Shown in pieces: positions 1 through 64,000 of a stretch of 64,000 nucleotides of DNA (position 1 is the stretch's first letter; each line of letters begins with the position of its first letter). The notes below the pieces were generated by a model, which worked only from the letters and a program-made list of their open reading frames with translations, did no database searches and was not told the origin of the DNA. Position numbers and translations under genes: made by a program. The stretch covers positions 620,001 to 684,000 of the forward strand of contig NC_005042.1 in the NCBI RefSeq assembly GCF_000007925.1. The letters are read 5' to 3'. This stretch comes from Prochlorococcus marinus subsp. marinus str. CCMP1375 (GTDB lineage Bacteria > Cyanobacteriota > Cyanobacteriia > PCC-6307 > Cyanobiaceae).

Positions 1-8147: not shown

Positions 8148-9292
8148 TTAAGTACACTCTCAAGAGTTAATTTGATTTTATCAGATGCTATTCTATCTGA
8201 AAAGGCATTTTCAAAAATACGAAGAGAGGCCTTCCCCATAGATATACAAATGTTGGGATCCTCAAGAAATTTTGATATGTATTTAGACAGAGTTTGATAA
8301 TCTTTAGAATTAAAAATATAGCCATTATAATCATCAATTACAACCTCTTTAGATCCACCAACATCAGATATAATTAAAGGTAATGAATAACTCATAGCTT
8401 CAATAGATGTCATTGGGAATCCTTCCCAATGACTAGATAGAATAAACACATTGCAAAGAGAATAATATTTTTCTACATTACTGACATGACCTCCAAATAT
8501 AATTTTATCGGCTATATTTAGGGTTGATGCGTACTGGTAGATTTTCTCATATAAAGGCCCGTCTCCTATAAAATAAAGTTCCCAATTATCGTAATGAGAT
8601 AGTAAGGAAAATGCATTTAGAACTGTTAAATGATCTTTTTGCTTGTCAAATCTGGCAACCATAATAAATCGAACCTTTGAATCTTTGGCATTGATAGCTC
8701 TATTTCTATATGATTTTCGATCTACAGAATTATGAATTAAATCTATCTTTCTATAAGGAAAGCCTTTCTTTAAGGCTAAATTGTAATCAAATTCAGATAC
8801 AACTATAAATTTTTTAGTAATCACAGAGAGGATTCGCTCGAGTATTAGATATATAGTCTTAGTTAATTTTCTCTTAGGCGCAACAAATGACCATCCGTGC
8901 ACAGTATGTATAGAAGGTGTCATGCTTATGAAAGCTGCAATTCTAGAAATAATTCCAGCTTTGCTTGAATGAGACCATAATATTGATTTAGGTGATCGAA
9001 TAGTAAATATTGTTAGCCATAGAATGGCAAGTACATCATTAAATATTGAAATTGGATGTACTAAATATGGGTTGATAGTATATTTTATAGAAAGTTTATC
9101 AAGTCGTTTTATGAATAAGGCCTTTTTACTATTTCCAGTTATAACATGAACAGAGCAATTAAAAGATTCAAGTGTCTTTATCAGATTTAGAATATGAGTA
9201 TGTACTCCCCCTACAGTATCTGATCTTGTTACAATCAAATTTATTCTGCTTGGTTGCTTAGATAAAAACAATTTTTTAACTTTTCTATTCAT
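8144..9292 (-). CDS. Family 4 glycosyltransferase
   Basis: A 382-residue GT-B enzyme of the GT4 group. The N-terminal domain has the glycine-rich acceptor loop VTRSDTVGGVHTHILNLI. The C-terminal donor domain has IMVARFDKQKDH and the E(x7)E motif in HWEGFPMTSIEAMSYSLP, followed by ISDVGGSKEVV. It is the first gene of the four-gene operon and overlaps the next gene by four bases. It probably adds a sugar to the lipid-linked O-antigen or capsule intermediate; donor and acceptor cannot be read from sequence. Confidence 0.88.
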   Translation of the reverse strand: MNRKVKKLFLSKQPSRINLIVTRSDTVGGVHTHILNLIKTLESFNCSVHVITGNSKKALFIKRLDKLSIKYTINPYLVHPISIFNDVLAILWLTIFTIRSPKSILWSHSSKAGIISRIAAFISMTPSIHTVHGWSFVAPKRKLTKTIYLILERILSVITKKFIVVSEFDYNLALKKGFPYRKIDLIHNSVDRKSYRNRAINAKDSKVRFIMVARFDKQKDHLTVLNAFSLLSHYDNWELYFIGDGPLYEKIYQYASTLNIADKIIFGGHVSNVEKYYSLCNVFILSSHWEGFPMTSIEAMSYSLPLIISDVGGSKEVVIDDYNGYIFNSKDYQTLSKYISKFLEDPNICISMGKASLRIFENAFSDRIASDKIKLTLESVLN

Positions 9293-9534
9293 TATATATA
9301 TAATATCAATAACTGATGATCAGAATTTTGGGGACTAATCCCTGCGAAAGTTGAGATATTCGCAATCTAACTAATCACTTTTAGATTCCGAACAACGGAT
9401 AGTGCTTTTAATGGCATCCTTGAGTCTTTGCTTAGGAAGATAAGCGAGCATCCCCAGGAAAATTCAATACAAAAACCTTAATCAACGAATTAAAGATTTC
9501 TTTAACTCTAGCTTCATTTATTAAAAATGTCAGT

Positions 9535-9553
9535 GAGAGGCATTGCACCTCTC
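9535..9553 (-). terminator. Hairpin downstream of the histone-like gene
   Basis: Perfect 6-bp stem GAGAGG/CCTCTC with a 7-base loop, 31 bases after the stop of the minus-strand histone-like gene. On that strand it is followed by ACTGACATTTTTAAT, a weak U-tract. Probably the intrinsic terminator. Confidence 0.5.
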
Positions 9554-9583
9554 ATGCCGCTTGTGTCGGTCTGACTATGAGAA

Positions 9584-10120
9584 TTATTTTGCTATAGCTG
9601 TTTTGCTGGCAGGTGCCCTTTTCGCACGTCTCGCTTTTCGTGGTTTAACTGTTGTTGCTGTTGGAACAACTTTTTTAGTAACAGCTTTTTTGGCAGTTGT
9701 CTTTTTAGCAGAAGAAGCCTTTTTGACAGTTGTTTTTTTAGCTACAGCTTTTTTTGCAACAGCTTTTTTGGCAGTTGTCTTTTTAGCAGAAGAGGCTTTT
9801 TTGACAGTTTTCTTTGCGGGAGCTTTTTTAGCGCTACGCGTGCGATGAGCAAGAAGCATTGCCCACTCTTCAGCTGATACGTTTGCAGGCTTATTGCCGT
9901 GCTTTTCAGTTTGCTTGGCAGCCTTTTCTATGTCCTTGATTAGATTTTTCCAAGAAGATGCATAGCGTTTGTCGGATTGAGACTTTGCTCCGCTTTCCAC
10001 AAGAGATTCAACTACACCCTGTGCAGTGATTTTCTTGCGTCGACGATTAAAGATTTCCTTTTGTAGAGTAGCGATCATGGCCTCAGCCTTCGCACTCACT
10101 TTGATAGTTAGTTGAGACAT
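9584..10120 (-). CDS. Histone H1-like Lys/Ala-rich DNA-binding protein
   Basis: A 178-residue basic protein. The N-terminal ~95 residues form a folded-looking domain (MSQLTIKVSAKAEAMIATL, VSAEEWAMLLAHR). Residues ~97-178 are a Lys/Ala/Thr-rich tail with repeated AKKT, AKKA and KKASSAKKTTAKKA units ending KARRAKRAPAS. Such tails occur in bacterial histone H1-like (Hc1, AlgP-like) proteins that bind DNA non-specifically. A nucleoid-associated or DNA-protective role is inferred. The complementary plus-strand frame is open only because of the repetitive tail. Confidence 0.75.
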   Translation of the reverse strand: MSQLTIKVSAKAEAMIATLQKEIFNRRRKKITAQGVVESLVESGAKSQSDKRYASSWKNLIKDIEKAAKQTEKHGNKPANVSAEEWAMLLAHRTRSAKKAPAKKTVKKASSAKKTTAKKAVAKKAVAKKTTVKKASSAKKTTAKKAVTKKVVPTATTVKPRKARRAKRAPASKTAIAK

Positions 10121-10135
10121 ACAGGTAGTTAATTC

Positions 10136-10170
10136 CTATATACAACCTCTACCACAAATAGGGTATATAG
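10136..10170. promoter_or_regulatory. Inverted repeat in front of the histone-like gene
   Basis: Arms CTATATAC and GTATATAG, 8 bp each with a 19-base spacer, lie 15-50 bases upstream of the histone-like start codon. On the minus strand one arm contains a TATATA box that could be the -10, so the repeat might be an operator. Weak evidence. Confidence 0.3.
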
Positions 10171-10214
10171 ATCAAATCGAAGATACTACCGCTGTCATGT
10201 CAGATGTTAGACGA

Positions 10215-10391
10215 CTAAACTTTTACACTATATTGATTGGCAATTCCCGCCATGTCTTCCATTGAAAGCTCTTGAAAATAATTGCATAAACACTGATAGG
10301 TACTGAGATATTCGTTAAAGGTATCTAGGCGTGCATTAGGAGGCTTATGCATCGCTAAGGAGATTTTTAGAGCAAGTTGATCTTTAGTCAT
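10215..10391 (-). CDS. Small protein (58 aa) paired with a Cys/His-rich protein
   Basis: Frame opening MTKDQLALKISLAMHKPP and closing AGIANQYSVKV, with a TAG stop at 10215-10217. It has no membrane helix and is mostly helical and polar, with two Cys (TYQCLCNYF). The start lies 3 bases after the stop of the Cys-rich gene on the same strand, so the two are probably co-translated. The family is not recognised. The protein-like composition and tight spacing are the main evidence. Confidence 0.5.
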   Translation of the reverse strand: MTKDQLALKISLAMHKPPNARLDTFNEYLSTYQCLCNYFQELSMEDMAGIANQYSVKV

Positions 10392-10394
10392 TTG

Positions 10395-10586
10395 TTAAGC
10401 AACCTCAGAACAAAGAGTGTATTTATCTTCAAAATTTTTGTGCCAGCGAGGGCATGAACTGGTCAAATGTGAACCTTGTGGAATAAGGCGGTGATGGGCA
10501 TGACAAGTAAGAATTGTGTGGGAATATCTATCGCATGAATAGCGAAAATGTTGGCAGGTCATGCAAACGCAAGCTGAACGTGACAT
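10395..10586 (-). CDS. Small Cys/His-rich protein (63 aa), possible zinc binder
   Basis: Unrecognised protein opening MSRSACVCMTCQHF, then CDRYSHTILTCHAHHRLIP and SSCPRW. There are seven Cys and several His spaced as CxCxxC and CxxH, which suggests metal binding. The frame continues upstream to 10673, but the ATG at 10584-10586 is preferred because AAAGGAA lies about 8 bases upstream and the conserved-looking part begins there. It is followed by the 58-residue gene after 3 bases. Function unknown. Confidence 0.6.
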   Translation of the reverse strand: MSRSACVCMTCQHFRYSCDRYSHTILTCHAHHRLIPQGSHLTSSCPRWHKNFEDKYTLCSEVA

Positions 10587-10944
10587 TCTAAGAGTTCCTT
10601 TTTCGAGATAGTTACGACTCTCTTTCGCAGATCGCTTTTTGAGGAGTACTTTTTGGGCTGAACTCTTAAACATTGTCTTAGTCCAATAGGTTGTGCTACT
10701 ACAGGACTCAAGTCAGATGCACGGAAAACTGCATAAGGCGAAGAAGGCACGGCCATGGACTGTCTGTAGTAGTACAAGTATACTAGTCTATTCGTTAGGG
10801 TGCTGTCAACACCTTCTATATGTCCAATTTATGTTATCTTCTATCAATCTCAGATGAGATCTTGCTAGAGATAGAACTCTCAAGCAGATGTGATATTGGC
10901 TAGACCAAATCATTAATTGGACAAACTTCATTGAGTAATTTTTT

Positions 10945-11109
10945 ATGACAACAAGACAATTAAATAAAGAGTATGCAAACACAATGCTTGCAGCAGCTGA
11001 AGCTTTAGGTAGGAGGGAAACTATGGAGCTTTATAAGAAAGCACGGTCAATCAAAAAGAAGTTGCATGGAGAGGATGCTGACCGTCCTCTTATCAATATT
11101 GATAATTAG
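10945..11109 (+). CDS. Small basic soluble protein (54 aa)
   Basis: Frame MTTRQLNKEYANTMLAAAEA continuing to the end PLINIDN and a TAG stop. Helical and Lys/Arg-rich (MELYKKARSIKKKLHG), with no hydrophobic segment. ATG start after a T-run with no strong ribosome-binding site. The family is not recognised; amino-acid composition supports a real gene. Confidence 0.5.
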   Translation: MTTRQLNKEYANTMLAAAEALGRRETMELYKKARSIKKKLHGEDADRPLINIDN

Positions 11110-11800
11110 ATTTCGCTCTTTGGATGCCTTAGGCAAGCCCATATAGAATCTTTATTCAGTTATGTAGTAATACTGCTGTCAAACGTTAGGAATTTGAGAG
11201 GGTGTAGCTTGACCTCATAGCATGAATATCCTCTAATAGGTTCAAGATATATATTGCTCACCTTTTTAAGATGTCTTATGGTTTCTCTAATTCTTTAAAT
11301 AGCTTACTTAGGTTGAGGGATGTCTGATTTTCAGCGTTACGTTTAATTGACTGATTTAGGTAACAGTACTTTTCAATAACCGGAAGTATTCAATTTCTAA
11401 TTCTTGTAGCACATGAGACCCAACTGTAGTTATGTTCTCAAGGTTTGTTTCTCCTAGACTACTGTTATCTATCTACGAACAGGGTTTCAATAGGCCTGTG
11501 AAATAGAGGATGATGAAGAGCATGATTTCCATGTCTTTTGTACAGAGCATCAAATTGTCTACAAGGTTGAGCGTCTTTAGACTTCTGTACTGCCATGAAT
11601 TACTTGATATCTAACTAATGGAGAGTAGTTCTTTTTATAGCTTGAATTATGAGCAATGATCGATTTAAAGCCTCTATGGGATTCTAGTTTATCTCAGATA
11701 AGCATCAGATTCTATATACAGATAAAATGAGCGATTAGTAAAAGCAGCCAATCATCTTGACCTTGACCTTTAGATTACGCTTATAAGAACAATGAAGTTT
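11110..11800. other. Gene-poor, apparently decayed region
   Basis: About 690 bases with no convincing complete gene on either strand. A plus-strand stretch at roughly 11509-11580 translates as DDEEHDFHVFCTEHQIVYK then VERL and a stop. This reads like the C-terminus of a protein, but a TAG closes the frame just upstream, so it may be a pseudogene remnant. A GCTGTCA...GTTAG string near 11175 resembles one near 10190. Nothing else is interpretable. Confidence 0.4.
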
Positions 11801-11956
11801 TTATGAGCGAAAGTAGGAATCAAAGCGTACTGACATACTCACCTCAGAACCGCTAGGGAGCCTATAGCATTTTTCTATACCCCATTCTCTAGGAATAATT
11901 TTTATACCGGTTACACCTTTAGGAAGTGGCGAGGAGGCCATGCGCGCTCGATCCAT
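11801..11956 (-). CDS. Possible small protein (51 aa)
   Basis: Minus-strand frame opening MDRARMASSPLPKGVTG, continuing with IIPREWGIEKCYRLPSGSEV and ending RFDSYFRS. The ATG is at 11954-11956, with an alternative Met at codon 6. Balanced composition with aromatic, Pro and Gly residues is more protein-like than random AT-rich DNA would give. No recognisable family and no good ribosome-binding site. It lies at the edge of a decayed region and may be a remnant. Confidence 0.38.
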   Translation of the reverse strand: MDRARMASSPLPKGVTGIKIIPREWGIEKCYRLPSGSEVSMSVRFDSYFRS

Positions 11957-12103
11957 TGAAAGGACAATTAATTAAAAGATAAGCTTTTCTAACATCTTTA
12001 TTAATTTCTGCAATGATCAAAAGTACTTCCCTGGAGATAAATTTTTACTATTTTTATTAGCTTATAGTTGCTTTTTGTTCTTATGTTCAATTAGTCCGCA
12101 TTA

Positions 12104-12349
12104 ATGCTAATGAAAATAACTTTTACTTTTGGTTCTGAGGAAATTGACTGCAAAGAGTTTGCTGATGCAATCGGGGTTGAATCTAATGTGGATGAAGCCG
12201 ATAACGTGACAATATCCTATGAACTCAATAAAGAAGATCTTAAAAATATTGAGGGCTTGAAGAAACTAAGGATGGAAGAACTTTGTAGACAATTCTTTGA
12301 TGATATTTTAGCCGAAGAGACGATATCAGTTCGCTGGCATAATAATTGA
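12104..12349 (+). CDS. Small acidic protein (81 aa)
   Basis: Unrecognised soluble protein with an alternating beta-like start (KITFTFGSEEIDCKEF) and an amphipathic acidic helix (LNKEDLKNIEGLKKLRMEEL), ending SVRWHNN. No signal or membrane helix. An alternative start is Met3. It is convergent with the next gene, with a 2-base gap between stop codons. Confidence 0.55.
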   Translation: MLMKITFTFGSEEIDCKEFADAIGVESNVDEADNVTISYELNKEDLKNIEGLKKLRMEELCRQFFDDILAEETISVRWHNN

Positions 12350-12351
12350 CT

Positions 12352-12552
12352 TTAAGTAAATTCTCCAGTTGCAATTTCGTTTGATCTAGCTATTAGTACT
12401 AGTAGTGATAATTTTATGGCATTCGAATACTTAATTGTTCCAATAGCAGGAGTGTTGTTTTGTCCTTTTACGATAATTTTTCTGTTTGATATGCGAAATG
12501 AGCTAAGGATGAAAAATGGTTCACATATTTCTTCCAAAGTTGCCTGACTCAT
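12352..12552 (-). CDS. Possible small protein (66 aa)
   Basis: Minus-strand ATG frame opening MSQATLEEICEPFFIL, then a basic segment (RISNRKIIVKGQ) and a hydrophobic stretch near 46-56. The family is not recognised. Convergent with the 81-residue gene; the stops almost touch, which is typical of compact genomes. Coding is plausible but not certain. Confidence 0.42.
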   Translation of the reverse strand: MSQATLEEICEPFFILSSFRISNRKIIVKGQNNTPAIGTIKYSNAIKLSLLVLIARSNEIATGEFT

Positions 12553-12804
12553 AATGGTTTTAGCAGAACTTTGGTTTGATACTCAGTCTTTGATATAGCT
12601 GGGTTTAAAAGTGTCTGATAGATTTCTTGCGTAATTTACTTTACAAAAAACATTAGGGCTAATTTTTGCACTTCTCAATAGGCCTCTAGCCATAGAAAAT
12701 TTTTATTCTGAGGGCCTTCCTTCTTATTTGTACCTATTGATTAATAGTTAAACTCCTTTGTCGGATTGCAATAAAAAATTAGTCGTTCAAAGAAGCACAT
12801 AAAA

Positions 12805-12833
12805 AAGCCCCTATCTTATGGAGAAGGAGGCTT
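12805..12833 (-). terminator. Intrinsic terminator on the minus strand
   Basis: On the minus strand AAGCCTC pairs with GGGGCTT (7 bp with one G-U) and is followed by TTTTTTATG. It implies a minus-strand transcript arriving from 12.85-13.0 kb, where no protein gene is seen. Confidence 0.5.
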
Positions 12834-12848
12834 CAGAAAGACTGAGGG

Positions 12849-13021
12849 ATCCCCATCACCCAGACTTTTCAAAACCTTAGCAAGTATTTTTGGCCTTGGG
12901 AGTACTATTGACACTAGATATAGAATTCTCTTAACGATTCTTTGCCTTCATGACCCTATCAGTAGTAGGGGTTGCCTACCGAAAGGAATATAGTTATAAA
13001 TAGTATCCCCATCACCCAGAC
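12849..13021 (+). repeat. Two direct copies of a 17-bp motif
   Basis: ATCCCCATCACCCAGAC occurs exactly at 12849-12865 and at 13005-13021. The first copy is followed by TTTTC. The second leads directly into a strong terminator hairpin. Both are in non-coding DNA and probably belong to small RNAs. Confidence 0.8.
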
Positions 13022-13050
13022 CCTTGGGACGCTATCCCTAGGGTCTTTTT
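12933..13050 (+). ncRNA. Candidate small RNA with intrinsic terminator
   Basis: A non-coding plus-strand transcript of about 110-120 nt is suggested. TTGACA (12908-12913) with a 17-base spacer to TTAACG, or a -10-like TAGAAT at 12921-12926, could start it. It ends at a hairpin, AGACCCT/AGGGTCT plus GGGA/TCCC, followed by five T. No open frame is present. The second copy of the 17-bp motif lies just before the terminator. The 5' end is uncertain. Confidence 0.5.
13018..13050 (+). terminator. Strong intrinsic terminator
   Basis: An 11-bp stem (7 + 4 bp separated by one T-T mismatch) with a 5-base loop, then TTTTT. It is the clearest plus-strand terminator in this region and no coding gene precedes it. 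Confidence 0.75.
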
Positions 13051-13209
13051 CTTGAAATTTGAGCTTTTCTCTAGATTGCCTGTCAAAAATACGAATAGCC
13101 TGTGGAAAAGCTGGCCAGAAACTAGTCGTTTTGCGTAAGCAAATGTTGTTTTTTAATCTTTATATTTTGATTTTAAAAAGTTAGAGAAAAATATTTGAGT
13201 ATAGAAAAT

Positions 13210-13563
13210 CTATTCAGAGCAAACTTTTTCTTGAAAACTAGCTTTAAATGATGATTCTTCTTCTATGCCAATGCACTTAAGCTCTGATTGAACAGATTTT
13301 CGATTTTGTGTATCTTTCGAATTATTGAAGATTTCTTCAATAATAGGCTTTGCGCATCTATTGCCTGTCTCGAAAGGTGATTCCCCAACCATTTGACCCT
13401 CTGTGAAGCATTCGCAGAAATCAGGAGTTAGATTCTCTCCATACAATTCTTCCATGCCTGAGTTCATGCATTCTTTGTATTTGGATTTTCTTTCAGACTG
13501 ACAGCTAGTCATAAACACCAATAAAATTGGAGTAAGTAGGAATAGGGGAATACTTTTTTTCAT
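13210..13563 (-). CDS. Small Cys-containing lipoprotein
   Basis: A 117-residue secreted protein. Signal peptide (MKKSIPLFLLTPILLVF) with lipobox MTSC giving a lipidated Cys21, so probably attached to a membrane. The mature part has six further Cys in pairs (KECMNS, FCECF, NRCAKP, LKCIG, KVCSE), suggesting disulfides. The family is not recognised. A 44-residue membrane-protein gene ends 3 bases upstream on the other side of its start, so the two may form an operon. Confidence 0.7.
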   Translation of the reverse strand: MKKSIPLFLLTPILLVFMTSCQSERKSKYKECMNSGMEELYGENLTPDFCECFTEGQMVGESPFETGNRCAKPIIEEIFNNSKDTQNRKSVQSELKCIGIEEESSFKASFQEKVCSE

Positions 13564-13566
13564 TAT

Positions 13567-13701
13567 TCAAAATTTAATTATTTGGAGGATTTTCCCAAAG
13601 AACTCAGGGAATGAGCCTATTACAATAAGCAGAATCCCTATCAAGACGGCAATATATGCTGCGTCATACATTAAATCTTTAGAGTTGTATTTCTTTGTCA
13701 T
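13567..13701 (-). CDS. Small single-helix membrane protein (44 aa)
   Basis: Frame MTKKYNSKDLMYDAAYIAVL continuing IGILLIVIGSFPEFFGKILQ to TGA at 13567-13569. One clear membrane helix (about 16-31) is followed by a short amphipathic end. It is immediately upstream of the lipoprotein gene on the same strand, 3 bases apart, which supports translation of both. Function unknown. Confidence 0.55.
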   Translation of the reverse strand: MTKKYNSKDLMYDAAYIAVLIGILLIVIGSFPEFFGKILQIIKF

Positions 13702-13746
13702 CAGTTTTTAGAGTCTGAGGATTGGTAAATCAAATTCCACGGATTA

Positions 13747-13932
13747 ATGAACTATTTTCTATGCTTATGGGAAGAAAACGTAAAATTAACCTTGGCTCCA
13801 ATATCTCATATCAATTCTTTTAACGCCTTTATGGGAATTTTTTTGATTAGCTATCACATCACTATTTGTACTGATTGGAGTTGGATCCCTATAAATAAGG
13901 CTGATTATGACCTTCCCTATAAGAATAAGTAG
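13747..13932 (+). CDS. Doubtful small ORF (61 aa)
   Basis: ATG frame opening MNYFLCLWEENVKLTL, with a moderately hydrophobic middle (AFMGIFLISYHITICT) and the end ADYDLPYKNK. It lies divergent from the 44-residue membrane gene. No ribosome-binding site or recognised motif; kept as a low-confidence call. Confidence 0.25.
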   Translation: MNYFLCLWEENVKLTLAPISHINSFNAFMGIFLISYHITICTDWSWIPINKADYDLPYKNK

Positions 13933-14023
13933 TTAAGGTCTAATTAGAGAATAATTCTACTCATAAGCAATTTGTTAATTTCAACTGTTAATCAATATAA
14001 GAAGCTGATTTAATTGTTTAGCT

Positions 14024-14383
14024 TTATACAAAAAAATCAAGCTTGGGATCTTCTTCAGATACTTTAGAAATATATTTTATGTCTTGCTCTTCTTTCAGGC
14101 CATATTCTTTAGAGATTTTGATGATCAACTGCTCTAATGCTTGGGACCATACTTCTTCTGTATATGCCCACATTTTCTCACTAAACCTTTCATTAAAACC
14201 CTTATCACTTTGCCTTTTGCTATCTATCTGACTTATTTTCTTTAGCCCCTCATCACTTGAAAGTGATTTAACTTTGTAATATCCCATCATCATCATCTTG
14301 ATACTAAATTTCTGCTTTTCATCCTCATATTTATTAAGAGCCTCTTTTCGACATCTTTCTGCAAATTCAGGTGATAAAGTCAT
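14024..14383 (-). CDS. Soluble helical protein (119 aa)
   Basis: Unrecognised, highly charged and mostly helical protein (SPEFAERCRKEALNKYEDEK, MWAYTEEVWSQALEQLIIKI). The frame also opens upstream with a TTG at 14422, but the ATG at 14381-14383 (MTLSPEF) starts the well-behaved sequence and is preferred. No membrane helix. No neighbours within 300 bases suggest a role. Confidence 0.6.
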   Translation of the reverse strand: MTLSPEFAERCRKEALNKYEDEKQKFSIKMMMMGYYKVKSLSSDEGLKKISQIDSKRQSDKGFNERFSEKMWAYTEEVWSQALEQLIIKISKEYGLKEEQDIKYISKVSEEDPKLDFFV

Positions 14384-14860
14384 GATAAAGATGCTTTTAG
14401 AGATATGATGCCTCAGGGACAAAACTGATGAATCAAGTCTACTTTAACGAGTTTTTTAATAGCTTCCATTGAATAAATAAATTTGTTCAAAATTGATTCC
14501 CAAGAAATCAAAATGTGCTGTTAATTTTATATGAATACCTTGATTGCAAACATTTCTTTCCCTTGAAAGTCCTAAAAATTACGGGAAAGGATATTGTATA
14601 TGAAACAATTTTTTTAAGTTTCTTATAGCTTAAGTTAAATAAATGGGAATGTCTATATCGTAAGCATGATAGCTATTTTAATCTGTAATTGATGAAATCT
14701 ATTTCTGGGAATTATTGGGTTTAAGTTTATAACTATATGCTGATATTCTGCTCAAACTTTTAGTTTGATCCATGAAAGTAGTTTTATTGCTTTCTTAGTA
14801 GCTCATAGCATGAGAGAAGAGTTTCAAAATTTAAAAAATTAATTCATTAAAATGATCGCT
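14384..14860. other. Intergenic region without recognised features
   Basis: AT-rich DNA with frequent stops on all frames. No credible small gene, terminator or RNA was seen. Confidence 0.4.
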
Positions 14861-15013
14861 TCAATCATCTTTCTTAGCTTTTCTAATTAAAGGATTCCTT
14901 GGAAAGAAAAAGGTTACAAGCCTTCCGAAGAAATAACTGCCAATAAGTCCTAAAGCTAAACCAGCTGCATATAGAAGGTTTGCTTGGCTGCTTGTAGTAA
15001 GTATTGGATGCAT
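14861..15013 (-). CDS. Small single-helix membrane protein (50 aa)
   Basis: Frame MHPILTTSSQANLLYAAGLA continuing LGLIGSYFFGRLVTFFF and ending with a basic tail (RKAKKDD). One membrane helix (about 12-38). It lies downstream of another tiny membrane-protein gene on the same strand, separated by a long perfect hairpin. The family is not recognised. Confidence 0.55.
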   Translation of the reverse strand: MHPILTTSSQANLLYAAGLALGLIGSYFFGRLVTFFFPRNPLIRKAKKDD

Positions 15014-15042
15014 TTTAGAGAGAAGCAAAGCTCTCAAAAGGG

Positions 15043-15093
15043 TTTTAAACAGTAGAAGCTTAGTTTATTTGACTAAGCTTCTACTGTTTAAAA
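15043..15093. repeat. Perfect 22-bp inverted repeat (stem-loop)
   Basis: Arms at 15043-15064 and 15072-15093 are exact reverse complements around a 7-base loop. The arms centre on GTAGAAGCTTAGT. It lies between two minus-strand genes for small membrane proteins, 25 bases after the stop of the upstream one. It could be a terminator or an RNA-processing site, but its length is unusual for an intrinsic terminator and no good U-tract follows. Confidence 0.9.
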
Positions 15094-15118
15094 TGCCAAA
15101 ATCTCTGAGAATTCTTAT

Positions 15119-15262
15119 TTAACCGTTGTCTTCAACATCAAATTTCGAGAGATTGGGACCTGCTATTGCTCCCACGACTGCAAAAAGAATTAATGAAATC
15201 ACTCCAGCTGCTGCTGCAGAGGGTGTAAAACCACCTAGCGCGATAGTAGATAAAAAATTCAT
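15119..15262 (-). CDS. Small single-helix membrane protein (47 aa)
   Basis: Frame MNFLSTIALGGFTPSAAAAG, then VISLILFAVVGAIAGPNLSK, ending DVEDNG. The open frame extends to 15319 but the ATG at 15260-15262 gives a compact protein like its relative at 40269-40418, with which it shares the TPSAA-...-LFAV-...-GP pattern. One membrane helix after a Pro/Ala-rich segment. Such layouts occur among small photosynthetic-complex subunits, but no named subunit is recognised. Confidence 0.6.
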   Translation of the reverse strand: MNFLSTIALGGFTPSAAAAGVISLILFAVVGAIAGPNLSKFDVEDNG

Positions 15263-15487
15263 AAGAAAAGCCAAGGCATGGCATTGATTATCCGGAGAGC
15301 ATACAAACTTACAGATCAAATAATAAGAGATTTACATTATATCTTCTTATTTAGTTGGATTAATCGGAAAGTATGAATAGTTTTGCCTTCTAAAGCCAGA
15401 TTTAGATTTGCAGATGGTTTTAGGGGGTTGGTTTTGAAGCTATCAAATAAAGCCGTTTTAAATATGATGTCATTTAAACAATGGCTT

Positions 15488-15604
15488 TTATATCAACCCT
15501 AATGAACCTGCTGTAAGCCCTACGGTTAAGAAAAAAGCAAATTCAAGCAAGTCTCTACTCCCAGTTGGAATTGAATTAAGAACAACGTAAAATCGTTGAG
15601 TCAT
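15488..15604 (-). CDS. Very small membrane protein (38 aa)
   Basis: Frame MTQRFYVVLNSIPTGSRDLL then EFAFFLTVGLTAGSLGLI and TAA. One hydrophobic segment at the C-terminus. The sequence looks protein-like (SIPTGSRDLLEF), but it is short and no ribosome-binding site is evident. Confidence 0.42.
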   Translation of the reverse strand: MTQRFYVVLNSIPTGSRDLLEFAFFLTVGLTAGSLGLI

Positions 15605-15828
15605 TTGAACCTTGTACTCACAGGTTCAGAGAGGCTAGTAAATTTTTTTTCTGAATGCGTTTTAAAAATCATAAATTGCTCTTAAAAATTAGATTTTCTA
15701 CTTATTTCAGCATCTTTGGGAAATTTAAATCTTTAATACCTATTAGAAAACTTCAGTTCCCATAGTTAGCAATCAAAAGTTTTTTGATAGTTTGAAGGAA
15801 TTTCTTTTTTTTATCAAAAAATGATCTT

Positions 15829-16029
15829 TCATCCTATTGCCTCATTGCAATTTAATCCGCTGCATTGAAGTCTTATCAAACAATGTAAAATAAAATTATG
15901 GAAATCAGGACTTGCTTTGTCTAAAGCAAGTATAAATATTTGTATGGATATTAGTGTCATTGCAAGGTGTTGAGACCAATGTATTCCTACTTGATCAAGA
16001 CCATTTTTATCAAATTCAGTTTGGGACAT
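15829..16029 (-). CDS. Possible small protein (66 aa)
   Basis: ATG frame MSQTEFDKNGLDQVGIHWSQ followed by a hydrophobic helix (LAMTLISIQIFILAL) and a Cys-containing tail. The family is unknown. It lies upstream, on the same strand, of several tiny membrane genes, which makes coding plausible. Confidence 0.38.
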   Translation of the reverse strand: MSQTEFDKNGLDQVGIHWSQHLAMTLISIQIFILALDKASPDFHNFILHCLIRLQCSGLNCNEAIG

Positions 16030-16141
16030 ATTAAATGATTAATTTGTTTAATATGTGAACATAAAAGATTGAATGTAAATTTATTTGGGGAGCGACCAAA
16101 GAGCTTTAAGGCGGTTTTAAAATAGCTAGACTGGGGTTCTG

Positions 16142-16233
16142 AAATAAAAAAACCGCCTTAAAGGCGGTTTTTCGTTGAGCTCCTTAGTCAGTGTTACCTA
16201 GTTTCCACTGAACAAGGAGGCTCTCTCCTCACA
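16142..16233 (-). ncRNA. Candidate small regulatory RNA, possibly Yfr2-like
   Basis: On the minus strand TTGCAA (16263-16268), 17 bases, then GAAAAT (16240-16245) give a good promoter, with the start near 16233. The transcript would fold into a two-part hairpin: CTCCTT/AAGGAG outside, TCAGTG/CACTGA inside, with a loop holding GAAACTAGGTAA. It ends in an intrinsic terminator. Length is about 92 nt and no frame is present. The GGAAAC at the loop edge recalls the GGAAACA loop signature of cyanobacterial Yfr2-type RNAs; assignment to that family is tentative. Confidence 0.6.
16143..16174. terminator. Bidirectional intrinsic terminator
   Basis: GC-rich stem CCGCC/GGCGG extended by A/T pairs, with A-runs on one side and T-runs on the other, so it can act on both strands. 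On the minus strand it ends the candidate small RNA. Part of the arm (TTTAAGGCGGTTTT) is also present about 35 bases away at 16108-16123. Confidence 0.75.
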
Positions 16234-16427
16234 GTGAGTATTTTCACGCATTGAGTGATTTATTGCAAGAATATGACCCCTTGTTCTCATTAAATGACAT
16301 TTTATGAAATAGTTTGCGTGAAGTAGTCTCTATAATTGGCTTTGAATCCAATAGGGCTTTGCGATTTCTTTTTAGACTCAAATGAAATTCTTTCAAAAAC
16401 AAAAATTAAAAAAACTAATAATTTCTA

Positions 16428-16811
16428 ATGGACTCTAAGCTTGTTTTTATTTACGATGGGGAGTGTCCATTTTGCAAGCATTTTGCTGAATTGCTTGAAT
16501 TAAAAAGTGGTCTACCTGATATTTCCATCCTAAACGCAAGAGAGAATTTGCCTGAAATAACTTCTTTATTAAATAGAGGCTATGATATTGATAATGGTGC
16601 AATTCTTCTTAAAGATGAAGAAGTTTTGCATGGGGCAAATGCTATTAATTGGATTTGTAGCCGCATTGATAAGCCTTCAGATTCATTATTGAAAATTCTT
16701 TCTATTGTTTTTTTCTCAAAGAAGCGAACAAATTTCATTTTCCCATTGCTTATTATTGCGCGAAGATTTGCACTTCTTTTGAAAGGTGTTTCTAGAAAGT
16801 TGATTTGCTGA
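16428..16811 (+). CDS. Thiol-disulfide oxidoreductase-like protein, DCC family (DUF393)
   Basis: A 127-residue protein whose N-terminus has the family signature: VFIYDGECPFCKHFAELLE, a DGxCxxC motif in a thioredoxin-like fold. Redox activity is inferred from the two Cys. The C-terminal third is hydrophobic and basic (NFIFPLLIIARRFALLLK). It is transcribed toward a convergent GIY-YIG protein. No operon partner. Confidence 0.8.
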   Translation: MDSKLVFIYDGECPFCKHFAELLELKSGLPDISILNARENLPEITSLLNRGYDIDNGAILLKDEEVLHGANAINWICSRIDKPSDSLLKILSIVFFSKKRTNFIFPLLIIARRFALLLKGVSRKLIC

Positions 16812-16867
16812 TTACTAAAGAAGGTATGAAAATTCTTTAACCAAAAAATTGTCTTCATAATTATATT

Positions 16868-17368
16868 TTAAATGGCCTTATCCTTATTGCTCTTTGCAAT
16901 TTTTAGAGCAATTAATCCACCTCCGGCATTAAATAAATGCTTTACTCTTTCATTGAAATCAAAAGGTCCATAGAAGAAACTTGCTATAGCAACTGTTGAT
17001 ATGGGCATGACCGCTAATTTCCATGATTTCTGCCGGAACCCCCAGACAATGGAAGTTATAGGTGAAATTAAACCTGCTACCACTCCAATCAGCCATGGAC
17101 TACATCTAGCCCTTCTATAAGAAGAAATAGACAAGTCATTTTTACAGACTTTTAATTGGCATTCGCTTAATCTGAAGTATTCACTTTGAGGAATTCGAAC
17201 GTCCTTGAATTTTTTATGTAACTTCCTTTCTAGTTGTTCATATTGATTTGTAGATAGGACTTTTATAATTTCATCTGGTTTAAGAACATTCATTCTCTTT
17301 TTAATATTCTGAGTCACACCGATTTTGTACAGGTCCTTATTTCGGATTAGATAGACATACCCACTCAC
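16868..17368 (-). CDS. GIY-YIG/T5orf172-like domain protein with membrane tail
   Basis: A 166-residue protein. Residues 1-80 match the T5orf172/MUG113 branch of the GIY-YIG nuclease superfamily: SGYVYLIRNKDLYKIGVTQN, Arg in IKKRMNVL, Glu and His in LERKLHKKF, and SEYFRLS. All expected active-site positions are present. Residues ~92-160 hold two or three hydrophobic segments, so the domain seems tethered to a membrane, which is unusual. A paralogue with a decayed active site lies at 46151-46528. Biological role unknown. Confidence 0.75.
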   Translation of the reverse strand: MSGYVYLIRNKDLYKIGVTQNIKKRMNVLKPDEIIKVLSTNQYEQLERKLHKKFKDVRIPQSEYFRLSECQLKVCKNDLSISSYRRARCSPWLIGVVAGLISPITSIVWGFRQKSWKLAVMPISTVAIASFFYGPFDFNERVKHLFNAGGGLIALKIAKSNKDKAI

Positions 17369-17550
17369 TCATTTATTGATCATCTAATTTTATATCTTAG
17401 TTCTTTTTTGCTTTTTTAAGTGAGCATGCCTTGGCTTTTCAAATTAACAATTAGAGCAAAATTCTCCTTTCTTTGCGTTAAGACATTTTCTTAATGACTC
17501 AAATTATAATCATGGGAAGCATTCTAAATCCAAGCAAAATTAAAAGATAT

Positions 17551-17580
17551 TAAAAACATATCTCGCTAAAAGCAAGATAT
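17551..17580 (-). terminator. Probable intrinsic terminator
   Basis: On the minus strand the stem ATATCT(T)GC / GC(G)AGATAT with a short loop is followed by GTTTTTAAT, 62 bases past the stop of the 59-residue gene. Confidence 0.5.
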
Positions 17581-17642
17581 AGCAATGTATTTGATATTTA
17601 CTTCTTTATTAAAATTACTTAGATGTTAGCTTTGATTGAATC

Positions 17643-17822
17643 TTAGTCCTTTACAACATAAATATCCTTGGCATAGAAGCTGGAATAGCCGTCCTTAGCT
17701 CTCCAGCGGAAAAGAACTATATGAACTGGTATAACAAATAAGGCATGAAAGAAGGTAAGCAGGAAGAAATCCCAAGGGATGCCTGGTTGTCCGTACATTG
17801 CAAAAAGAGGTGAAAGAAGCAT
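17643..17822 (-). CDS. Small membrane-associated protein (59 aa)
   Basis: Frame MLLSPLFAMYGQPGIPWDFF, then LLTFFHALFVIPVHIVLFRW, ending YAKDIYVVKD. One membrane helix (about 18-38) is followed by a charged aromatic tail. Strongly protein-like composition and a plausible terminator downstream. The family is not named. Confidence 0.6.
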   Translation of the reverse strand: MLLSPLFAMYGQPGIPWDFFLLTFFHALFVIPVHIVLFRWRAKDGYSSFYAKDIYVVKD

Positions 17823-17992
17823 TTCTGTAGAGGTTTCGAGCTTTGTTCATTCATTTTGCCTCTTAAATACTTAATTCGTACTATCAATATTTAAAAATTA
17901 ATGCGTTTTAAAAAAACACTCTGTTCTTGACTGCCATTATTTAGTTGATATACATATAAGATAGCGCTTCTCAGATCGTTGAGACACATTGC

Positions 17993-17998
17993 TATAAT
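17993..17998 (+). promoter_or_regulatory. Putative -10 element TATAAT
   Basis: A perfect TATAAT preceded by TTGC. The start would be near 18005, just in front of a short ribosome-binding-site/ORF/hairpin unit that ends near 18108. No consensus -35 is visible. Confidence 0.45.
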
Positions 17999-18031
17999 TG
18001 GGGTTTAGAGCGACTTTAGGGAGAAAATATT

Positions 18032-18088
18032 GTGACCTCTGCGAAATTTTTCGCATGCTATGGATTAGATGATTTAAATGATTGGTAA
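18032..18088 (+). CDS. Candidate 18-residue micropeptide within a short transcript
   Basis: GTG frame encoding MTSAKFFACYGLDDLNDW followed by TAA. AGGGAG lies 8 bases upstream at good Shine-Dalgarno spacing, and a TATAAT about 35 bases upstream could drive it. The stop codon falls inside a perfect 12-bp inverted repeat (18072-18099) that could terminate the transcript. The whole unit would be about 100 nt. It may be a microprotein, a dual-function RNA or a chance frame in a small RNA. Confidence 0.3.
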   Translation: MTSAKFFACYGLDDLNDW

Positions 18089-18099
18089 ATCATTTAAAT
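18072..18099 (+). terminator. Perfect 12-bp inverted repeat, possible terminator
   Basis: Arms ATTTAAATGATT and AATCATTTAAAT with loop GGTA, followed by ATCTTTCT. Perfect but AT-rich, so strength is uncertain. It closes the short unit beginning near 18005. Confidence 0.5.
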
Positions 18100-18298
18100 A
18101 TCTTTCTAAGACTCCTTTATTAATTGTTTTGATTTTATCGAAAAATGATTGCTAGACCATCAACGTTCATTTGATCTTTAGATGATGCTCTATTTATTAT
18201 TAGATAACTTTTTGTATGACCATGATGGTTAGTTAAGCTGATTTGGGTGGGAAGTTTATTTTTTGAAGTCCTTACTGCATTGTTCAGGAGTCTGAGCC

Positions 18299-18922
18299 TT
18301 GACCAGAAAATTACTTTCTATTTCAGGCCTATTATTAATTTTGTTTCTATTCATTCATTTGGGTGGTTTGTTTCTTGCGGTGTTTGCTCCCTTAATGTTT
18401 GAAACTTATGCAACAACCTTACATTCAGCTTTTTGGTTTAAGTATTTTGAATTGGGATTGCTTGTTGTTGCTGTTACGCATATATGGTTAACGCTTTCAA
18501 AAGTAATTGCTAATTCTCAGTCAGGTAATTCTTCAGCATTATCTAGTCGGCGCAAAGATTTCTTTGCAGTATTTGCGGCGCGTACTCAACCTATTGGAGG
18601 TATTTTGCTGTTGTCGTTTATTTTGATTCATCTTGAGCAAGTTCGTTTCCCAAGGCCTCTTAGTGGAGAAGAGATTTCTGCTCTGTCAGTAGTTCTTCAC
18701 TCTCCAATTACATTTTTAATTTATTTGCTCGGTTCACTTGCTTTACTTCTTCACCTCTTTCATGGTGCTGAGTCTGCTAATAGAAGCCTTGGGTTGTTAA
18801 CGACTGAGAACACTTCCTTAATACGAGCCTTTGGACGTAGTATGTCGATCTTGATTGCATTTGGCTTTATTTTGATTACCTTTTTTCTACGGGGCAACAT
18901 CCTAAATTCTCAGGTTGGATGA
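18299..18922 (+). CDS. sdhC: Succinate dehydrogenase/fumarate reductase cytochrome b subunit
   Basis: A 207-residue membrane anchor with about five helices, resembling the single-anchor cytochrome b558 type seen with SdhA and SdhB in Bacillus-like complexes. Conserved His lie in LFLFIHLGGLF, TTLHSAFW, VTHIW, FILIHLEQV and LLLHLFHGAE, suited to bind two hemes. The TTG start is supported by CAGGAG about 6 bases upstream. It overlaps sdhA by 4 bases. It would pass electrons from succinate to the quinone pool. Confidence 0.85.
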   Translation: MTRKLLSISGLLLILFLFIHLGGLFLAVFAPLMFETYATTLHSAFWFKYFELGLLVVAVTHIWLTLSKVIANSQSGNSSALSSRRKDFFAVFAARTQPIGGILLLSFILIHLEQVRFPRPLSGEEISALSVVLHSPITFLIYLLGSLALLLHLFHGAESANRSLGLLTTENTSLIRAFGRSMSILIAFGFILITFFLRGNILNSQVG

Positions 18923-20841
18923 GTAACTCTCTAGATCCCTGCTTGCCAAGTGGACCATTAAAAGGTGCATGGGGAAGGATTTTGGAAAAATCTATTTCGA
19001 TTAAACCTGAAAGGAAGGAAGATATGTCTATTGTTGTCGTAGGAAGTGGCTTGGCTGGATCTGCGGCGGCTGCAACCCTTGCCGAACAAGGCTATAGAAT
19101 TAGATTAATTATATTTAATGATAGCCCTCGTCGTTCTCATTCCGTTGCTGCTCAAGGAGGGATCAATGCTGCAAGACCTTTGAGATTGGGAGATGAGGAT
19201 GGAATTGATCAGTTGTTTAAGGATACTTTGAGAGGGGGTGATTTTAGATCGAGAGAGGCTGGTTGCCAAAGGCTTGCAGAAATAAGTAGCTCAATTGTTG
19301 ATCAGTGTGTGGCTCAAGGCGTTCCTTTTGCTAGAGAGTATGACGGCTCGCTTGCTACAAGACGTTTTGGTGGAGCACTTATTAGTAGGACTTTTTATGC
19401 GCGTGGTCAAACAGGACAGCAATTACTTTATGGTGCTTATCAAGCTCTTATGCGTCAGGTCGCTAGTGGCAAAGTAGAACTCCTAACACGTAGAGATGTT
19501 CTTGAGTTGGTTAAAGTTAATGGCAAAGCAAGAGGAGTTGTTTGTCGTAATCTTCTTAATGGTGACATTGAAGTTTATAGAGCTCAAGCAGTGATCTTGG
19601 CTACAGGGGGATATAGCAATGTTTACTTTTTATCTACTAATTCGATGAAATCAAATGCTAGTGCAATATGGAGAACACATCGCCAAGGAGCGTTCTTTGC
19701 TAACCCATGCTTTACTCAGATACATCCTACGTGTATCCCTGTTGGGGGACCTTATCAGAGTAAATTAACTTTAATGAGTGAGAGTTTAAGGAATGATGGT
19801 CGAATTTGGCTCCATAAACTAGCTAAAGATAGACGATGCCCATCATCAATTCCTGAGGAAGAAAGAGATTATTTCTTAGAACGTCTTTATCCCACTTATG
19901 GAAATCTAGTGCCGAGGGATGTGGCATCACGTAGAACCAAAGAACTTTGCGACGCGGGATTTGGCGTGGGCATTGATGGACGCTCTGTTTATCTGGACCT
20001 TCGTGATGCAATCCTTAGTAAAGGATCAGATGTGATTAGATCTAAATATGGCAATTTGTTAGAGATGTATGAGCGAATAGTGGGAGAGGACCCGTTTAAA
20101 ATGCCTATGCGAATTTATCCTGCACCTCATTACACAATGGGTGGTTTATGGGTTGATTATAATTTAATGAGTACTATCCCTGGCCTTTTTGTAATTGGCG
20201 AAGCTAATTGCACTGTGCATGGTGCCAATCGTTTAGGAGCAAATGCCCTTTTACAGTGTTTATCTGATGGTTATTTTATAGTCCCTACTTCTATTACAAC
20301 ATGGTTAGCAGAACATGGTTCTTCAAACTCATCAAAGGAAATAGATATCGCTTGTAAAGAGGCAGTTTCTAGAGTAAGAAGACGCATTTCTAATTTAACT
20401 AAAATCCAAGGATCAGTTTCAGTTGATATGTTTCATCGTAAACTCGGAGAGATAATGATTAATCGTTGTGGAATCACAAGAAACAAGACAGGTTTAGAAG
20501 CTGGACTGAATGAGGTCAGGTTTTTGCAAGATCAGTTCTATCAAGATGTTCGAATCCCTTACGGAGTTGACTGTCCTAATCCTGAACTTGAGAAGGCATT
20601 AAGAGTTTCTGATTTCTTTGAACTTTCCTTGTTGATGCTTACTGATGCACTAGAGAGAAATGAGTCATGCGGCGCACATTTTCGAGAGGAATTTCAGACA
20701 CAAGCAGGAGAAGCAATGAGGAATGATTCTGAATATTCCCATATTGCAGCTTGGCAGTATGTAGAAAATTCAAAACCCATCAAGCACTGTGAGAAACTTT
20801 CTTTTACAAGTCTCAAGCCAAATACACGTAGTTATAAATGA
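18919..20841 (+). CDS. sdhA: Succinate dehydrogenase/fumarate reductase flavoprotein
   Basis: A 640-residue catalytic subunit. FAD-binding motif VVVGSGLAGSAAAATLAEQG (~40-60), the flavinylation segment SHSVAAQGGINAA with the covalent-FAD His, QIHPTCIP and the capping domain, PAPHYTMGGLWVDYN, and GEANCTVHGANRLGANALLQ. These match the SdhA/FrdA family along the whole length. Translationally coupled to sdhC upstream (ATGA) and sdhB downstream (ATGA). With sdhB it oxidises succinate to fumarate. Confidence 0.93.
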   Translation: MSNSLDPCLPSGPLKGAWGRILEKSISIKPERKEDMSIVVVGSGLAGSAAAATLAEQGYRIRLIIFNDSPRRSHSVAAQGGINAARPLRLGDEDGIDQLFKDTLRGGDFRSREAGCQRLAEISSSIVDQCVAQGVPFAREYDGSLATRRFGGALISRTFYARGQTGQQLLYGAYQALMRQVASGKVELLTRRDVLELVKVNGKARGVVCRNLLNGDIEVYRAQAVILATGGYSNVYFLSTNSMKSNASAIWRTHRQGAFFANPCFTQIHPTCIPVGGPYQSKLTLMSESLRNDGRIWLHKLAKDRRCPSSIPEEERDYFLERLYPTYGNLVPRDVASRRTKELCDAGFGVGIDGRSVYLDLRDAILSKGSDVIRSKYGNLLEMYERIVGEDPFKMPMRIYPAPHYTMGGLWVDYNLMSTIPGLFVIGEANCTVHGANRLGANALLQCLSDGYFIVPTSITTWLAEHGSSNSSKEIDIACKEAVSRVRRRISNLTKIQGSVSVDMFHRKLGEIMINRCGITRNKTGLEAGLNEVRFLQDQFYQDVRIPYGVDCPNPELEKALRVSDFFELSLLMLTDALERNESCGAHFREEFQTQAGEAMRNDSEYSHIAAWQYVENSKPIKHCEKLSFTSLKPNTRSYK

Positions 20842-21578
20842 CAAGAAGAATCTCTCTTAAATTGCGTATTTGGCGCCAAGACTCGCAGGCTGATAAGGGC
20901 AAGTTTGATGAATATGTTTTGGAAAACCTTTCTATAGATCTTTCTATCTTGGAGATGTTAGATCAACTTAATGAAAAATTAATTTTGAATGGTGAGAGAC
21001 CAATAAATTTTGAACATGATTGCAGAGAAGGTATTTGTGGAAGTTGTGGGTTTCTTATAAATGGACAAGCTCATGGGCCTAACACTGCTACAACTATTTG
21101 CCAGTTGTATCTTCGTCATTTCAAAGACAATCAAACCCTAACTCTTGAGCCATGGAGAGCAAAAGCTTTTCAGATAATTCAGGATCTCGTTGTAGATCGA
21201 TCTCCTTTTGACAGGGTAATAGCCTCTGGAGGCTACTGTTCGGTGGACACTGCAGTTCCTCCGCCAGATGGCAATGCTTTCTTGGTAAGTCAGGAGGAGG
21301 CCTTCTCTGCCTTTCAAACAGCAACATGTATTGGTTGTGGAGCTTGTGTAGCAAGTTGTAAGAATGCTTCTGCAAGCTTATTTGTTGCTGCCAAGATTGC
21401 TCATTTAGGACAGTTGCCACAAGGACAATTAGATAGATCCCTTAGAACAAAAAACATGCAAAAACAAATGATCCAAGAAGGGTTTGGTAGTTGTAGTAAT
21501 AATCTTGAATGTGAGGCGGTTTGTCCTAAGGAGATTTCAGCAAGTTGGATTAGTTGGATGAATAGAGAAGATCTTTGA
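20838..21578 (+). CDS. sdhB: Succinate dehydrogenase/fumarate reductase iron-sulfur subunit
   Basis: A 246-residue electron-transfer subunit. The N-terminal 2Fe-2S ferredoxin domain has CREGICGSCGFLINGQ plus a later Cys (ATTICQLY). The C-terminal domain has CIGCGACVASCKN and CSNNLECEAVCPKE for the 4Fe-4S and 3Fe-4S clusters. Third gene of sdhCAB, overlapping sdhA by 4 bases. Length and motif order are normal. Confidence 0.92.
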   Translation: MTRRISLKLRIWRQDSQADKGKFDEYVLENLSIDLSILEMLDQLNEKLILNGERPINFEHDCREGICGSCGFLINGQAHGPNTATTICQLYLRHFKDNQTLTLEPWRAKAFQIIQDLVVDRSPFDRVIASGGYCSVDTAVPPPDGNAFLVSQEEAFSAFQTATCIGCGACVASCKNASASLFVAAKIAHLGQLPQGQLDRSLRTKNMQKQMIQEGFGSCSNNLECEAVCPKEISASWISWMNREDL

Positions 21579-21631
21579 TGGATTTTGTGATGCGAGAAAA
21601 TTGAAGGTATTTAATTAACCTCTAATTGATT

Positions 21632-21790
21632 CTAGGCTGGAGTAGTTGCATAGGTGGTTGATAAACTTGGCAGACCTGTTCCACCACTGTCTTGATCGTC
21701 ATCATCATTGCCGAAGCTAGAGATAAGGGCATATATGCCTCCAAGCGAAAATATTGCAGAAAACACAATTGCTAATAATTCTGATTCCAA
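21632..21790 (-). CDS. Small membrane protein (52 aa) with acidic linker
   Basis: Frame opening with TTG: MESELLAIVFSAIFSLGGIY, then a GNDDDDQDSGG acidic linker and a Thr/Ser-rich end. One membrane helix at residues 4-25. No strong ribosome-binding site; ATT or TTG codons upstream could also serve. The helix-plus-acidic-linker pattern looks real. Convergent with sdhB. Confidence 0.5.
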   Translation of the reverse strand: MESELLAIVFSAIFSLGGIYALISSFGNDDDDQDSGGTGLPSLSTTYATTPA

Positions 21791-22189
21791 AATATTAAAT
21801 AAAATTTTAGAGAGCCTAATTGATCAGAGGCTAATCTGCGAATATATTTTGTCTTAGTTAGAAGAGATTCTTTGCCTAAATTTATTTGTAAAGCAGCTTT
21901 CTGGATAGAAATATTAAAAAAAGAGTACTATTAAAGATGGTCTGTTATTCATTATTGGTCTCTTGAGATCCCTTTTATTGTCATTCTTTCACCCCACGTA
22001 ATGACGACTTGCTTTGCTTTTGATGGAAACAAGAGATATATCCCTTGAAAAGACAATAGATATCTAATTACAGTTTGATGAAATTATTAAAAACAATAGA
22101 ACAGAGACTAAAACTCAATTATTTCTAACAAGAGGATGAAACTAATTTTTTACGCATGATTTACAGGATTTGAATCGAATTGAAAGTTT
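21791..22189. other. Intergenic region, no gene seen
   Basis: AT-rich spacer between two divergent small genes. It presumably holds their promoters, but no consensus was convincing. Confidence 0.4.
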
Positions 22190-22519
22190 ATGCGCTATAA
22201 ATACATACTTGTCTTTTCTTCAGCAATGGAATCTCAAAGGAATCAATCAGAGTCTGGCATGATTAAACGAATTCAACAGTTGGGATTAGACCGATGGGAT
22301 GCTCTTTCAGATCGTCAGAGAAAATATACTAAGAAAATCTGGTCAGTGATTACTTTTAAGTGGAGATGGCAGATAGCTATGAATATTCCTTATCTAGCTA
22401 TTTTTGTTTTAGACAGAAGTATTCCATCTGTTCACAAGTTCAACATGGATCTACTTTTGGCTGTTAGTTCTAAGCTTCCGATTCCCTCGTTTCTTTCTTC
22501 TTGGTCTGGGTTAGGGTAA
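22190..22519 (+). CDS. Small membrane protein with SIPSVHKF motif (up to 109 aa)
   Basis: The basic soluble part (MIKRIQQLGLDRWDALSDRQ) is followed by FKWRWQIAMNIPYLAIFVLD, a single membrane helix, and then RSIPSVHKFN. The (I/V)P(S/A)VH(K/Q)F motif right after the helix recurs in the 84-residue protein at 35047. The start is uncertain: ATGs at 22190, 22226 and 22259 are all in frame, and the conserved-looking part begins at the last two. Function unknown. Confidence 0.65.
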   Translation: MRYKYILVFSSAMESQRNQSESGMIKRIQQLGLDRWDALSDRQRKYTKKIWSVITFKWRWQIAMNIPYLAIFVLDRSIPSVHKFNMDLLLAVSSKLPIPSFLSSWSGLG

Positions 22520-22578
22520 ACAAAAGTAAGTATAGGATTGTTTTGTTATGGTTTTGAAAATTGATTTGGATTTAAATT

Positions 22579-22725
22579 GTGAATAGTTTGTTTGCTGTAC
22601 TTGATCCAGGGATTAAGCTTTTTATTTCTATAGTAGCTATTGCTGGCCCATTATCTATTCTTTTAATGTTCCTCCTTCTCAAAAAGATTGAGAAAAACTC
22701 GCCTGACCGGATTAGATGGCGTTAA
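22579..22725 (+). CDS. Small single-helix membrane protein (48 aa)
   Basis: GTG frame MNSLFAVLDPGIKLFISIVA, then IAGPLSILLMFLLLKKIEKN and the end SPDRIRWR. One membrane helix, then a basic cytoplasmic tail. It follows the 109-residue gene by 59 bases on the same strand, perhaps as an operon. Family unknown. Confidence 0.55.
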   Translation: MNSLFAVLDPGIKLFISIVAIAGPLSILLMFLLLKKIEKNSPDRIRWR

Positions 22726-22818
22726 TAGAATCGATGTTAATGCCATCAATACTATAGATAATTGTCAGTTCAATAACTAAATCAAATCATGGATACTTGG
22801 TTCTTATTGAGTTACGAC

Positions 22819-25533
22819 TTAGCTTAATCTAAATATTTGTTCTGCGAATGAAGCGTATGATTCCGGATCACAAGTCAAAATAATTACTTGTAAGCCTTGG
22901 TTAACAGCTTTTGTCAGCATTTGTTTGATATGGGGGATTCGTTCTGGATCCGAGTTTGCAAATGCATCATCAAAGACTAGAGGTAGACATCCATCATGTT
23001 CATGTTTCAGCACTTCAGCCATGGATAGACGTAGTGCAGCTGATAGTTGCTCTCTCATCCCTCCGCTTAATTGATCGAAGGAATAAAATTCTTTCCCTCT
23101 TTTCATTTGAAGACCGCTGAAACCTGTAGTCTGATTGAAACTTAAGTGTGCTATGGGCTGTTTTGAAAATAAAGGTTGCAGATATTTTCCAATTGACTTT
23201 GCTAAAGGCTCGCTATAACGGCTTGAGAGATCTGACTGAACATTATTGAAAAGCTCTTTTAGTAATTTGTGTGAATCTGTTATTCTCTGAAGACTTTTAA
23301 AGTCAGTTTCCACATTTTCTAACTTGACTTTCGTTTCTTCGACAGCAGCATAAGGGTCTGAATTGCTAATGGTTTCACAATTTCTTCTGGCAGCTCCTTT
23401 GCTGGCAATTAGGGCTTCTTTTTTTTGATCAAGAGATTTAAGTCTGTTTTCAATGCTTGATAAGTCTGATGATTTATCACATTTTTCTAATGAATTGAAT
23501 TGACTTTTTAAATTAGTTAAATGATCTTGTGATTTTTGAAGTTGTAGTTTAATTGAGTTTATTTTAGTTTCTAAAAGTTTTTCTTCGCCATGCTCTTCTT
23601 GAAGAGATTTAAGGATTTTTCTGGAAGAGATTAGTTCCCCATTAATTATTTTTGAATTACTTTCATTCTCTATTAGATCGCTTCTAAATTTCTGTACAGT
23701 AGATTGTGTTTTTTCTAAATCTTGCTCTGATTCATTCAAGCTTGAAGATGTATCAATAAAAGCCTTTTTTGCCTTGCGCTGTAGTTCGGTGAGTTCAATT
23801 ACATTGTTCGATAAAAGTTGTTCGTTTTCCAATTCCTTACTATTTTTAAGACAAGCTAGAATTTGTTTTTCAAAATCCCAATCCTTTAGTTTGCATTCTT
23901 CGAGTTCCTCTTTTTTTGATTGAATACTCTCTTTTGTCGCTATGTCTAGAGCTGCAATTTGCTGTTCTAGACTAAACCTGGTTTCAAAATGCTCCTCTGC
24001 AAACTCCAATGATTGCAAGCCATTTTCAGATAGTAGGTTTGAATATTCTTTTTTCATCTCCTTATATTTAAATTGTACATCACTTAGAGTTTCATACCCA
24101 CCTGGAGTGATTTCTAAAGCAATCTTGTCTCCAATTTCTAGTTCAAAAGTTTTACTAAATTGCTCTTTTTCTCCAATCGGAAGCTTCTTACCATTAAGAA
24201 GAATAGGCTGATTAGATCGTATGATTTTGACGCTTGTTGTCATTGAATTTTGCCGAGTACGACTATCTCGAATTTTTTGATTTAATTCTTTTAACTTTTG
24301 CAAGTCTGAGCGACTTATCTTTGAATAAGAAGTTACTTGCTGTTCAAGCTCTTTTTGTTTCGTTGTGAGCTGTTCTATTTTATTTAATTCAGTATTTAAC
24401 CTAGAGATTGATTCTTTAATGCGTGCTTGATCTACTAATACTTGAAGCACCTCGCGTCGCTTATTGATTCGTCCAAGATCTTCTTTTAGCTTGTGATGCA
24501 TTTCCTGTTTTGTTTTTAATTTTTCAGTCATTAAGCTCTCAAGCGCTTTTTCTTGATTGTGTTCCTTGAATGATTCCTTCTGTTCCTGCTCCTTTTTCTT
24601 AATATCACCTTTAAGTTGCCTAATGCTTATCAACGCTTTTTGTGATGTGTTATACCGTAATTCAATTGGTTCCAACTCCTTTTCAACAAGATTTATTTCT
24701 CGTTCAAGTTTTTTGATGTTTTCAGCTTTTATAGACACAAGATGTTTCTGCTTAAGAAGTTTGGGTAATTCTAGATTTTGCAGATGATTCAACTCTTCAG
24801 TAATTTCAATGAGTTCTTCACTGGATTGTTCATATTCTTCAAGTCTAGATATTGCTATTTCCAGAGCACTTTCTGCATTGTCTAATTCTTTTTGGCGTTG
24901 CCAATAAGGAGAGTTTTTCTTGGTTCCACGTCTAGTAAAGTTCTCTTCGATTGCCTCTTCAATTTTTTTTATGACACGTTGATCATTATTTGATTGCTGA
25001 ATAGCAGCACCACCAGTTTTTTCCAGTTGAATTAGTAATGAATCAAAATCGTAATACTCTTTTTCATTCTTTAGAAGATCATTACCTGCTGACCCTTGCA
25101 TTACCCAAAGATGTGACCAGCGAGTTGCTAAAAGACTGCCTGCTTGACGGCTCCCTAGGGATTCTTTTACTCCAAGAATACCTGCCAAGCATTCTTCAGC
25201 GTTTTGTCCTGAGAGTTGTTCACCAGTTTCTTCACTAAGAAGAGTGACTTGTCCTGATGCCCCTGTAAAACACTTATTCAAGAAATATGTTTGACCTTTG
25301 GCTTCAAATTGGAGATGAATAGTCGGGTGACCCAAATGTATTTTTGACCTAAGAGCTTCTATTGGGGCACCAGTTGCTGTTGCCTTTAAAAACAAGGTTC
25401 TGTGAATAGCTTCAATTAGGGTGCTTTTTCCTGTTTCGTTTCTCCCGCCAATTAATGTGATTTTTGGTGAAAAATTCACAGTGAGATCATCATGTGTCTT
25501 GACGTTCTTTATTTGGCACTTAACAAGACGCAT
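22819..25533 (-). CDS. SbcC/Rad50/YhaN-like coiled-coil ATPase
   Basis: A 904-residue SMC-like ATPase, the presumed partner of the SbcD-like nuclease upstream. Walker A is in LIGGRNETGKSTLIEAI (~30-45), then long coiled coils. The ABC signature LSGGMREQLSAALRLSMAE and Walker B PLVFDDAFANSDPERI are near the C-terminus. No CxxC zinc hook is seen. Instead, residues ~425-470 form a beta-rich insert (NQPILLNGKKLPIGEKEQF, LEIGDKIALEITPGG). The GxNExGKST Walker A resembles YhaN. It begins 6 bases after the nuclease gene stops. Role: DNA end processing or repair. Confidence 0.82.
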   Translation of the reverse strand: MRLVKCQIKNVKTHDDLTVNFSPKITLIGGRNETGKSTLIEAIHRTLFLKATATGAPIEALRSKIHLGHPTIHLQFEAKGQTYFLNKCFTGASGQVTLLSEETGEQLSGQNAEECLAGILGVKESLGSRQAGSLLATRWSHLWVMQGSAGNDLLKNEKEYYDFDSLLIQLEKTGGAAIQQSNNDQRVIKKIEEAIEENFTRRGTKKNSPYWQRQKELDNAESALEIAISRLEEYEQSSEELIEITEELNHLQNLELPKLLKQKHLVSIKAENIKKLEREINLVEKELEPIELRYNTSQKALISIRQLKGDIKKKEQEQKESFKEHNQEKALESLMTEKLKTKQEMHHKLKEDLGRINKRREVLQVLVDQARIKESISRLNTELNKIEQLTTKQKELEQQVTSYSKISRSDLQKLKELNQKIRDSRTRQNSMTTSVKIIRSNQPILLNGKKLPIGEKEQFSKTFELEIGDKIALEITPGGYETLSDVQFKYKEMKKEYSNLLSENGLQSLEFAEEHFETRFSLEQQIAALDIATKESIQSKKEELEECKLKDWDFEKQILACLKNSKELENEQLLSNNVIELTELQRKAKKAFIDTSSSLNESEQDLEKTQSTVQKFRSDLIENESNSKIINGELISSRKILKSLQEEHGEEKLLETKINSIKLQLQKSQDHLTNLKSQFNSLEKCDKSSDLSSIENRLKSLDQKKEALIASKGAARRNCETISNSDPYAAVEETKVKLENVETDFKSLQRITDSHKLLKELFNNVQSDLSSRYSEPLAKSIGKYLQPLFSKQPIAHLSFNQTTGFSGLQMKRGKEFYSFDQLSGGMREQLSAALRLSMAEVLKHEHDGCLPLVFDDAFANSDPERIPHIKQMLTKAVNQGLQVIILTCDPESYASFAEQIFRLS

Positions 25534-25539
25534 AGAAAT

Positions 25540-26724
25540 TTAATTTTTCCCAGCAAATTTGTATAACTGACAAAGTGCGATACGAATAACGTAAGCCTTT
25601 TCAGAAGCTTGATCTTTTTCTTTCTTTAATTGTTCTTGAAGTTGACTTGCTACTTTAGCGATTAATGGATCTTCAGTTGACCTTGTCAGTTCTTCTAGTT
25701 CATCTGATTTAGGCGTTTGGTGACATTCTCCTTTAATTCGCAGTCGCAATAATTTATTTTCTAAATCCGTTTTTAACAGCTCATATTTACGATGGCCAGC
25801 AAGACTTAACTCGCCACTTATTTCAACCCTCAACAAATCACGTGCAACACGACCAGCTGTTAAAGCTTCTATTTCGCGTTCAAATCGGTTAAGGTCATCG
25901 TCACTATGAAACTTAAAATTCATGTTGTGCCATTGAAGTCGACCAGTAGGGATTGCTTTAACTTGTGCGGCCCCATTTCGGGAAACATCTACTTCTAAAA
26001 TCTGACCACGTTGATTATTCTCCCCTTGATTGAAACGATCAGGTTCTGGAGTCCCCGAGTACCATGCTTTTTGACTAACTTGCTTTAGATTGTGCCAGTC
26101 ACCTAAGGCAATGTAGTCAATTTCTTTGTCTGGAACCTCTTTTAAATTAATGATGTTGTTTGCATTGGGTTGAGCTTCTTCATCCAAGATGTAATCACGT
26201 CCACTGAACTCATGAACTCCACCGTGAGCAAGAATAATCCTTGGCTTTAAGGAGGACACTGAATTCCAGTCCAAAGTTTTTAACCATAGAGTTGGATCAG
26301 CATTGCTCTTATTTCGTAATAATGGGCAAGGAAAAATTACTGCTTCTTCAATCTCAACTGGTTGAGAGTTAAGCAAAATCTTAAGGTTTGGGGCCAATTG
26401 TTTTTGGTGTTTAATGAAGTCATTGCTATGCCAAACTGTTCCAAGTGCCCCGTGATCATGATTGCCTGGGATAACAAATGTTGGAACTTGCATCTCCCCG
26501 ATAGTTTCTAAAACTTCTGTGACAGTAGATGTCGAAGGCGTCGGAGAATCAAATAAGTCTCCTGCAATGAGGACGAATTGAGATCCAACCTCTCTTGTTT
26601 TATCTCGAATACGACCAATAACGTTGAGCCGTTCTTGTCTAAGCTTGAAACGCTTTTGCTCATCCTTTATTTGAAGATATGGCTTCCCAATCTGCCAATC
26701 TGCTGTGTGGATGAAGCGTGCCAA
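25540..26724 (-). CDS. SbcD/Mre11/YhaO-type DNA repair exonuclease
   Basis: A 394-residue calcineurin-like metallophosphoesterase. Metal-site motifs in order: IHTADWQIG (DxH-like, with Gln/Trp after Asp), LIAGDLFDS, VIPGNHDHG, ILAHGGVHEF and IALGDWHNLK. This is the Mre11/SbcD pattern. Operon with the SbcC-like ATPase downstream (6-base gap). The C-terminal ~110 residues are a variable cap. Predicted Mn-dependent nuclease processing broken DNA ends with its partner. Confidence 0.88.
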   Translation of the reverse strand: MARFIHTADWQIGKPYLQIKDEQKRFKLRQERLNVIGRIRDKTREVGSQFVLIAGDLFDSPTPSTSTVTEVLETIGEMQVPTFVIPGNHDHGALGTVWHSNDFIKHQKQLAPNLKILLNSQPVEIEEAVIFPCPLLRNKSNADPTLWLKTLDWNSVSSLKPRIILAHGGVHEFSGRDYILDEEAQPNANNIINLKEVPDKEIDYIALGDWHNLKQVSQKAWYSGTPEPDRFNQGENNQRGQILEVDVSRNGAAQVKAIPTGRLQWHNMNFKFHSDDDLNRFEREIEALTAGRVARDLLRVEISGELSLAGHRKYELLKTDLENKLLRLRIKGECHQTPKSDELEELTRSTEDPLIAKVASQLQEQLKKEKDQASEKAYVIRIALCQLYKFAGKN

Positions 26725-26952
26725 GGTCAGTTCTTCTCAACGGTTGTTAAAGATTTTTTTATTATCCGACAAATTTAAATGAATTGCAGAATTCAATTAA
26801 CAGACTTTTGAGAATTTCTGTGTTTTATCTCCCTTGCTCCAGAGGTTTTGAATTTCTTTGTTAATGAAGTGAATTTATTGGTTGCCTAACAGGCCCCTTT
26901 CTGTAATTAACCCTGACACGTGCGAGACCCTTGACGACTCGGCTGATTTCGG

Positions 26953-26970
26953 CTAGTACTTAAGTACTAG
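26953..26970. promoter_or_regulatory. 18-bp perfect palindrome upstream of the DUF3104 gene
   Basis: CTAGTACTTAAGTACTAG is fully self-complementary and lies 17 bases upstream of the GTG start codon. Its position in the probable promoter or leader suggests a dimeric regulator site, but no protein is known to bind it. Confidence 0.45.
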
Positions 26971-26987
26971 TTAGGGATGATTTTGAG

Positions 26988-27254
26988 GTGGCTTTCCCTA
27001 TTTCGAAGACTCTTACTTCTGATGAGGAATTGAATTTTCTTTCAGCTAAATGTGGTGATTTTGTGGCGCTTTCTTCTCCGCAATCCTCCCCAGATGATTG
27101 GTGGGTAGGGATGATAATTAGTCAAGTTGGAAGTTCTATAAACCCTTCTATTAACACACTTTTTCAGGTGATTAATATTGATACTGGGATAGTAAAGGTG
27201 GTTAACGCTGATTTCGTTAGAGGAATTATTCAGACTACTAATTTAAAGACATAA
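26988..27254 (+). CDS. DUF3104 family protein
   Basis: An 88-residue soluble protein of a family common in marine picocyanobacteria. Family features: KCGDFVALSSPQSSPDDWWV, GMIISQVGSSINPSINTLFQ, and IDTGIVKVVNADFVRGI. It looks like a small beta barrel. GTG start; no better upstream start. Divergent from the sbcD-like gene, with a perfect 18-bp palindrome in front. Function not established. Confidence 0.8.
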   Translation: MAFPISKTLTSDEELNFLSAKCGDFVALSSPQSSPDDWWVGMIISQVGSSINPSINTLFQVINIDTGIVKVVNADFVRGIIQTTNLKT

Positions 27255-27447
27255 TTAGAGAGTTAAGTTGAGAATATATTGATGTGTAACTTTATAAATA
27301 TATTAAATACCTTAGTATTTATCGTTAGAAGATATTTATGATGAAAGTTTCATTCTCAAGCAAAGCTTATAAAATTATCTAAGCTATGATTTTGGTATAG
27401 TTTTATTTGTAAAACAAAGAGATTTATTCTTTATTAAAATTAATTCA

Positions 27448-27588
27448 ATGAAGACTCCTAAATTTGCTAATAATCAACCATGGCGAGTATGGCTTTTTGT
27501 TATAGGACTGAATATTTTAGCTTTTATAGGGGTGTTTTTCTTAAAATTAAAGGGAATTGACCTATATGCTTTTAGAGGAGGTAGTTGA
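27448..27588 (+). CDS. Small single-helix membrane protein (46 aa)
   Basis: Frame MKTPKFANNQPWRVWLFVIG, then LNILAFIGVFFLKLKGIDLY and the end AFRGGS. One membrane helix (about 15-33) between polar ends. ATG start; convergent with the zinc-ribbon gene. The sequence looks conserved in type, but no name is recognised. Confidence 0.58.
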   Translation: MKTPKFANNQPWRVWLFVIGLNILAFIGVFFLKLKGIDLYAFRGGS

Positions 27589-27628
27589 GACGATATATAA
27601 GAATAAAAACTTGTCCAGTCTTTTATTC

Positions 27629-27907
27629 TTAAAAACCATTGTGCTTTTTTGAATTGAAAATCATTGCAAGAGGCAAGTTAGAATTATTTTGATGATTATT
27701 CCTTTGATCGTTAATAAAAGTAAGTACCATAATAATTAATGGAGAAACGAAGGCAAATGCTGCAATTAATGCAAATAATTGAGTAGATTTTATTAATTTT
27801 GATTTGATTAGGGGGTCACCACATAGCCCACAAATTAAGGCCCCATCCTTTCTTCTAGTGTGAAATTGATAGTGAGGATTGCAATAGGGGCAATAGTATT
27901 TACTCAT
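27629..27907 (-). CDS. Zinc-ribbon membrane protein (92 aa)
   Basis: N-terminal zinc ribbon with two CxxC pairs (YYCPYCNPHYQFHTRRKDG, LICGLCGDPLIKSK), then a membrane helix at ~44-66 (LFALIAAFAFVSPLIIMVL) and a polar Asn-rich tail. This arrangement is known from small cyanobacterial conserved proteins of unknown function. It is 21 bases downstream of hsdS, but probably not part of the restriction unit. Confidence 0.72.
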   Translation of the reverse strand: MSKYYCPYCNPHYQFHTRRKDGALICGLCGDPLIKSKLIKSTQLFALIAAFAFVSPLIIMVLTFINDQRNNHQNNSNLPLAMIFNSKKHNGF

Positions 27908-27928
27908 TGATAAATATTAAAAGAATTA

Positions 27929-29206
27929 TTAGGAAAGATCAATCTGGTTTGAAGTTGCGAAAGATATTAAAGCAAAGCGCTTATCTATTAACTTAGATAT
28001 TAATAATTTGGATGATTCATTCATTTGCTTAATTTTTTCTACTTCTTTATGCAAGAAATTTGAAATTTGTATTTGTTCTTTAATCGGTGGTATCGGGATC
28101 CTTATTTTTTGGAAATCCTCTTTTCTGAAAGATGGCTGCATATGAATTGGGATTTTATTTTTCTCTATTTTGAATATACTTGAAAAGCAATATTCAAAAT
28201 AAGCTGTATGGCATGAATTATCTTTTGCTGAAATTACCATACAGTTTTGCGATAAGTTGAATCGGCCTTTGATTAACTTTACACTCATTGCTTTTGCTCC
28301 AACTGTTGTAGTAAGTATGACTCCTTTTTCACCTGCATCAAATTCAAAAGTATTGATGTAGGCCATTATTCCATCACTTTGAGTTTGGCCACTGTATACA
28401 GGGTAATCTCCTTCATTTTTAGAACAGTACTCTTTAGTAAGCTTTTGTGAATTCTTTCCCTTACTTGTTTTAAATAATTGCGATAACTTCTTTGATTGCC
28501 AATGATTAGGAATTTTACCTAATAAAAAGAGTTTGGAATTCTTCATAGATACTTCTTTATCCAATCCTTTTGTGATTGCGTCTAAAACAAGAGCTTGTTT
28601 TTTCTCATCTAGTAATGTGATTAAATTATATTGATTTTGGATTGCTAAGTTGATTTTAATAATCTCTTGATCAAGAAATTTATAAATTTTCTTTTGCTCA
28701 TAATTAGAAGGTAAAAGTATTTTTAGAGACTTAATTAACTCCTGATTTATATTTGGTTGTGCTCCACCTATAGCCATGGAAAATAAGACATGTCTTAGTC
28801 CAATTAAACAGTAGAATAAATACTTCAATTCGCATTTATTAAAAGGTGATAAGACGCAACATGCTTGATTTACAGTAAAAGAAAATTTTGGTATGGAAAC
28901 TCTTCCAATGGTTGCTCCGTACATAGCGATTATTATTGAATTTCTTGGATAAATTTTTAGTGAAGGGTTGTTATCTAGAGCATATTGAGTAACATAAGAA
29001 TTGGGTTTTTCGATAATTCCGTCATTTAAATCACCAGATAAAATCCAAGGTATATTTCCTTTTGTGAAGTTCCTAGCATCATTTTTATCAGGAGTTGTTC
29101 CACTGCCAATTATTTTACATAAATGAGATATTTTTTTTGCCGTCAAATTGGTAATTTGTTCATCTGCATCAATTAATATATTGGAATTAAATAGGTTATT
29201 AATCAT
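27929..29206 (-). CDS. hsdS: Type I restriction-modification specificity subunit
   Basis: A 425-residue HsdS with two target-recognition half-domains: the first in residues ~25-190 (SGDLNDGIIEKPNSYVTQ, LLPSNYEQKKIYKFLDQEI), the second in ~230-410 (IPNHWQSKKLSQLFKTSKGK, IPIPPIKEQIQISNFLHKEV). The helical EQ...FLD/FLH spacers follow each half. It would set the bipartite recognition sequence. It overlaps hsdM by 4 bases (ATGA at 29203-29206). No hsdR follows. Confidence 0.88.
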   Translation of the reverse strand: MINNLFNSNILIDADEQITNLTAKKISHLCKIIGSGTTPDKNDARNFTKGNIPWILSGDLNDGIIEKPNSYVTQYALDNNPSLKIYPRNSIIIAMYGATIGRVSIPKFSFTVNQACCVLSPFNKCELKYLFYCLIGLRHVLFSMAIGGAQPNINQELIKSLKILLPSNYEQKKIYKFLDQEIIKINLAIQNQYNLITLLDEKKQALVLDAITKGLDKEVSMKNSKLFLLGKIPNHWQSKKLSQLFKTSKGKNSQKLTKEYCSKNEGDYPVYSGQTQSDGIMAYINTFEFDAGEKGVILTTTVGAKAMSVKLIKGRFNLSQNCMVISAKDNSCHTAYFEYCFSSIFKIEKNKIPIHMQPSFRKEDFQKIRIPIPPIKEQIQISNFLHKEVEKIKQMNESSKLLISKLIDKRFALISFATSNQIDLS

Positions 29207-30945
29207 TCTATAATTTGTTTTGATAGAGTAGAAAATACTTTAAATAAATCTCTTAACTCCTGATTAATCTTCTCTAGTGATCTTATCTTTGGAAAATTAT
29301 AAAAGTACCTATTAAATAAGATTTCATAGCCTATTTTTGTTTTATCTTCATTAATCCAAGCATCAGGGTAATGTGTAAGAATCTCTCTCTTAAAGTAAGA
29401 ATCTACTGGTTCAGATAATGGTATACTTTCTGTATCACGTAGTTCTGGGTCAAATTGAGTACTGCCTTTATATTTCCCTTTACGGATTGTTATTACGTTG
29501 CCTTTAATGTCTTTCTTAGGTCTATCTACTGTAATTAGCTTGTAACCAAGTTCTTCTGTCTTTAAAATCCTACAGATTGATTTTCCTTCTGTTTTTACTT
29601 CTTTAAAAGAATTAAATATTTTTGTGATTTCAGAAATTTCATTATCTCTCAACTCTTGTCGTTTGCTACCTAAACTTTTCCTCATTTTTTTTGAGAAGGT
29701 ACTACAATCAATTAATTGAACTTTACCTTTTCGACTTGATTCTTTTTTGTTAGTGATAATCCATATGTATGTGCTAATTGCAGTGTTGTAAAACAATTCC
29801 TGAGGTAATTGAATAATTGCTTCGACGTAATCATTCTCAAGTACATAACGCCTTATTTCACTTTCTCCAGAGCCAGCGCTGCCAGTGAACATTGGTGACC
29901 CGCTTAATACAATCCCTATTCGACTACCACCTTTAGAAGCTGGTAGCATTTTCGATATCAAATGCATCAAAAATAATAATGAGCCATCACTAACTCTTGG
30001 TAGGCCAGGCCCAAACCGACCTGAGAATCCTTTGTCTCGATATTCTTTTTTTACTTCTTTTTGGACTTTTTTCCAGTCCACTCCAAATGGAGGGTTTGAA
30101 AGCATATAGTCATATTTCTTCTTGGCATGATGATCATGGGAAAGAGTATTCCCTAAGCAGATATTATTAATATCCTGACCCCTTATCAACATATCTGCTT
30201 TGCATATTGCGTAGGACTCAGGATTTATTTCTTGTCCTGAAACTATAAGTTTAGCGGATGGATTTATAGCTTTTATATGTTCTTCTGCAACGCTTAACAT
30301 TCCTCCAGTACCTGCAGTTGGGTCGTATATACTTTTAACTATATCTTCAGCTAATAGCGCTTCTTTATCTTTACTAAATAAAAGATTTACCATCAAATTA
30401 ATAACTTCTCTTGGAGTAAAGTGTTCTCCTTGTATATCGTTAGAAAGTTCAGCAAATTTGCGTATCAGCTCTTCAAATATTGTTCCCATCTCAGTATTGC
30501 TTATAGTAGTTGGATGAAGGTCTATTAATGTAAATTTTCGTGTGACTTGGCTAAGGAGGTTAGTTTTGTTAAGTCGATCAATATGGGTTTCAAACTCAAA
30601 GCTTTCAAAAATACCTTTAATAGTAGGGCTAAAGGATTGTATATAAGCATTTATGTTTTTACTAATTGAGCCTTCATCGAGAATTATTTCCTTAAGCCCC
30701 AGGAGTGAAGGAGAACAAGAATTAACATCAGGTTGATTAAGCCGAAAAGCTTTTGACTTTAATGAAGGCGCTTTATGAGATGTTCTTTTTTCACATACAC
30801 CTCTCTTCTCTGCTTCTAAGACACAATCGATACGCCTTAATACGGTAAAAGCCAAAATCACTTGGCCATAGTCACTTTTTTTATAATTGTCACGTAGGAG
30901 CTCAGCGACTGACCAAATAAAGGCAGAGAGATTTTTATCTGCCAA
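29203..30945 (-). CDS. hsdM: Type I restriction-modification DNA methyltransferase subunit
   Basis: A 580-residue N6-adenine methyltransferase. The N-terminal HsdM domain opens LSAFIWSVAELLRDNYKKSD and TVLRRIDCVLE. The catalytic domain has FTPREVINLM, SAM motif I DPTAGTGGML and motif IV SNPPFG. The TTG start is the only start that keeps the conserved N-terminus; no clear ribosome-binding site. Upstream, about 170 bases away, lies tRNA-Gly. No restriction subunit is present in the window, so the pair may act as a solitary methylase. Confidence 0.9.
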   Translation of the reverse strand: MADKNLSAFIWSVAELLRDNYKKSDYGQVILAFTVLRRIDCVLEAEKRGVCEKRTSHKAPSLKSKAFRLNQPDVNSCSPSLLGLKEIILDEGSISKNINAYIQSFSPTIKGIFESFEFETHIDRLNKTNLLSQVTRKFTLIDLHPTTISNTEMGTIFEELIRKFAELSNDIQGEHFTPREVINLMVNLLFSKDKEALLAEDIVKSIYDPTAGTGGMLSVAEEHIKAINPSAKLIVSGQEINPESYAICKADMLIRGQDINNICLGNTLSHDHHAKKKYDYMLSNPPFGVDWKKVQKEVKKEYRDKGFSGRFGPGLPRVSDGSLLFLMHLISKMLPASKGGSRIGIVLSGSPMFTGSAGSGESEIRRYVLENDYVEAIIQLPQELFYNTAISTYIWIITNKKESSRKGKVQLIDCSTFSKKMRKSLGSKRQELRDNEISEITKIFNSFKEVKTEGKSICRILKTEELGYKLITVDRPKKDIKGNVITIRKGKYKGSTQFDPELRDTESIPLSEPVDSYFKREILTHYPDAWINEDKTKIGYEILFNRYFYNFPKIRSLEKINQELRDLFKVFSTLSKQIIE

Positions 30946-31117
30946 AGCAGTTTTTGATGACTTAAATAGATTTTGACTACCTTTTCCTACTTTTGCTTGG
31001 ACTTTCTTTAGATAAGAATTTGATTGTTGCTTTTATTCAAAAGCAGATTGATTTGACATTGTTGAGATTGAGAGTGTCTTACAGTGAAGAGCAATTAATT
31101 TTCAATTTATTTTTAAT

Positions 31118-31189
31118 GCGGGTGTAGTTCAGTGGTAGAACGTCAGCTTCCCAAGCTGAATGTCGCCAGTTCGAGTCTGGTCATCCGCT
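31118..31189 (+). tRNA. tRNA-Gly(CCC)
   Basis: 72-nt cloverleaf. Acceptor GCGGGTG pairs with CATCCGC (one G-T). The anticodon arm TCAGC-TTCCCAA-GCTGA gives anticodon CCC. The T-arm contains GTTCGAGTC. CCA is not encoded. It lies between hsdM and a small coiled-coil gene, so it may be an integration landmark for the hsdMS block. Confidence 0.93.
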
Positions 31190-31295
31190 TTCTTCCTTTT
31201 GTATGAGAAATATTATTTTGCAAAGAGTTTAGATGTATTCATATCTATGATTCTCTAAGTTGTTAAATCAATTTAATTGTAACCCAATATATAAG

Positions 31296-31523
31296 TTAAG
31301 TAGTAGGTCTATCTACTTTCTCTTGTTTTAGCAGATAAAGTGTTTCCAGATCTTGAAATGAACTCGCAATTTTTCTTCTTAAAACTGTAAGTGACTTGGC
31401 ATCCATTTTTGATTCATTGATCATTGATTCTGATTGACTGATTGCGTGTTCTAATGTTCTAATTTTAATTTCTAAAACTTCAGCGGATTTCTTGCATTCA
31501 TCAAGAGTAAATTTATCTATCAT
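31296..31523 (-). CDS. Small coiled-coil protein (75-83 aa)
   Basis: Charged helical protein (LDECKKSAEVLEIKIRTLEH, then a Met/Ser/Lys-rich segment and FQDLETLYLLKQEKVDRP) with heptad-like spacing. The frame begins at 31547, but the ATG at 31521-31523 (MIDKFTLDE) is a likely start. No membrane helix. Family unknown. Confidence 0.55.
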   Translation of the reverse strand: MIDKFTLDECKKSAEVLEIKIRTLEHAISQSESMINESKMDAKSLTVLRRKIASSFQDLETLYLLKQEKVDRPTT

Positions 31524-31676
31524 TGCAGACTTCTCTTTTAAAAACATTATTAGTTTAGTAAACTTATATCATTAATAATTGATTTATTAAAAAAATTCTT
31601 TTCATTGTTAGAGTGTGAGTAACCGCCTTTATGCATTTAGCAAAAGGTATTAACCTTATTAGGATTTATATTTGAC

Positions 31677-32342
31677 ATGGCAACTTATTTGGTAACAGGA
31701 GCCAATCGAGGCATTGGTTTGGAATATTGCAAGCAATTAAAAAATAGAGGGGATGATGTTATTGGGACCTGTCGTTCTTGTGAGAAAGAACTTTTTGATC
31801 TTGGAGTTAGAGTTGAATCTGATGTTGACATTACTTCAGGTGAATCGGTTCTCAGGCTTATAAAAACATTGAAAGGTGTCAAGATTGACGTGTTGATTCA
31901 AAATGCCGGGATATTAGAGGCGAATTCTTTTTCTAATTTTGATCCGGAGAGCATTACAAGGCAATTCGAAGTAAATGCACTAAGTCCTTTATGCTTTACA
32001 CGTGCGATCATTAATAATTTAAGTTGTGGCTCAAAAGTAATTCTTATGTCGAGTCGTATGGGATCTATTTCTGACAACTCTTCAGGAGGTTCTTATGGAT
32101 ACAGAATGTCTAAAGTCGCATTATGCATGGCTGGTAAGTCATTAGCAATTGATTTAATCCCTCAGGGAATAGCAGTAGCTCTATTACATCCAGGATTAGT
32201 TAGTACACGTATGACAGGATTTACTCAGCAGGGAATAACACCTAAACAATCTGTAGAAGGACTCCTTGAACGAATTGATTCATTAAGTTTAGAAAATACC
32301 GGTTTGTTTTGGCATGCAAACGGTGAGATTCTCCCTTGGTAG
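31677..32342 (+). CDS. Short-chain dehydrogenase/reductase
   Basis: A 221-residue classical SDR. Cofactor motif YLVTGANRGIGLEYCKQL (TGxxxGxG), IQNAGILEA (NAG motif), catalytic Ser in ILMSSRMGS and the YxxxK in GYRMSKVAL. LLHPGLVSTRMTG matches the PG motif after the active site. Similar to csgA/sniffer-type carbonyl reductases. Substrate not known. Preceded by an AT-rich promoter region; no operon partner. Confidence 0.88.
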   Translation: MATYLVTGANRGIGLEYCKQLKNRGDDVIGTCRSCEKELFDLGVRVESDVDITSGESVLRLIKTLKGVKIDVLIQNAGILEANSFSNFDPESITRQFEVNALSPLCFTRAIINNLSCGSKVILMSSRMGSISDNSSGGSYGYRMSKVALCMAGKSLAIDLIPQGIAVALLHPGLVSTRMTGFTQQGITPKQSVEGLLERIDSLSLENTGLFWHANGEILPW

Positions 32343-32462
32343 TCCCTTTAGATTGGTCTGGTCTTAAGCTGTTAGGTTAATAAAACAATAATTCTGAAGT
32401 AAAAGCTATAAAAAAGTAGCCAATGCAAATTACTGGCTATTAAGTAAAGAATTGTCTTAAGA

Positions 32463-32648
32463 ATGATGGCTGCTTTTGCTCGAACAAGAACAAGATCATT
32501 GCTATCTAAGCTATGGCCATTGTCAATACAAGTTATACAGAGTCGCAAGGTTGATATGCCTCAGTTAAAAGGTTTATTAGATAGTCAATTTCAAAAAAAG
32601 CAACAATTTCTTAAAGCCATCAAGAATGGCGGGATATGGTTCTCTTGA
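32463..32648 (+). CDS. Possible small basic protein (61 aa)
   Basis: ATG frame MMAAFARTRTRSLLSKLWPL, then SIQVIQSRKVDMPQLKGLLD and a Lys-rich amphipathic end. Strongly basic, no membrane helix. It follows the SDR gene by about 120 bases. The family is not recognised, but the composition is protein-like. Confidence 0.42.
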   Translation: MMAAFARTRTRSLLSKLWPLSIQVIQSRKVDMPQLKGLLDSQFQKKQQFLKAIKNGGIWFS

Positions 32649-32684
32649 TAAACCTTTCCAGCTCTTATCTTTTGTGAAATGAAG

Positions 32685-33218
32685 TTAAGCTAGAGGTTGA
32701 TCACTGTCTGCCCACATTGGGTCTTGTCTATTAAAGGTTTTTTTAGAAGGAGGCCTATATCGATGAAGGCTCTCAATTTGTTTAACCCATTCTCCTGTAA
32801 ACCCTTTCAATCCTTTAATCATTGCTGGATGAGAAAAGTTCATTTTTCTTCGTATTATCAATAGGCCGACTACTTTTTCAAATAAATCTTTTTCTTTATA
32901 AAGGTTTAGCCAGAAATCATAAATCTCTTCAAGAATATTAAGAGGAAGGTCATATGAAATTCCTTGAGATGGTGTTTCTAAAAAATAACCATCAGAGATA
33001 CAATCATTTATTAGGTTCGCAAGATTTATTTCAATAGCATTTAATATTTCTTTTGCTGCAGACTCTCCAATTAGCTCTTTGCGATAGCACTCTAAAAAAC
33101 ATTTATCTTCTTTTAGTGGATCTTCATTTTTAGTTAGGCCAATCCTCCAAAATCCCTCACCTTGCTTTTCCCCATTTACTAAATACAAAAATTGACATTC
33201 AGTCATTTTATTTGCCAA
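32685..33218 (-). CDS. Soluble protein with a possible GIY-YIG-like N-terminus (177 aa)
   Basis: The first ~35 residues (CQFLYLVNGEKQGEGFWRIG, then LTKN) resemble the opening strands of T5orf172/MUG113 GIY-YIG proteins (YLxxN...KIGxTxN). The remainder is helical with a Trp/Arg-rich end (GFTGEWVKQIESLHRYRPP). The downstream Arg and Glu of the nuclease fold are not clear, so the family link is tentative. Met1 or Met5 may be the start. Confidence 0.55.
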   Translation of the reverse strand: MANKMTECQFLYLVNGEKQGEGFWRIGLTKNEDPLKEDKCFLECYRKELIGESAAKEILNAIEINLANLINDCISDGYFLETPSQGISYDLPLNILEEIYDFWLNLYKEKDLFEKVVGLLIIRRKMNFSHPAMIKGLKGFTGEWVKQIESLHRYRPPSKKTFNRQDPMWADSDQPLA

Positions 33219-33295
33219 ATGATATAGGCATTAACTGAGTAGAAGTTTTCTTTCAGTTTTTTGACAATGCTTTTTGAGCATCTAATTATAATAGT

Positions 33296-33439
33296 ATGGA
33301 AAATTTTCTTAATGTTATTAAGCACCCTATGGAGGGTTGTGCATATCTGATATATGCAGGGCTATTCTTTCGCTGGAGATTTCCCAAGAGATGGAATCAA
33401 TTACTGAAAAGGCTTGCTTCTAATAAACTTTCTAGCTGA
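33296..33439 (+). CDS. Possible small protein (47 aa)
   Basis: ATG frame MENFLNVIKHPMEGCAYLIY, then a hydrophobic/basic part (AGLFFRWRFPKRWNQLLKRL) and stop. Probably membrane-associated through a short amphipathic helix. Divergent from the 177-residue gene. Unrecognised. Confidence 0.42.
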   Translation: MENFLNVIKHPMEGCAYLIYAGLFFRWRFPKRWNQLLKRLASNKLSS

Positions 33440-33490
33440 AATAACTATAAAAACAGTTTTATAATAAATGGAAGTAGATATTATCTACAT

Positions 33491-33664
33491 TCATTTTATG
33501 GAAAGCGGGCAAGATGGATAGGAATTAGCAGCAAGGCAGGTGTTTATAGAGGATTGCAAATCAGCTTGAGCCCAGCGTCCATCAGAGGAATATTGTGACT
33601 TGATTTTTGCAAACAATTGTGTCTGAGTTTTTTTTGATATTGGGCTTTTTTGAAAGTCTTTCAC
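33491..33664 (-). CDS. Doubtful small ORF (57 aa)
   Basis: GTG frame opening MKDFQKSPISKKTQTQLF, then KSQYSSDGRWAQADLQSS and a Cys/Pro-containing end. The middle looks protein-like, but there is no ribosome-binding site and the frame may be a remnant. Confidence 0.28.
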   Translation of the reverse strand: MKDFQKSPISKKTQTQLFAKIKSQYSSDGRWAQADLQSSINTCLAANSYPSCPLSIK

Positions 33665-33691
33665 AGAGATTTTTAAGATTCATTATAAAGG

Positions 33692-33880
33692 TTATTCAGA
33701 TTTCTTTTTAATTACTTGAGTAAAAATACTAGTACGTAAAAAGGCAACAGAATTTTCTGCCAAATGTTCGATTAAAAAAAAATGATATTTTAAGCCAATA
33801 GTCTCCTTTGCTTTGACCATCTTAATTTTCAAGAGAATATTATATGTTTCGATTGATTTAAATCTATCTAAAACAGGCAT
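33692..33880 (-). CDS. Possible small protein (62 aa)
   Basis: ATG frame MPVLDRFKSIETYNILLKIK followed by a hydrophobic middle and a basic end (FTQVIKKKSE). The start overlaps the end of the upstream 80-residue gene by 17 bases in another frame, suggesting coupling. Family unknown. Confidence 0.4.
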   Translation of the reverse strand: MPVLDRFKSIETYNILLKIKMVKAKETIGLKYHFFLIEHLAENSVAFLRTSIFTQVIKKKSE

Positions 33881-34106
33881 CTCCTATAATTCTTATTTTA
33901 CCTAATATTCCTTTATAGCTTCCTTTATTTAAAAAGTATTTAGGTGGAACAGCCAAGGCTGCTCGAATAGGAGTACTCTGGCCATTATTAGATTGGATTA
34001 CGATTTTTTTAGCACATACCCAGCCCTCATTTCTTATTATACCAGGCCATGAAATCCATAAACCTCCTACAAAACCTATCAATATTGGCAATAATCTCTT
34101 AATCAT
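33864..34106 (-). CDS. Small exported or membrane protein (80 aa)
   Basis: The N-terminus MIKRLLPILIGFVGGLWISW is a signal peptide or membrane helix. The rest is basic and contains two Cys (WVCAKK, DACFR) that could pair. Family not recognised. First of a possible two-gene minus-strand unit with the 62-residue ORF. Confidence 0.6.
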   Translation of the reverse strand: MIKRLLPILIGFVGGLWISWPGIIRNEGWVCAKKIVIQSNNGQSTPIRAALAVPPKYFLNKGSYKGILGKIRIIGDACFR

Positions 34107-34218
34107 AATTTTATTAATATCTTTGGTTATATAGGTTAAATAAACTTTTTTTAATTATTTCACATATTAATTTGAGAATAAAGATAAGCCTGGATTATGT
34201 TAACTTTAAATGTGTTTC

Positions 34219-34725
34219 TTAGAAGTTTTTCTGATCTAATTCTGAGTCCTTTGAAACATCCTCTTGCTGAGCAAATGGTTCATCAATGGCCTGGACCTCT
34301 GGGTTATTTTTTTGTGGTTCAGGAGTGACGTCTTCTTGTTGAGCTGATGGTTCATCAATAGCCTGGACCTCTGGGTTATTTTTTTGTGGTTCAGGAGTGA
34401 CGTCTTCTTGTTGAGCTGATGGTTCATCAATAGCCTGGACCTCTGGGATATTTACTTGTGGTTCAGGAGAGATGTCTTCTTGTTGAGCTGATGGTTCATC
34501 AATAGCCTGGACTTCTGGAGTATCTATAGAATTATTCTCTTCAGATGGAATAAGTTCTTGAATTAAAACGAACAAATCTTTCAAGTTTTCAAATAAAGCT
34601 TTCAAATTCTCAAGAATTCTTTTTAGAACATTTTTTATTGCTTGAGCCTTCTCTCCTTTATTGATATATAGGATTATCCCCGCCATTAATGGGAATAGAA
34701 GTAAAAAGAGAATAAAAACAATCAT
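34219..34725 (-). CDS. Membrane-anchored protein with four acidic 24-residue repeats
   Basis: A 168-residue protein. An N-terminal membrane helix (MIVFILFLLLFPLMAGIILY) is followed by an amphipathic basic helix (30-60). A Pro/Glu/Gln-rich tail is then built of units PEVQAIDEPSAQQEDVTPEP from residue 70, 24 residues apart, the last diverged. The tail is probably unstructured and acidic. Function unknown; the design (membrane anchor plus repeat tail) resembles the proteins at 1880 and 3197. Confidence 0.65.
   Translation of the reverse strand: MIVFILFLLLFPLMAGIILYINKGEKAQAIKNVLKRILENLKALFENLKDLFVLIQELIPSEENNSIDTPEVQAIDEPSAQQEDISPEPQVNIPEVQAIDEPSAQQEDVTPEPQKNNPEVQAIDEPSAQQEDVTPEPQKNNPEVQAIDEPFAQQEDVSKDSELDQKNF
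34255..34518 (-). repeat. Tandem 72-bp coding repeat, about 3.7 copies
   Basis: Direct repeats with a period of 72 bp in the tail of the acidic protein. Two central copies appear identical at nucleotide level; the outer copies differ by a few bases. The recent expansion keeps the frame. Confidence 0.93.
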
Positions 34726-35046
34726 TTATGATATTTAAATTTCCCTAAAGATCACGTGCAATTTCTTTTTTATCAAGGGGTAGGCAACAACCTTTAAAGT
34801 TGTTATTTTTTACGTTTTGAAGGTGTAACAGAGTAATGAAAAACCTTTAAACGAAATAGCCTATGATTTTTTAAGCTCTGCTATTAGCACATCCAGATAA
34901 AACCAAACTGTTTCTGAAGATAGGGTTTAGTTGAAATTACCTATAAATATTTAGGAGGATAGGCGGTTTGAATATCTTTACTAAAGATAAAGTCATCAGT
35001 AGACCAGTTTTCTTATGCCAAAACTGATATTCGCAAGGAAGGGAAT
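34726..35046. other. Intergenic region with a weak plus-strand hairpin
   Basis: AACAAC/GTTGTT (34786-34804) is followed by ATTTTTT, which could terminate a plus-strand transcript, but no gene precedes it. The 3' end of the region holds the strong ribosome-binding site AAGGAAGGG for the 84-residue gene. Confidence 0.35.
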
Positions 35047-35301
35047 ATGCCAGAATTTGTTGAAATAAAAAATCTTATTAGCTTTTTTACCACAAACAAT
35101 GCTATCTCTACTTTAAATAAAAAAAAAATGACTAATCAAGAACCACCAAATAATGAACCTAAGTGGGACTACACTTCTTCCAGACAAAACTTCTTTACTG
35201 GAGCCGCTGTCGTAGGTGGTAATCTCCTAGTGCTATTGATTTACTTGCTCTACAGGACAGTGCCAGCTGTACATCAATTTATTTCAGGTAAACCTATGTA
35301 G
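35047..35301 (+). CDS. Small membrane protein with VPAVHQF motif (84 aa)
   Basis: A soluble Asn/Lys-rich N-terminus and WDYTSSRQNFFTG precede one membrane helix (GGNLLVLLIYLLYR) and the motif TVPAVHQF at the C-terminus. The same motif follows the helix in the protein at 22190. The ATG at 35047 has a strong ribosome-binding site (AAGGAAGGG, 3-11 bases upstream), unusual here. A second in-frame ATG at 35128 (MTNQEPP) would give 57 residues. Function unknown. Confidence 0.65.
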   Translation: MPEFVEIKNLISFFTTNNAISTLNKKKMTNQEPPNNEPKWDYTSSRQNFFTGAAVVGGNLLVLLIYLLYRTVPAVHQFISGKPM

Positions 35302-35339
35302 CTTAGCTTTGGTTTGATTAATATGGCTTAAAAAGAAAA

Positions 35340-35537
35340 ATGACTTCATTAAGAGAGAGGCTAAATGCTCACTTTTCCATAGGTCTTCAATTTATTAGCA
35401 CTATTTCTTTGCTAATCCTTGCGATAACGGCTGTTTGTGGATCTCGTTCATTGAAGCGCATTGCTGATAGCCATGAAATTTACCCAACTGAAAATGTTCA
35501 TGAAAATCAGATAATTAAAAGAAACCATAAGCATTAG
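35340..35537 (+). CDS. Small membrane protein (65 aa)
   Basis: The basic N-terminus MTSLRERLNAHFSIGLQFIS leads to one helix (TISLLILAITAVCG) and a polar His/Asn-rich tail. It starts 38 bases after the 84-residue gene on the same strand, so the two may be co-transcribed. Family unknown. Confidence 0.55.
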   Translation: MTSLRERLNAHFSIGLQFISTISLLILAITAVCGSRSLKRIADSHEIYPTENVHENQIIKRNHKH

Positions 35538-35663
35538 ATATTAATTCTTTCATGAAACATTTATAATCAATAATATTTTCACTTTAAAGATTTTTGACGT
35601 CATGAAAATTATATTTATAAGTTAAAAGGAATATATAATATATTAAAGTTCAACGATTTTTAA

Positions 35664-36167
35664 TTAAGTTCTCATCTTATTTAAAATTAGAAAACCCAAA
35701 ATTAACATTACAAGAATTGGTAGTAAATAAAGTGCTGCAAATAATCCCATAATTAAAAAAGAGATTGAAATGAATAGCATAGATATAACAACGAAACTCT
35801 GCCACCAATTTTGGAATCTCCTTTGCCATGTTCTCCCAGTTAATTTATCTAATTCAATTTGTAATTTTTTGCGTTCATGATTTAGAGCAATAAGTTGAGA
35901 TTGGTGCCATTGGGCAGAAGTATTAGCCGAAGATTCAATGATTCTTTTCTGAAAACCCATAAAGAGATTTTTCTGGTTAGAAAATAATGAGCGAAGCCTT
36001 ACTATTTGAGCCTCGAAAATTGCCCGACTGGTAAGTTGAATCTGTGAATCAATTTCTTTTATTTCTTGAATTAGTGATTGAACAGGGTTGTGCGTATAGC
36101 TCCTGTTAACTTGGGTAATAGAAAAAATCTTTTTTCTTTTCTTAAATAGCCTGTAAATTAATCGCAA
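35664..36167 (-). CDS. Coiled-coil membrane protein (167 aa)
   Basis: Basic start, a long helical coiled-coil stretch (about 28-112; LIQEIKEIDSQIQLTSRAIF, ALNHERKKLQIELDKLTGR), then two C-terminal membrane helices (about 120-165). The TTG start is the only candidate near the open end; GTG/ATG are absent there. No family recognised. Confidence 0.6.
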   Translation of the reverse strand: MRLIYRLFKKRKKIFSITQVNRSYTHNPVQSLIQEIKEIDSQIQLTSRAIFEAQIVRLRSLFSNQKNLFMGFQKRIIESSANTSAQWHQSQLIALNHERKKLQIELDKLTGRTWQRRFQNWWQSFVVISMLFISISFLIMGLFAALYLLPILVMLILGFLILNKMRT

Positions 36168-36299
36168 TTAATTAAACCCTTATATAGAAATGAAAAGCTT
36201 ATTGAGAAGTTTAGCTTGGGAAGGGCTCAAGTGCTATCTTCTCTAATTAGGTTTAGTTGTATAAGTACAAAACTAATATTTTGAATTTTATAATTTCGA

Positions 36300-37079
36300 T
36301 TAAAATATGTGAGAGATGGATTTAACTATTAAGGAAATTCCTATTGTAATGGAGATAAATTCAAATAAGGTCTTAACAAGTTTATCTCCTTTGATTATAC
36401 CTATATGTGCACCTAAGTAACCACCTGTCAAAGAACCAATTATAAGTGAGGGCAACCAAAACCATTGTATTTCATTCTTCAAGCCCAGTACTATAGCTCC
36501 TGTTCCATTCCAAGCAATGCCCACAAGAATTAATGTATAGGCCACAGCCCTGGTATAAGAAAGACCAAACCATTTAACTAACCACAATGTTACAAATAAT
36601 CCTGTTCCTGATGTTAGCGAACCATTTAGAACTCCAATTAAGAACAAGATAAAACATCCGATAATTAATCTTTGATTGCTTAAGGATTTATTGCTATATG
36701 ACAGCTTGTCCTGATAGCTTTTTGATGAGTAAATACCTAGACACAATGTCATAATACCTAAGCTAAATGTAGCAATTTCACTAGGAATTGCAAAAATAGT
36801 ATTAGCCCCTAAGAGAACTCCAGGTAGACCAAATCCCAATACAAATAAGGTGATTTTAGTTTCCAGAGTCTTTTCTTTATAATGGCGAATACTTGCACCT
36901 AAGCCAAGCGCAACACTTGCAACTTTATGGGTTGCTAATGCTTTCGAAAATGGAAGGCCTAAAAATATTAATGCAGGCAGCTGAATTAAACCAGCTCCTC
37001 CCCCAGATAATGCAGATAAAAAATTAGAAGTTATAGATACTATAATCAATAACAATTGTATAAAGAGTTCTGAGAGCAT
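36300..37079 (-). CDS. TauE/SafE family membrane permease
   Basis: A 259-residue polytopic membrane protein with about eight helices. The N-terminal half has LSALSGGGAGLIQLPALIFL and AATHKVASVALG-like motifs (SKALATHKVASVALGLGASI). The second half repeats the fold with LNGSLTSGTGLFVTLWLVKW. These Gly-rich half-site motifs are typical of TauE/SafE exporters of sulfite, sulfoacetate or related organic anions. Substrate unknown; no operon partner. Confidence 0.85.
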   Translation of the reverse strand: MLSELFIQLLLIIVSITSNFLSALSGGGAGLIQLPALIFLGLPFSKALATHKVASVALGLGASIRHYKEKTLETKITLFVLGFGLPGVLLGANTIFAIPSEIATFSLGIMTLCLGIYSSKSYQDKLSYSNKSLSNQRLIIGCFILFLIGVLNGSLTSGTGLFVTLWLVKWFGLSYTRAVAYTLILVGIAWNGTGAIVLGLKNEIQWFWLPSLIIGSLTGGYLGAHIGIIKGDKLVKTLFEFISITIGISLIVKSISHIF

Positions 37080-37312
37080 TTTTATGACTTATTGCTTTGA
37101 TATTAGCAAATTGAAAGCAGTAATTAAATCAAAAATAAACCTTGCTTTGACTATAGAACTAGAGAATAAAAGTGATTTATCATTTATAAAGAAGTACATC
37201 TCTTGGCTGAACAATATGTCAGGGAATTGAGATTTGTTAGTTTAAAAATTCTTTAGCATCTTCCAAAGTATTAGTTTTTGTGGAATAATTAATGATAGTT
37301 ATTGATCTATAG

Positions 37313-37864
37313 ATGACTTTTCTTAGATTAATTAAGGAAAAGCTTAAGAATATAGGTAGACATATTATAGGAAAACTATCATTAAATAAGAATTATTTGT
37401 CAGTCACATTACTTGAAAGTTCTCAAATAAGATGTCGTTGGTATATCAATAATAGAGATAGTAAAATGATCTCCAATAATAACACCTTTCTCTTATGTAT
37501 CAGAATGTATGACATAACTAATATAAAAAATAAGGAAATAGGAACTTGTATTATGAAGGAGGTAGAGGCTAATAAACTTTCTAAAGAATGTGTTTTGACT
37601 CCTCCTGTTTCTACAGGTACGCTTCGTATAGAGATTGGATACAGAGAACCATTTGGTGAATGGTTCTTGTTATCATCTTCTTTATTATGTTTAGCAGAAA
37701 GAACTAATGAAGCTTTTTTACCAAATGATTTATGGTTTTACCTTTCTTCGAATCCTGAAAAAGAATCTGAAAGTATACATGAAAGGATATATCAGCTTTC
37801 AAATAATCTAATTAACGGCGGTTCTGATGTAGCCCATGAAAAATCAAAGCATATAAAAGGCTAA
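37313..37864 (+). CDS. DUF4912-like protein
   Basis: A 183-residue soluble protein. The middle follows the DUF4912 pattern: IRCRWYINNRDSK, LCIRMYDITNIKNKE, then TGTLRIEIGYREPFGEWFLL and SSSLLCLAER. The family has a beta-rich domain and unknown function. A basic N-terminal helix (FLRLIKEKLKNIGRHIIGKL) may touch nucleic acid or membrane. Convergent with a DUF2862 gene 9 bases away. Confidence 0.65.
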   Translation: MTFLRLIKEKLKNIGRHIIGKLSLNKNYLSVTLLESSQIRCRWYINNRDSKMISNNNTFLLCIRMYDITNIKNKEIGTCIMKEVEANKLSKECVLTPPVSTGTLRIEIGYREPFGEWFLLSSSLLCLAERTNEAFLPNDLWFYLSSNPEKESESIHERIYQLSNNLINGGSDVAHEKSKHIKG

Positions 37865-37873
37865 AATAATTAA

Positions 37874-38251
37874 TTATTGAACATCTTTTATTGAATATAG
37901 AAGCCAATTTATAAAGTTTGTAGGATTTACAAGATAAGATATTTCCTTGTTGACTTTTATACCCCTTTCTCTACTAATTAATGATATTTTTGATGATTTT
38001 TGATTACTTCTTGTCTTTATACTTTCTTTAATTTCATCTTGAAAAAACCAAACAGTTTTACCATTACTTAATTCTAAAATTAAACCTATTTGAGTACCAT
38101 CTGTTATCCTATAGCCAACAATTTTTCCATTAGGCCTATCATTCAATAGCTCAATTAACTCTGGTGAAACTCTGTCTTTAATCTTACTAGGATCAATACT
38201 GACAATAGATCCAACTTCTGAAAGAGAGTATTGTTTATTTATGTCGTCCAA
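37874..38251 (-). CDS. DUF2862 family protein
   Basis: A 125-residue cyanobacterial protein. Family features are VGSIVSIDPSKIKDRVSPEL, GKIVGYRITDGTQIGLILEL and GKTVWFFQDEI. A C-terminal helix is amphipathic (NPTNFINWLLYSIKD). The TTG start at 38251 is the first in frame; no closer ATG. Function not established, possibly linked to the photosynthetic membrane in the family. Confidence 0.72.
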   Translation of the reverse strand: MDDINKQYSLSEVGSIVSIDPSKIKDRVSPELIELLNDRPNGKIVGYRITDGTQIGLILELSNGKTVWFFQDEIKESIKTRSNQKSSKISLISRERGIKVNKEISYLVNPTNFINWLLYSIKDVQ

Positions 38252-38374
38252 GATTTAAAAAGTTTTAAGGAATTTACTTTAATAACTTTTGATAGTCAAG
38301 CTGCTCAACCTTCCTTGATTTTGCAAAAAGCCATATTTTGGTTGAATTATCAGTTCAGGGATGATTATATTGCT

Positions 38375-38575
38375 TCATTTATTTTGGATTCTCTTAGGCT
38401 TATTCTTCTTTGGAGCCTCAGCTGACTGAGGAAATGTGCTTTTGATTTTCCATCCAATAAATTTGACTCCAGCTATCGTTAGGCGCAGTAAAAGAAAAAC
38501 AAAAGCAACAAGTCCTGCAGCTATAACAAACGACAGTATTTGATTAGCAGGATTGATTTCACTAAGATTGCTCAT
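38375..38575 (-). CDS. Small membrane protein (66 aa)
   Basis: The short N-terminus MSNLSEINPANQIL is followed by a long hydrophobic helix (SFVIAAGLVAFVFLLLRLTI) and a Lys/Pro-rich cytoplasmic tail (SAEAPKKNKPKR). A common type of conserved cyanobacterial small protein. Function unknown. Confidence 0.65.
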   Translation of the reverse strand: MSNLSEINPANQILSFVIAAGLVAFVFLLLRLTIAGVKFIGWKIKSTFPQSAEAPKKNKPKRIQNK

Positions 38576-38862
38576 AAGATCTATTTTAATCTTGAGTTAA
38601 TACTCACTTATTTTACAATTATATTTGTGTTATATAAGTAATTCTTGTAATCTAGTGTTAACGATAAAATTATTATCTTGCTTCTACCACCTATAAACGT
38701 TTGGTTAGGCTTGTTGCTAATTTCAATTGGTTTAATAGTGAGAATCGAATTTAAAATTAACGTGACAGAAGACTAGCTATTAGAGATTTATTGAATATCA
38801 GATATCTTTCAATTAAGCATTTCTTCACTAATCTATAGCTGCGGAATTCATTTATACCGCAT

Positions 38863-39183
38863 TTAAAACCCTTTACTTTCCATTTCACTGTTGTGGAGCT
38901 TTTGCATTTCAACCATTTCTGCGCAGGTGAGAGCAGGTCTATATAGGAACTCGCATCCAAAAGCTGAACGCCAAAACATAAAATGTTTAAAGAGTGCTTT
39001 ATTATCAGCAGCTTTGCAGATTATGCATAGTTCACCAGATTCAGGCATATGAAGCCTTGCCACTAATTCAAAACCCTCAAATTTATCCATTAATGCCCCA
39101 TCTTCCATATATTTAATAAATGCTGTATAACCTTCATCTTGTGTCTCTGAAGGAACAACGCATGTCACAACAAAAAATTGCAT
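38863..39183 (-). CDS. DUF3303-like protein
   Basis: A 106-residue soluble alpha/beta protein: MQFFVVTCVVPSETQDEGYT, AFIKYMEDGALMDKFEGFEL, and GELCIICKAADNKALFKHFM, resembling a dimeric alpha-beta barrel such as DUF3303. Clear ATG start. The overlapping frame at 38757-38960 is a shadow. Function unknown. Confidence 0.72.
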   Translation of the reverse strand: MQFFVVTCVVPSETQDEGYTAFIKYMEDGALMDKFEGFELVARLHMPESGELCIICKAADNKALFKHFMFWRSAFGCEFLYRPALTCAEMVEMQKLHNSEMESKGF

Positions 39184-39845
39184 GATAAATAGAATGGATT
39201 CACATAATTAGTTTTTAGGCCATTTGGTTGCCTATGGACGAATTGATTAATAAATCAAGATATTAGCAATTATATTTTAGAATTTTCTAGATATATTATT
39301 CAATGTCAATATCTTAAAGTCAAGCCATTTAATTCTTATGCTTTAACTGTATTTAAGCATAGTTGATGTAATCAATCATTATTTAGAATATATTATAGAT
39401 TTATGAAGAAGTTATTGCCTTTGTTTAATTATTTTATTTGCTTTAACCCTTCTTATAAAAGCATTTTTAATTTATTAATACATATTATAAGTTAGGGAAA
39501 TGAATCCATTATTCGTATACTACCTTTCAGTATCATTAGCTTAATTTTCATACCGCGATGTTATTATTTCAATGTTTTTATTCTGGGCCAACCTAACCTT
39601 CTAATTAAGCATTTTAAATGCATTCCGATTGTTAGAACGAATTATTTCCAAGCGAGTTACTTCTTGTGAAATAATGATGATTTGCTGACACAAATAAGTT
39701 GTTTAATTGTCAGTCTTCTAATTAATATTTTCTCCAGACCACTGTCATACAAAGAGAATTACTGAGTTATTCCGATTAAAAGCAAGTAAAGAAAATTAAA
39801 TAATAAAGATATTTGTTATGATCTAATTATTACTAAATTTTTCTT
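39184..39845. other. Long AT-rich intergenic region
   Basis: About 660 bases with no convincing gene. A 30-residue frame (MKKLLPLFNYFICFNPSYKS...) at 39403-39495 is open, but it is too hydrophobic and short to trust. A near-perfect hairpin (ATTATTTC-CAAG / CTTG-T-GAAATAAT, one bulge) lies at 39641-39675. Nothing else seen. Confidence 0.4.
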
Positions 39846-40052
39846 ATGAAATTCGTTGATTTTATAAAGTCTAACGCATTTTTGTTGCTAGGAACATTAA
39901 GCACAGCAAGTCTTCTATCAATATCTTTTTCGCTTAGGAGCTTATTGCCTGTAGCAGAGTGGGCTGAACTGCAAAAAGATTGTATAGAAAGAACGATTGC
40001 CTTCGAAGGGCTTCCTGATAGGGTCTGGAGTTGCAATGGAGGAGGCGATTGA
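39846..40052 (+). CDS. Small exported protein ending in CNGGGD (68 aa)
   Basis: Signal-like helix (FLLLGTLSTASLLSISFSL), then a short mature part with two Cys: ELQKDCIERTIAF and DRVWSCNGGGD. The W-x-C-x-GG end resembles the end of the exported protein at 46828 (RWSCIYNGG). The two Cys may form a disulfide. Convergent with the 49-residue membrane gene, sharing a terminator. Function unknown. Confidence 0.65.
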   Translation: MKFVDFIKSNAFLLLGTLSTASLLSISFSLRSLLPVAEWAELQKDCIERTIAFEGLPDRVWSCNGGGD

Positions 40053-40210
40053 AGTTGCTCTCAATTTTCTGATGAGATAATTCTTTTGAGAAGTGCGATT
40101 CTTTTCTTTTCTATTCTTCAGATAAGATAATTGGAAATCTTTAAGTTGAATAATTGAGCTCTAGCAAGCATTTATAGCACCTAAGATTAGCAAATTAAAA
40201 AGTTGGACAT

Positions 40211-40245
40211 AAAAAAAGGGTTGATTTTTAATCAACCCTTTTTTT
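40211..40245. terminator. Bidirectional intrinsic terminator
   Basis: Stem GGGTTGAT/ATCAACCC, loop of 5, flanked by seven A on one side and seven T on the other. It lies between convergent genes and can end both. Confidence 0.85.
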
Positions 40246-40268
40246 GTAAGATAAATCCACTTGGGGAT

Positions 40269-40418
40269 TTAGTCTTTTTTAGCAGGGATGTTTTGTTGGT
40301 CGTAATCAGGCCCTACAAGTACTGCCATTACAGCAAAAAGTGCTATTGCAGCAATTCCAAGGTAAGCAGCTGATGGGGCAGGGGTGCTTAGTAGACCGGC
40401 AAATGTAAAAGGAAACAT
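40269..40418 (-). CDS. Small single-helix membrane protein (49 aa)
   Basis: Frame MFPFTFAGLLSTPAPSAAYL, then GIAAIALFAVMAVLVGPDYD, ending QQNIPAKKD. It shares the PSAA-...-LFAV-...-VGP layout with the protein at 15119, so the two are probably paralogues. One membrane helix. Clear intrinsic terminator 23 bases beyond the stop. Reminiscent of small photosystem subunits, but not identified as one. Confidence 0.65.
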   Translation of the reverse strand: MFPFTFAGLLSTPAPSAAYLGIAAIALFAVMAVLVGPDYDQQNIPAKKD

Positions 40419-40477
40419 GGCATTTAGTAAACAGTGCTATTAATACATCAAAAGACTCTTGAGGCGTGTTTTTTTAT

Positions 40478-40657
40478 TTACATTGTTATGTTTTTACTTT
40501 TTTTACGAGCCTGAGACCAAGTAAGAAACCAGTTGGAACTTTTGTCAAGAAGCTCTTCAGGAATAGTGTCTTGAAGTTCGGAAATGGCTGCTCGCATATA
40601 AGGATCTCCTTCATCAAAGTGCTCAAAGAAGTCAATAAGATTCAAAGTGTCTTTCAT
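40478..40657 (-). CDS. Small acidic soluble protein (59 aa)
   Basis: Frame MKDTLNLIDFFEHFDEGDPY, then MRAAISELQDTIPEELLDKS and SNWFLTWSQARKK. Helical, acidic, no membrane segment, with well-spaced aromatics. ATG start, TAA at 40478-40480. The opposite-strand frame over the same bases is a shadow. The look is of a conserved picocyanobacterial protein; function unknown. Confidence 0.62.
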   Translation of the reverse strand: MKDTLNLIDFFEHFDEGDPYMRAAISELQDTIPEELLDKSSNWFLTWSQARKKSKNITM

Positions 40658-40843
40658 ATCAGATTTAGCACTCTGGTGAGTGGCATTTTTAGCGTAAGAT
40701 CTTAAATTCTCTTGTCAATAGTTGCTGTGAGTAGACGATTTATAGTCTTTGGAATAGGTAAATAATGCAATTGTTTTTAATGATTTGATGGGCGGCGTAA
40801 TGATTTTTTTAGTGGGTAAAAGATATCAATTTACTAAATTATA

Positions 40844-42040
40844 TCAAGGTATTTTTTTTAAGCCTGCCTTTGCAAGTTCATTTTGAAGAGTATTTTCACA
40901 TGAAAGTACCCTTGCCCAGCAAGGTAGTTGCTTGGTCACAGGAGATTCAAGGAACTGAATTATCGATGGCCTTAAAATACTTGCGAATTTCTGCACGGAC
41001 AATTCTTCCTCATGTCTATCGTAAGGAATATTGTTAACAGCAGAATCCAGTCCAAATTGTTTGACTCTGTCTTGACCAACTCTTTTATAAAGTACTTCTA
41101 GCGTGGATATTTGAGAATTTGTAAGTGTTTCAGCTTGATGCTCCATTAAGCCTCTTAATACACTAGAGAGAATTTCCGTGCACATTCTTTGAAGCCCCTC
41201 TTTTGGGTTTTTCCCTACTTCTTTATGCTTATGATCAAATATCCCTAGATCGACTTGAGCTATTCTGGAAAGCCTTACATTTCTATAAACTTCTGAAAGA
41301 AGTCCTATCTCCAACCCCCAATCGCAAGGAATCCTTAAATTCATCCCTAGGTCTCTAGTAAAGGCAAATTCTCCTGCTAAAGGATATCTAAAAGCTTCTA
41401 GATATTTCAGGAAAGCCCCTTGTCCAAATATTTGTTCTAATGATGCTAACAATGGTCCTACAAATAACCTTGTAGCACGTCCTTGGAGAGCATTTGATTC
41501 CAATGATAAACGACTATAAAAAGCTTTAACGTATGAAATGCCATGAGATTGATCCAGCAAAGGTTGCAGCATTCTTGCTGGATAGGATGTACTGAAAGTT
41601 CTAATATCTGCATCGAATAGAGCTACTACTTCAGATTCTCTAGTTGCCAAGCCAATGCCTTGCCATACAGCCCATCCTTTACCTGGAGTACCTATTAGAT
41701 CAAGCCCATTTTTCCTTTGATCTTGAAGTAGCTCTATAACTGCAGGACTATTTGTCCATTGCACATGAACAGGAAAAGGCATTGATGAAAAAAACTTTTT
41801 AGCTTCTTCAACTTCATCTGCTGACTGAGCTGATAAAGCAATTATTAGTTCGTTAAGTCCTTCTAAATTGCTTAAAACATCCCTTGTTTGCGTTAATGCG
41901 GGCCTTTTAAACTCCTCATAAAGACAAGGAATTAATATTGCGGTAGGTCTTTTTTTTAGACCCTGCCTCAAATCAATTAGAGAATCCTTAGTAACTCCAT
42001 ACTCATGAATTGTTGTGATCAAACCCTGTTTAAAGTCCAT
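40844..42040 (-). CDS. gpgS: Glucosyl-3-phosphoglycerate synthase
   Basis: A 398-residue GT81-type glycosyltransferase, making glucosyl-3-phosphoglycerate from NDP-glucose and 3-phosphoglycerate. Motifs: AILIPCLYEEFKRPALTQ, GTPGKGWAVWQGIGLA, the divalent-metal DAD in VVALFDADIRTF, and LAGEFAFTRDLGMNLRIP with GLEIGLLSEV. These match GpgS proteins. Its start lies 46 bases from the divergent phosphorylase/phosphatase/kinase operon, so a shared promoter region is likely. Product is the compatible-solute precursor. Confidence 0.88.
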   Translation of the reverse strand: MDFKQGLITTIHEYGVTKDSLIDLRQGLKKRPTAILIPCLYEEFKRPALTQTRDVLSNLEGLNELIIALSAQSADEVEEAKKFFSSMPFPVHVQWTNSPAVIELLQDQRKNGLDLIGTPGKGWAVWQGIGLATRESEVVALFDADIRTFSTSYPARMLQPLLDQSHGISYVKAFYSRLSLESNALQGRATRLFVGPLLASLEQIFGQGAFLKYLEAFRYPLAGEFAFTRDLGMNLRIPCDWGLEIGLLSEVYRNVRLSRIAQVDLGIFDHKHKEVGKNPKEGLQRMCTEILSSVLRGLMEHQAETLTNSQISTLEVLYKRVGQDRVKQFGLDSAVNNIPYDRHEEELSVQKFASILRPSIIQFLESPVTKQLPCWARVLSCENTLQNELAKAGLKKIP

Positions 42041-42086
42041 TCGGTGATAAGAGCAACAGAATGAAAGAAGTGCTTACGACGATCCT

Positions 42087-43865
42087 GTGCAAAGTATTGG
42101 GAAATACGTAGTGACAGGTGCAGAAATCCAATTAGATGAATTGAGTTCTTTACTCAAGAAAATCTACACAGACAAGTCTGTAGAAGAATTTGATTATATG
42201 TGGTCGCAATTGATTCAGATTTTAGAAGCGAATAGTGATAATTGCTTTGAGGGTAAGCAAATCCACTCTTGTCCATGGGATTCTACAACTGCAGTTTTGA
42301 TTACATATGCTGATGGAGTTTATTCATCCAATCGATCAACATTAAAAACACTTGGCAAGCTAATTGAAAACCATTTAGGGGAAATTGCTCCCATAATTCA
42401 CCTCTTGCCATTTTTGTGTTCTACAAGTGATGGTGGTTTTGCTGTTTCTAGTTATGAGAAAATCGATTCACGTTTTGGTTCTTGGGATGATTTGAAAAAT
42501 CTTTCTGATAAACATATTTTGATGGCAGATCTTGTTCTCAACCACGTATCAGCTTCCCATCCTTGGGTTCAACAATTTAAAAACGGAACTAACCCTGGCA
42601 AAAATTATATTTTATCTCCATCAATTAAAAATAATTGGGAAAATGTTATTAGGCCTAGAAATACTTCTCTTTTTACAAATATTGCAACTATTGAAGGCAA
42701 TAAAGATGTATGGACAACATTTGGTCCAGATCAGATAGATGTTAATTGGAGGGAGCCAAAACTTTTATTAGAGTTTATAAATTTAATTGTTAGATATTTA
42801 AATCACGGAATAAAGTGGATTCGTTTAGATGCAATAGGTTTTATCTGGAAAGAGCCTTCAACTACTTGTTTGCATATGGAGCAAGTGCATAATTTAGTAA
42901 AAGTATTAAGAATTATACTTGAAAAACTTAAAAGATCAGGTGTTCTAATAACAGAAACTAATGTCCCTGAGAAAGAGAATATATCTTACCTTAAATCAGG
43001 TAGTGAGGCACATTTAGCATATAATTTCCCTTTGCCTCCTCTGTTACTCGAATCTTTAATTAATAATAAAGCTGATTTAATTAATAACTGGTTATGCTCA
43101 TGGCCAGACTTGCCTGTTAATACAGGTTTTCTTAACTTTACAGCATCTCATGATGGTATTGGTTTAAGAGCATTAGAAGGCTTGATGGATTCTAGGAGAA
43201 TACATAATCTATTGATTTCGTGTGAAAAAAGAGGAGGTCTGGTTAGTCATAGGCGAATGCCCAATGGAGAAGATAAGCCTTATGAATTAAATATCAGTTG
43301 GTGGAGTGCGATGGCAGATACTGGTGTTAATACAAATTATCTACAGTTTGAAAGGTTTATTTTGAGCCAATTCTTTGTAATGGCTTTAAAAGGGGTTCCT
43401 GCTTTTTATTTGCAAGCAATAATGGCTTCTGAAAATGATTTAGTAAGTTTTGGTCAATCCGGAGAAAGAAGAGATCTTAACCGTCAAAGATTTGATGAAA
43501 ATACATTAGAGAATTCATTGCTTGATCCAAAATCTTTTGCAAGTAAAAATTTAAAAGCGTTAAGGAATGCAATGACTGTTAGAAGTTCTCTAAAGGCTTT
43601 CCACCCTGAACAGGCCATGCATTGTCTTAGCGGAAATCGGAGTGATTTCGTTATTATTCGTCGGGGAATGAATGATTGTTGTGTATGGGCTGTTCACAAT
43701 ATGACTAATAAAAAATTAAGTTTTAGCCTTTCAGATAACTTGAAAACCGAGATTAAGAATAGTTATTATTGGAATGATGCTTTAAATAATCAAGATTATA
43801 AACATGACTATATGGAATTAAGCCCTTATTCTGTACATTGGTTAATTAAAAAAAATGAAAATTGA
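42087..43865 (+). CDS. GH13 sucrose/glucosylglycerate phosphorylase
   Basis: A 592-residue GH13 subfamily 18-type enzyme. Sites: LMADLVLNHVSASHPW (conserved region I), nucleophile Asp in WIRLDAIGFIWKEP, acid/base Glu in LITETNVP and the transition-state Asp in TASHDGIGLRA. In this context the substrate is probably glucosylglycerate, yielding glucose-1-phosphate and glycerate; sucrose is the alternative. It overlaps gpgP by 11 bases. Start: the first codon may also lie slightly downstream, but 42087 fits family length. Confidence 0.8.
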   Translation: MQSIGKYVVTGAEIQLDELSSLLKKIYTDKSVEEFDYMWSQLIQILEANSDNCFEGKQIHSCPWDSTTAVLITYADGVYSSNRSTLKTLGKLIENHLGEIAPIIHLLPFLCSTSDGGFAVSSYEKIDSRFGSWDDLKNLSDKHILMADLVLNHVSASHPWVQQFKNGTNPGKNYILSPSIKNNWENVIRPRNTSLFTNIATIEGNKDVWTTFGPDQIDVNWREPKLLLEFINLIVRYLNHGIKWIRLDAIGFIWKEPSTTCLHMEQVHNLVKVLRIILEKLKRSGVLITETNVPEKENISYLKSGSEAHLAYNFPLPPLLLESLINNKADLINNWLCSWPDLPVNTGFLNFTASHDGIGLRALEGLMDSRRIHNLLISCEKRGGLVSHRRMPNGEDKPYELNISWWSAMADTGVNTNYLQFERFILSQFFVMALKGVPAFYLQAIMASENDLVSFGQSGERRDLNRQRFDENTLENSLLDPKSFASKNLKALRNAMTVRSSLKAFHPEQAMHCLSGNRSDFVIIRRGMNDCCVWAVHNMTNKKLSFSLSDNLKTEIKNSYYWNDALNNQDYKHDYMELSPYSVHWLIKKNEN

Positions 43866-44658
43866 GTATAAAAAAACTCCTTTGTGGATAGTCACCGATA
43901 TTGATGGTACTTTAATGGACCATCAATATGACTTTTCTCCAGCATTATCAACCATTAAATGGTTACAAGAACTTGGAATCCCCATAATTCCTTGTACAAG
44001 TAAGACCGCTGCTGAAGTAAGAGCTTTAAGACTAGAACTTGGAATAACAGATCCTTTCATTGTAGAGAATGGTGGTGCTATTTATGGTGATGAATTATCA
44101 TCAAATGAAGAATGGGAACTTGTCTTAGGTAAAAGCTATAAATATTTAAGATCTAAATTAGAGTTGATATCTTTAGAACTTGGTTATAAACTAATTCCAT
44201 TAAATGATTTGTCTTATCAAGAGATAAATGAACTTACTGGTTTAGAGGGTAGGGGAATAGAACTTGCTCTTGATAGAAAATGGAGTGTTCCTTTCTTGAA
44301 CCCAAAGGATTCTGATAGAGAACGAATTACTGAAATTGCTTCAAGTTTGTGCACCTCAATTTATAAGGGCAATCGTATGAGTCACTTGTTGGGAGAAGGT
44401 AGTCATAAAGGTAAGGCAGTAATTGAATTAAAGAAGTTTCTTAATCAACCAAATATCAAAGTAGTAGCCTTAGGAGACTCTCAAAATGATTTACCCTTGC
44501 TCGAAGTTGCTGATATCGCTATTGTTATTCCAAGCAGAAATGGACCTAATAAATTCTTAAAGAAAGGAATAGATAAGGGAGAATTTCTGTTAGCACCGGC
44601 ACCACACTCAGAAGGTTGGGCGTTAGCAATTAGAGATTTACTTATTAAGTCTATATAA
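43855..44658 (+). CDS. gpgP: Glucosyl-3-phosphoglycerate phosphatase (MpgP-like HAD)
   Basis: A 267-residue HAD hydrolase of the MPGP branch. Motif I WIVTDIDGTLMDH with nucleophile Asp, PCTSKTAAEVRALRLELG (motif II area), IVENGGAI, and motif III/IV VVALGDSQNDLPLLEVAD. It would dephosphorylate the GpgS product to glucosylglycerate. It overlaps the phosphorylase (11 bases) and is 4 bases ahead of the kinase. Confidence 0.87.
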   Translation: MKIEYKKTPLWIVTDIDGTLMDHQYDFSPALSTIKWLQELGIPIIPCTSKTAAEVRALRLELGITDPFIVENGGAIYGDELSSNEEWELVLGKSYKYLRSKLELISLELGYKLIPLNDLSYQEINELTGLEGRGIELALDRKWSVPFLNPKDSDRERITEIASSLCTSIYKGNRMSHLLGEGSHKGKAVIELKKFLNQPNIKVVALGDSQNDLPLLEVADIAIVIPSRNGPNKFLKKGIDKGEFLLAPAPHSEGWALAIRDLLIKSI

Positions 44659-44662
44659 AGAT

Positions 44663-45682
44663 ATGAGTGATAATTTTTCTAATAAATCGAATCTTAATAA
44701 AAACATTTCTCCATGGTTAGATCCCAAGCATTCAGATATTTTATTTCCTTTTGCCAATCTTCAGTCCCTTTTAAATGATTTAGGATGGGAATCTGACGAA
44801 TGGATTAATTACTGGTTGGCAAAGGATGGATATAATCTTGCTGCTTCATTTTGGGCAAAGGGAACTAAATTAGATTGGTTATGGGGATTGGGTTTGCCAT
44901 TCCTTACTGATATTAAAAGATTTGCAAAAATCAATAATGCTAGGAAAGTATACGGAATTTCAGCATTGCCTGGATGCGGGAAAACTAGTTTTGGCAAATG
45001 GATAGAAGCTGCTGCAAAAGAATTAGATATTTCTATTAAAGTACTATCTTTAGATGATTTTTATTTGCCTGGATCTGAGTTAGAAAAAGCAATGAAAGAC
45101 AACCCTTGGAACGTACCTAGAGGTCTTCCTGGAAGTCATTCAATTAATCTATTAGAGAATGTAATTGATAAATGGATTTCAACAGGATCACTTAAAGCAC
45201 CTCAGTTTGACAAGTCTTTAAGGAAAGGTCTAGGAGATAGATCAGGTTGGACAAATTCCTCCCCTGATGTTTTAGTTTTAGAGGGCTGGTTCTTAGGATG
45301 TACTCCATTAAAATCTTCATTAAATTTCAATGGAAAAGATGATGTATTAAGTCCGAAACTTACAATATTTGAAAGTGACTATAGATTAAAAGTTCAAGAA
45401 CTAATAAAGGATTATTTGCCAATATGGCAACGAATAAACCGAATATGGCATCTTAAAGCAAATGATTTTTCTTCTACATGTAAATGGAAAGTAGATCAAG
45501 AAAAAGAAATGCTAGTGTCCAAAGGGTCAGCATTGCAAGGTGAACTTCTTTCTTCTTTTGTTCGTATGATTGAGGCTTCAATACCTCAAGAAAGTCTTAT
45601 GAATATTGATTGTAATGTAGTTGTTGAAATCAATAACTTAAGAGAGATCCTTAATATTTTGCCTAGCAGAAGACAATTTTAA
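44663..45682 (+). CDS. D-glycerate 3-kinase (P-loop, GLYK type)
   Basis: A 339-residue P-loop kinase. Walker A ISALPGCGKTSFGKW (~98-112), VLSLDDFYLPG (catalytic Asp pair), and PDVLVLEGWFLG. It closely follows the plant/cyanobacterial glycerate kinase pattern used in photorespiration. Within this operon it could also rephosphorylate glycerate released by the phosphorylase, feeding 3-phosphoglycerate back. Gap to gpgP is 4 bases. Confidence 0.85.
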   Translation: MSDNFSNKSNLNKNISPWLDPKHSDILFPFANLQSLLNDLGWESDEWINYWLAKDGYNLAASFWAKGTKLDWLWGLGLPFLTDIKRFAKINNARKVYGISALPGCGKTSFGKWIEAAAKELDISIKVLSLDDFYLPGSELEKAMKDNPWNVPRGLPGSHSINLLENVIDKWISTGSLKAPQFDKSLRKGLGDRSGWTNSSPDVLVLEGWFLGCTPLKSSLNFNGKDDVLSPKLTIFESDYRLKVQELIKDYLPIWQRINRIWHLKANDFSSTCKWKVDQEKEMLVSKGSALQGELLSSFVRMIEASIPQESLMNIDCNVVVEINNLREILNILPSRRQF

Positions 45683-45754
45683 TAGAGGTTTAGTTGTTTT
45701 TTATACAGTATTTTCAGAGATTATGGAATTTAATGTTAGTCAATTAATAATGCC

Positions 45755-45982
45755 ATGCTCGATTTTTCTTATTGTAATGATAGCAATAGAATGGTAGTCC
45801 TAAGATGCATAGGGTCGAATCATTTTTTCTTGGAAAGGGTCTTATTCCCAAAACAAGTCATTGAATTTTTAGCACCTAGAGATTCAAAAGTAGAAATATG
45901 GGGCAATGAACTATATGGACCTAAGCTAGAACAGAGGATAAGGGTTGGTAGCATTATGAATGAAATACCTAAAGCTGCATAA
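45755..45982 (+). CDS. DUF1830 family protein
   Basis: A 75-residue cyanobacterial protein: YCNDSNRMVVLRCIGSNHFF, LERVLFPKQVIEFLAPRD and KVEIWGNELYGPKL match the DUF1830 pattern (YxNxTNxxxxxR...ERVVFP). Soluble, beta-rich. It follows the glycerate kinase by 72 bases on the same strand. Function unknown. Confidence 0.8.
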   Translation: MLDFSYCNDSNRMVVLRCIGSNHFFLERVLFPKQVIEFLAPRDSKVEIWGNELYGPKLEQRIRVGSIMNEIPKAA

Positions 45983-46150
45983 TACTTATCAAATCATTTT
46001 ATTATGGAGTTTTAGGGGATTCATTTTTTGCATATAATAGCTATCATATGCATATCCTCTGATAAATATTGTATAAATGCTAAAAAGGTGCATTACTACT
46101 ACTTATATTTAACTTCAACTCATACTTAAGAATTTTTAAATAAATCAATT

Positions 46151-46528
46151 ATGGAAGCTTATATTTATTTGATAAAGAATGGAGATCTTTACAATATTGG
46201 TACAAGCAATAATCTTCAAAAGACCCAGGATATGCTTGGTCCAGGCGAACTTTGTGCTTCTTTGAAAACCAAAGATGCAATTTCAATTTGTAGAAACTTA
46301 CATTTGAGTTACTCAGATGTTCGATTACCTAAAAGTGATTATTTTAGATTGTCTAAGTCTCAATTAATAGAGTGCAAGTTAATGCTAAGAGCAGAAGGCT
46401 CTGATAATTACTTTCAACCAATCTTTAGAGGTAGAGTTGCAATTGTATCCTTCTTGACTTCTTGGTTGGTACTTTCCGGACTTATAATCAAGCTCGGAAT
46501 TGATCCTATTCTTGAAAAATTATTTTAG
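46151..46528 (+). CDS. Degenerate GIY-YIG/T5orf172 paralogue with membrane helix
   Basis: A 125-residue protein similar along its first 80 residues to the one at 16868: AYIYLIKNGDLYNIGTSNNL and DVRLPKSDYFRLSKSQLIEC. The active-site Lys/Arg and Glu of the family are lost (NIGTSNN, LQKTQDML, ICRNLH in place of LERKLH), so nuclease activity is unlikely. A C-terminal membrane helix (IVSFLTSWLVLSGLIIKLGI) keeps the tethered design. Confidence 0.7.
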   Translation: MEAYIYLIKNGDLYNIGTSNNLQKTQDMLGPGELCASLKTKDAISICRNLHLSYSDVRLPKSDYFRLSKSQLIECKLMLRAEGSDNYFQPIFRGRVAIVSFLTSWLVLSGLIIKLGIDPILEKLF

Positions 46529-46625
46529 TTTTTAGGAGGTAGAGAATTCCTATTATTCGCTTTTTTATATTTTAGTTGTAATTATATCAATAACGTCTAA
46601 ATTAATCATTAAATACTTTCCAGCC

Positions 46626-46760
46626 TTGGAACTATCTGATTTTCTCATTTGGGCATCAATTCCTTTTTTAGTTGCTACTGCATATTTTGGCACTAGAAAT
46701 GGTTATTACGATACTAAATCGTATACAGGAGATGGATGTGCGCATGATGTTAAACGCTGA
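46626..46760 (+). CDS. Small membrane protein (44 aa)
   Basis: TTG frame MELSDFLIWASIPFLVATAY, then FGTRNGYYDTKSYTGDGCAH and DVKR. One membrane helix, then a polar tail with conserved-looking aromatic and Gly residues and a single Cys. No ATG; the frame is open upstream to ~46557 and another start cannot be excluded. The tail looks like a real conserved picocyanobacterial protein. Confidence 0.52.
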   Translation: MELSDFLIWASIPFLVATAYFGTRNGYYDTKSYTGDGCAHDVKR

Positions 46761-46827
46761 ATCAAGGTTTTTCTATTCCAGCTGAACTACATATTTAGTG
46801 GAGATTTAACTTTTTATATATGTTTTC

Positions 46828-47103
46828 CTATCCACCATTATAAATACAGGACCATCTATTATCTAATTGCCAAACAGGCTTATAAATATCATTAGTAATT
46901 TTATTGCCTGCGCTTTCACATAATTCTAAAGATTTCATTGGTATAGCATATAAAGATGGACTTGTTATACCACTTACTTCGGGGCGAGCTCCAGGTCCTT
47001 GACGATAGCTCCCTACTACAAGCCAATAACTTGCTTGCGTTTTAAGTGGGAAGCAAAAAAAAGTCAAAATTGCAGCTATAAGGGAAAGATGGTTCTTTGA
47101 CAT
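46828..47103 (-). CDS. Small exported protein (91 aa)
   Basis: Signal peptide (MSKNHLSLIAAILTFFCFPL, cleaved near TQAS) and a small mature domain: SYWLVVGSYRQGPGARPEVS, MKSLELCESAGNKI and PVWQLDNRWSCIYNGG. Two Cys could form a disulfide. The ending resembles that of the protein at 39846. Divergent from uppP. Unknown function. Confidence 0.68.
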   Translation of the reverse strand: MSKNHLSLIAAILTFFCFPLKTQASYWLVVGSYRQGPGARPEVSGITSPSLYAIPMKSLELCESAGNKITNDIYKPVWQLDNRWSCIYNGG

Positions 47104-47189
47104 GATCTTGAGTGCTTAATAGTTTTGCGGTTGGTTCAAATACTTTTAGGATAAAGTTTAGAAAAGACCAAGGGTTAGTCAATTTATAA

Positions 47190-48059
47190 ATGGTTTTATT
47201 AGCGGTTGGCGAACTCAGTGCATCACTATCCCTTTTAGAAGAATGTTGGCATTATTTATTTTTAGGAATTATTCAAGGCCTCACAGAGTTTTTCCCAATA
47301 AGTAGTACGGCTCATCTTAAGGTTATCCCTTTGCTCCTAAGCTGGGATGATCCTGGAGTGGCTGTTACAGCATCTCTTCAGCTTGGCAGCATAATTGCTT
47401 TGATAGCTTATTTTTGGAATGATCTTGCATTTTTGATGCGTGGAATATCGAAAGCTTCCTTTCAAAATAGTTGGAACAATCAAAATACTAAACTTGCTTC
47501 AGCAATAGTTCTTGGCACTTTGCCAATTGTATTTGCAGGAATGTTGATCAAGCTATTTTGGCAAGGATACGAAACTTCTCCAATTAGGTCTATTCCTGCT
47601 ATTGCAGTTGTTTCTATTGTTATGGCATTGCTACTTCTTATTGCCGAGAATGTAGGTCGACGTACTAGGAATTTTGAAAATCTAAGTTTTTGGGATGGGC
47701 AAATTATTGGGTTTTCTCAAGTTTTAGCTCTAATCCCAGGCGTTTCTAGATCAGGCATTACTATCACGACTGCATTAATGATTGGATGGGAAAGAAAGTC
47801 TGCTGCTAGGTTTTCCTTCTTGCTAGGCATCCCCGCAATCACTCTTGCTGGATTAGTAGAACTTAAACAAGCATTTGGATCCTTTGAATTAGTTGACGTA
47901 TTTCCTTTGCTTTTGGGAATTACCTCTTCAGCAATTAGTTCTTGGATTGCAATTGATTGCCTGATGAAATTCCTTCAAACACAGAGCATGATGATTTTTA
48001 TCACTTATAGATTTTTGTTTGGAACTTTATTGTTATTTTGGTATTATCTTGCGTTTTAA
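47190..48059 (+). CDS. uppP: Undecaprenyl-diphosphatase
   Basis: A 289-residue polytopic enzyme that recycles undecaprenyl diphosphate for peptidoglycan and other glycans. Motifs: IIQGLTEFFPISSTAHL ((E/Q)GxxEFxPxSSTxHL) and the second GxxxGxSRSG loop in LALIPGVSRSGITITTALMI. Length and helix number are normal for BacA/UppP. Its lipid product is also used by the O-antigen-type transferase at 6255, though the genes are far apart. Clear ATG start. Confidence 0.93.
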   Translation: MVLLAVGELSASLSLLEECWHYLFLGIIQGLTEFFPISSTAHLKVIPLLLSWDDPGVAVTASLQLGSIIALIAYFWNDLAFLMRGISKASFQNSWNNQNTKLASAIVLGTLPIVFAGMLIKLFWQGYETSPIRSIPAIAVVSIVMALLLLIAENVGRRTRNFENLSFWDGQIIGFSQVLALIPGVSRSGITITTALMIGWERKSAARFSFLLGIPAITLAGLVELKQAFGSFELVDVFPLLLGITSSAISSWIAIDCLMKFLQTQSMMIFITYRFLFGTLLLFWYYLAF

Positions 48060-48061
48060 AA

Positions 48062-48226
48062 ATGAAAGTATTAAATTATTTCTTATTAAGTATCAAGTTT
48101 GGTGAATTAGATCTTTCAAATTCAACAGTATATATTCTTATAGCTATCACTTTATTTATTTTTTTAGCAGTTGGGATAAGTTCTTTTCAGTTAATTCAAT
48201 CTGCTTTTACTTCTGAAGATGATTAG
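48062..48226 (+). CDS. Small single-helix membrane protein (54 aa)
   Basis: ATG frame MKVLNYFLLSIKFGELDLSN followed by a membrane helix (TVYILIAITLFIFLAVGISS) and an acidic end (TSEDD). It begins 2 bases after the uppP stop, so is probably co-translated with it. Family unknown. Confidence 0.52.
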   Translation: MKVLNYFLLSIKFGELDLSNSTVYILIAITLFIFLAVGISSFQLIQSAFTSEDD

Positions 48227-48328
48227 GGAAAGATATCTTTTTATAATATTAGCCTAGTCAAATTTAAAAAGAGGGTTTAAATATTTCCTTCTCTAATTAA
48301 TTATTTGATTAGTTGAAAATACTTTAAT

Positions 48329-48362
48329 AAAAAAAAACTCTCACCCATCGGGTGAGAGTTTA
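48329..48362 (-). terminator. Strong intrinsic terminator of the porin gene
   Basis: A 10-bp perfect stem ACTCTCACCC/GGGTGAGAGT with a 3-base loop, followed on the minus strand by a run of T (A-run at 48330-48336). It lies about 38 bases past the porin stop. Confidence 0.9.
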
Positions 48363-48399
48363 AAAATGAAACGACTTAGCTTATTAAACCAGGATTGAT

Positions 48400-49743
48400 T
48401 TAGAAGCTGAAGTTAGTTTCTACGAGGTAACCAGTTGCGTCTTGTGTTGTCCAAGAACCATTTTTAACAACATGTCTGTCTTCCCAAAACACACCTGCTT
48501 GAAGAGACAAACCATCTGATACTGGGTAGTTGTAATAGATTTCAAAGCTATCACCTGTAACACCCATTTGATCATGGTTGGTATAAGCAGCACTTGCTGT
48601 TCCTGGACCTACTTCATGATCCACTCCAATTAAGAGATGGGAGGAAGATTTAGTGCCACTAGCTGCAGGATCTTTAGTGTCATATGCGACGCTGATGGTT
48701 GGGAAACCATCTGGTCTCATATAAATACCACCACCGAAACTGGTATCAGTGTCATCGTCTGTATAGATTAAGCCGCCGCCGTAGTAATCGGAGTCATATC
48801 CGAGTGAAGCGGTGTAGATATCTGCACCGCCATCGGTCCAAATACCTTTAGATGCATCAGCAGCGTCTGAAGATACTGATGACAAAGAAGCATTAAACCC
48901 ACTGTCATTGGAATATGCAATTGCTGCACCTGCACCAGTGGTTGCTACAGCTCCCCATGGCATAGAGGATAATCTGAATGATTCAGAAGCAATAGAAGTG
49001 GTTGCAGAGATTACATCATCCTGATCAAATAATGGACCTGCAGTGACGTCGAATTCTCCAACTTGAAAATTGTAGAAAAGAGAGGTAACAGTAAGAGTTG
49101 AATCTGTTACTGCATCCTGCAGTACAAGGTCATCTTGGTTACCTTGTTCGATCCCTGCATAAAGACCATCAGTACCATTGAAACTAGTATTGAGGTCAAT
49201 GCCGTATCTATATTCAAAAGCAGTTTTGCCTTTGTAAGGATCATCGAACAAACTCATTCCATCAATAGCACCTGTTGTAAATACAGCGCTACCAGAAAGT
49301 TTTGTAGAAGATGAGAATTGACCAGCACTAAGTTCTTTAACTTTGTACTCAAGTCCATCAACACGTCCTTTAAGAATGGCCATTTCAGTGCCAAACTCAT
49401 TAGCAAGACGAGCAGCATCAGGAGTTACTTCTGCAGAAGCAATGCCGCCATCTAGGCAAGCATTAACAAGTGCAGCAGCCTCATAACGAGTTAGAGCCTG
49501 ACCACTTTTAAGGTTTTGAGTGTAGGCATTGTCTACACAGCCATAGCTCTCACTTAAGTTTTGTAGAGCTGTATAAGCCCAATCTCCTGGAACAACATCG
49601 GAGAATTGAGTCGTAGTTACTTCAGCATTGAGATCTGCATAGCTAGCAACATCTTTGATGTTAACTTCAGCTGCATTTGCAGCTAAAGGTGCTAACAGAC
49701 CTAACGCAGCAGGAGCTACCAGCAGTTGCCGGAAAAGCTTCAT
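48400..49743 (-). CDS. Outer-membrane porin with SLH domain
   Basis: A 447-residue cyanobacterial major porin (Som/iron-uptake-porin family). Signal peptide ending LAANAAEV, then an SLH domain (FSDVVPGDWAYTALQNLSES, QALTRYEAAALVNACLDG, ~45-100), a short coiled coil (EMAILKGRVDGLEYKVKELS) and a beta-barrel of ~300 residues rich in Gly, Asp and Tyr ending in aromatic NFSF. The terminal Phe fits outer-membrane insertion. Likely abundant; solute selectivity unknown. Strong terminator after the stop. Confidence 0.9.
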   Translation of the reverse strand: MKLFRQLLVAPAALGLLAPLAANAAEVNIKDVASYADLNAEVTTTQFSDVVPGDWAYTALQNLSESYGCVDNAYTQNLKSGQALTRYEAAALVNACLDGGIASAEVTPDAARLANEFGTEMAILKGRVDGLEYKVKELSAGQFSSSTKLSGSAVFTTGAIDGMSLFDDPYKGKTAFEYRYGIDLNTSFNGTDGLYAGIEQGNQDDLVLQDAVTDSTLTVTSLFYNFQVGEFDVTAGPLFDQDDVISATTSIASESFRLSSMPWGAVATTGAGAAIAYSNDSGFNASLSSVSSDAADASKGIWTDGGADIYTASLGYDSDYYGGGLIYTDDDTDTSFGGGIYMRPDGFPTISVAYDTKDPAASGTKSSSHLLIGVDHEVGPGTASAAYTNHDQMGVTGDSFEIYYNYPVSDGLSLQAGVFWEDRHVVKNGSWTTQDATGYLVETNFSF

Positions 49744-50130
49744 CTGGATTCCTCACACATTTAGGACAATTCAATTATCGATTACTTAAGAGAATAAAGC
49801 AGTAGTCCCGTATACAGTTTAAGTAATGTCTGTTACGAAGTGATTGTGTAATATGATACATAATTCGAGGCAAGAAATCATAGCTTTTGCTCGCAAGGGT
49901 TGATATAACTGCTATTTATAGCCGAGAGAGTTTTTTGTCTCATTGAGCTTTAATTTAAACAGGCTTTGAAAATTTCCATCTTAAAAATCTTTAAAATTTC
50001 TAAGGTTTTGCTTTGAACAAAAATGCTTGATTTCAAAGTGAGTTGTAATTCTGGTGTTTTAGCTATTTATACCTAGGGCAAATGCTTTTCTTTTGGCTAA
50101 TACTTGAATATATAAAAAAGTTATATCCTA
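49744..50130. other. Long upstream region of the porin gene
   Basis: About 390 bases between the divergent porin and a small membrane gene. It probably holds the porin promoter and a long 5' leader. No riboswitch or consensus operator recognised. A ribosome-binding AGGAAT lies near the porin start (minus strand). Confidence 0.4.
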
Positions 50131-50325
50131 ATGACACTTTCAAAGCGAACAAAGTACATAGGCTTTGAAGTAAAGCAAGTAAAAAGTGACTTGTTGATAC
50201 CCTTTTTTTTGATAAGTCTTTTATCAAGCACGATGATCTCAATTTTGCTGGGCTATTTTATTTACTCTATGAATCCATTTGTTCAAGAATTTTATTTAAA
50301 GTTGGTATCACTCTCTTTCCCTTAA
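50131..50325 (+). CDS. Small membrane protein (64 aa)
   Basis: A basic, polar start (MTLSKRTKYIGFEVKQVKSD) is followed by one long helix (LLIPFFLISLLSSTMISILL) and a C-terminal NPFVQEFYLK, distantly like the P-x-V-H/Q-x-F motif of the small proteins at 22190 and 35047. Its stop overlaps that of the convergent gene by 4 bases. Function unknown. Confidence 0.55.
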   Translation: MTLSKRTKYIGFEVKQVKSDLLIPFFLISLLSSTMISILLGYFIYSMNPFVQEFYLKLVSLSFP

Positions 50326-50666
50326 CAGGAATCCCTTAGCTCTCGCCATTTATTAAGACCAGCTTTTATATCACTCAAGTCTTCTGTTGAATTGCTGATC
50401 TCAAATGCTTTTATAAGTGATTGAGTGGCTTCTATTCCATAATTAGCTGCTTTCCTTTGGTTTATGCAGCCTTGAAGCTCGTCTCCATTCTTAAGCTCCA
50501 TCTCTGCAGTTTCCAAGTAATCACTTGCGAGACTTATTTTTTGATTCCATTCATTCATATAATTATCAAACTTATTAAGTGGTTTAGCATTGGCAAATTG
50601 TGGTGTAAAAAATATTACCAATGATAAAATAGCTATAAAAAAATAATTCATTTTCTTGCTCTGCAT
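50322..50666 (-). CDS. Small exported helical protein (114 aa)
   Basis: Signal peptide (MNYFFIAILSLVIFFTPQFA) with likely cleavage after ANA, then a helical mature domain: NEWNQKISLASDYLETAEME, DELQGCINQRKAANYGIEAT and a final Cys (RELRDSC). Two Cys could pair. Met1 or Met6 may start. Unrecognised. Confidence 0.65.
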   Translation of the reverse strand: MQSKKMNYFFIAILSLVIFFTPQFANAKPLNKFDNYMNEWNQKISLASDYLETAEMELKNGDELQGCINQRKAANYGIEATQSLIKAFEISNSTEDLSDIKAGLNKWRELRDSC

Positions 50667-50780
50667 TGAAAAAATATATTCATTAACTCTACAACGATTT
50701 TATATTTTAAATAAAATTATATGTATTATGTCATGAATAAAGTATTTTATAATTTCATTATTAGGTTGTTTAATTATTAA

Positions 50781-50854
50781 TCGGAGCGGCGGGATTTGAA
50801 CCCACGACCCCCACTACCCCAAAGTGGTGCGCTACCAAGCTGCGCTACGCCCCG
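50781..50854 (-). tRNA. tRNA-Pro(GGG)
   Basis: 74-nt cloverleaf on the minus strand. Acceptor CGGGGCG pairs with CGCTCCG, the anticodon arm CCACT-TTGGGGT-AGTGG gives anticodon GGG, and the T-arm has GGTTCAAATCC. CCA is not encoded. A perfect 13-bp hairpin sits directly upstream on the same strand. Confidence 0.93.
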
Positions 50855-50855
50855 A

Positions 50856-50887
50856 CAGATGAACTATAACAACATATAGTTCATCTG
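50856..50887 (-). repeat. Perfect 13-bp hairpin abutting the 5' end of tRNA-Pro
   Basis: Arms CAGATGAACTATA and TATAGTTCATCTG with a 6-base loop. It ends one base before the tRNA. No U-tract follows, so it is either a 5' leader structure of the pre-tRNA or a processing signal. Confidence 0.85.
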
Positions 50888-51066
50888 TTGCCATTATTGC
50901 TTAATCTATATATTTAATTTTAGGCAATAGGCTTGAATCCTTATTTATTAAAAATAACTAGAATTTATATAATAGCCTAATCGCTTTACTTCTTATTTTT
51001 GTATTACCGGTGGCCTTTGATATCTTTTGTTATTCATAAGAAAATTATTAGATTGCAATTAAGAGT

Positions 51067-51231
51067 TTATGTTTCTAAATCAATATAATTTTGATTAGGC
51101 GTATCTTTCCATTGAATAGATGGTGAGAGTTGGTTGTCTGATGGAATGAAGGTAAATATTAATGTAAATACAAGTAATAATGTACATAATATGATCAAAA
51201 TTACTGTTCTATCTTCAAGATTCTTTTGCAT
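51067..51231 (-). CDS. Small single-helix membrane protein (54 aa)
   Basis: Frame MQKNLEDRTVILIILCTLLL, then VFTLIFTFIPSDNQLSPSIQ and WKDTPNQNYIDLET. One membrane helix (about 10-29), then a periplasmic-like tail. The ATG comes 1 base after the msrA stop, so it is very likely translated with msrA. Function unknown. Confidence 0.58.
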   Translation of the reverse strand: MQKNLEDRTVILIILCTLLLVFTLIFTFIPSDNQLSPSIQWKDTPNQNYIDLET

Positions 51232-51232
51232 T

Positions 51233-51946
51233 TTAGTTAATTATAGGACTGTTACTGCTTCTTAATACGCAATGATTTTGCTCCCAATTAAAATTATCCC
51301 AAACCCTAGAGTTGAGTTTATAGTTTGACCCTTTAAAATCTTTTAGAGAAACATTAGTTGGCATAGCTGAGCAGTATGGTCGGCTTCCAGGTTTAGCTAA
51401 ATATTGTTGATGATAATCTTCTGCATAATAGAAGTCTATATTCGTTTCTATTTGGGTTGTTATTGAGCCAAACCCTTTTTCCTGCAATAATACTTGATAC
51501 TTTTCTAAACTATTTATTGCTAGGGTTTTATGATCTTGTTTAGTTAAATATATTGCAGATCTATATTGCGAGCCACTATCATTGCCTTGACGATTACCTT
51601 GAGTAGGATCGTGGCATTCCCAAAACATTTTCAATAAATCACTTAAATCAATCTCCAATTTATTCCAAATCACCCTTACTACTTCCGCATGATTTGTTCT
51701 CCCAGAACATACTTCTCTATATGTAGGGTTTTTTTTAGCACCCCCTGCATATCCAACTGCAGTTGTTATAACGCCAGGTAACTTCCAGAATCCTTTTTCA
51801 GCTCCCCAGAAGCAGCCGCAACCAAAAAATATTTCCTCTTCATCTTTGTTTGCAGGTTTATTTATTAAGCTGTTTAGGACAAAATGCTTAGAGGTTGTTT
51901 TGCCTTGAGCCTCTACTTTTTTAGGATTTAGCCAGTTTAAGAACAT
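51233..51946 (-). CDS. msrA: Peptide methionine sulfoxide reductase A
   Basis: A 237-residue MsrA with an N-terminal extension of ~40 residues. Catalytic motif FGCGCFWGAEKGFWKLPGV (GCFWG), then TTAVGYAGGAKKNPTYREVC, NHAEVVRVIW, FWECHDPTQGNRQGNDSG and YHQQYLAKPG. It reduces Met-S-sulfoxide in proteins, protecting against photosynthetic oxidative damage. Followed at once by the 54-residue gene. Confidence 0.93.
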   Translation of the reverse strand: MFLNWLNPKKVEAQGKTTSKHFVLNSLINKPANKDEEEIFFGCGCFWGAEKGFWKLPGVITTAVGYAGGAKKNPTYREVCSGRTNHAEVVRVIWNKLEIDLSDLLKMFWECHDPTQGNRQGNDSGSQYRSAIYLTKQDHKTLAINSLEKYQVLLQEKGFGSITTQIETNIDFYYAEDYHQQYLAKPGSRPYCSAMPTNVSLKDFKGSNYKLNSRVWDNFNWEQNHCVLRSSNSPIIN

Positions 51947-51970
51947 TGTGATTGCGGAACAGTATTGAGC

Positions 51971-52225
51971 TTAATCAGAAGCGTTTGGTTCTATTTGAAT
52001 ATGGTTTAACAAAGTAGTGACAAAAGCAAATAATAAAAAAGGTAAACTTAACACTAGGATTAACCCTACTCCAATTAGAGCAAATATTGGCTTTGAAGCC
52101 CCCATTAGGCCTAATCCTCCCGCAAGACTTACAAAAATAACTGCCATCCAAGCAAGTATTTGGAGATAGATGTCGCCAAAAGCAAGGTCACACTTGATTG
52201 AGTAGTTAGTTGGAACTGTCATCAA
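51971..52225 (-). CDS. Small two-helix membrane protein (84 aa)
   Basis: The short polar N-terminus with a Cys (NYSIKCDLAFGDIY) is followed by two hydrophobic helices (ILAWMAVIFVSLAGGLGLMG and FALIGVGLILVLSLPFLLF). It is 24 bases upstream of msrA on the same strand, so may share its transcript. Met1 or Met2 starts. Function unknown. Confidence 0.62.
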   Translation of the reverse strand: MMTVPTNYSIKCDLAFGDIYLQILAWMAVIFVSLAGGLGLMGASKPIFALIGVGLILVLSLPFLLFAFVTTLLNHIQIEPNASD

Positions 52226-52318
52226 TAATTACCTGAAGGTCTTTTCATTAGGCTAAGAGAGCTTATCTTCAAATGTATTTAAAATATACTTTCAAAGTAA
52301 TTAAGTTTAATGTGAAAT

Positions 52319-54070
52319 CTATTTGACTTCATCAAGCTTCTCAACAGCTTTTTCTCTATCCCAAAGTTTTTTATATATGCCATCTATTTTTATCAAACTT
52401 TCATGAGTACCTTGTTGGACAAGTCTTCCTTCGCTTAAAACTAATATTCGATCACATGCCGCAGCCGCTGAAAGTTGGTGGCTTATCATCAATATCGTTC
52501 TATTAACTTTTGTTCTTATTGAAGTAAGTATTGCAGAAGCTGTTTTGTTGTCCACACTGGCAAGAGCATCGTCAAGAACAAGTACAGGAGCATTTGTTAG
52601 TAAAGCTCTACTAAGTGCTGTGCGTTGACGTTGTCCACCACTAAGTGTTATGCCTCTCTCTCCTACTAGTGTTTCAAAACCATCAGGAAAACCTTTAATA
52701 TCTTCAGTTAAATGAGCTTGTGAGGCTACCAATTTAACTTTATCAATTGTTTCATCTGGAACGCCAAATCTGATGTTGTTTTTTAGTGTAGTAGTAAATA
52801 GATACCCCTCTTGAGGTACTAAAGAGATATTTTTTCTTAACTCATCAAGCTTTAGTTCAACTACATCAATGTCATCAAGAAAAAGTTGTTTGCTTGATAC
52901 ATTAATCATCCGACCTAATGCTCTGGCAAGTGTTGTCTTCCCACACCCAACAGGACCAACTATTGCAACTAGCTCTCCTGGCTGAATAACAAAATTAATA
53001 TTTTTTAGAATTTCCTTTTGGTCATTTTCATAACTTATGTTGAGACCTCTTGCCTCTAATTTGCCTTTAACAGGAAGCTTTAATCTTCTGCTTTGATTTT
53101 GGTCTTTAATTAAAGGAGTGTTTGTTAGCAACTCCTCTATTCGTTCAAGACTTACTTGACCTAGTTGAAATGTGTTTAAAGTGAACCCTAATAGTGCTGT
53201 CGGAAAAACTAATCTTTCTACGTAAAGTATCAATGCAATTAACCCACCAATTGTTAGAAAGCCTTTCTCAATAAGACCACTCCCAAGAGCAAGTATCAAA
53301 AGAAGAGATATTGATGAAATGCCTTGAAGTAGAGGAAATAAAGTACTTGCTGTTCTTGCAAGATTGATGGCAGCATTTTTGTAGTTGATATTTAACTTTG
53401 AGAATGCGTTGCCTTCAGCAGCTTCTTGACCATATATTTTTATGGCACTAATACCTGATAAATCCTCTTGAATTAATTCACTAAGCCTTGAAAGAGCTTC
53501 TTGTTGCCTTTTTCTTTGACCAATCATTCGGCCTACAAAAAGGCGAACAGTTCCTAGCATTAATGGATACAGACTTACTGAGGCTGCCGTTAACCAAGGA
53601 CTTATGGAAAGCATTGCAGGAATAGTGAAGGCATAGGCTAAAAATGTGTTCGTAAGACTTAAAATTGCAAAGCCTAGTAGGCGTCTTATGTTTTCAATAT
53701 CACTTGTCGCTCTTGTTATGACTTCCCCGCTCCCAGTTTTTTGAACCCATTCTGGATCTTGTATAAGCATGTGATCAAATAAACGTTGTCTGAGATCAAC
53801 TTCAACCTGTCGTCCAATACCAAAAACAAGTTGCCGAGATAAAAGTCTAACTATGCCCATAACAGTTGCTAATGAAATGATCCAACCTGCTTGCCTAAGA
53901 ATGTTGTTAAAGCTAAAGCCTTCTTCAAGGGCATCTACTACACGACGAACTTCAAAAGGAATTGCAACGCTCAAGATATTGACAATTAATAGGCTTATTG
54001 CTCCTAGAATTAATGTCCGTCTATGAGGCTTTAAATATCTATTTATTAGATCAATTCGAAATGCTGCCAT
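52319..54070 (-). CDS. ABC exporter half-transporter (MdlB/MsbA-like)
   Basis: A 583-residue fused permease-ATPase. Six helices fill the first ~310 residues. The ATPase has Walker A VAIVGPVGCGKTTLARALG, signature TLSGGQRQRTALSRALL, Walker B APVLVLDDALASVD and switch His in LMISHQL. It exports lipids, peptides or drugs as a dimer; the substrate cannot be told. Minus-strand singleton, divergent from the DUF3288 gene. Confidence 0.9.
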   Translation of the reverse strand: MAAFRIDLINRYLKPHRRTLILGAISLLIVNILSVAIPFEVRRVVDALEEGFSFNNILRQAGWIISLATVMGIVRLLSRQLVFGIGRQVEVDLRQRLFDHMLIQDPEWVQKTGSGEVITRATSDIENIRRLLGFAILSLTNTFLAYAFTIPAMLSISPWLTAASVSLYPLMLGTVRLFVGRMIGQRKRQQEALSRLSELIQEDLSGISAIKIYGQEAAEGNAFSKLNINYKNAAINLARTASTLFPLLQGISSISLLLILALGSGLIEKGFLTIGGLIALILYVERLVFPTALLGFTLNTFQLGQVSLERIEELLTNTPLIKDQNQSRRLKLPVKGKLEARGLNISYENDQKEILKNINFVIQPGELVAIVGPVGCGKTTLARALGRMINVSSKQLFLDDIDVVELKLDELRKNISLVPQEGYLFTTTLKNNIRFGVPDETIDKVKLVASQAHLTEDIKGFPDGFETLVGERGITLSGGQRQRTALSRALLTNAPVLVLDDALASVDNKTASAILTSIRTKVNRTILMISHQLSAAAACDRILVLSEGRLVQQGTHESLIKIDGIYKKLWDREKAVEKLDEVK

Positions 54071-54155
54071 GACTTCATTAGTATGAGTACCAATTTATAT
54101 TGCTTACGGTGAAAAAAGTGAGTTGGTTGTTCTATTTAATTCAGGAAGCTGACTG

Positions 54156-54461
54156 ATGGGAGATCAAAATCATCCTTTATATTCGACTGATCGAGAGAAT
54201 GTGAATAGATTGCTCTCCAAAAACTCTCCTGAAGATGAGGACTTAATTGATATAGCTCGTTTGTTTATGAGATATGAGAACTTCCCTGGTGCAAAAGATC
54301 TTCAGATGGATATGCTTAAAATTTTAAAATTGTGGGGCATTACAAAAGAAGAGCTACATAGTTCTACTAGGGAAATATGGCGTAAAGGTTATAGACCTGA
54401 TAGTTTCCCAGAAGAAATGCTTGGATCAAGTTTCGATACCTCCGAGAATTCTGTCAATTAA
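54156..54461 (+). CDS. DUF3288 family protein
   Basis: A 101-residue cyanobacterial soluble protein. DQNHPLYSTDRENVNRLLSK, EDLIDIARLFMRYENFPGAK and LQMDMLKILKLWGITKEEL match DUF3288 (HPLY...DR..V..LL, RY..FPGA.D.Q). Helical. Function unknown. Lies ahead of trpD on the same strand. Confidence 0.82.
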   Translation: MGDQNHPLYSTDRENVNRLLSKNSPEDEDLIDIARLFMRYENFPGAKDLQMDMLKILKLWGITKEELHSSTREIWRKGYRPDSFPEEMLGSSFDTSENSVN

Positions 54462-54579
54462 TTTCATAGGCTTCTCCACTTTTTTACTTATTAGAAGTAA
54501 ATTATCAAGTAATAGTGGAGATATCCCCATCAACATTAATGAGGGATAAATCACTTGTTTTTATAGAGTCAATTTTTTT

Positions 54580-55605
54580 ATGCCTATTGTCTCTTGGCCA
54601 GAACTCCTAGAAAAGCTTTTATCAACAAAAGAGATTTCTGAAATTGAAGCAAAAGCTCTTATGAAGGCTTGGCTTAATGACGAACTCTTGCCAGTACAAA
54701 CAGGTGCTTTCCTAACTGCTTTAAGAGCTAAGCAAATTTCAGGATTGGAATTGTCTTCTATGGCAGAAGTTCTTAGGGATGCTTGCTTATTTCCCTATCC
54801 TCTTCCAGAAGTCTTTATGGTTGATACTTGTGGTACAGGTGGTGATGGAGCTGATACTTTTAACATCTCAACAGCAGTTGCTTTTGTTACAGCATCTTGT
54901 GGAGTTACTATTGCTAAGCATGGAAATAGAAGTGCAAGCGGCAAAGTTGGATCAGCTGATGTTTTAGAAGGACTCGGAATAAAATTAAATGCCCCTCTTG
55001 AATTAGTGGTCAAAGCGATTGAAAAAAATAACATTACATTTTTGTTTGCACCAGCCTGGCATTCTTCTTTAATAAATTTAGCTCCTTTAAGAAAAGCTCT
55101 TGGCGTAAGAACAGTCTTCAACCTTCTTGGACCATTAGTTAATCCTTTTAGACCAAAGGCCCAAGTCTTAGGAGTAGCTAAATCTGAATTGTTGGATCCA
55201 ATGGTAGAAGCCTTAAGGAATTTAGGTTTAGAAAGAGCAGTAGTGGTTCATGGTGCGGGTGGCTTAGATGAAGCTTCATTAGAAGGACCTAATGAAGTTA
55301 GGTTTCTAGAAAATGGTCAAATAACATCTAAAACCTTGGATGTAGAAGAGTTAGGGTTGACTATTTCTCCTAATAGCACTCTGAAGGGAGGTTCTCTAGC
55401 AACAAATCAGGATATTCTTCGTTCCTTGTTTCAAGGGAGAGGGACACAATCACAAAGGGAGGTTGTTGCACTTAACTCGTCCTTAGTATTTTGGGCCTCT
55501 GGGAAAGAACTTGATTTAAAAAAAGGAGTTACCATAGCTTTAGAAGCCATGGAATTGTCTAAACCATTGGATAAATTTAATGAGCTAAAATGTTGTTTAG
55601 AATGA
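54580..55605 (+). CDS. trpD: Anthranilate phosphoribosyltransferase
   Basis: A 341-residue tryptophan-pathway enzyme joining anthranilate and PRPP. Motifs: [20 protein letters not shown] (PRPP site, DTxGTGGD), [20 protein letters not shown] and [20 protein letters not shown]. Full length. Not in a trp operon here; carA follows 40 bases later on the same strand, an arrangement familiar in picocyanobacteria. Confidence 0.95.
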
Positions 55606-55645
55606 AAATTTTGCAATACCTAAAAATCTTATTTAATTAATCTTT

Positions 55646-56791
55646 ATGAGCATTTTCTCTGGTAATGACAATGCAATTTTGGTTTTATCTGATGGTACTT
55701 TTATTGAAGGGAAAGCATTTGGTTTTAGAGGAACTGTGTCAGGCGAAATTGTTTTTAATACTGGTATTACCGGTTATCAGGAGGTATTGACAGATCCTAG
55801 TTATTTTGGACAATTAATAACGTTTACTTTTCCTGAATTAGGAAATACTGGTGTAAACCCTGAAGATCAAGAATCTGATTCGCCATCTGCAAAAGGTGTT
55901 ATCGCTAGACAAGTCTCTTGCTATGCAAGTAATTGGCGTTCAACTAAAACTTTTGAGCAGTGGTTGAAAGATGAAAAGGTTGTTGGGATTTGTGATGTAG
56001 ATACAAGAGCGCTAGTTAGACACTTGCGAAGCTCTGGCACTATGAATGCAATTATATCTTCAGAAAATAATGCTTCTCCATCATCCTTATTAAATACAAT
56101 TAGGCAGGCTCCGCAAATGAAGGGGCTTAATTTAACTGGTGAAGTTACAACTAAAAAGCCATATAAGTGGAATTCACTTGCCTCAGTTGATTTTGATGAG
56201 AGAGTTGTTAATCAGGCAATGTCTCCTTTTAATGTAGTAGCTATAGATTTTGGGATAAAAAGATCAATTCTAAATCGATTGGTAGCGCACGGTTGTGAAG
56301 TTAATGTTTTGCCTGCAAATACAAGCTTTTCCGAAGTTATGTCTTTTAACCCTGAAGGGGTGTTCTTCTCTAATGGACCTGGAGATCCTTCTTCTGTTAA
56401 GGAAGGAATGTCTTTAGCTAAGCGTTTAATAGAAGAGGTAGATGTACCTATGTTTGGAATTTGTTTAGGCCATCAAATTCTAGGATTGGCCCTTGGAGGA
56501 AAGACTTTTAAACTTGCATATGGTCATAGAGGTTTAAATCATCCATGCGGTAAAACAGGGCGAATAGAAATAACAAGTCAGAATCATGGCTTTGCTTTGG
56601 ATGCCTTGTCTTTAGATAAAGATGTTGTTGAGATAACACATTTGAACCTGAATGATGGAACTGTTGCAGGCATCGCAATGTGTAACAGGCCAATCTTTGG
56701 CATCCAATATCACCCAGAAGCCAGTCCAGGCCCTCATGATGCGGATCACCATTTTTCCCGTTTTGTTGATCTAATGTCAGAACGTCGTTGA
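55646..56791 (+). CDS. carA: Carbamoyl-phosphate synthase small (glutaminase) subunit
   Basis: A 381-residue glutamine amidotransferase supplying ammonia for carbamoyl phosphate in arginine and pyrimidine synthesis. N-terminal CarA domain ([20 protein letters not shown]), then a class I GATase with the nucleophile Cys in [17 protein letters not shown] and the catalytic His-Glu in [16 protein letters not shown]. Normal length and ATG start. The large subunit is elsewhere. Confidence 0.95.
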
Positions 56792-56798
56792 AGCGTGG

Positions 56799-57221
56799 TT
56801 GAGTTGCTTTTTGATCACTAATATTCTTTTGAGAAGTATTAGGGGGTTTGGTCCCATAACCGAATTACAACGATTGACCGTTTCTTTACGGGGTGGATTT
56901 GAAAGAAAAAAAGGCTGTTTAGTTTTTTATTTCACTGGACAGCTAGATGCTTACTCAGAGAAACAGTTTACAGATTTTGTAAATGATGTCCTTAGCTCCA
57001 ACAAATTGCCGATTGTGCTTGATCTAACAAAAATAGATTTTATTGATTCTTCTGGCTTAGGAGCAATGGTGCATTCCGCCAAAAAATGCAAAAAGGATAA
57101 GAGATCTTTTGTTGTCGTGGGCAATCCAAGAGTTATTCAAACTATCAAGCTTGTTCGTTTAGAGGATTTTCTTCATGTAGCAGCTGATTTGAACGCAGCT
57201 CTCACTCAATTAGCAGCTTGA
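56799..57221 (+). CDS. STAS-domain anti-sigma-factor antagonist
   Basis: SpoIIAA-like STAS domain: CLVFYFTGQLDAYSEKQF, LPIVLDLTKIDFIDSSGLGA (phospho-acceptor Ser in DSSGLG) and VVGNPRVIQTIKLVRLEDFL. It may act in a partner-switching regulator. Start problem: the open frame has only a poor TTG at 56799, whereas the family-like beginning (TELQRLTVSLRGGF) is immediately preceded by an ATA at 56856-56858 with GGGGG about 9 bases upstream. Either ATA or a TTG is used. The next gene overlaps by 4 bases. Confidence 0.82.
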   Translation: MSCFLITNILLRSIRGFGPITELQRLTVSLRGGFERKKGCLVFYFTGQLDAYSEKQFTDFVNDVLSSNKLPIVLDLTKIDFIDSSGLGAMVHSAKKCKKDKRSFVVVGNPRVIQTIKLVRLEDFLHVAADLNAALTQLAA

Positions 57222-57631
57222 CTGATTGGATTCGTCTCTTGAAACCATCTGGGAGCCCAGATGCTTTGGGCACTTTGCAATTAGCTTGGTTGGGAGATGC
57301 TATTTGGGAAATGCATCAGAGACTTCGTCTTTGTGAAAAGCCAGCTAAAAGTAAAGACCTTCATTTTTCTGTTGTTTCACTAGTAAGAGCTGAGGCTCAG
57401 GCTGCAGCCTTAGAAAATCTTGATTATTATTTGACAGATTTAGAGAGAAAATTCGTCAGAAAAGGACGTAATCGTGTTGGCCGTGGTTCTCGTAAGGTAA
57501 ATATTGCTATTTATGGTAAGGCTACTGGCTTCGAAACACTTATTGGATGGTTGTTTTTGAAAGACCCCAATCGCCTTGCTCAGCTACTAGATCGATTAGA
57601 TCAAATCGAATCTGATAAAAAAAAGGATTAA
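57218..57631 (+). CDS. mrnC: Mini-ribonuclease III
   Basis: A 137-residue RNase III-like domain without a double-strand RNA-binding domain, as known for Mini-III that matures 23S rRNA ends. AWLGDAIWEMHQRLRL holds the catalytic Asp, VRAEAQAAALENL the helix, RKGRNRVGRGSRKVNIAIYG the basic loop and ATGFETLIGWLFL the second acidic site (FETLIG). TTG start overlapping the STAS gene (4 bases). Followed by the rRNA methyltransferase after 4 bases. Confidence 0.88.
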   Translation: MTDWIRLLKPSGSPDALGTLQLAWLGDAIWEMHQRLRLCEKPAKSKDLHFSVVSLVRAEAQAAALENLDYYLTDLERKFVRKGRNRVGRGSRKVNIAIYGKATGFETLIGWLFLKDPNRLAQLLDRLDQIESDKKKD

Positions 57632-57635
57632 AAAA

Positions 57636-58892
57636 ATGAGTTCTAATGATCGCCGTGGAGGCAATTTTTCTAGAGATTTTTCTTCTAAAGAAAGAAAGAA
57701 TAATAAGAGAGGTTCCTCTGCTTCAATGAGATGGAAAAAAGGTAATAAATCAGAATGGAATCAAAGCGATCATAAAAAAGATTCTCCATATCGCAGAGAT
57801 ACGGAGAAAGTTAATTTTGATAGAGGTAATCAGAAGAAAAGAAATTTTGATAATGCAAGAGATTCTTCTGCTTCTAATAAAGCATCATTTAATTCAAAGA
57901 GAGCTTGGAGGAGTATTAATTCAGAAGAAACCCAAAACAGATCATCTAGTAACAAAAGACAGCCGAATCTTGTTCAAAGTAGAAGATTTACTTCTTTTTC
58001 AAGAAATAATCAAAATGATTTTAGTCAGAGTACACAAGAAATAGAGAAACCTAAGCAGAACTTTGTTTTTGAGAGTGAGTCAAATGATATTTTTTGGGGT
58101 AGACATTCAACTCAAGCAATTCTTGAGTCAGGTCGAGCAATTCATAGAATTTGGTGTACATCTGAGATAAGAAGTTCACCGCGCTTTTTTCAACTTCTAA
58201 AGGATGCAAAAGCCTTAGGTGTTCTTGTTGAAGAAGTTTCATGGGCAAGATTGGGACATGTTACGACTGGAGGAGTTCATCAAGGTATAGCCCTACAAAC
58301 AGCAGCCTCGGAGACTTTTGATTTGAAAACACTTATTGAAGGCTGCCAATCTATAGATGAATCTCCTGTTTTAATAGCTTTAGATGGCCTTACAGATCCT
58401 CAAAATTTAGGAGCGATAGTTCGCTCTGCTGAAGCATTGGGGGCTCATGGATTGATTCTTCCGCAAAGACGAAGTGCTGGATTGACAGGTTCTGTTGCGA
58501 AAGTTGCCGCAGGAGCTTTGGAACATTTACCTGTTGCAAGAGTTGTTAATTTGAACCGATCTTTAGAAGAACTTAAAAAATCTGGATATACAATAATTGG
58601 CCTTGCAGGAGAAGGAGACAAAACAATTAATGAAATTACTTTTGATGGTCCATTGGTATTGGCAATAGGTTCAGAGGAAAAAGGCTTGTCTCTCCTTACT
58701 AGAAGGCACTGTGATTTCCTAGTGAAAATTCCTCTTAGAGGAGTTACAACTAGCTTAAATGCCTCAGTAGCAACCTCAGTGGTTTTGTATGAAGTAGCTA
58801 GACAAGGCTGGATGAAAGGGATTGCAGGGCAAGATCCTTCCCCTAAATTAGTAAGAGCAAAATTGGAAACTAAACCTTTTCAAACCAATTAA
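57636..58892 (+). CDS. SpoU/TrmH-family RNA 2'-O-methyltransferase (RlmB-like)
   Basis: A 418-residue protein. The first ~145 residues are basic and disordered (Ser/Arg/Asn/Lys-rich), an extension common in cyanobacteria. Then come the SpoU substrate-binding domain (DIFWGRHSTQAILESGRAIH) and the knotted SPOUT domain (LDGLTDPQNLGAIVRSAEAL, LAIGSEEKGLSLL, VTTSLNASVATSVVLYE). Likely methylates 23S rRNA guanosine. Same operon as Mini-III, consistent with rRNA maturation. Confidence 0.88.
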   Translation: MSSNDRRGGNFSRDFSSKERKNNKRGSSASMRWKKGNKSEWNQSDHKKDSPYRRDTEKVNFDRGNQKKRNFDNARDSSASNKASFNSKRAWRSINSEETQNRSSSNKRQPNLVQSRRFTSFSRNNQNDFSQSTQEIEKPKQNFVFESESNDIFWGRHSTQAILESGRAIHRIWCTSEIRSSPRFFQLLKDAKALGVLVEEVSWARLGHVTTGGVHQGIALQTAASETFDLKTLIEGCQSIDESPVLIALDGLTDPQNLGAIVRSAEALGAHGLILPQRRSAGLTGSVAKVAAGALEHLPVARVVNLNRSLEELKKSGYTIIGLAGEGDKTINEITFDGPLVLAIGSEEKGLSLLTRRHCDFLVKIPLRGVTTSLNASVATSVVLYEVARQGWMKGIAGQDPSPKLVRAKLETKPFQTN

Positions 58893-59039
58893 AGAAATCT
58901 AATCACATGATCTCAGTTTTTGAACAACTTATATTTTCAAATAAAATGGTTGATTGAACATTTAAGTCAAAAGAATCCAAGTAGGCGTTAGTTTTTTTTA
59001 TACATAAGTACTAATATTGTAAAAGATCATTAATTAACT

Positions 59040-59270
59040 ATGGGCCCATTTAGGGCGATTCGCGTTTTAGGTAACAGTTTTGGCTTCGCTTGGTGGGCTA
59101 AGATTGAGACTCAAAACCCTAATACCACTTATTGGTTTGGTCCTTTTTTAACGCAAAGAAGTCTTAGAAATAACGTGCCTATTTTCTTGGATGATTTGAC
59201 AAGTGAAGGTATTGAATCTATAACCCATGATTTTGTTCGTTGTAGACGCATAGAGCCTTTAACCCTTTGA
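59040..59270 (+). CDS. DUF1816 family protein (CpcD-like)
   Basis: A 76-residue cyanobacterial protein: FGFAWWAKIETQNPNTTYWF then GPF, and IFLDDLTSEGIESI match DUF1816 (WWVKIET..P.CTYYFGPF...DL..EG). Some family members are fused to phycobilisome linker domains. Function unknown in phycobilisome-less species. Clear ATG. Confidence 0.82.
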   Translation: MGPFRAIRVLGNSFGFAWWAKIETQNPNTTYWFGPFLTQRSLRNNVPIFLDDLTSEGIESITHDFVRCRRIEPLTL

Positions 59271-59320
59271 CCCTTTTTTACTTAGTGCGATAGCTTCTTA
59301 TATAAGTACACCAAATAATA

Positions 59321-60781
59321 ATGTCCATAGCTAAATGGCGACAGAAATTAAACAAAGGAGAGGTTTCTTCTCTTGAGTTGATAAATCAACAAATCAATCG
59401 TATAGAAGAAGTTGAAAATACCCTTCATTCCTATCTGTATTTGAATCATGAAAAGGCTAGAGCTTCAGCCATCAAAATTGATGAGGCTAGAGCTGCGGGG
59501 GAAGAGCTGCCTCCTTTAGCAGGAGTTCCTTTTGCAATAAAAGATAATCTTTGTACAAAAGGTATACCTACGACTTGTTCAAGCAAGATGTTGGAGGAAT
59601 TTATTCCACCTTATGAATCTACTGTTACGCAAAGACTCTGGAAGGCTGGAGGAATACTTTTAGGGAAAACAAATCTAGATGAATTTGCTATGGGAAGTTC
59701 AACCGAAACGTCAGCATTTGGCCCTACGAAAAATCCTTGGGACATAACAAGAGTCCCCGGAGGCAGTTCTGGAGGTAGTGCTGCTGCTGTTGCTTCAGGG
59801 TTATGTACAGCGGCTTTAGGCTCTGACACAGGCGGGTCTATAAGACAACCTGCTTCTTTTTGTGGTGTGGTAGGTCTAAAACCTACATATGGACGTGTAA
59901 GTAGATGGGGACTCATTGCTTTTGCTAGCTCTTTAGACCAGGTTGGACCTTTTTCTACAAATGTTTCTGATGCTGCTGAAATTTTACAGGTAATAGCTGG
60001 ACATGACCCAAGAGATTCAACTTGTTTAGACGTACCAGTTCCAAAATATTCAGATCACATTTCTGAATCTATTTCTGGCCTTCGGATTGGGTTGATAAAA
60101 GAATGTTTTGATCAAGAAGGCTTGGATTTAGAAGTAAAGAAGTCGGTTCTTAAAGCAGCTGATCAGCTCCAATCTCTTGGAGCTGAATTAATAGAAGTCT
60201 CATGTCCTAGATTTACTGATGGAATAGCTACTTATTATGTGATAGCTCCTTCTGAAGCTTCTGCAAATTTGGCAAGGTATGATGGAGTTAAATATGGATA
60301 CAGAGCTAAAGAGGTAGATAATTTATCAGACATGACGGCTTTTACTCGAGCTAGAGGTTTTGGCAGCGAAGTCCAAAGAAGAATCTTGATAGGTACATAT
60401 GCATTGTCTGCAGGATATGTAGATGCCTACTACAGAAAAGCTCAACAAGTTAGAACACTTATTCGCAGAGATTTTGAAAATGCATTTAAAAATGTTGATA
60501 TTCTTTTGACTCCCACTTCTCCTACAACAGCTTTTAAATCAGGTGCTCATCAAAATGATCCCTTGGCAATGTATTTGTCGGATTTATTGACTATTCCAGC
60601 AAATTTAGCAGGACTTCCTTCTATAAGCCTACCTTGTGGATTCGATGAAAAGGCTTTGCCTATTGGATTGCAATTAATAGCCAATGTATTAGATGAAACA
60701 CGCTTGTTGCAAGTTGCGCATCAATATGAGCAGGCTGCAGAAATTATGAATTCAGCACCTGAAAGCAGCTTAATCAATTAG
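59321..60781 (+). CDS. gatA: Glutamyl-tRNA(Gln) amidotransferase subunit A
   Basis: A 486-residue amidase-signature enzyme that releases ammonia from glutamine to convert Glu-tRNA(Gln). Catalytic Lys in [14 protein letters not shown], and the Ser-cisSer pair in [20 protein letters not shown] and [36 protein letters not shown] near the C-terminus is typical. Full length. Upstream of dnaE. Confidence 0.95.
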
Positions 60782-61023
60782 TAACTGTGAAGCACTTAAA
60801 GGCCTCAAGTTGAGGATTAATTGTTTCTCTACCCTTATGCTCATTTCTTGTTGAATTTTTTCTATCAGATTGATATTGCCCTGGCTTCCAAATCTCTTTT
60901 GACTCCACTTTCTTTTTCTTGTTTCACCACAAGGAGGCAGTGAGCATTGTTATTTCTCTATATGTAGCGTATATATTTTTTGAGCCACTGTATATTGAGT
61001 GCCTGACTAGCGAGAACAAGTTA

Positions 61024-64000
61024 ATGGGGTTCGTTCCGTTACACAATCACAGTGATTACAGCCTGCTAGATGGAGCAAGTCAGCTTCCCTTAATGGTTGC
61101 CAGGGCAAAGGAGTTAGGGTTCCCTGCCCTAGCTTTAACTGATCATGGAGTCATGTATGGAGCAATAGAACTTTTGAAGTTGTGCAAGAAAGAAGGGATA
61201 AAGCCGATTATTGGTAATGAAATGTACGTCATAAATGGATCTATTTCTGATCCACAACCAAAAAAAGAAAAACGTTATCATCTTGTTATTCTTGCAAAGA
61301 ATTCTACTGGATATAAAAACTTAGTTAAATTAACAACGATTAGTCATCTGAAAGGGATGCGTGGCAGAGGAATATTCTCAAGAGCTTGTATTGATAAAGA
61401 CTTGCTTAAGAAATACTCCGAAGGACTAATAATTTCTACAGCATGTCTTGGTGGTGAAATTCCACAAGCTATTCTTCGAGGACGTTTAGATGTAGCTAAG
61501 GAAGTTGCTAATTGGTATAAGAATGTTTTTGGGGAAGACTTTTATTTGGAAATACAAGATCATGGCTCTATAGAAGATAGGATTGTCAATGTTGCTATTT
61601 CAAAAATAGCTAATGAATTAAATATTGAATTAGTTGCAACAAATGATGCTCATTATCTTACAGAAAATGATGTAGAAGCCCATGATGCATTGCTTTGTGT
61701 TCTTACTGGTAAGCTTGTAAAAGATGAGAAAAGATTGCGTTATACAGGAACGGAGTATTTAAAATCTGAGAGTCAAATGAAGAACCTATTTGTTGACCAT
61801 CTAGATGAAGAAGTTGTTACTAAAGCGATCAAAAATACACTTATGGTAGCAAGCAAAGTTGAAGAGTATTCTATACTTGGTAATTATAAGATGCCTAAAT
61901 TTCCAGTTCCCGAAGGTAATACGCCTATTGAATACTTAGAATCAGTAAGTGTAAATGGTCTGCTGGAAAAACTAAAACTAGATTCTATTGATCTTATTGA
62001 TAATGAATATTCAGAAAGATTATCTACTGAAATTAAAATAATTGAAGAAATGGGTTTCCCTACATATTTTCTTGTCGTATGGGATTATATAAAGTTCGCA
62101 AGGGAACAATCAATTCCTGTAGGTCCAGGCAGAGGATCTGCGGCAGGATCTTTAGTTGCTTATTCATTAGGAATTACAAATATTGACCCAGTAAAGAATG
62201 GACTTTTGTTTGAAAGATTTTTAAACCCCGAGAGAAAGTCTATGCCTGATATTGATACCGATTTCTGCATTGAACGCAGAAATGAAGTTATTGATTATGT
62301 TACTAGAATGTATGGAGAAGATAAAGTTGCTCAAATAATTACATTCAATAGGATGACCTCAAAGGCTGTTCTTAAAGATGTTGCAAGAGTTTTAGACATT
62401 CCATATAGGGAGGCTGATCAACTAGCAAAATTAATTCCAGTAGTCAGGGGAAAACCGGCCAAATTAGATGCAATGATTTCTAAGAACTCACCAAGTAGTG
62501 AATTTAGAGATAAATATGAGAAAGATCCTTTAGTTAAAAAATGGATAGATATGGCTATTCGTATTGAAGGAACTAATAAGACTTTTGGTGTGCATGCGGC
62601 AGGTGTCGTTATTGCATCAGACCCATTGGATGAATTAGTCCCTTTGCAGAAAAATAATGATGGCCAAGTTATTACTCAATATTTTATGGAGGATATTGAA
62701 TCTTTGGGCTTATTGAAAATGGATTTCTTAGGACTTAAGAATCTTACAATGCTCGAACGTACAGTGAATCTTGTCGAGAAATCTATAGGTGAACGAGTTG
62801 ATTTAGATGAATTAAGTCTTGAGGATAAGAAAACATATGAGCTTTTATCTAGAGGAGATTTAGAAGGCATTTTTCAACTGGAATCTAGTGGAATGAGACA
62901 AATAGTAAGAGATTTGCAGCCTTCATCATTAGAAGATATTTCATCAATATTAGCTTTATATAGACCGGGTCCACTTGATGCAGGGTTGATTCCAAAATTT
63001 ATCAATAGGAAGCATGGTCGCGAGGCAATTGATTTCCCTCATGCTTCTTTGGCTCCAATACTTGGTGAGACATACGGGATAATGATTTATCAAGAACAAA
63101 TTATGAAGATAGCTCAAGATCTTGCTGGATATTCCTTGGGACAAGCAGATTTATTAAGACGTGCAATGGGTAAAAAAAAGGTTTCTGAGATGCAAAAGCA
63201 CAGAGGATTTTTTATTGATGGAGCGAAGAAGAAAGGCGTAGATTCAAAGATCGCTAGTGAACTATTTGATCAAATGGTTCTTTTTGCTGAGTATTGCTTT
63301 AACAAGAGTCATTCAACTGCTTATGGAGCTGTCACTTATCAAACTGCATATTTAAAGGCTCATTACCCTGTTGCATATATGGCGGCATTGTTAACTGTCA
63401 ATTCCAGTTCAACTGACAAGATTCAACGATATATTTCTAATTGCAATTCCATGGGTATTGAAGTTATGCCTCCAGATATCAATTCCTCTGGAATTGATTT
63501 TACTCCTCTTGAAAATAGAATTCTTTTTGGATTATCAGCAGTAAGAAATCTTGGAGATGGTGTTATTAGGCAGTTAATAAAAGCTCGAGTTAATGATGGC
63601 CTCTTTTTATCTTTAGCAGATCTTTGTGACAGAATCCCTTCTAATATTTTAAATAGAAGAAGTTTAGAATCGCTAATTCATTGTGGAGCACTTGATGCTT
63701 TTCATCCAGAGTCTAATCGTGCGCAATTGGTAAAAGACCTTGATTTGATTATTGATTGGGCTGGTGCGCGTGCCAGAGATCGAGCTAGCGGTCAGGGAAA
63801 CCTTTTTGACTTATCCTCTGAGAAAGAAGAAAAAAGTGATATTTCATCAGCTCCTCAAGGCCCTATTGTTAAAGATTACCATCCCACTGAAAAACTTAAA
63901 CTAGAGAAAGAGTTGTTAGGATTTTATTTATCCGACCATCCTTTAAAGCAGCTTTCAGAGCCGGCAAAGCTTATTGCTCCTATAAGTTTAATAAATTTAG
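61024..64000 (+). CDS. dnaE: DNA polymerase III alpha subunit (3' end beyond window)
   Basis: Replicative polymerase, about 992 residues visible. The N-terminal PHP domain opens [20 protein letters not shown] then [10 protein letters not shown]. The polymerase core has [20 protein letters not shown] and the catalytic [20 protein letters not shown] (Asp pair), then [23 protein letters not shown] at 61024 follows a long leader. Open to the right edge, so the OB-fold and C-terminal part are missing only because of the window. Confidence 0.95.

What the first reader, a model, noticed from the sequence alone, without database searches (positions are those of the whole stretch)
16868..46528. Membrane-tethered GIY-YIG proteins: one intact, one with its active site lost
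The proteins at 16868 and 46151 share the T5orf172/MUG113 fold signature followed by membrane helices. The first keeps Tyr, Lys, Arg, Glu and the SEYF end; the second lost Lys, Arg and Glu. A third protein at 32685 begins similarly. A nuclease domain at a membrane suggests action on incoming DNA (phage or uptake), with the degenerate copy as a possible regulator.
Basis: partly seen in the sequence, partly recalled or inferred. Interest (0 to 1): 0.65.

Follow-up and report, generated by a model that had tools for sequence, protein, structure and literature searches.

The report
Membrane-bound nuclease and its pseudo-nuclease paralogues
A small marine cyanobacterium carries one membrane-anchored protein with an intact-looking DNA-cutting (GIY-YIG) domain and two related ones whose cutting residues are gone, and in its relatives the dead versions are kept more faithfully than the live one, so they probably do a job of their own.

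Summary
Proteins A (16868-17368, minus) and B (46151-46528, plus) do carry T5orf172/MUG113 (GIY-YIG) domains followed by hydrophobic helices. A keeps Lys15, Arg25, His51, Glu63; B has Asn, Thr, His, Asp. Models of both resemble GIY-YIG nucleases in a second-look comparison. The third protein, 32685, shows no detectable relationship. A second degenerate paralogue, C, lies outside the window. A, B and C are separate lineages, mostly in conserved neighbourhoods. None of 28 B and 26 C sequences has the four-residue set, yet their domains look more constrained than the intact ones. C is full-length in 80 of 87 genomes of one genus; in 60 of those 80 no other T5orf172 gene was found. The dead copies are thus not decaying and need no intact partner. 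Best reading: A is a minimal membrane nuclease that may work like SNIPE, without SNIPE's DUF4041 and in inverted order; B and C are conserved membrane pseudo-nucleases with an unidentified ligand. Phage defence is not shown.

The parts
16868..17368 (-). Protein A: 166-aa membrane-tethered T5orf172/GIY-YIG protein with intact catalytic set (Y6, K15, R25, H51, E63)
17135..17368 (-). A, nuclease-like domain (residues 1-78), predicted beta-beta-alpha-beta-alpha core
   Evidence: Pfam residues 3-78; model
16961..17104 (-). A, hydrophobic segments (residues 89-136)
   Evidence: hydropathy only; helices in the model
46151..46528 (+). Protein B: 125-aa degenerate paralogue (N15, T25, H51, D63)
46151..46378 (+). 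B, pseudo-nuclease domain (residues 1-76)
   Evidence: Pfam residues 4-76; model
46430..46501 (+). B, single C-terminal hydrophobic segment (residues 94-117)
   Evidence: hydropathy; helix 95-124 in the model
32685..33218 (-). Third protein named in the finding: NOT shown to be related; separate family without a Pfam name
16428..16811 (+). Neighbour of A (DCC1-like thiol-disulfide oxidoreductase), kept beside A in 6 of 6 relatives' loci; context only
44663..45682 (+). Upstream neighbour kept beside B in 13 of 19 loci examined; context only

Best explanation
An old family of small membrane-tethered GIY-YIG-domain proteins has split in these cyanobacteria. A keeps the full catalytic set and is most likely an active nuclease whose membrane helices hold the domain at the inner face of a membrane, limiting it to DNA that passes there, as SNIPE is limited (inferred). 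B and C lost catalysis but keep the fold and the membrane anchor; they most likely work as non-catalytic binding modules at the membrane: C, still basic, may bind nucleic acid, while B, near neutral, more likely binds a protein. Shown: the domains, the residue losses, the separate lineages, the conserved places, the purifying selection, the occurrence of C and B without A. Inferred: nuclease activity of A, topology, ligands, any role in phage defence.
For: Domain. Fold: for B, the ten best rows of a second look at Foldseek's candidates are all GIY-YIG-type structures (Slx1, UPF0213, I-TevI; Z 5.2 to 3.4), above mostly unrelated rows at 3.1 and less; for A, Slx1 6sei_C Z 5.6, rmsd 3.1, 80 aligned, and T5orf172 proteins among the best viral models (53 with E<=0.001). 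Residues K15/R25/H51/E63: 8 of 8 A, 0 of 28 B, 0 of 26 C; C of 31 g8 genomes all R, K, L, G. Domain dN/dS pooled: A 0.17 (4 pairs), intact A' 0.16 (64), B 0.09 (237), C 0.05 (42). Lineages: A 100/99, C 98/92, B without one row 98/92. Prevalence: C 80 of 87 g8 genomes, B 17 of 17 g32 genomes, A 8 of 14 g1 genomes. Net charge of residues 1-80: median +11 A, +1 B, +7 C.
Against: No activity, localisation or phenotype data. Foldseek alone found no PDB match at E<=0.001 for A or B and the second-look Z values are low; B's model was built on an alignment that included intact members. C was not modelled. dN/dS pairs are not independent and the groups are compared partly across different clades. A and the unrelated-helix A' proteins are patchy, and A lacks the DUF4041 that SNIPE needs.
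Confidence: 0.55

Rival explanations
1. The degenerate copies regulate the intact nuclease (for example by forming mixed dimers).
For: A and B lie within 30 kb of each other in this genome and share 46% identity in the domain; A, B and C occur together in two of the three g1 genomes that are over 90% complete.
Against: B and C occur without A in G001 (99% complete); C is the only T5orf172 gene found in 60 of 80 g8 genomes; B is in 17 of 17 g32 genomes whereas the intact A' is in 13 of 17, one of them truncated.
Confidence: 0.12
2. B and C are decaying remnants without function.
For: Loss of catalytic residues in all 54 sequences.
Against: Domain dN/dS 0.09 and 0.05; open frames of nearly fixed length (B 124-129 aa in 47 sequences, C 180-186 aa in 25); kept in 17 of 17 and 80 of 87 streamlined genomes.
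Confidence: 0.03
3. A is a minimal SNIPE-like phage-defence nuclease that cuts phage DNA during injection.
For: SNIPE precedent; related nuclease domain; PADLOC candidate-family PDC-S57 match to the domain, E=9.5e-10; lineage-limited and patchy; genuine SNIPE in some relatives.
Against: No DUF4041, the part that SNIPE needs for DNA and tape-measure binding; PADLOC SNIPE model only E=0.038 over 18 residues; no defence neighbours; stable chromosomal place.
Confidence: 0.35
4. A is a housekeeping nuclease acting on the cell's own membrane-near DNA (repair, segregation) or on DNA taken up, not on phage.
For: Stable place and neighbours in 6 of 6 loci; distant fold kinship with Slx1 and UvrC, which is no evidence of function.
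Against: A found in only 8 of 14 g1 genomes (several incomplete) and a broken A-like copy in one genome (L016, G003), unlike a housekeeping gene.
Confidence: 0.25

Closest known systems
SNIPE (PD-Lambda-1; DUF4041 + GIY-YIG membrane nuclease)
   Same: GIY-YIG domain of the MUG113/T5orf172 type with a membrane anchor; domain of A related to that of a SNIPE protein of the same family of bacteria.
   Different: A is 166 aa, nuclease first and helices last; SNIPE has the helix first, DUF4041 in the middle, nuclease last. No DUF4041 in A. B and C have no catalytic set.
T5orf172 (PF10544) / MUG113 (PF13455) domain proteins
   Same: A and B score over the curated cut-offs; C of this genome just misses MUG113 (21.4 against 22.3 bits), while C in 79 or more g8 genomes is over the T5orf172 cut-off.
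   Different: B and C lack the catalytic set; fused to membrane helices that have no Pfam name.
Slx1, UPF0213, I-TevI, UvrC N-terminal domain (GIY-YIG folds)
   Same: Best GIY-YIG rows for the models of A and B.
   Different: No sequence match to any solved chain at E<=1 with the family profile.
PADLOC candidate family PDC-S57
   Same: Matches A's domain, E=9.5e-10.
   Different: The model is a 212-position candidate and also matches the nuclease part of SNIPE proteins, so it names the domain, not a system; B and C do not match.

Membership tests
T5orf172/MUG113 domain family | score over curated cut-off | tested here: met
   A 54.8 and 50.9 bits, B 27.5 and 24.6 bits against cut-offs 20 and 22.3
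T5orf172/MUG113 domain family | score over curated cut-off for the third protein (32685) | tested here: not met
   no match at E<=1 for it; none of the 12 family members matched
GIY-YIG nuclease (catalytically competent), protein A | Tyr, Lys/Tyr, Arg, His and Glu of the active site | tested here: met
   8 of 8 A sequences keep K15, R25, H51, E63; roles of the residues are recalled
GIY-YIG nuclease (catalytically competent), proteins B and C | same residues | tested here: not met
   0 of 28 B, 0 of 26 C
GIY-YIG nuclease | fold | tested here: inconclusive
   second look consistent, best GIY-YIG rows Z 5.6 (A) and 5.2 (B), but Foldseek alone gave no PDB match at E<=0.001
GIY-YIG nuclease | cleavage of DNA | not testable with these tools
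   needs an assay
SNIPE (PD-Lambda-1) | DUF4041 domain | tested here: not met
   not in A, B or the third protein, nor in C; DUF4041 gene in none of the three g1 genomes sampled
SNIPE (PD-Lambda-1) | membrane helix at the N terminus, nuclease at the C terminus | tested here: not met
   order is reversed in A
SNIPE (PD-Lambda-1) | cuts phage DNA during injection | not testable with these tools
   needs phage assays

The most novel reading that the evidence does not exclude
B and C are defence-nuclease derivatives turned into permanent, non-cutting membrane parts of the cell: a conserved membrane pseudo-nuclease (C) that binds nucleic acid, possibly entering phage DNA or the cell's own nucleoid, kept in nearly all genomes of one of the most streamlined groups of phototrophs after the cutting paralogues were lost.
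Probability: 0.2. Interest if true: 0.75.

Novelty: new variant of a known kind. Interest (0 to 1): 0.5.

Why it matters
If right, a fold known for cutting DNA has become, twice, a conserved non-cutting membrane protein in very small genomes where useless genes are soon lost. It gives a concrete pair for testing what a membrane GIY-YIG domain does with and without catalysis, and it offers a smaller, differently built relative of the SNIPE idea of placing a nuclease where foreign DNA enters.

Tried and rejected
Third protein as a family member: rejected. Regulation of A by B as the main role: weakened by occurrence without A. Pseudogene decay: rejected. Membership in SNIPE: rejected on DUF4041 and order. 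Phage origin or cargo: no close relative found in viral contigs or, by tblastn at E<=1e-5, in 50,697 phage records for A and B; domain-level matches to phage families do exist (models), so this is about close relatives only. Solved structures by sequence: none at E<=1. Foldseek against PDB: no match at E<=0.001 for A or B. UvrC, YazA or other families not listed for a model are not excluded by that. Literature: searches for SNIPE, T5orf172/MUG113/GIY-YIG, Prochlorococcus with GIY-YIG, inactive GIY-YIG and T5orf172 with cyanobacterial names (only 5 of 7,693 listed): by the titles listed, none treats these proteins; only PMC13190303 was opened (outline with abstract, passages, section 9).

Limits: several g1 genomes are incomplete (54-89%). 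In the tree one B-like row (L076, G045), which keeps R25 and E63, falls outside the B clade, so B with it is supported only 57/51. C in two genomes (L058, L083) keeps neither the full set nor full loss: L058 keeps K15 and E63. B's neighbourhood is not kept in 6 of 19 loci and C's full neighbourhood not in 2 of 14. In g32, A' and C were told apart from other matches by length and earlier alignments, not by a new tree.

Full report
What is there. The window is G000:C1:620001-684000 of a complete 1,751,080-base genome; from its length I take it for Prochlorococcus marinus SS120 (recalled, not looked up). A scan of named genomes with the family alignment gave 44 loci, 43 of them titled Prochlorococcus and one a Planctomycetota MAG. 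Protein A (16868-17368, minus, 166 aa) and protein B (46151-46528, plus, 125 aa) both match T5orf172 and MUG113 over the curated cut-offs and each other at 46% over 76 residues. A has two hydrophobic segments after the domain, B one. A carries K15, R25, H51 and E63; B carries N, T, H and D there. The third protein (32685) belongs to a different conserved family (found in 13 of 60 relatives) without any detectable link to this domain.

Paralogues. A search of the own genome with A gives three places: A, B and a third protein C at G000:C1:711684, with a 185-aa frame, the domain and several hydrophobic segments. The T5orf172 profile finds A and a 393-aa protein of another build at 588665.

Fold. 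AlphaFold2 models: A mean pLDDT 85.2, pTM 0.66; B 81.4, 0.58. Both show strand-strand-helix-strand-helix in residues 3-53. Foldseek against the PDB gave nothing at E<=0.001 for either. In the second look by VIA-align 2, the ten best rows for B are Slx1 (6sei_C Z 5.2, rmsd 4.4, 85 aligned), UPF0213 proteins and I-TevI (Z 3.4); rank 11 is a LAGLIDADG enzyme (3.1), then UvrC (3.0) and ribosomal proteins (2.7). For A the list mixes Slx1 and At-HIGLE rows (Z 5.6 to 5.1) with helical rows matched to the membrane part (best 5.8). Against predicted viral proteins A has 53 matches at E<=0.001, many named T5orf172. Low Z values alone prove little; together with the Pfam matches I accept the fold for both. 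B's model used an alignment that included intact members.

Three lineages. From 113 loci I kept 92 distinct sequences: 8 A, 28 B, 26 C and 30 others. The four-residue set is complete in 8 of 8 A, 0 of 28 B and 0 of 26 C. In B, K15 is kept in 0, R25 in 1, H51 in 6 and E63 in 3 of 28; in C, K15 in 4, R25 in 0, H51 in 0 and E63 in 1 of 26. In a tree of 82 domain rows (90 columns) A is one side of a branch (100/99), C too (98/92); B is so at 57/51, and at 98/92 without one row, L076, that keeps R25 and E63. B and C together are split from A and the others at 84/84.

Distribution. Genus g1 (14 genomes, 11 with a match): A in 8, B in 11, C in 9, by my sorting of the match list; the three genomes without a match are 54-71% complete. 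Of the three over 90% complete, two have A, B and C and one (G001) B and C only. Genus g32 (17 genomes at 90% or more): B in 17; C-length matches in 16; an intact A' with unrelated helices in 13, one truncated. Genus g8 (87 genomes at 90% or more): full-length C in 80, a fragment at a contig end in one, only another T5orf172 protein in one, none in five. With the T5orf172 profile 23 of these 87 genomes have a match that is not C; 20 of them are among the 80, so C is the only such gene found in 60 of 80. In 31 g8 genomes checked, C has R15, K25, L51 and G63 in all 31 (30 rows covering 29 genomes; G246 and G253 by eye). In a sample of 200 genomes of the family, 77 have a match to A's domain or helices.

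Selection. Nei-Gojobori dN/dS for pairs with dS between 0.05 and 1: medians 0.26 (A, 4 pairs), 0.33 (A', 64), 0.12 (B, 237), 0.11 (C, 42). Pooled for the domain: 0.17, 0.16, 0.09, 0.05; for the rest: 0.41, 0.52, 0.16, 0.16. So the degenerate domains are, if anything, more constrained. Pairs share branches, A has few pairs, and the groups do not all come from the same clade.

Neighbourhood. A lies beside the DCC1-like gene and the 17646 frame in 6 of 6 relatives' loci. B keeps its upstream neighbour (44663-45682) and at least one downstream neighbour in 13 of 19 loci. C lies beside the glutathione-S-transferase-like gene in 14 of 14 and also the short-chain dehydrogenase in 12 of 14. This looks like vertical inheritance. 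None of ten neighbours has a convincing PADLOC match; one (44663) has a 37-residue match at 7.4e-5.

How it may work. [quoted passage not shown] it needs its nuclease residue E414 and its DUF4041, and is toxic when freed from the membrane (PMC13190303, passages). A's domain is related to the nuclease of SNIPE proteins found in this bacterial family (DUF4041 in 12 of 200 genomes, none of them g1, g8 or g32 in that sample; one clear SNIPE protein in g8 genome G262). I therefore think A is a membrane-held nuclease that works by place, in the manner of SNIPE; that phage DNA is its target is a guess at about one in three. It is not a SNIPE: no DUF4041, reverse order. B and C must work without cutting by the usual chemistry. 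The basic C domain (median +7) could still bind nucleic acid, the near-neutral B domain (+1) hardly. What they bind is unknown.

Verdict.

Noticed in passing
L170:421-1896 (genome G262, genus g8): A clear SNIPE protein (PADLOC PD-Lambda-1 E=4.8e-138, DUF4041 2.6e-16) in a Prochlorococcus-like genome that has no match to C.
   Followed up: partly
L106, L107, L108, L109, L110: The C-terminal membrane module of A (RRxKCNPxLIG...) also occurs without the nuclease domain: as 105-115 aa proteins, after a cysteine-rich N-terminal part (L108), and in a protein with PP-binding and SHOCT domains (L110).
   Followed up: partly
G000:C1:588665-588997 (L005): 393-aa protein with a T5orf172 domain near its C-terminus, of another build, in the same genome.
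   Followed up: no
L025 (genome G010): 369-aa protein with two hydrophobic stretches in the middle and a T5orf172 domain at the end, SNIPE-like in order; no DUF4041 listed.
   Followed up: no
window 32685-33218: Conserved family without a Pfam name in 13 of 60 relatives; 31 invariant columns in 12 sequences, among them W24, C44 and RKEL46-49.
   Followed up: partly
L016 (genome G003): A-like frame interrupted by a stop in one genome: intact copies can decay.
   Followed up: no
L076 (genome G045): B-like protein that still has R25 and E63 but N15: a possible intermediate in the loss.
   Followed up: no
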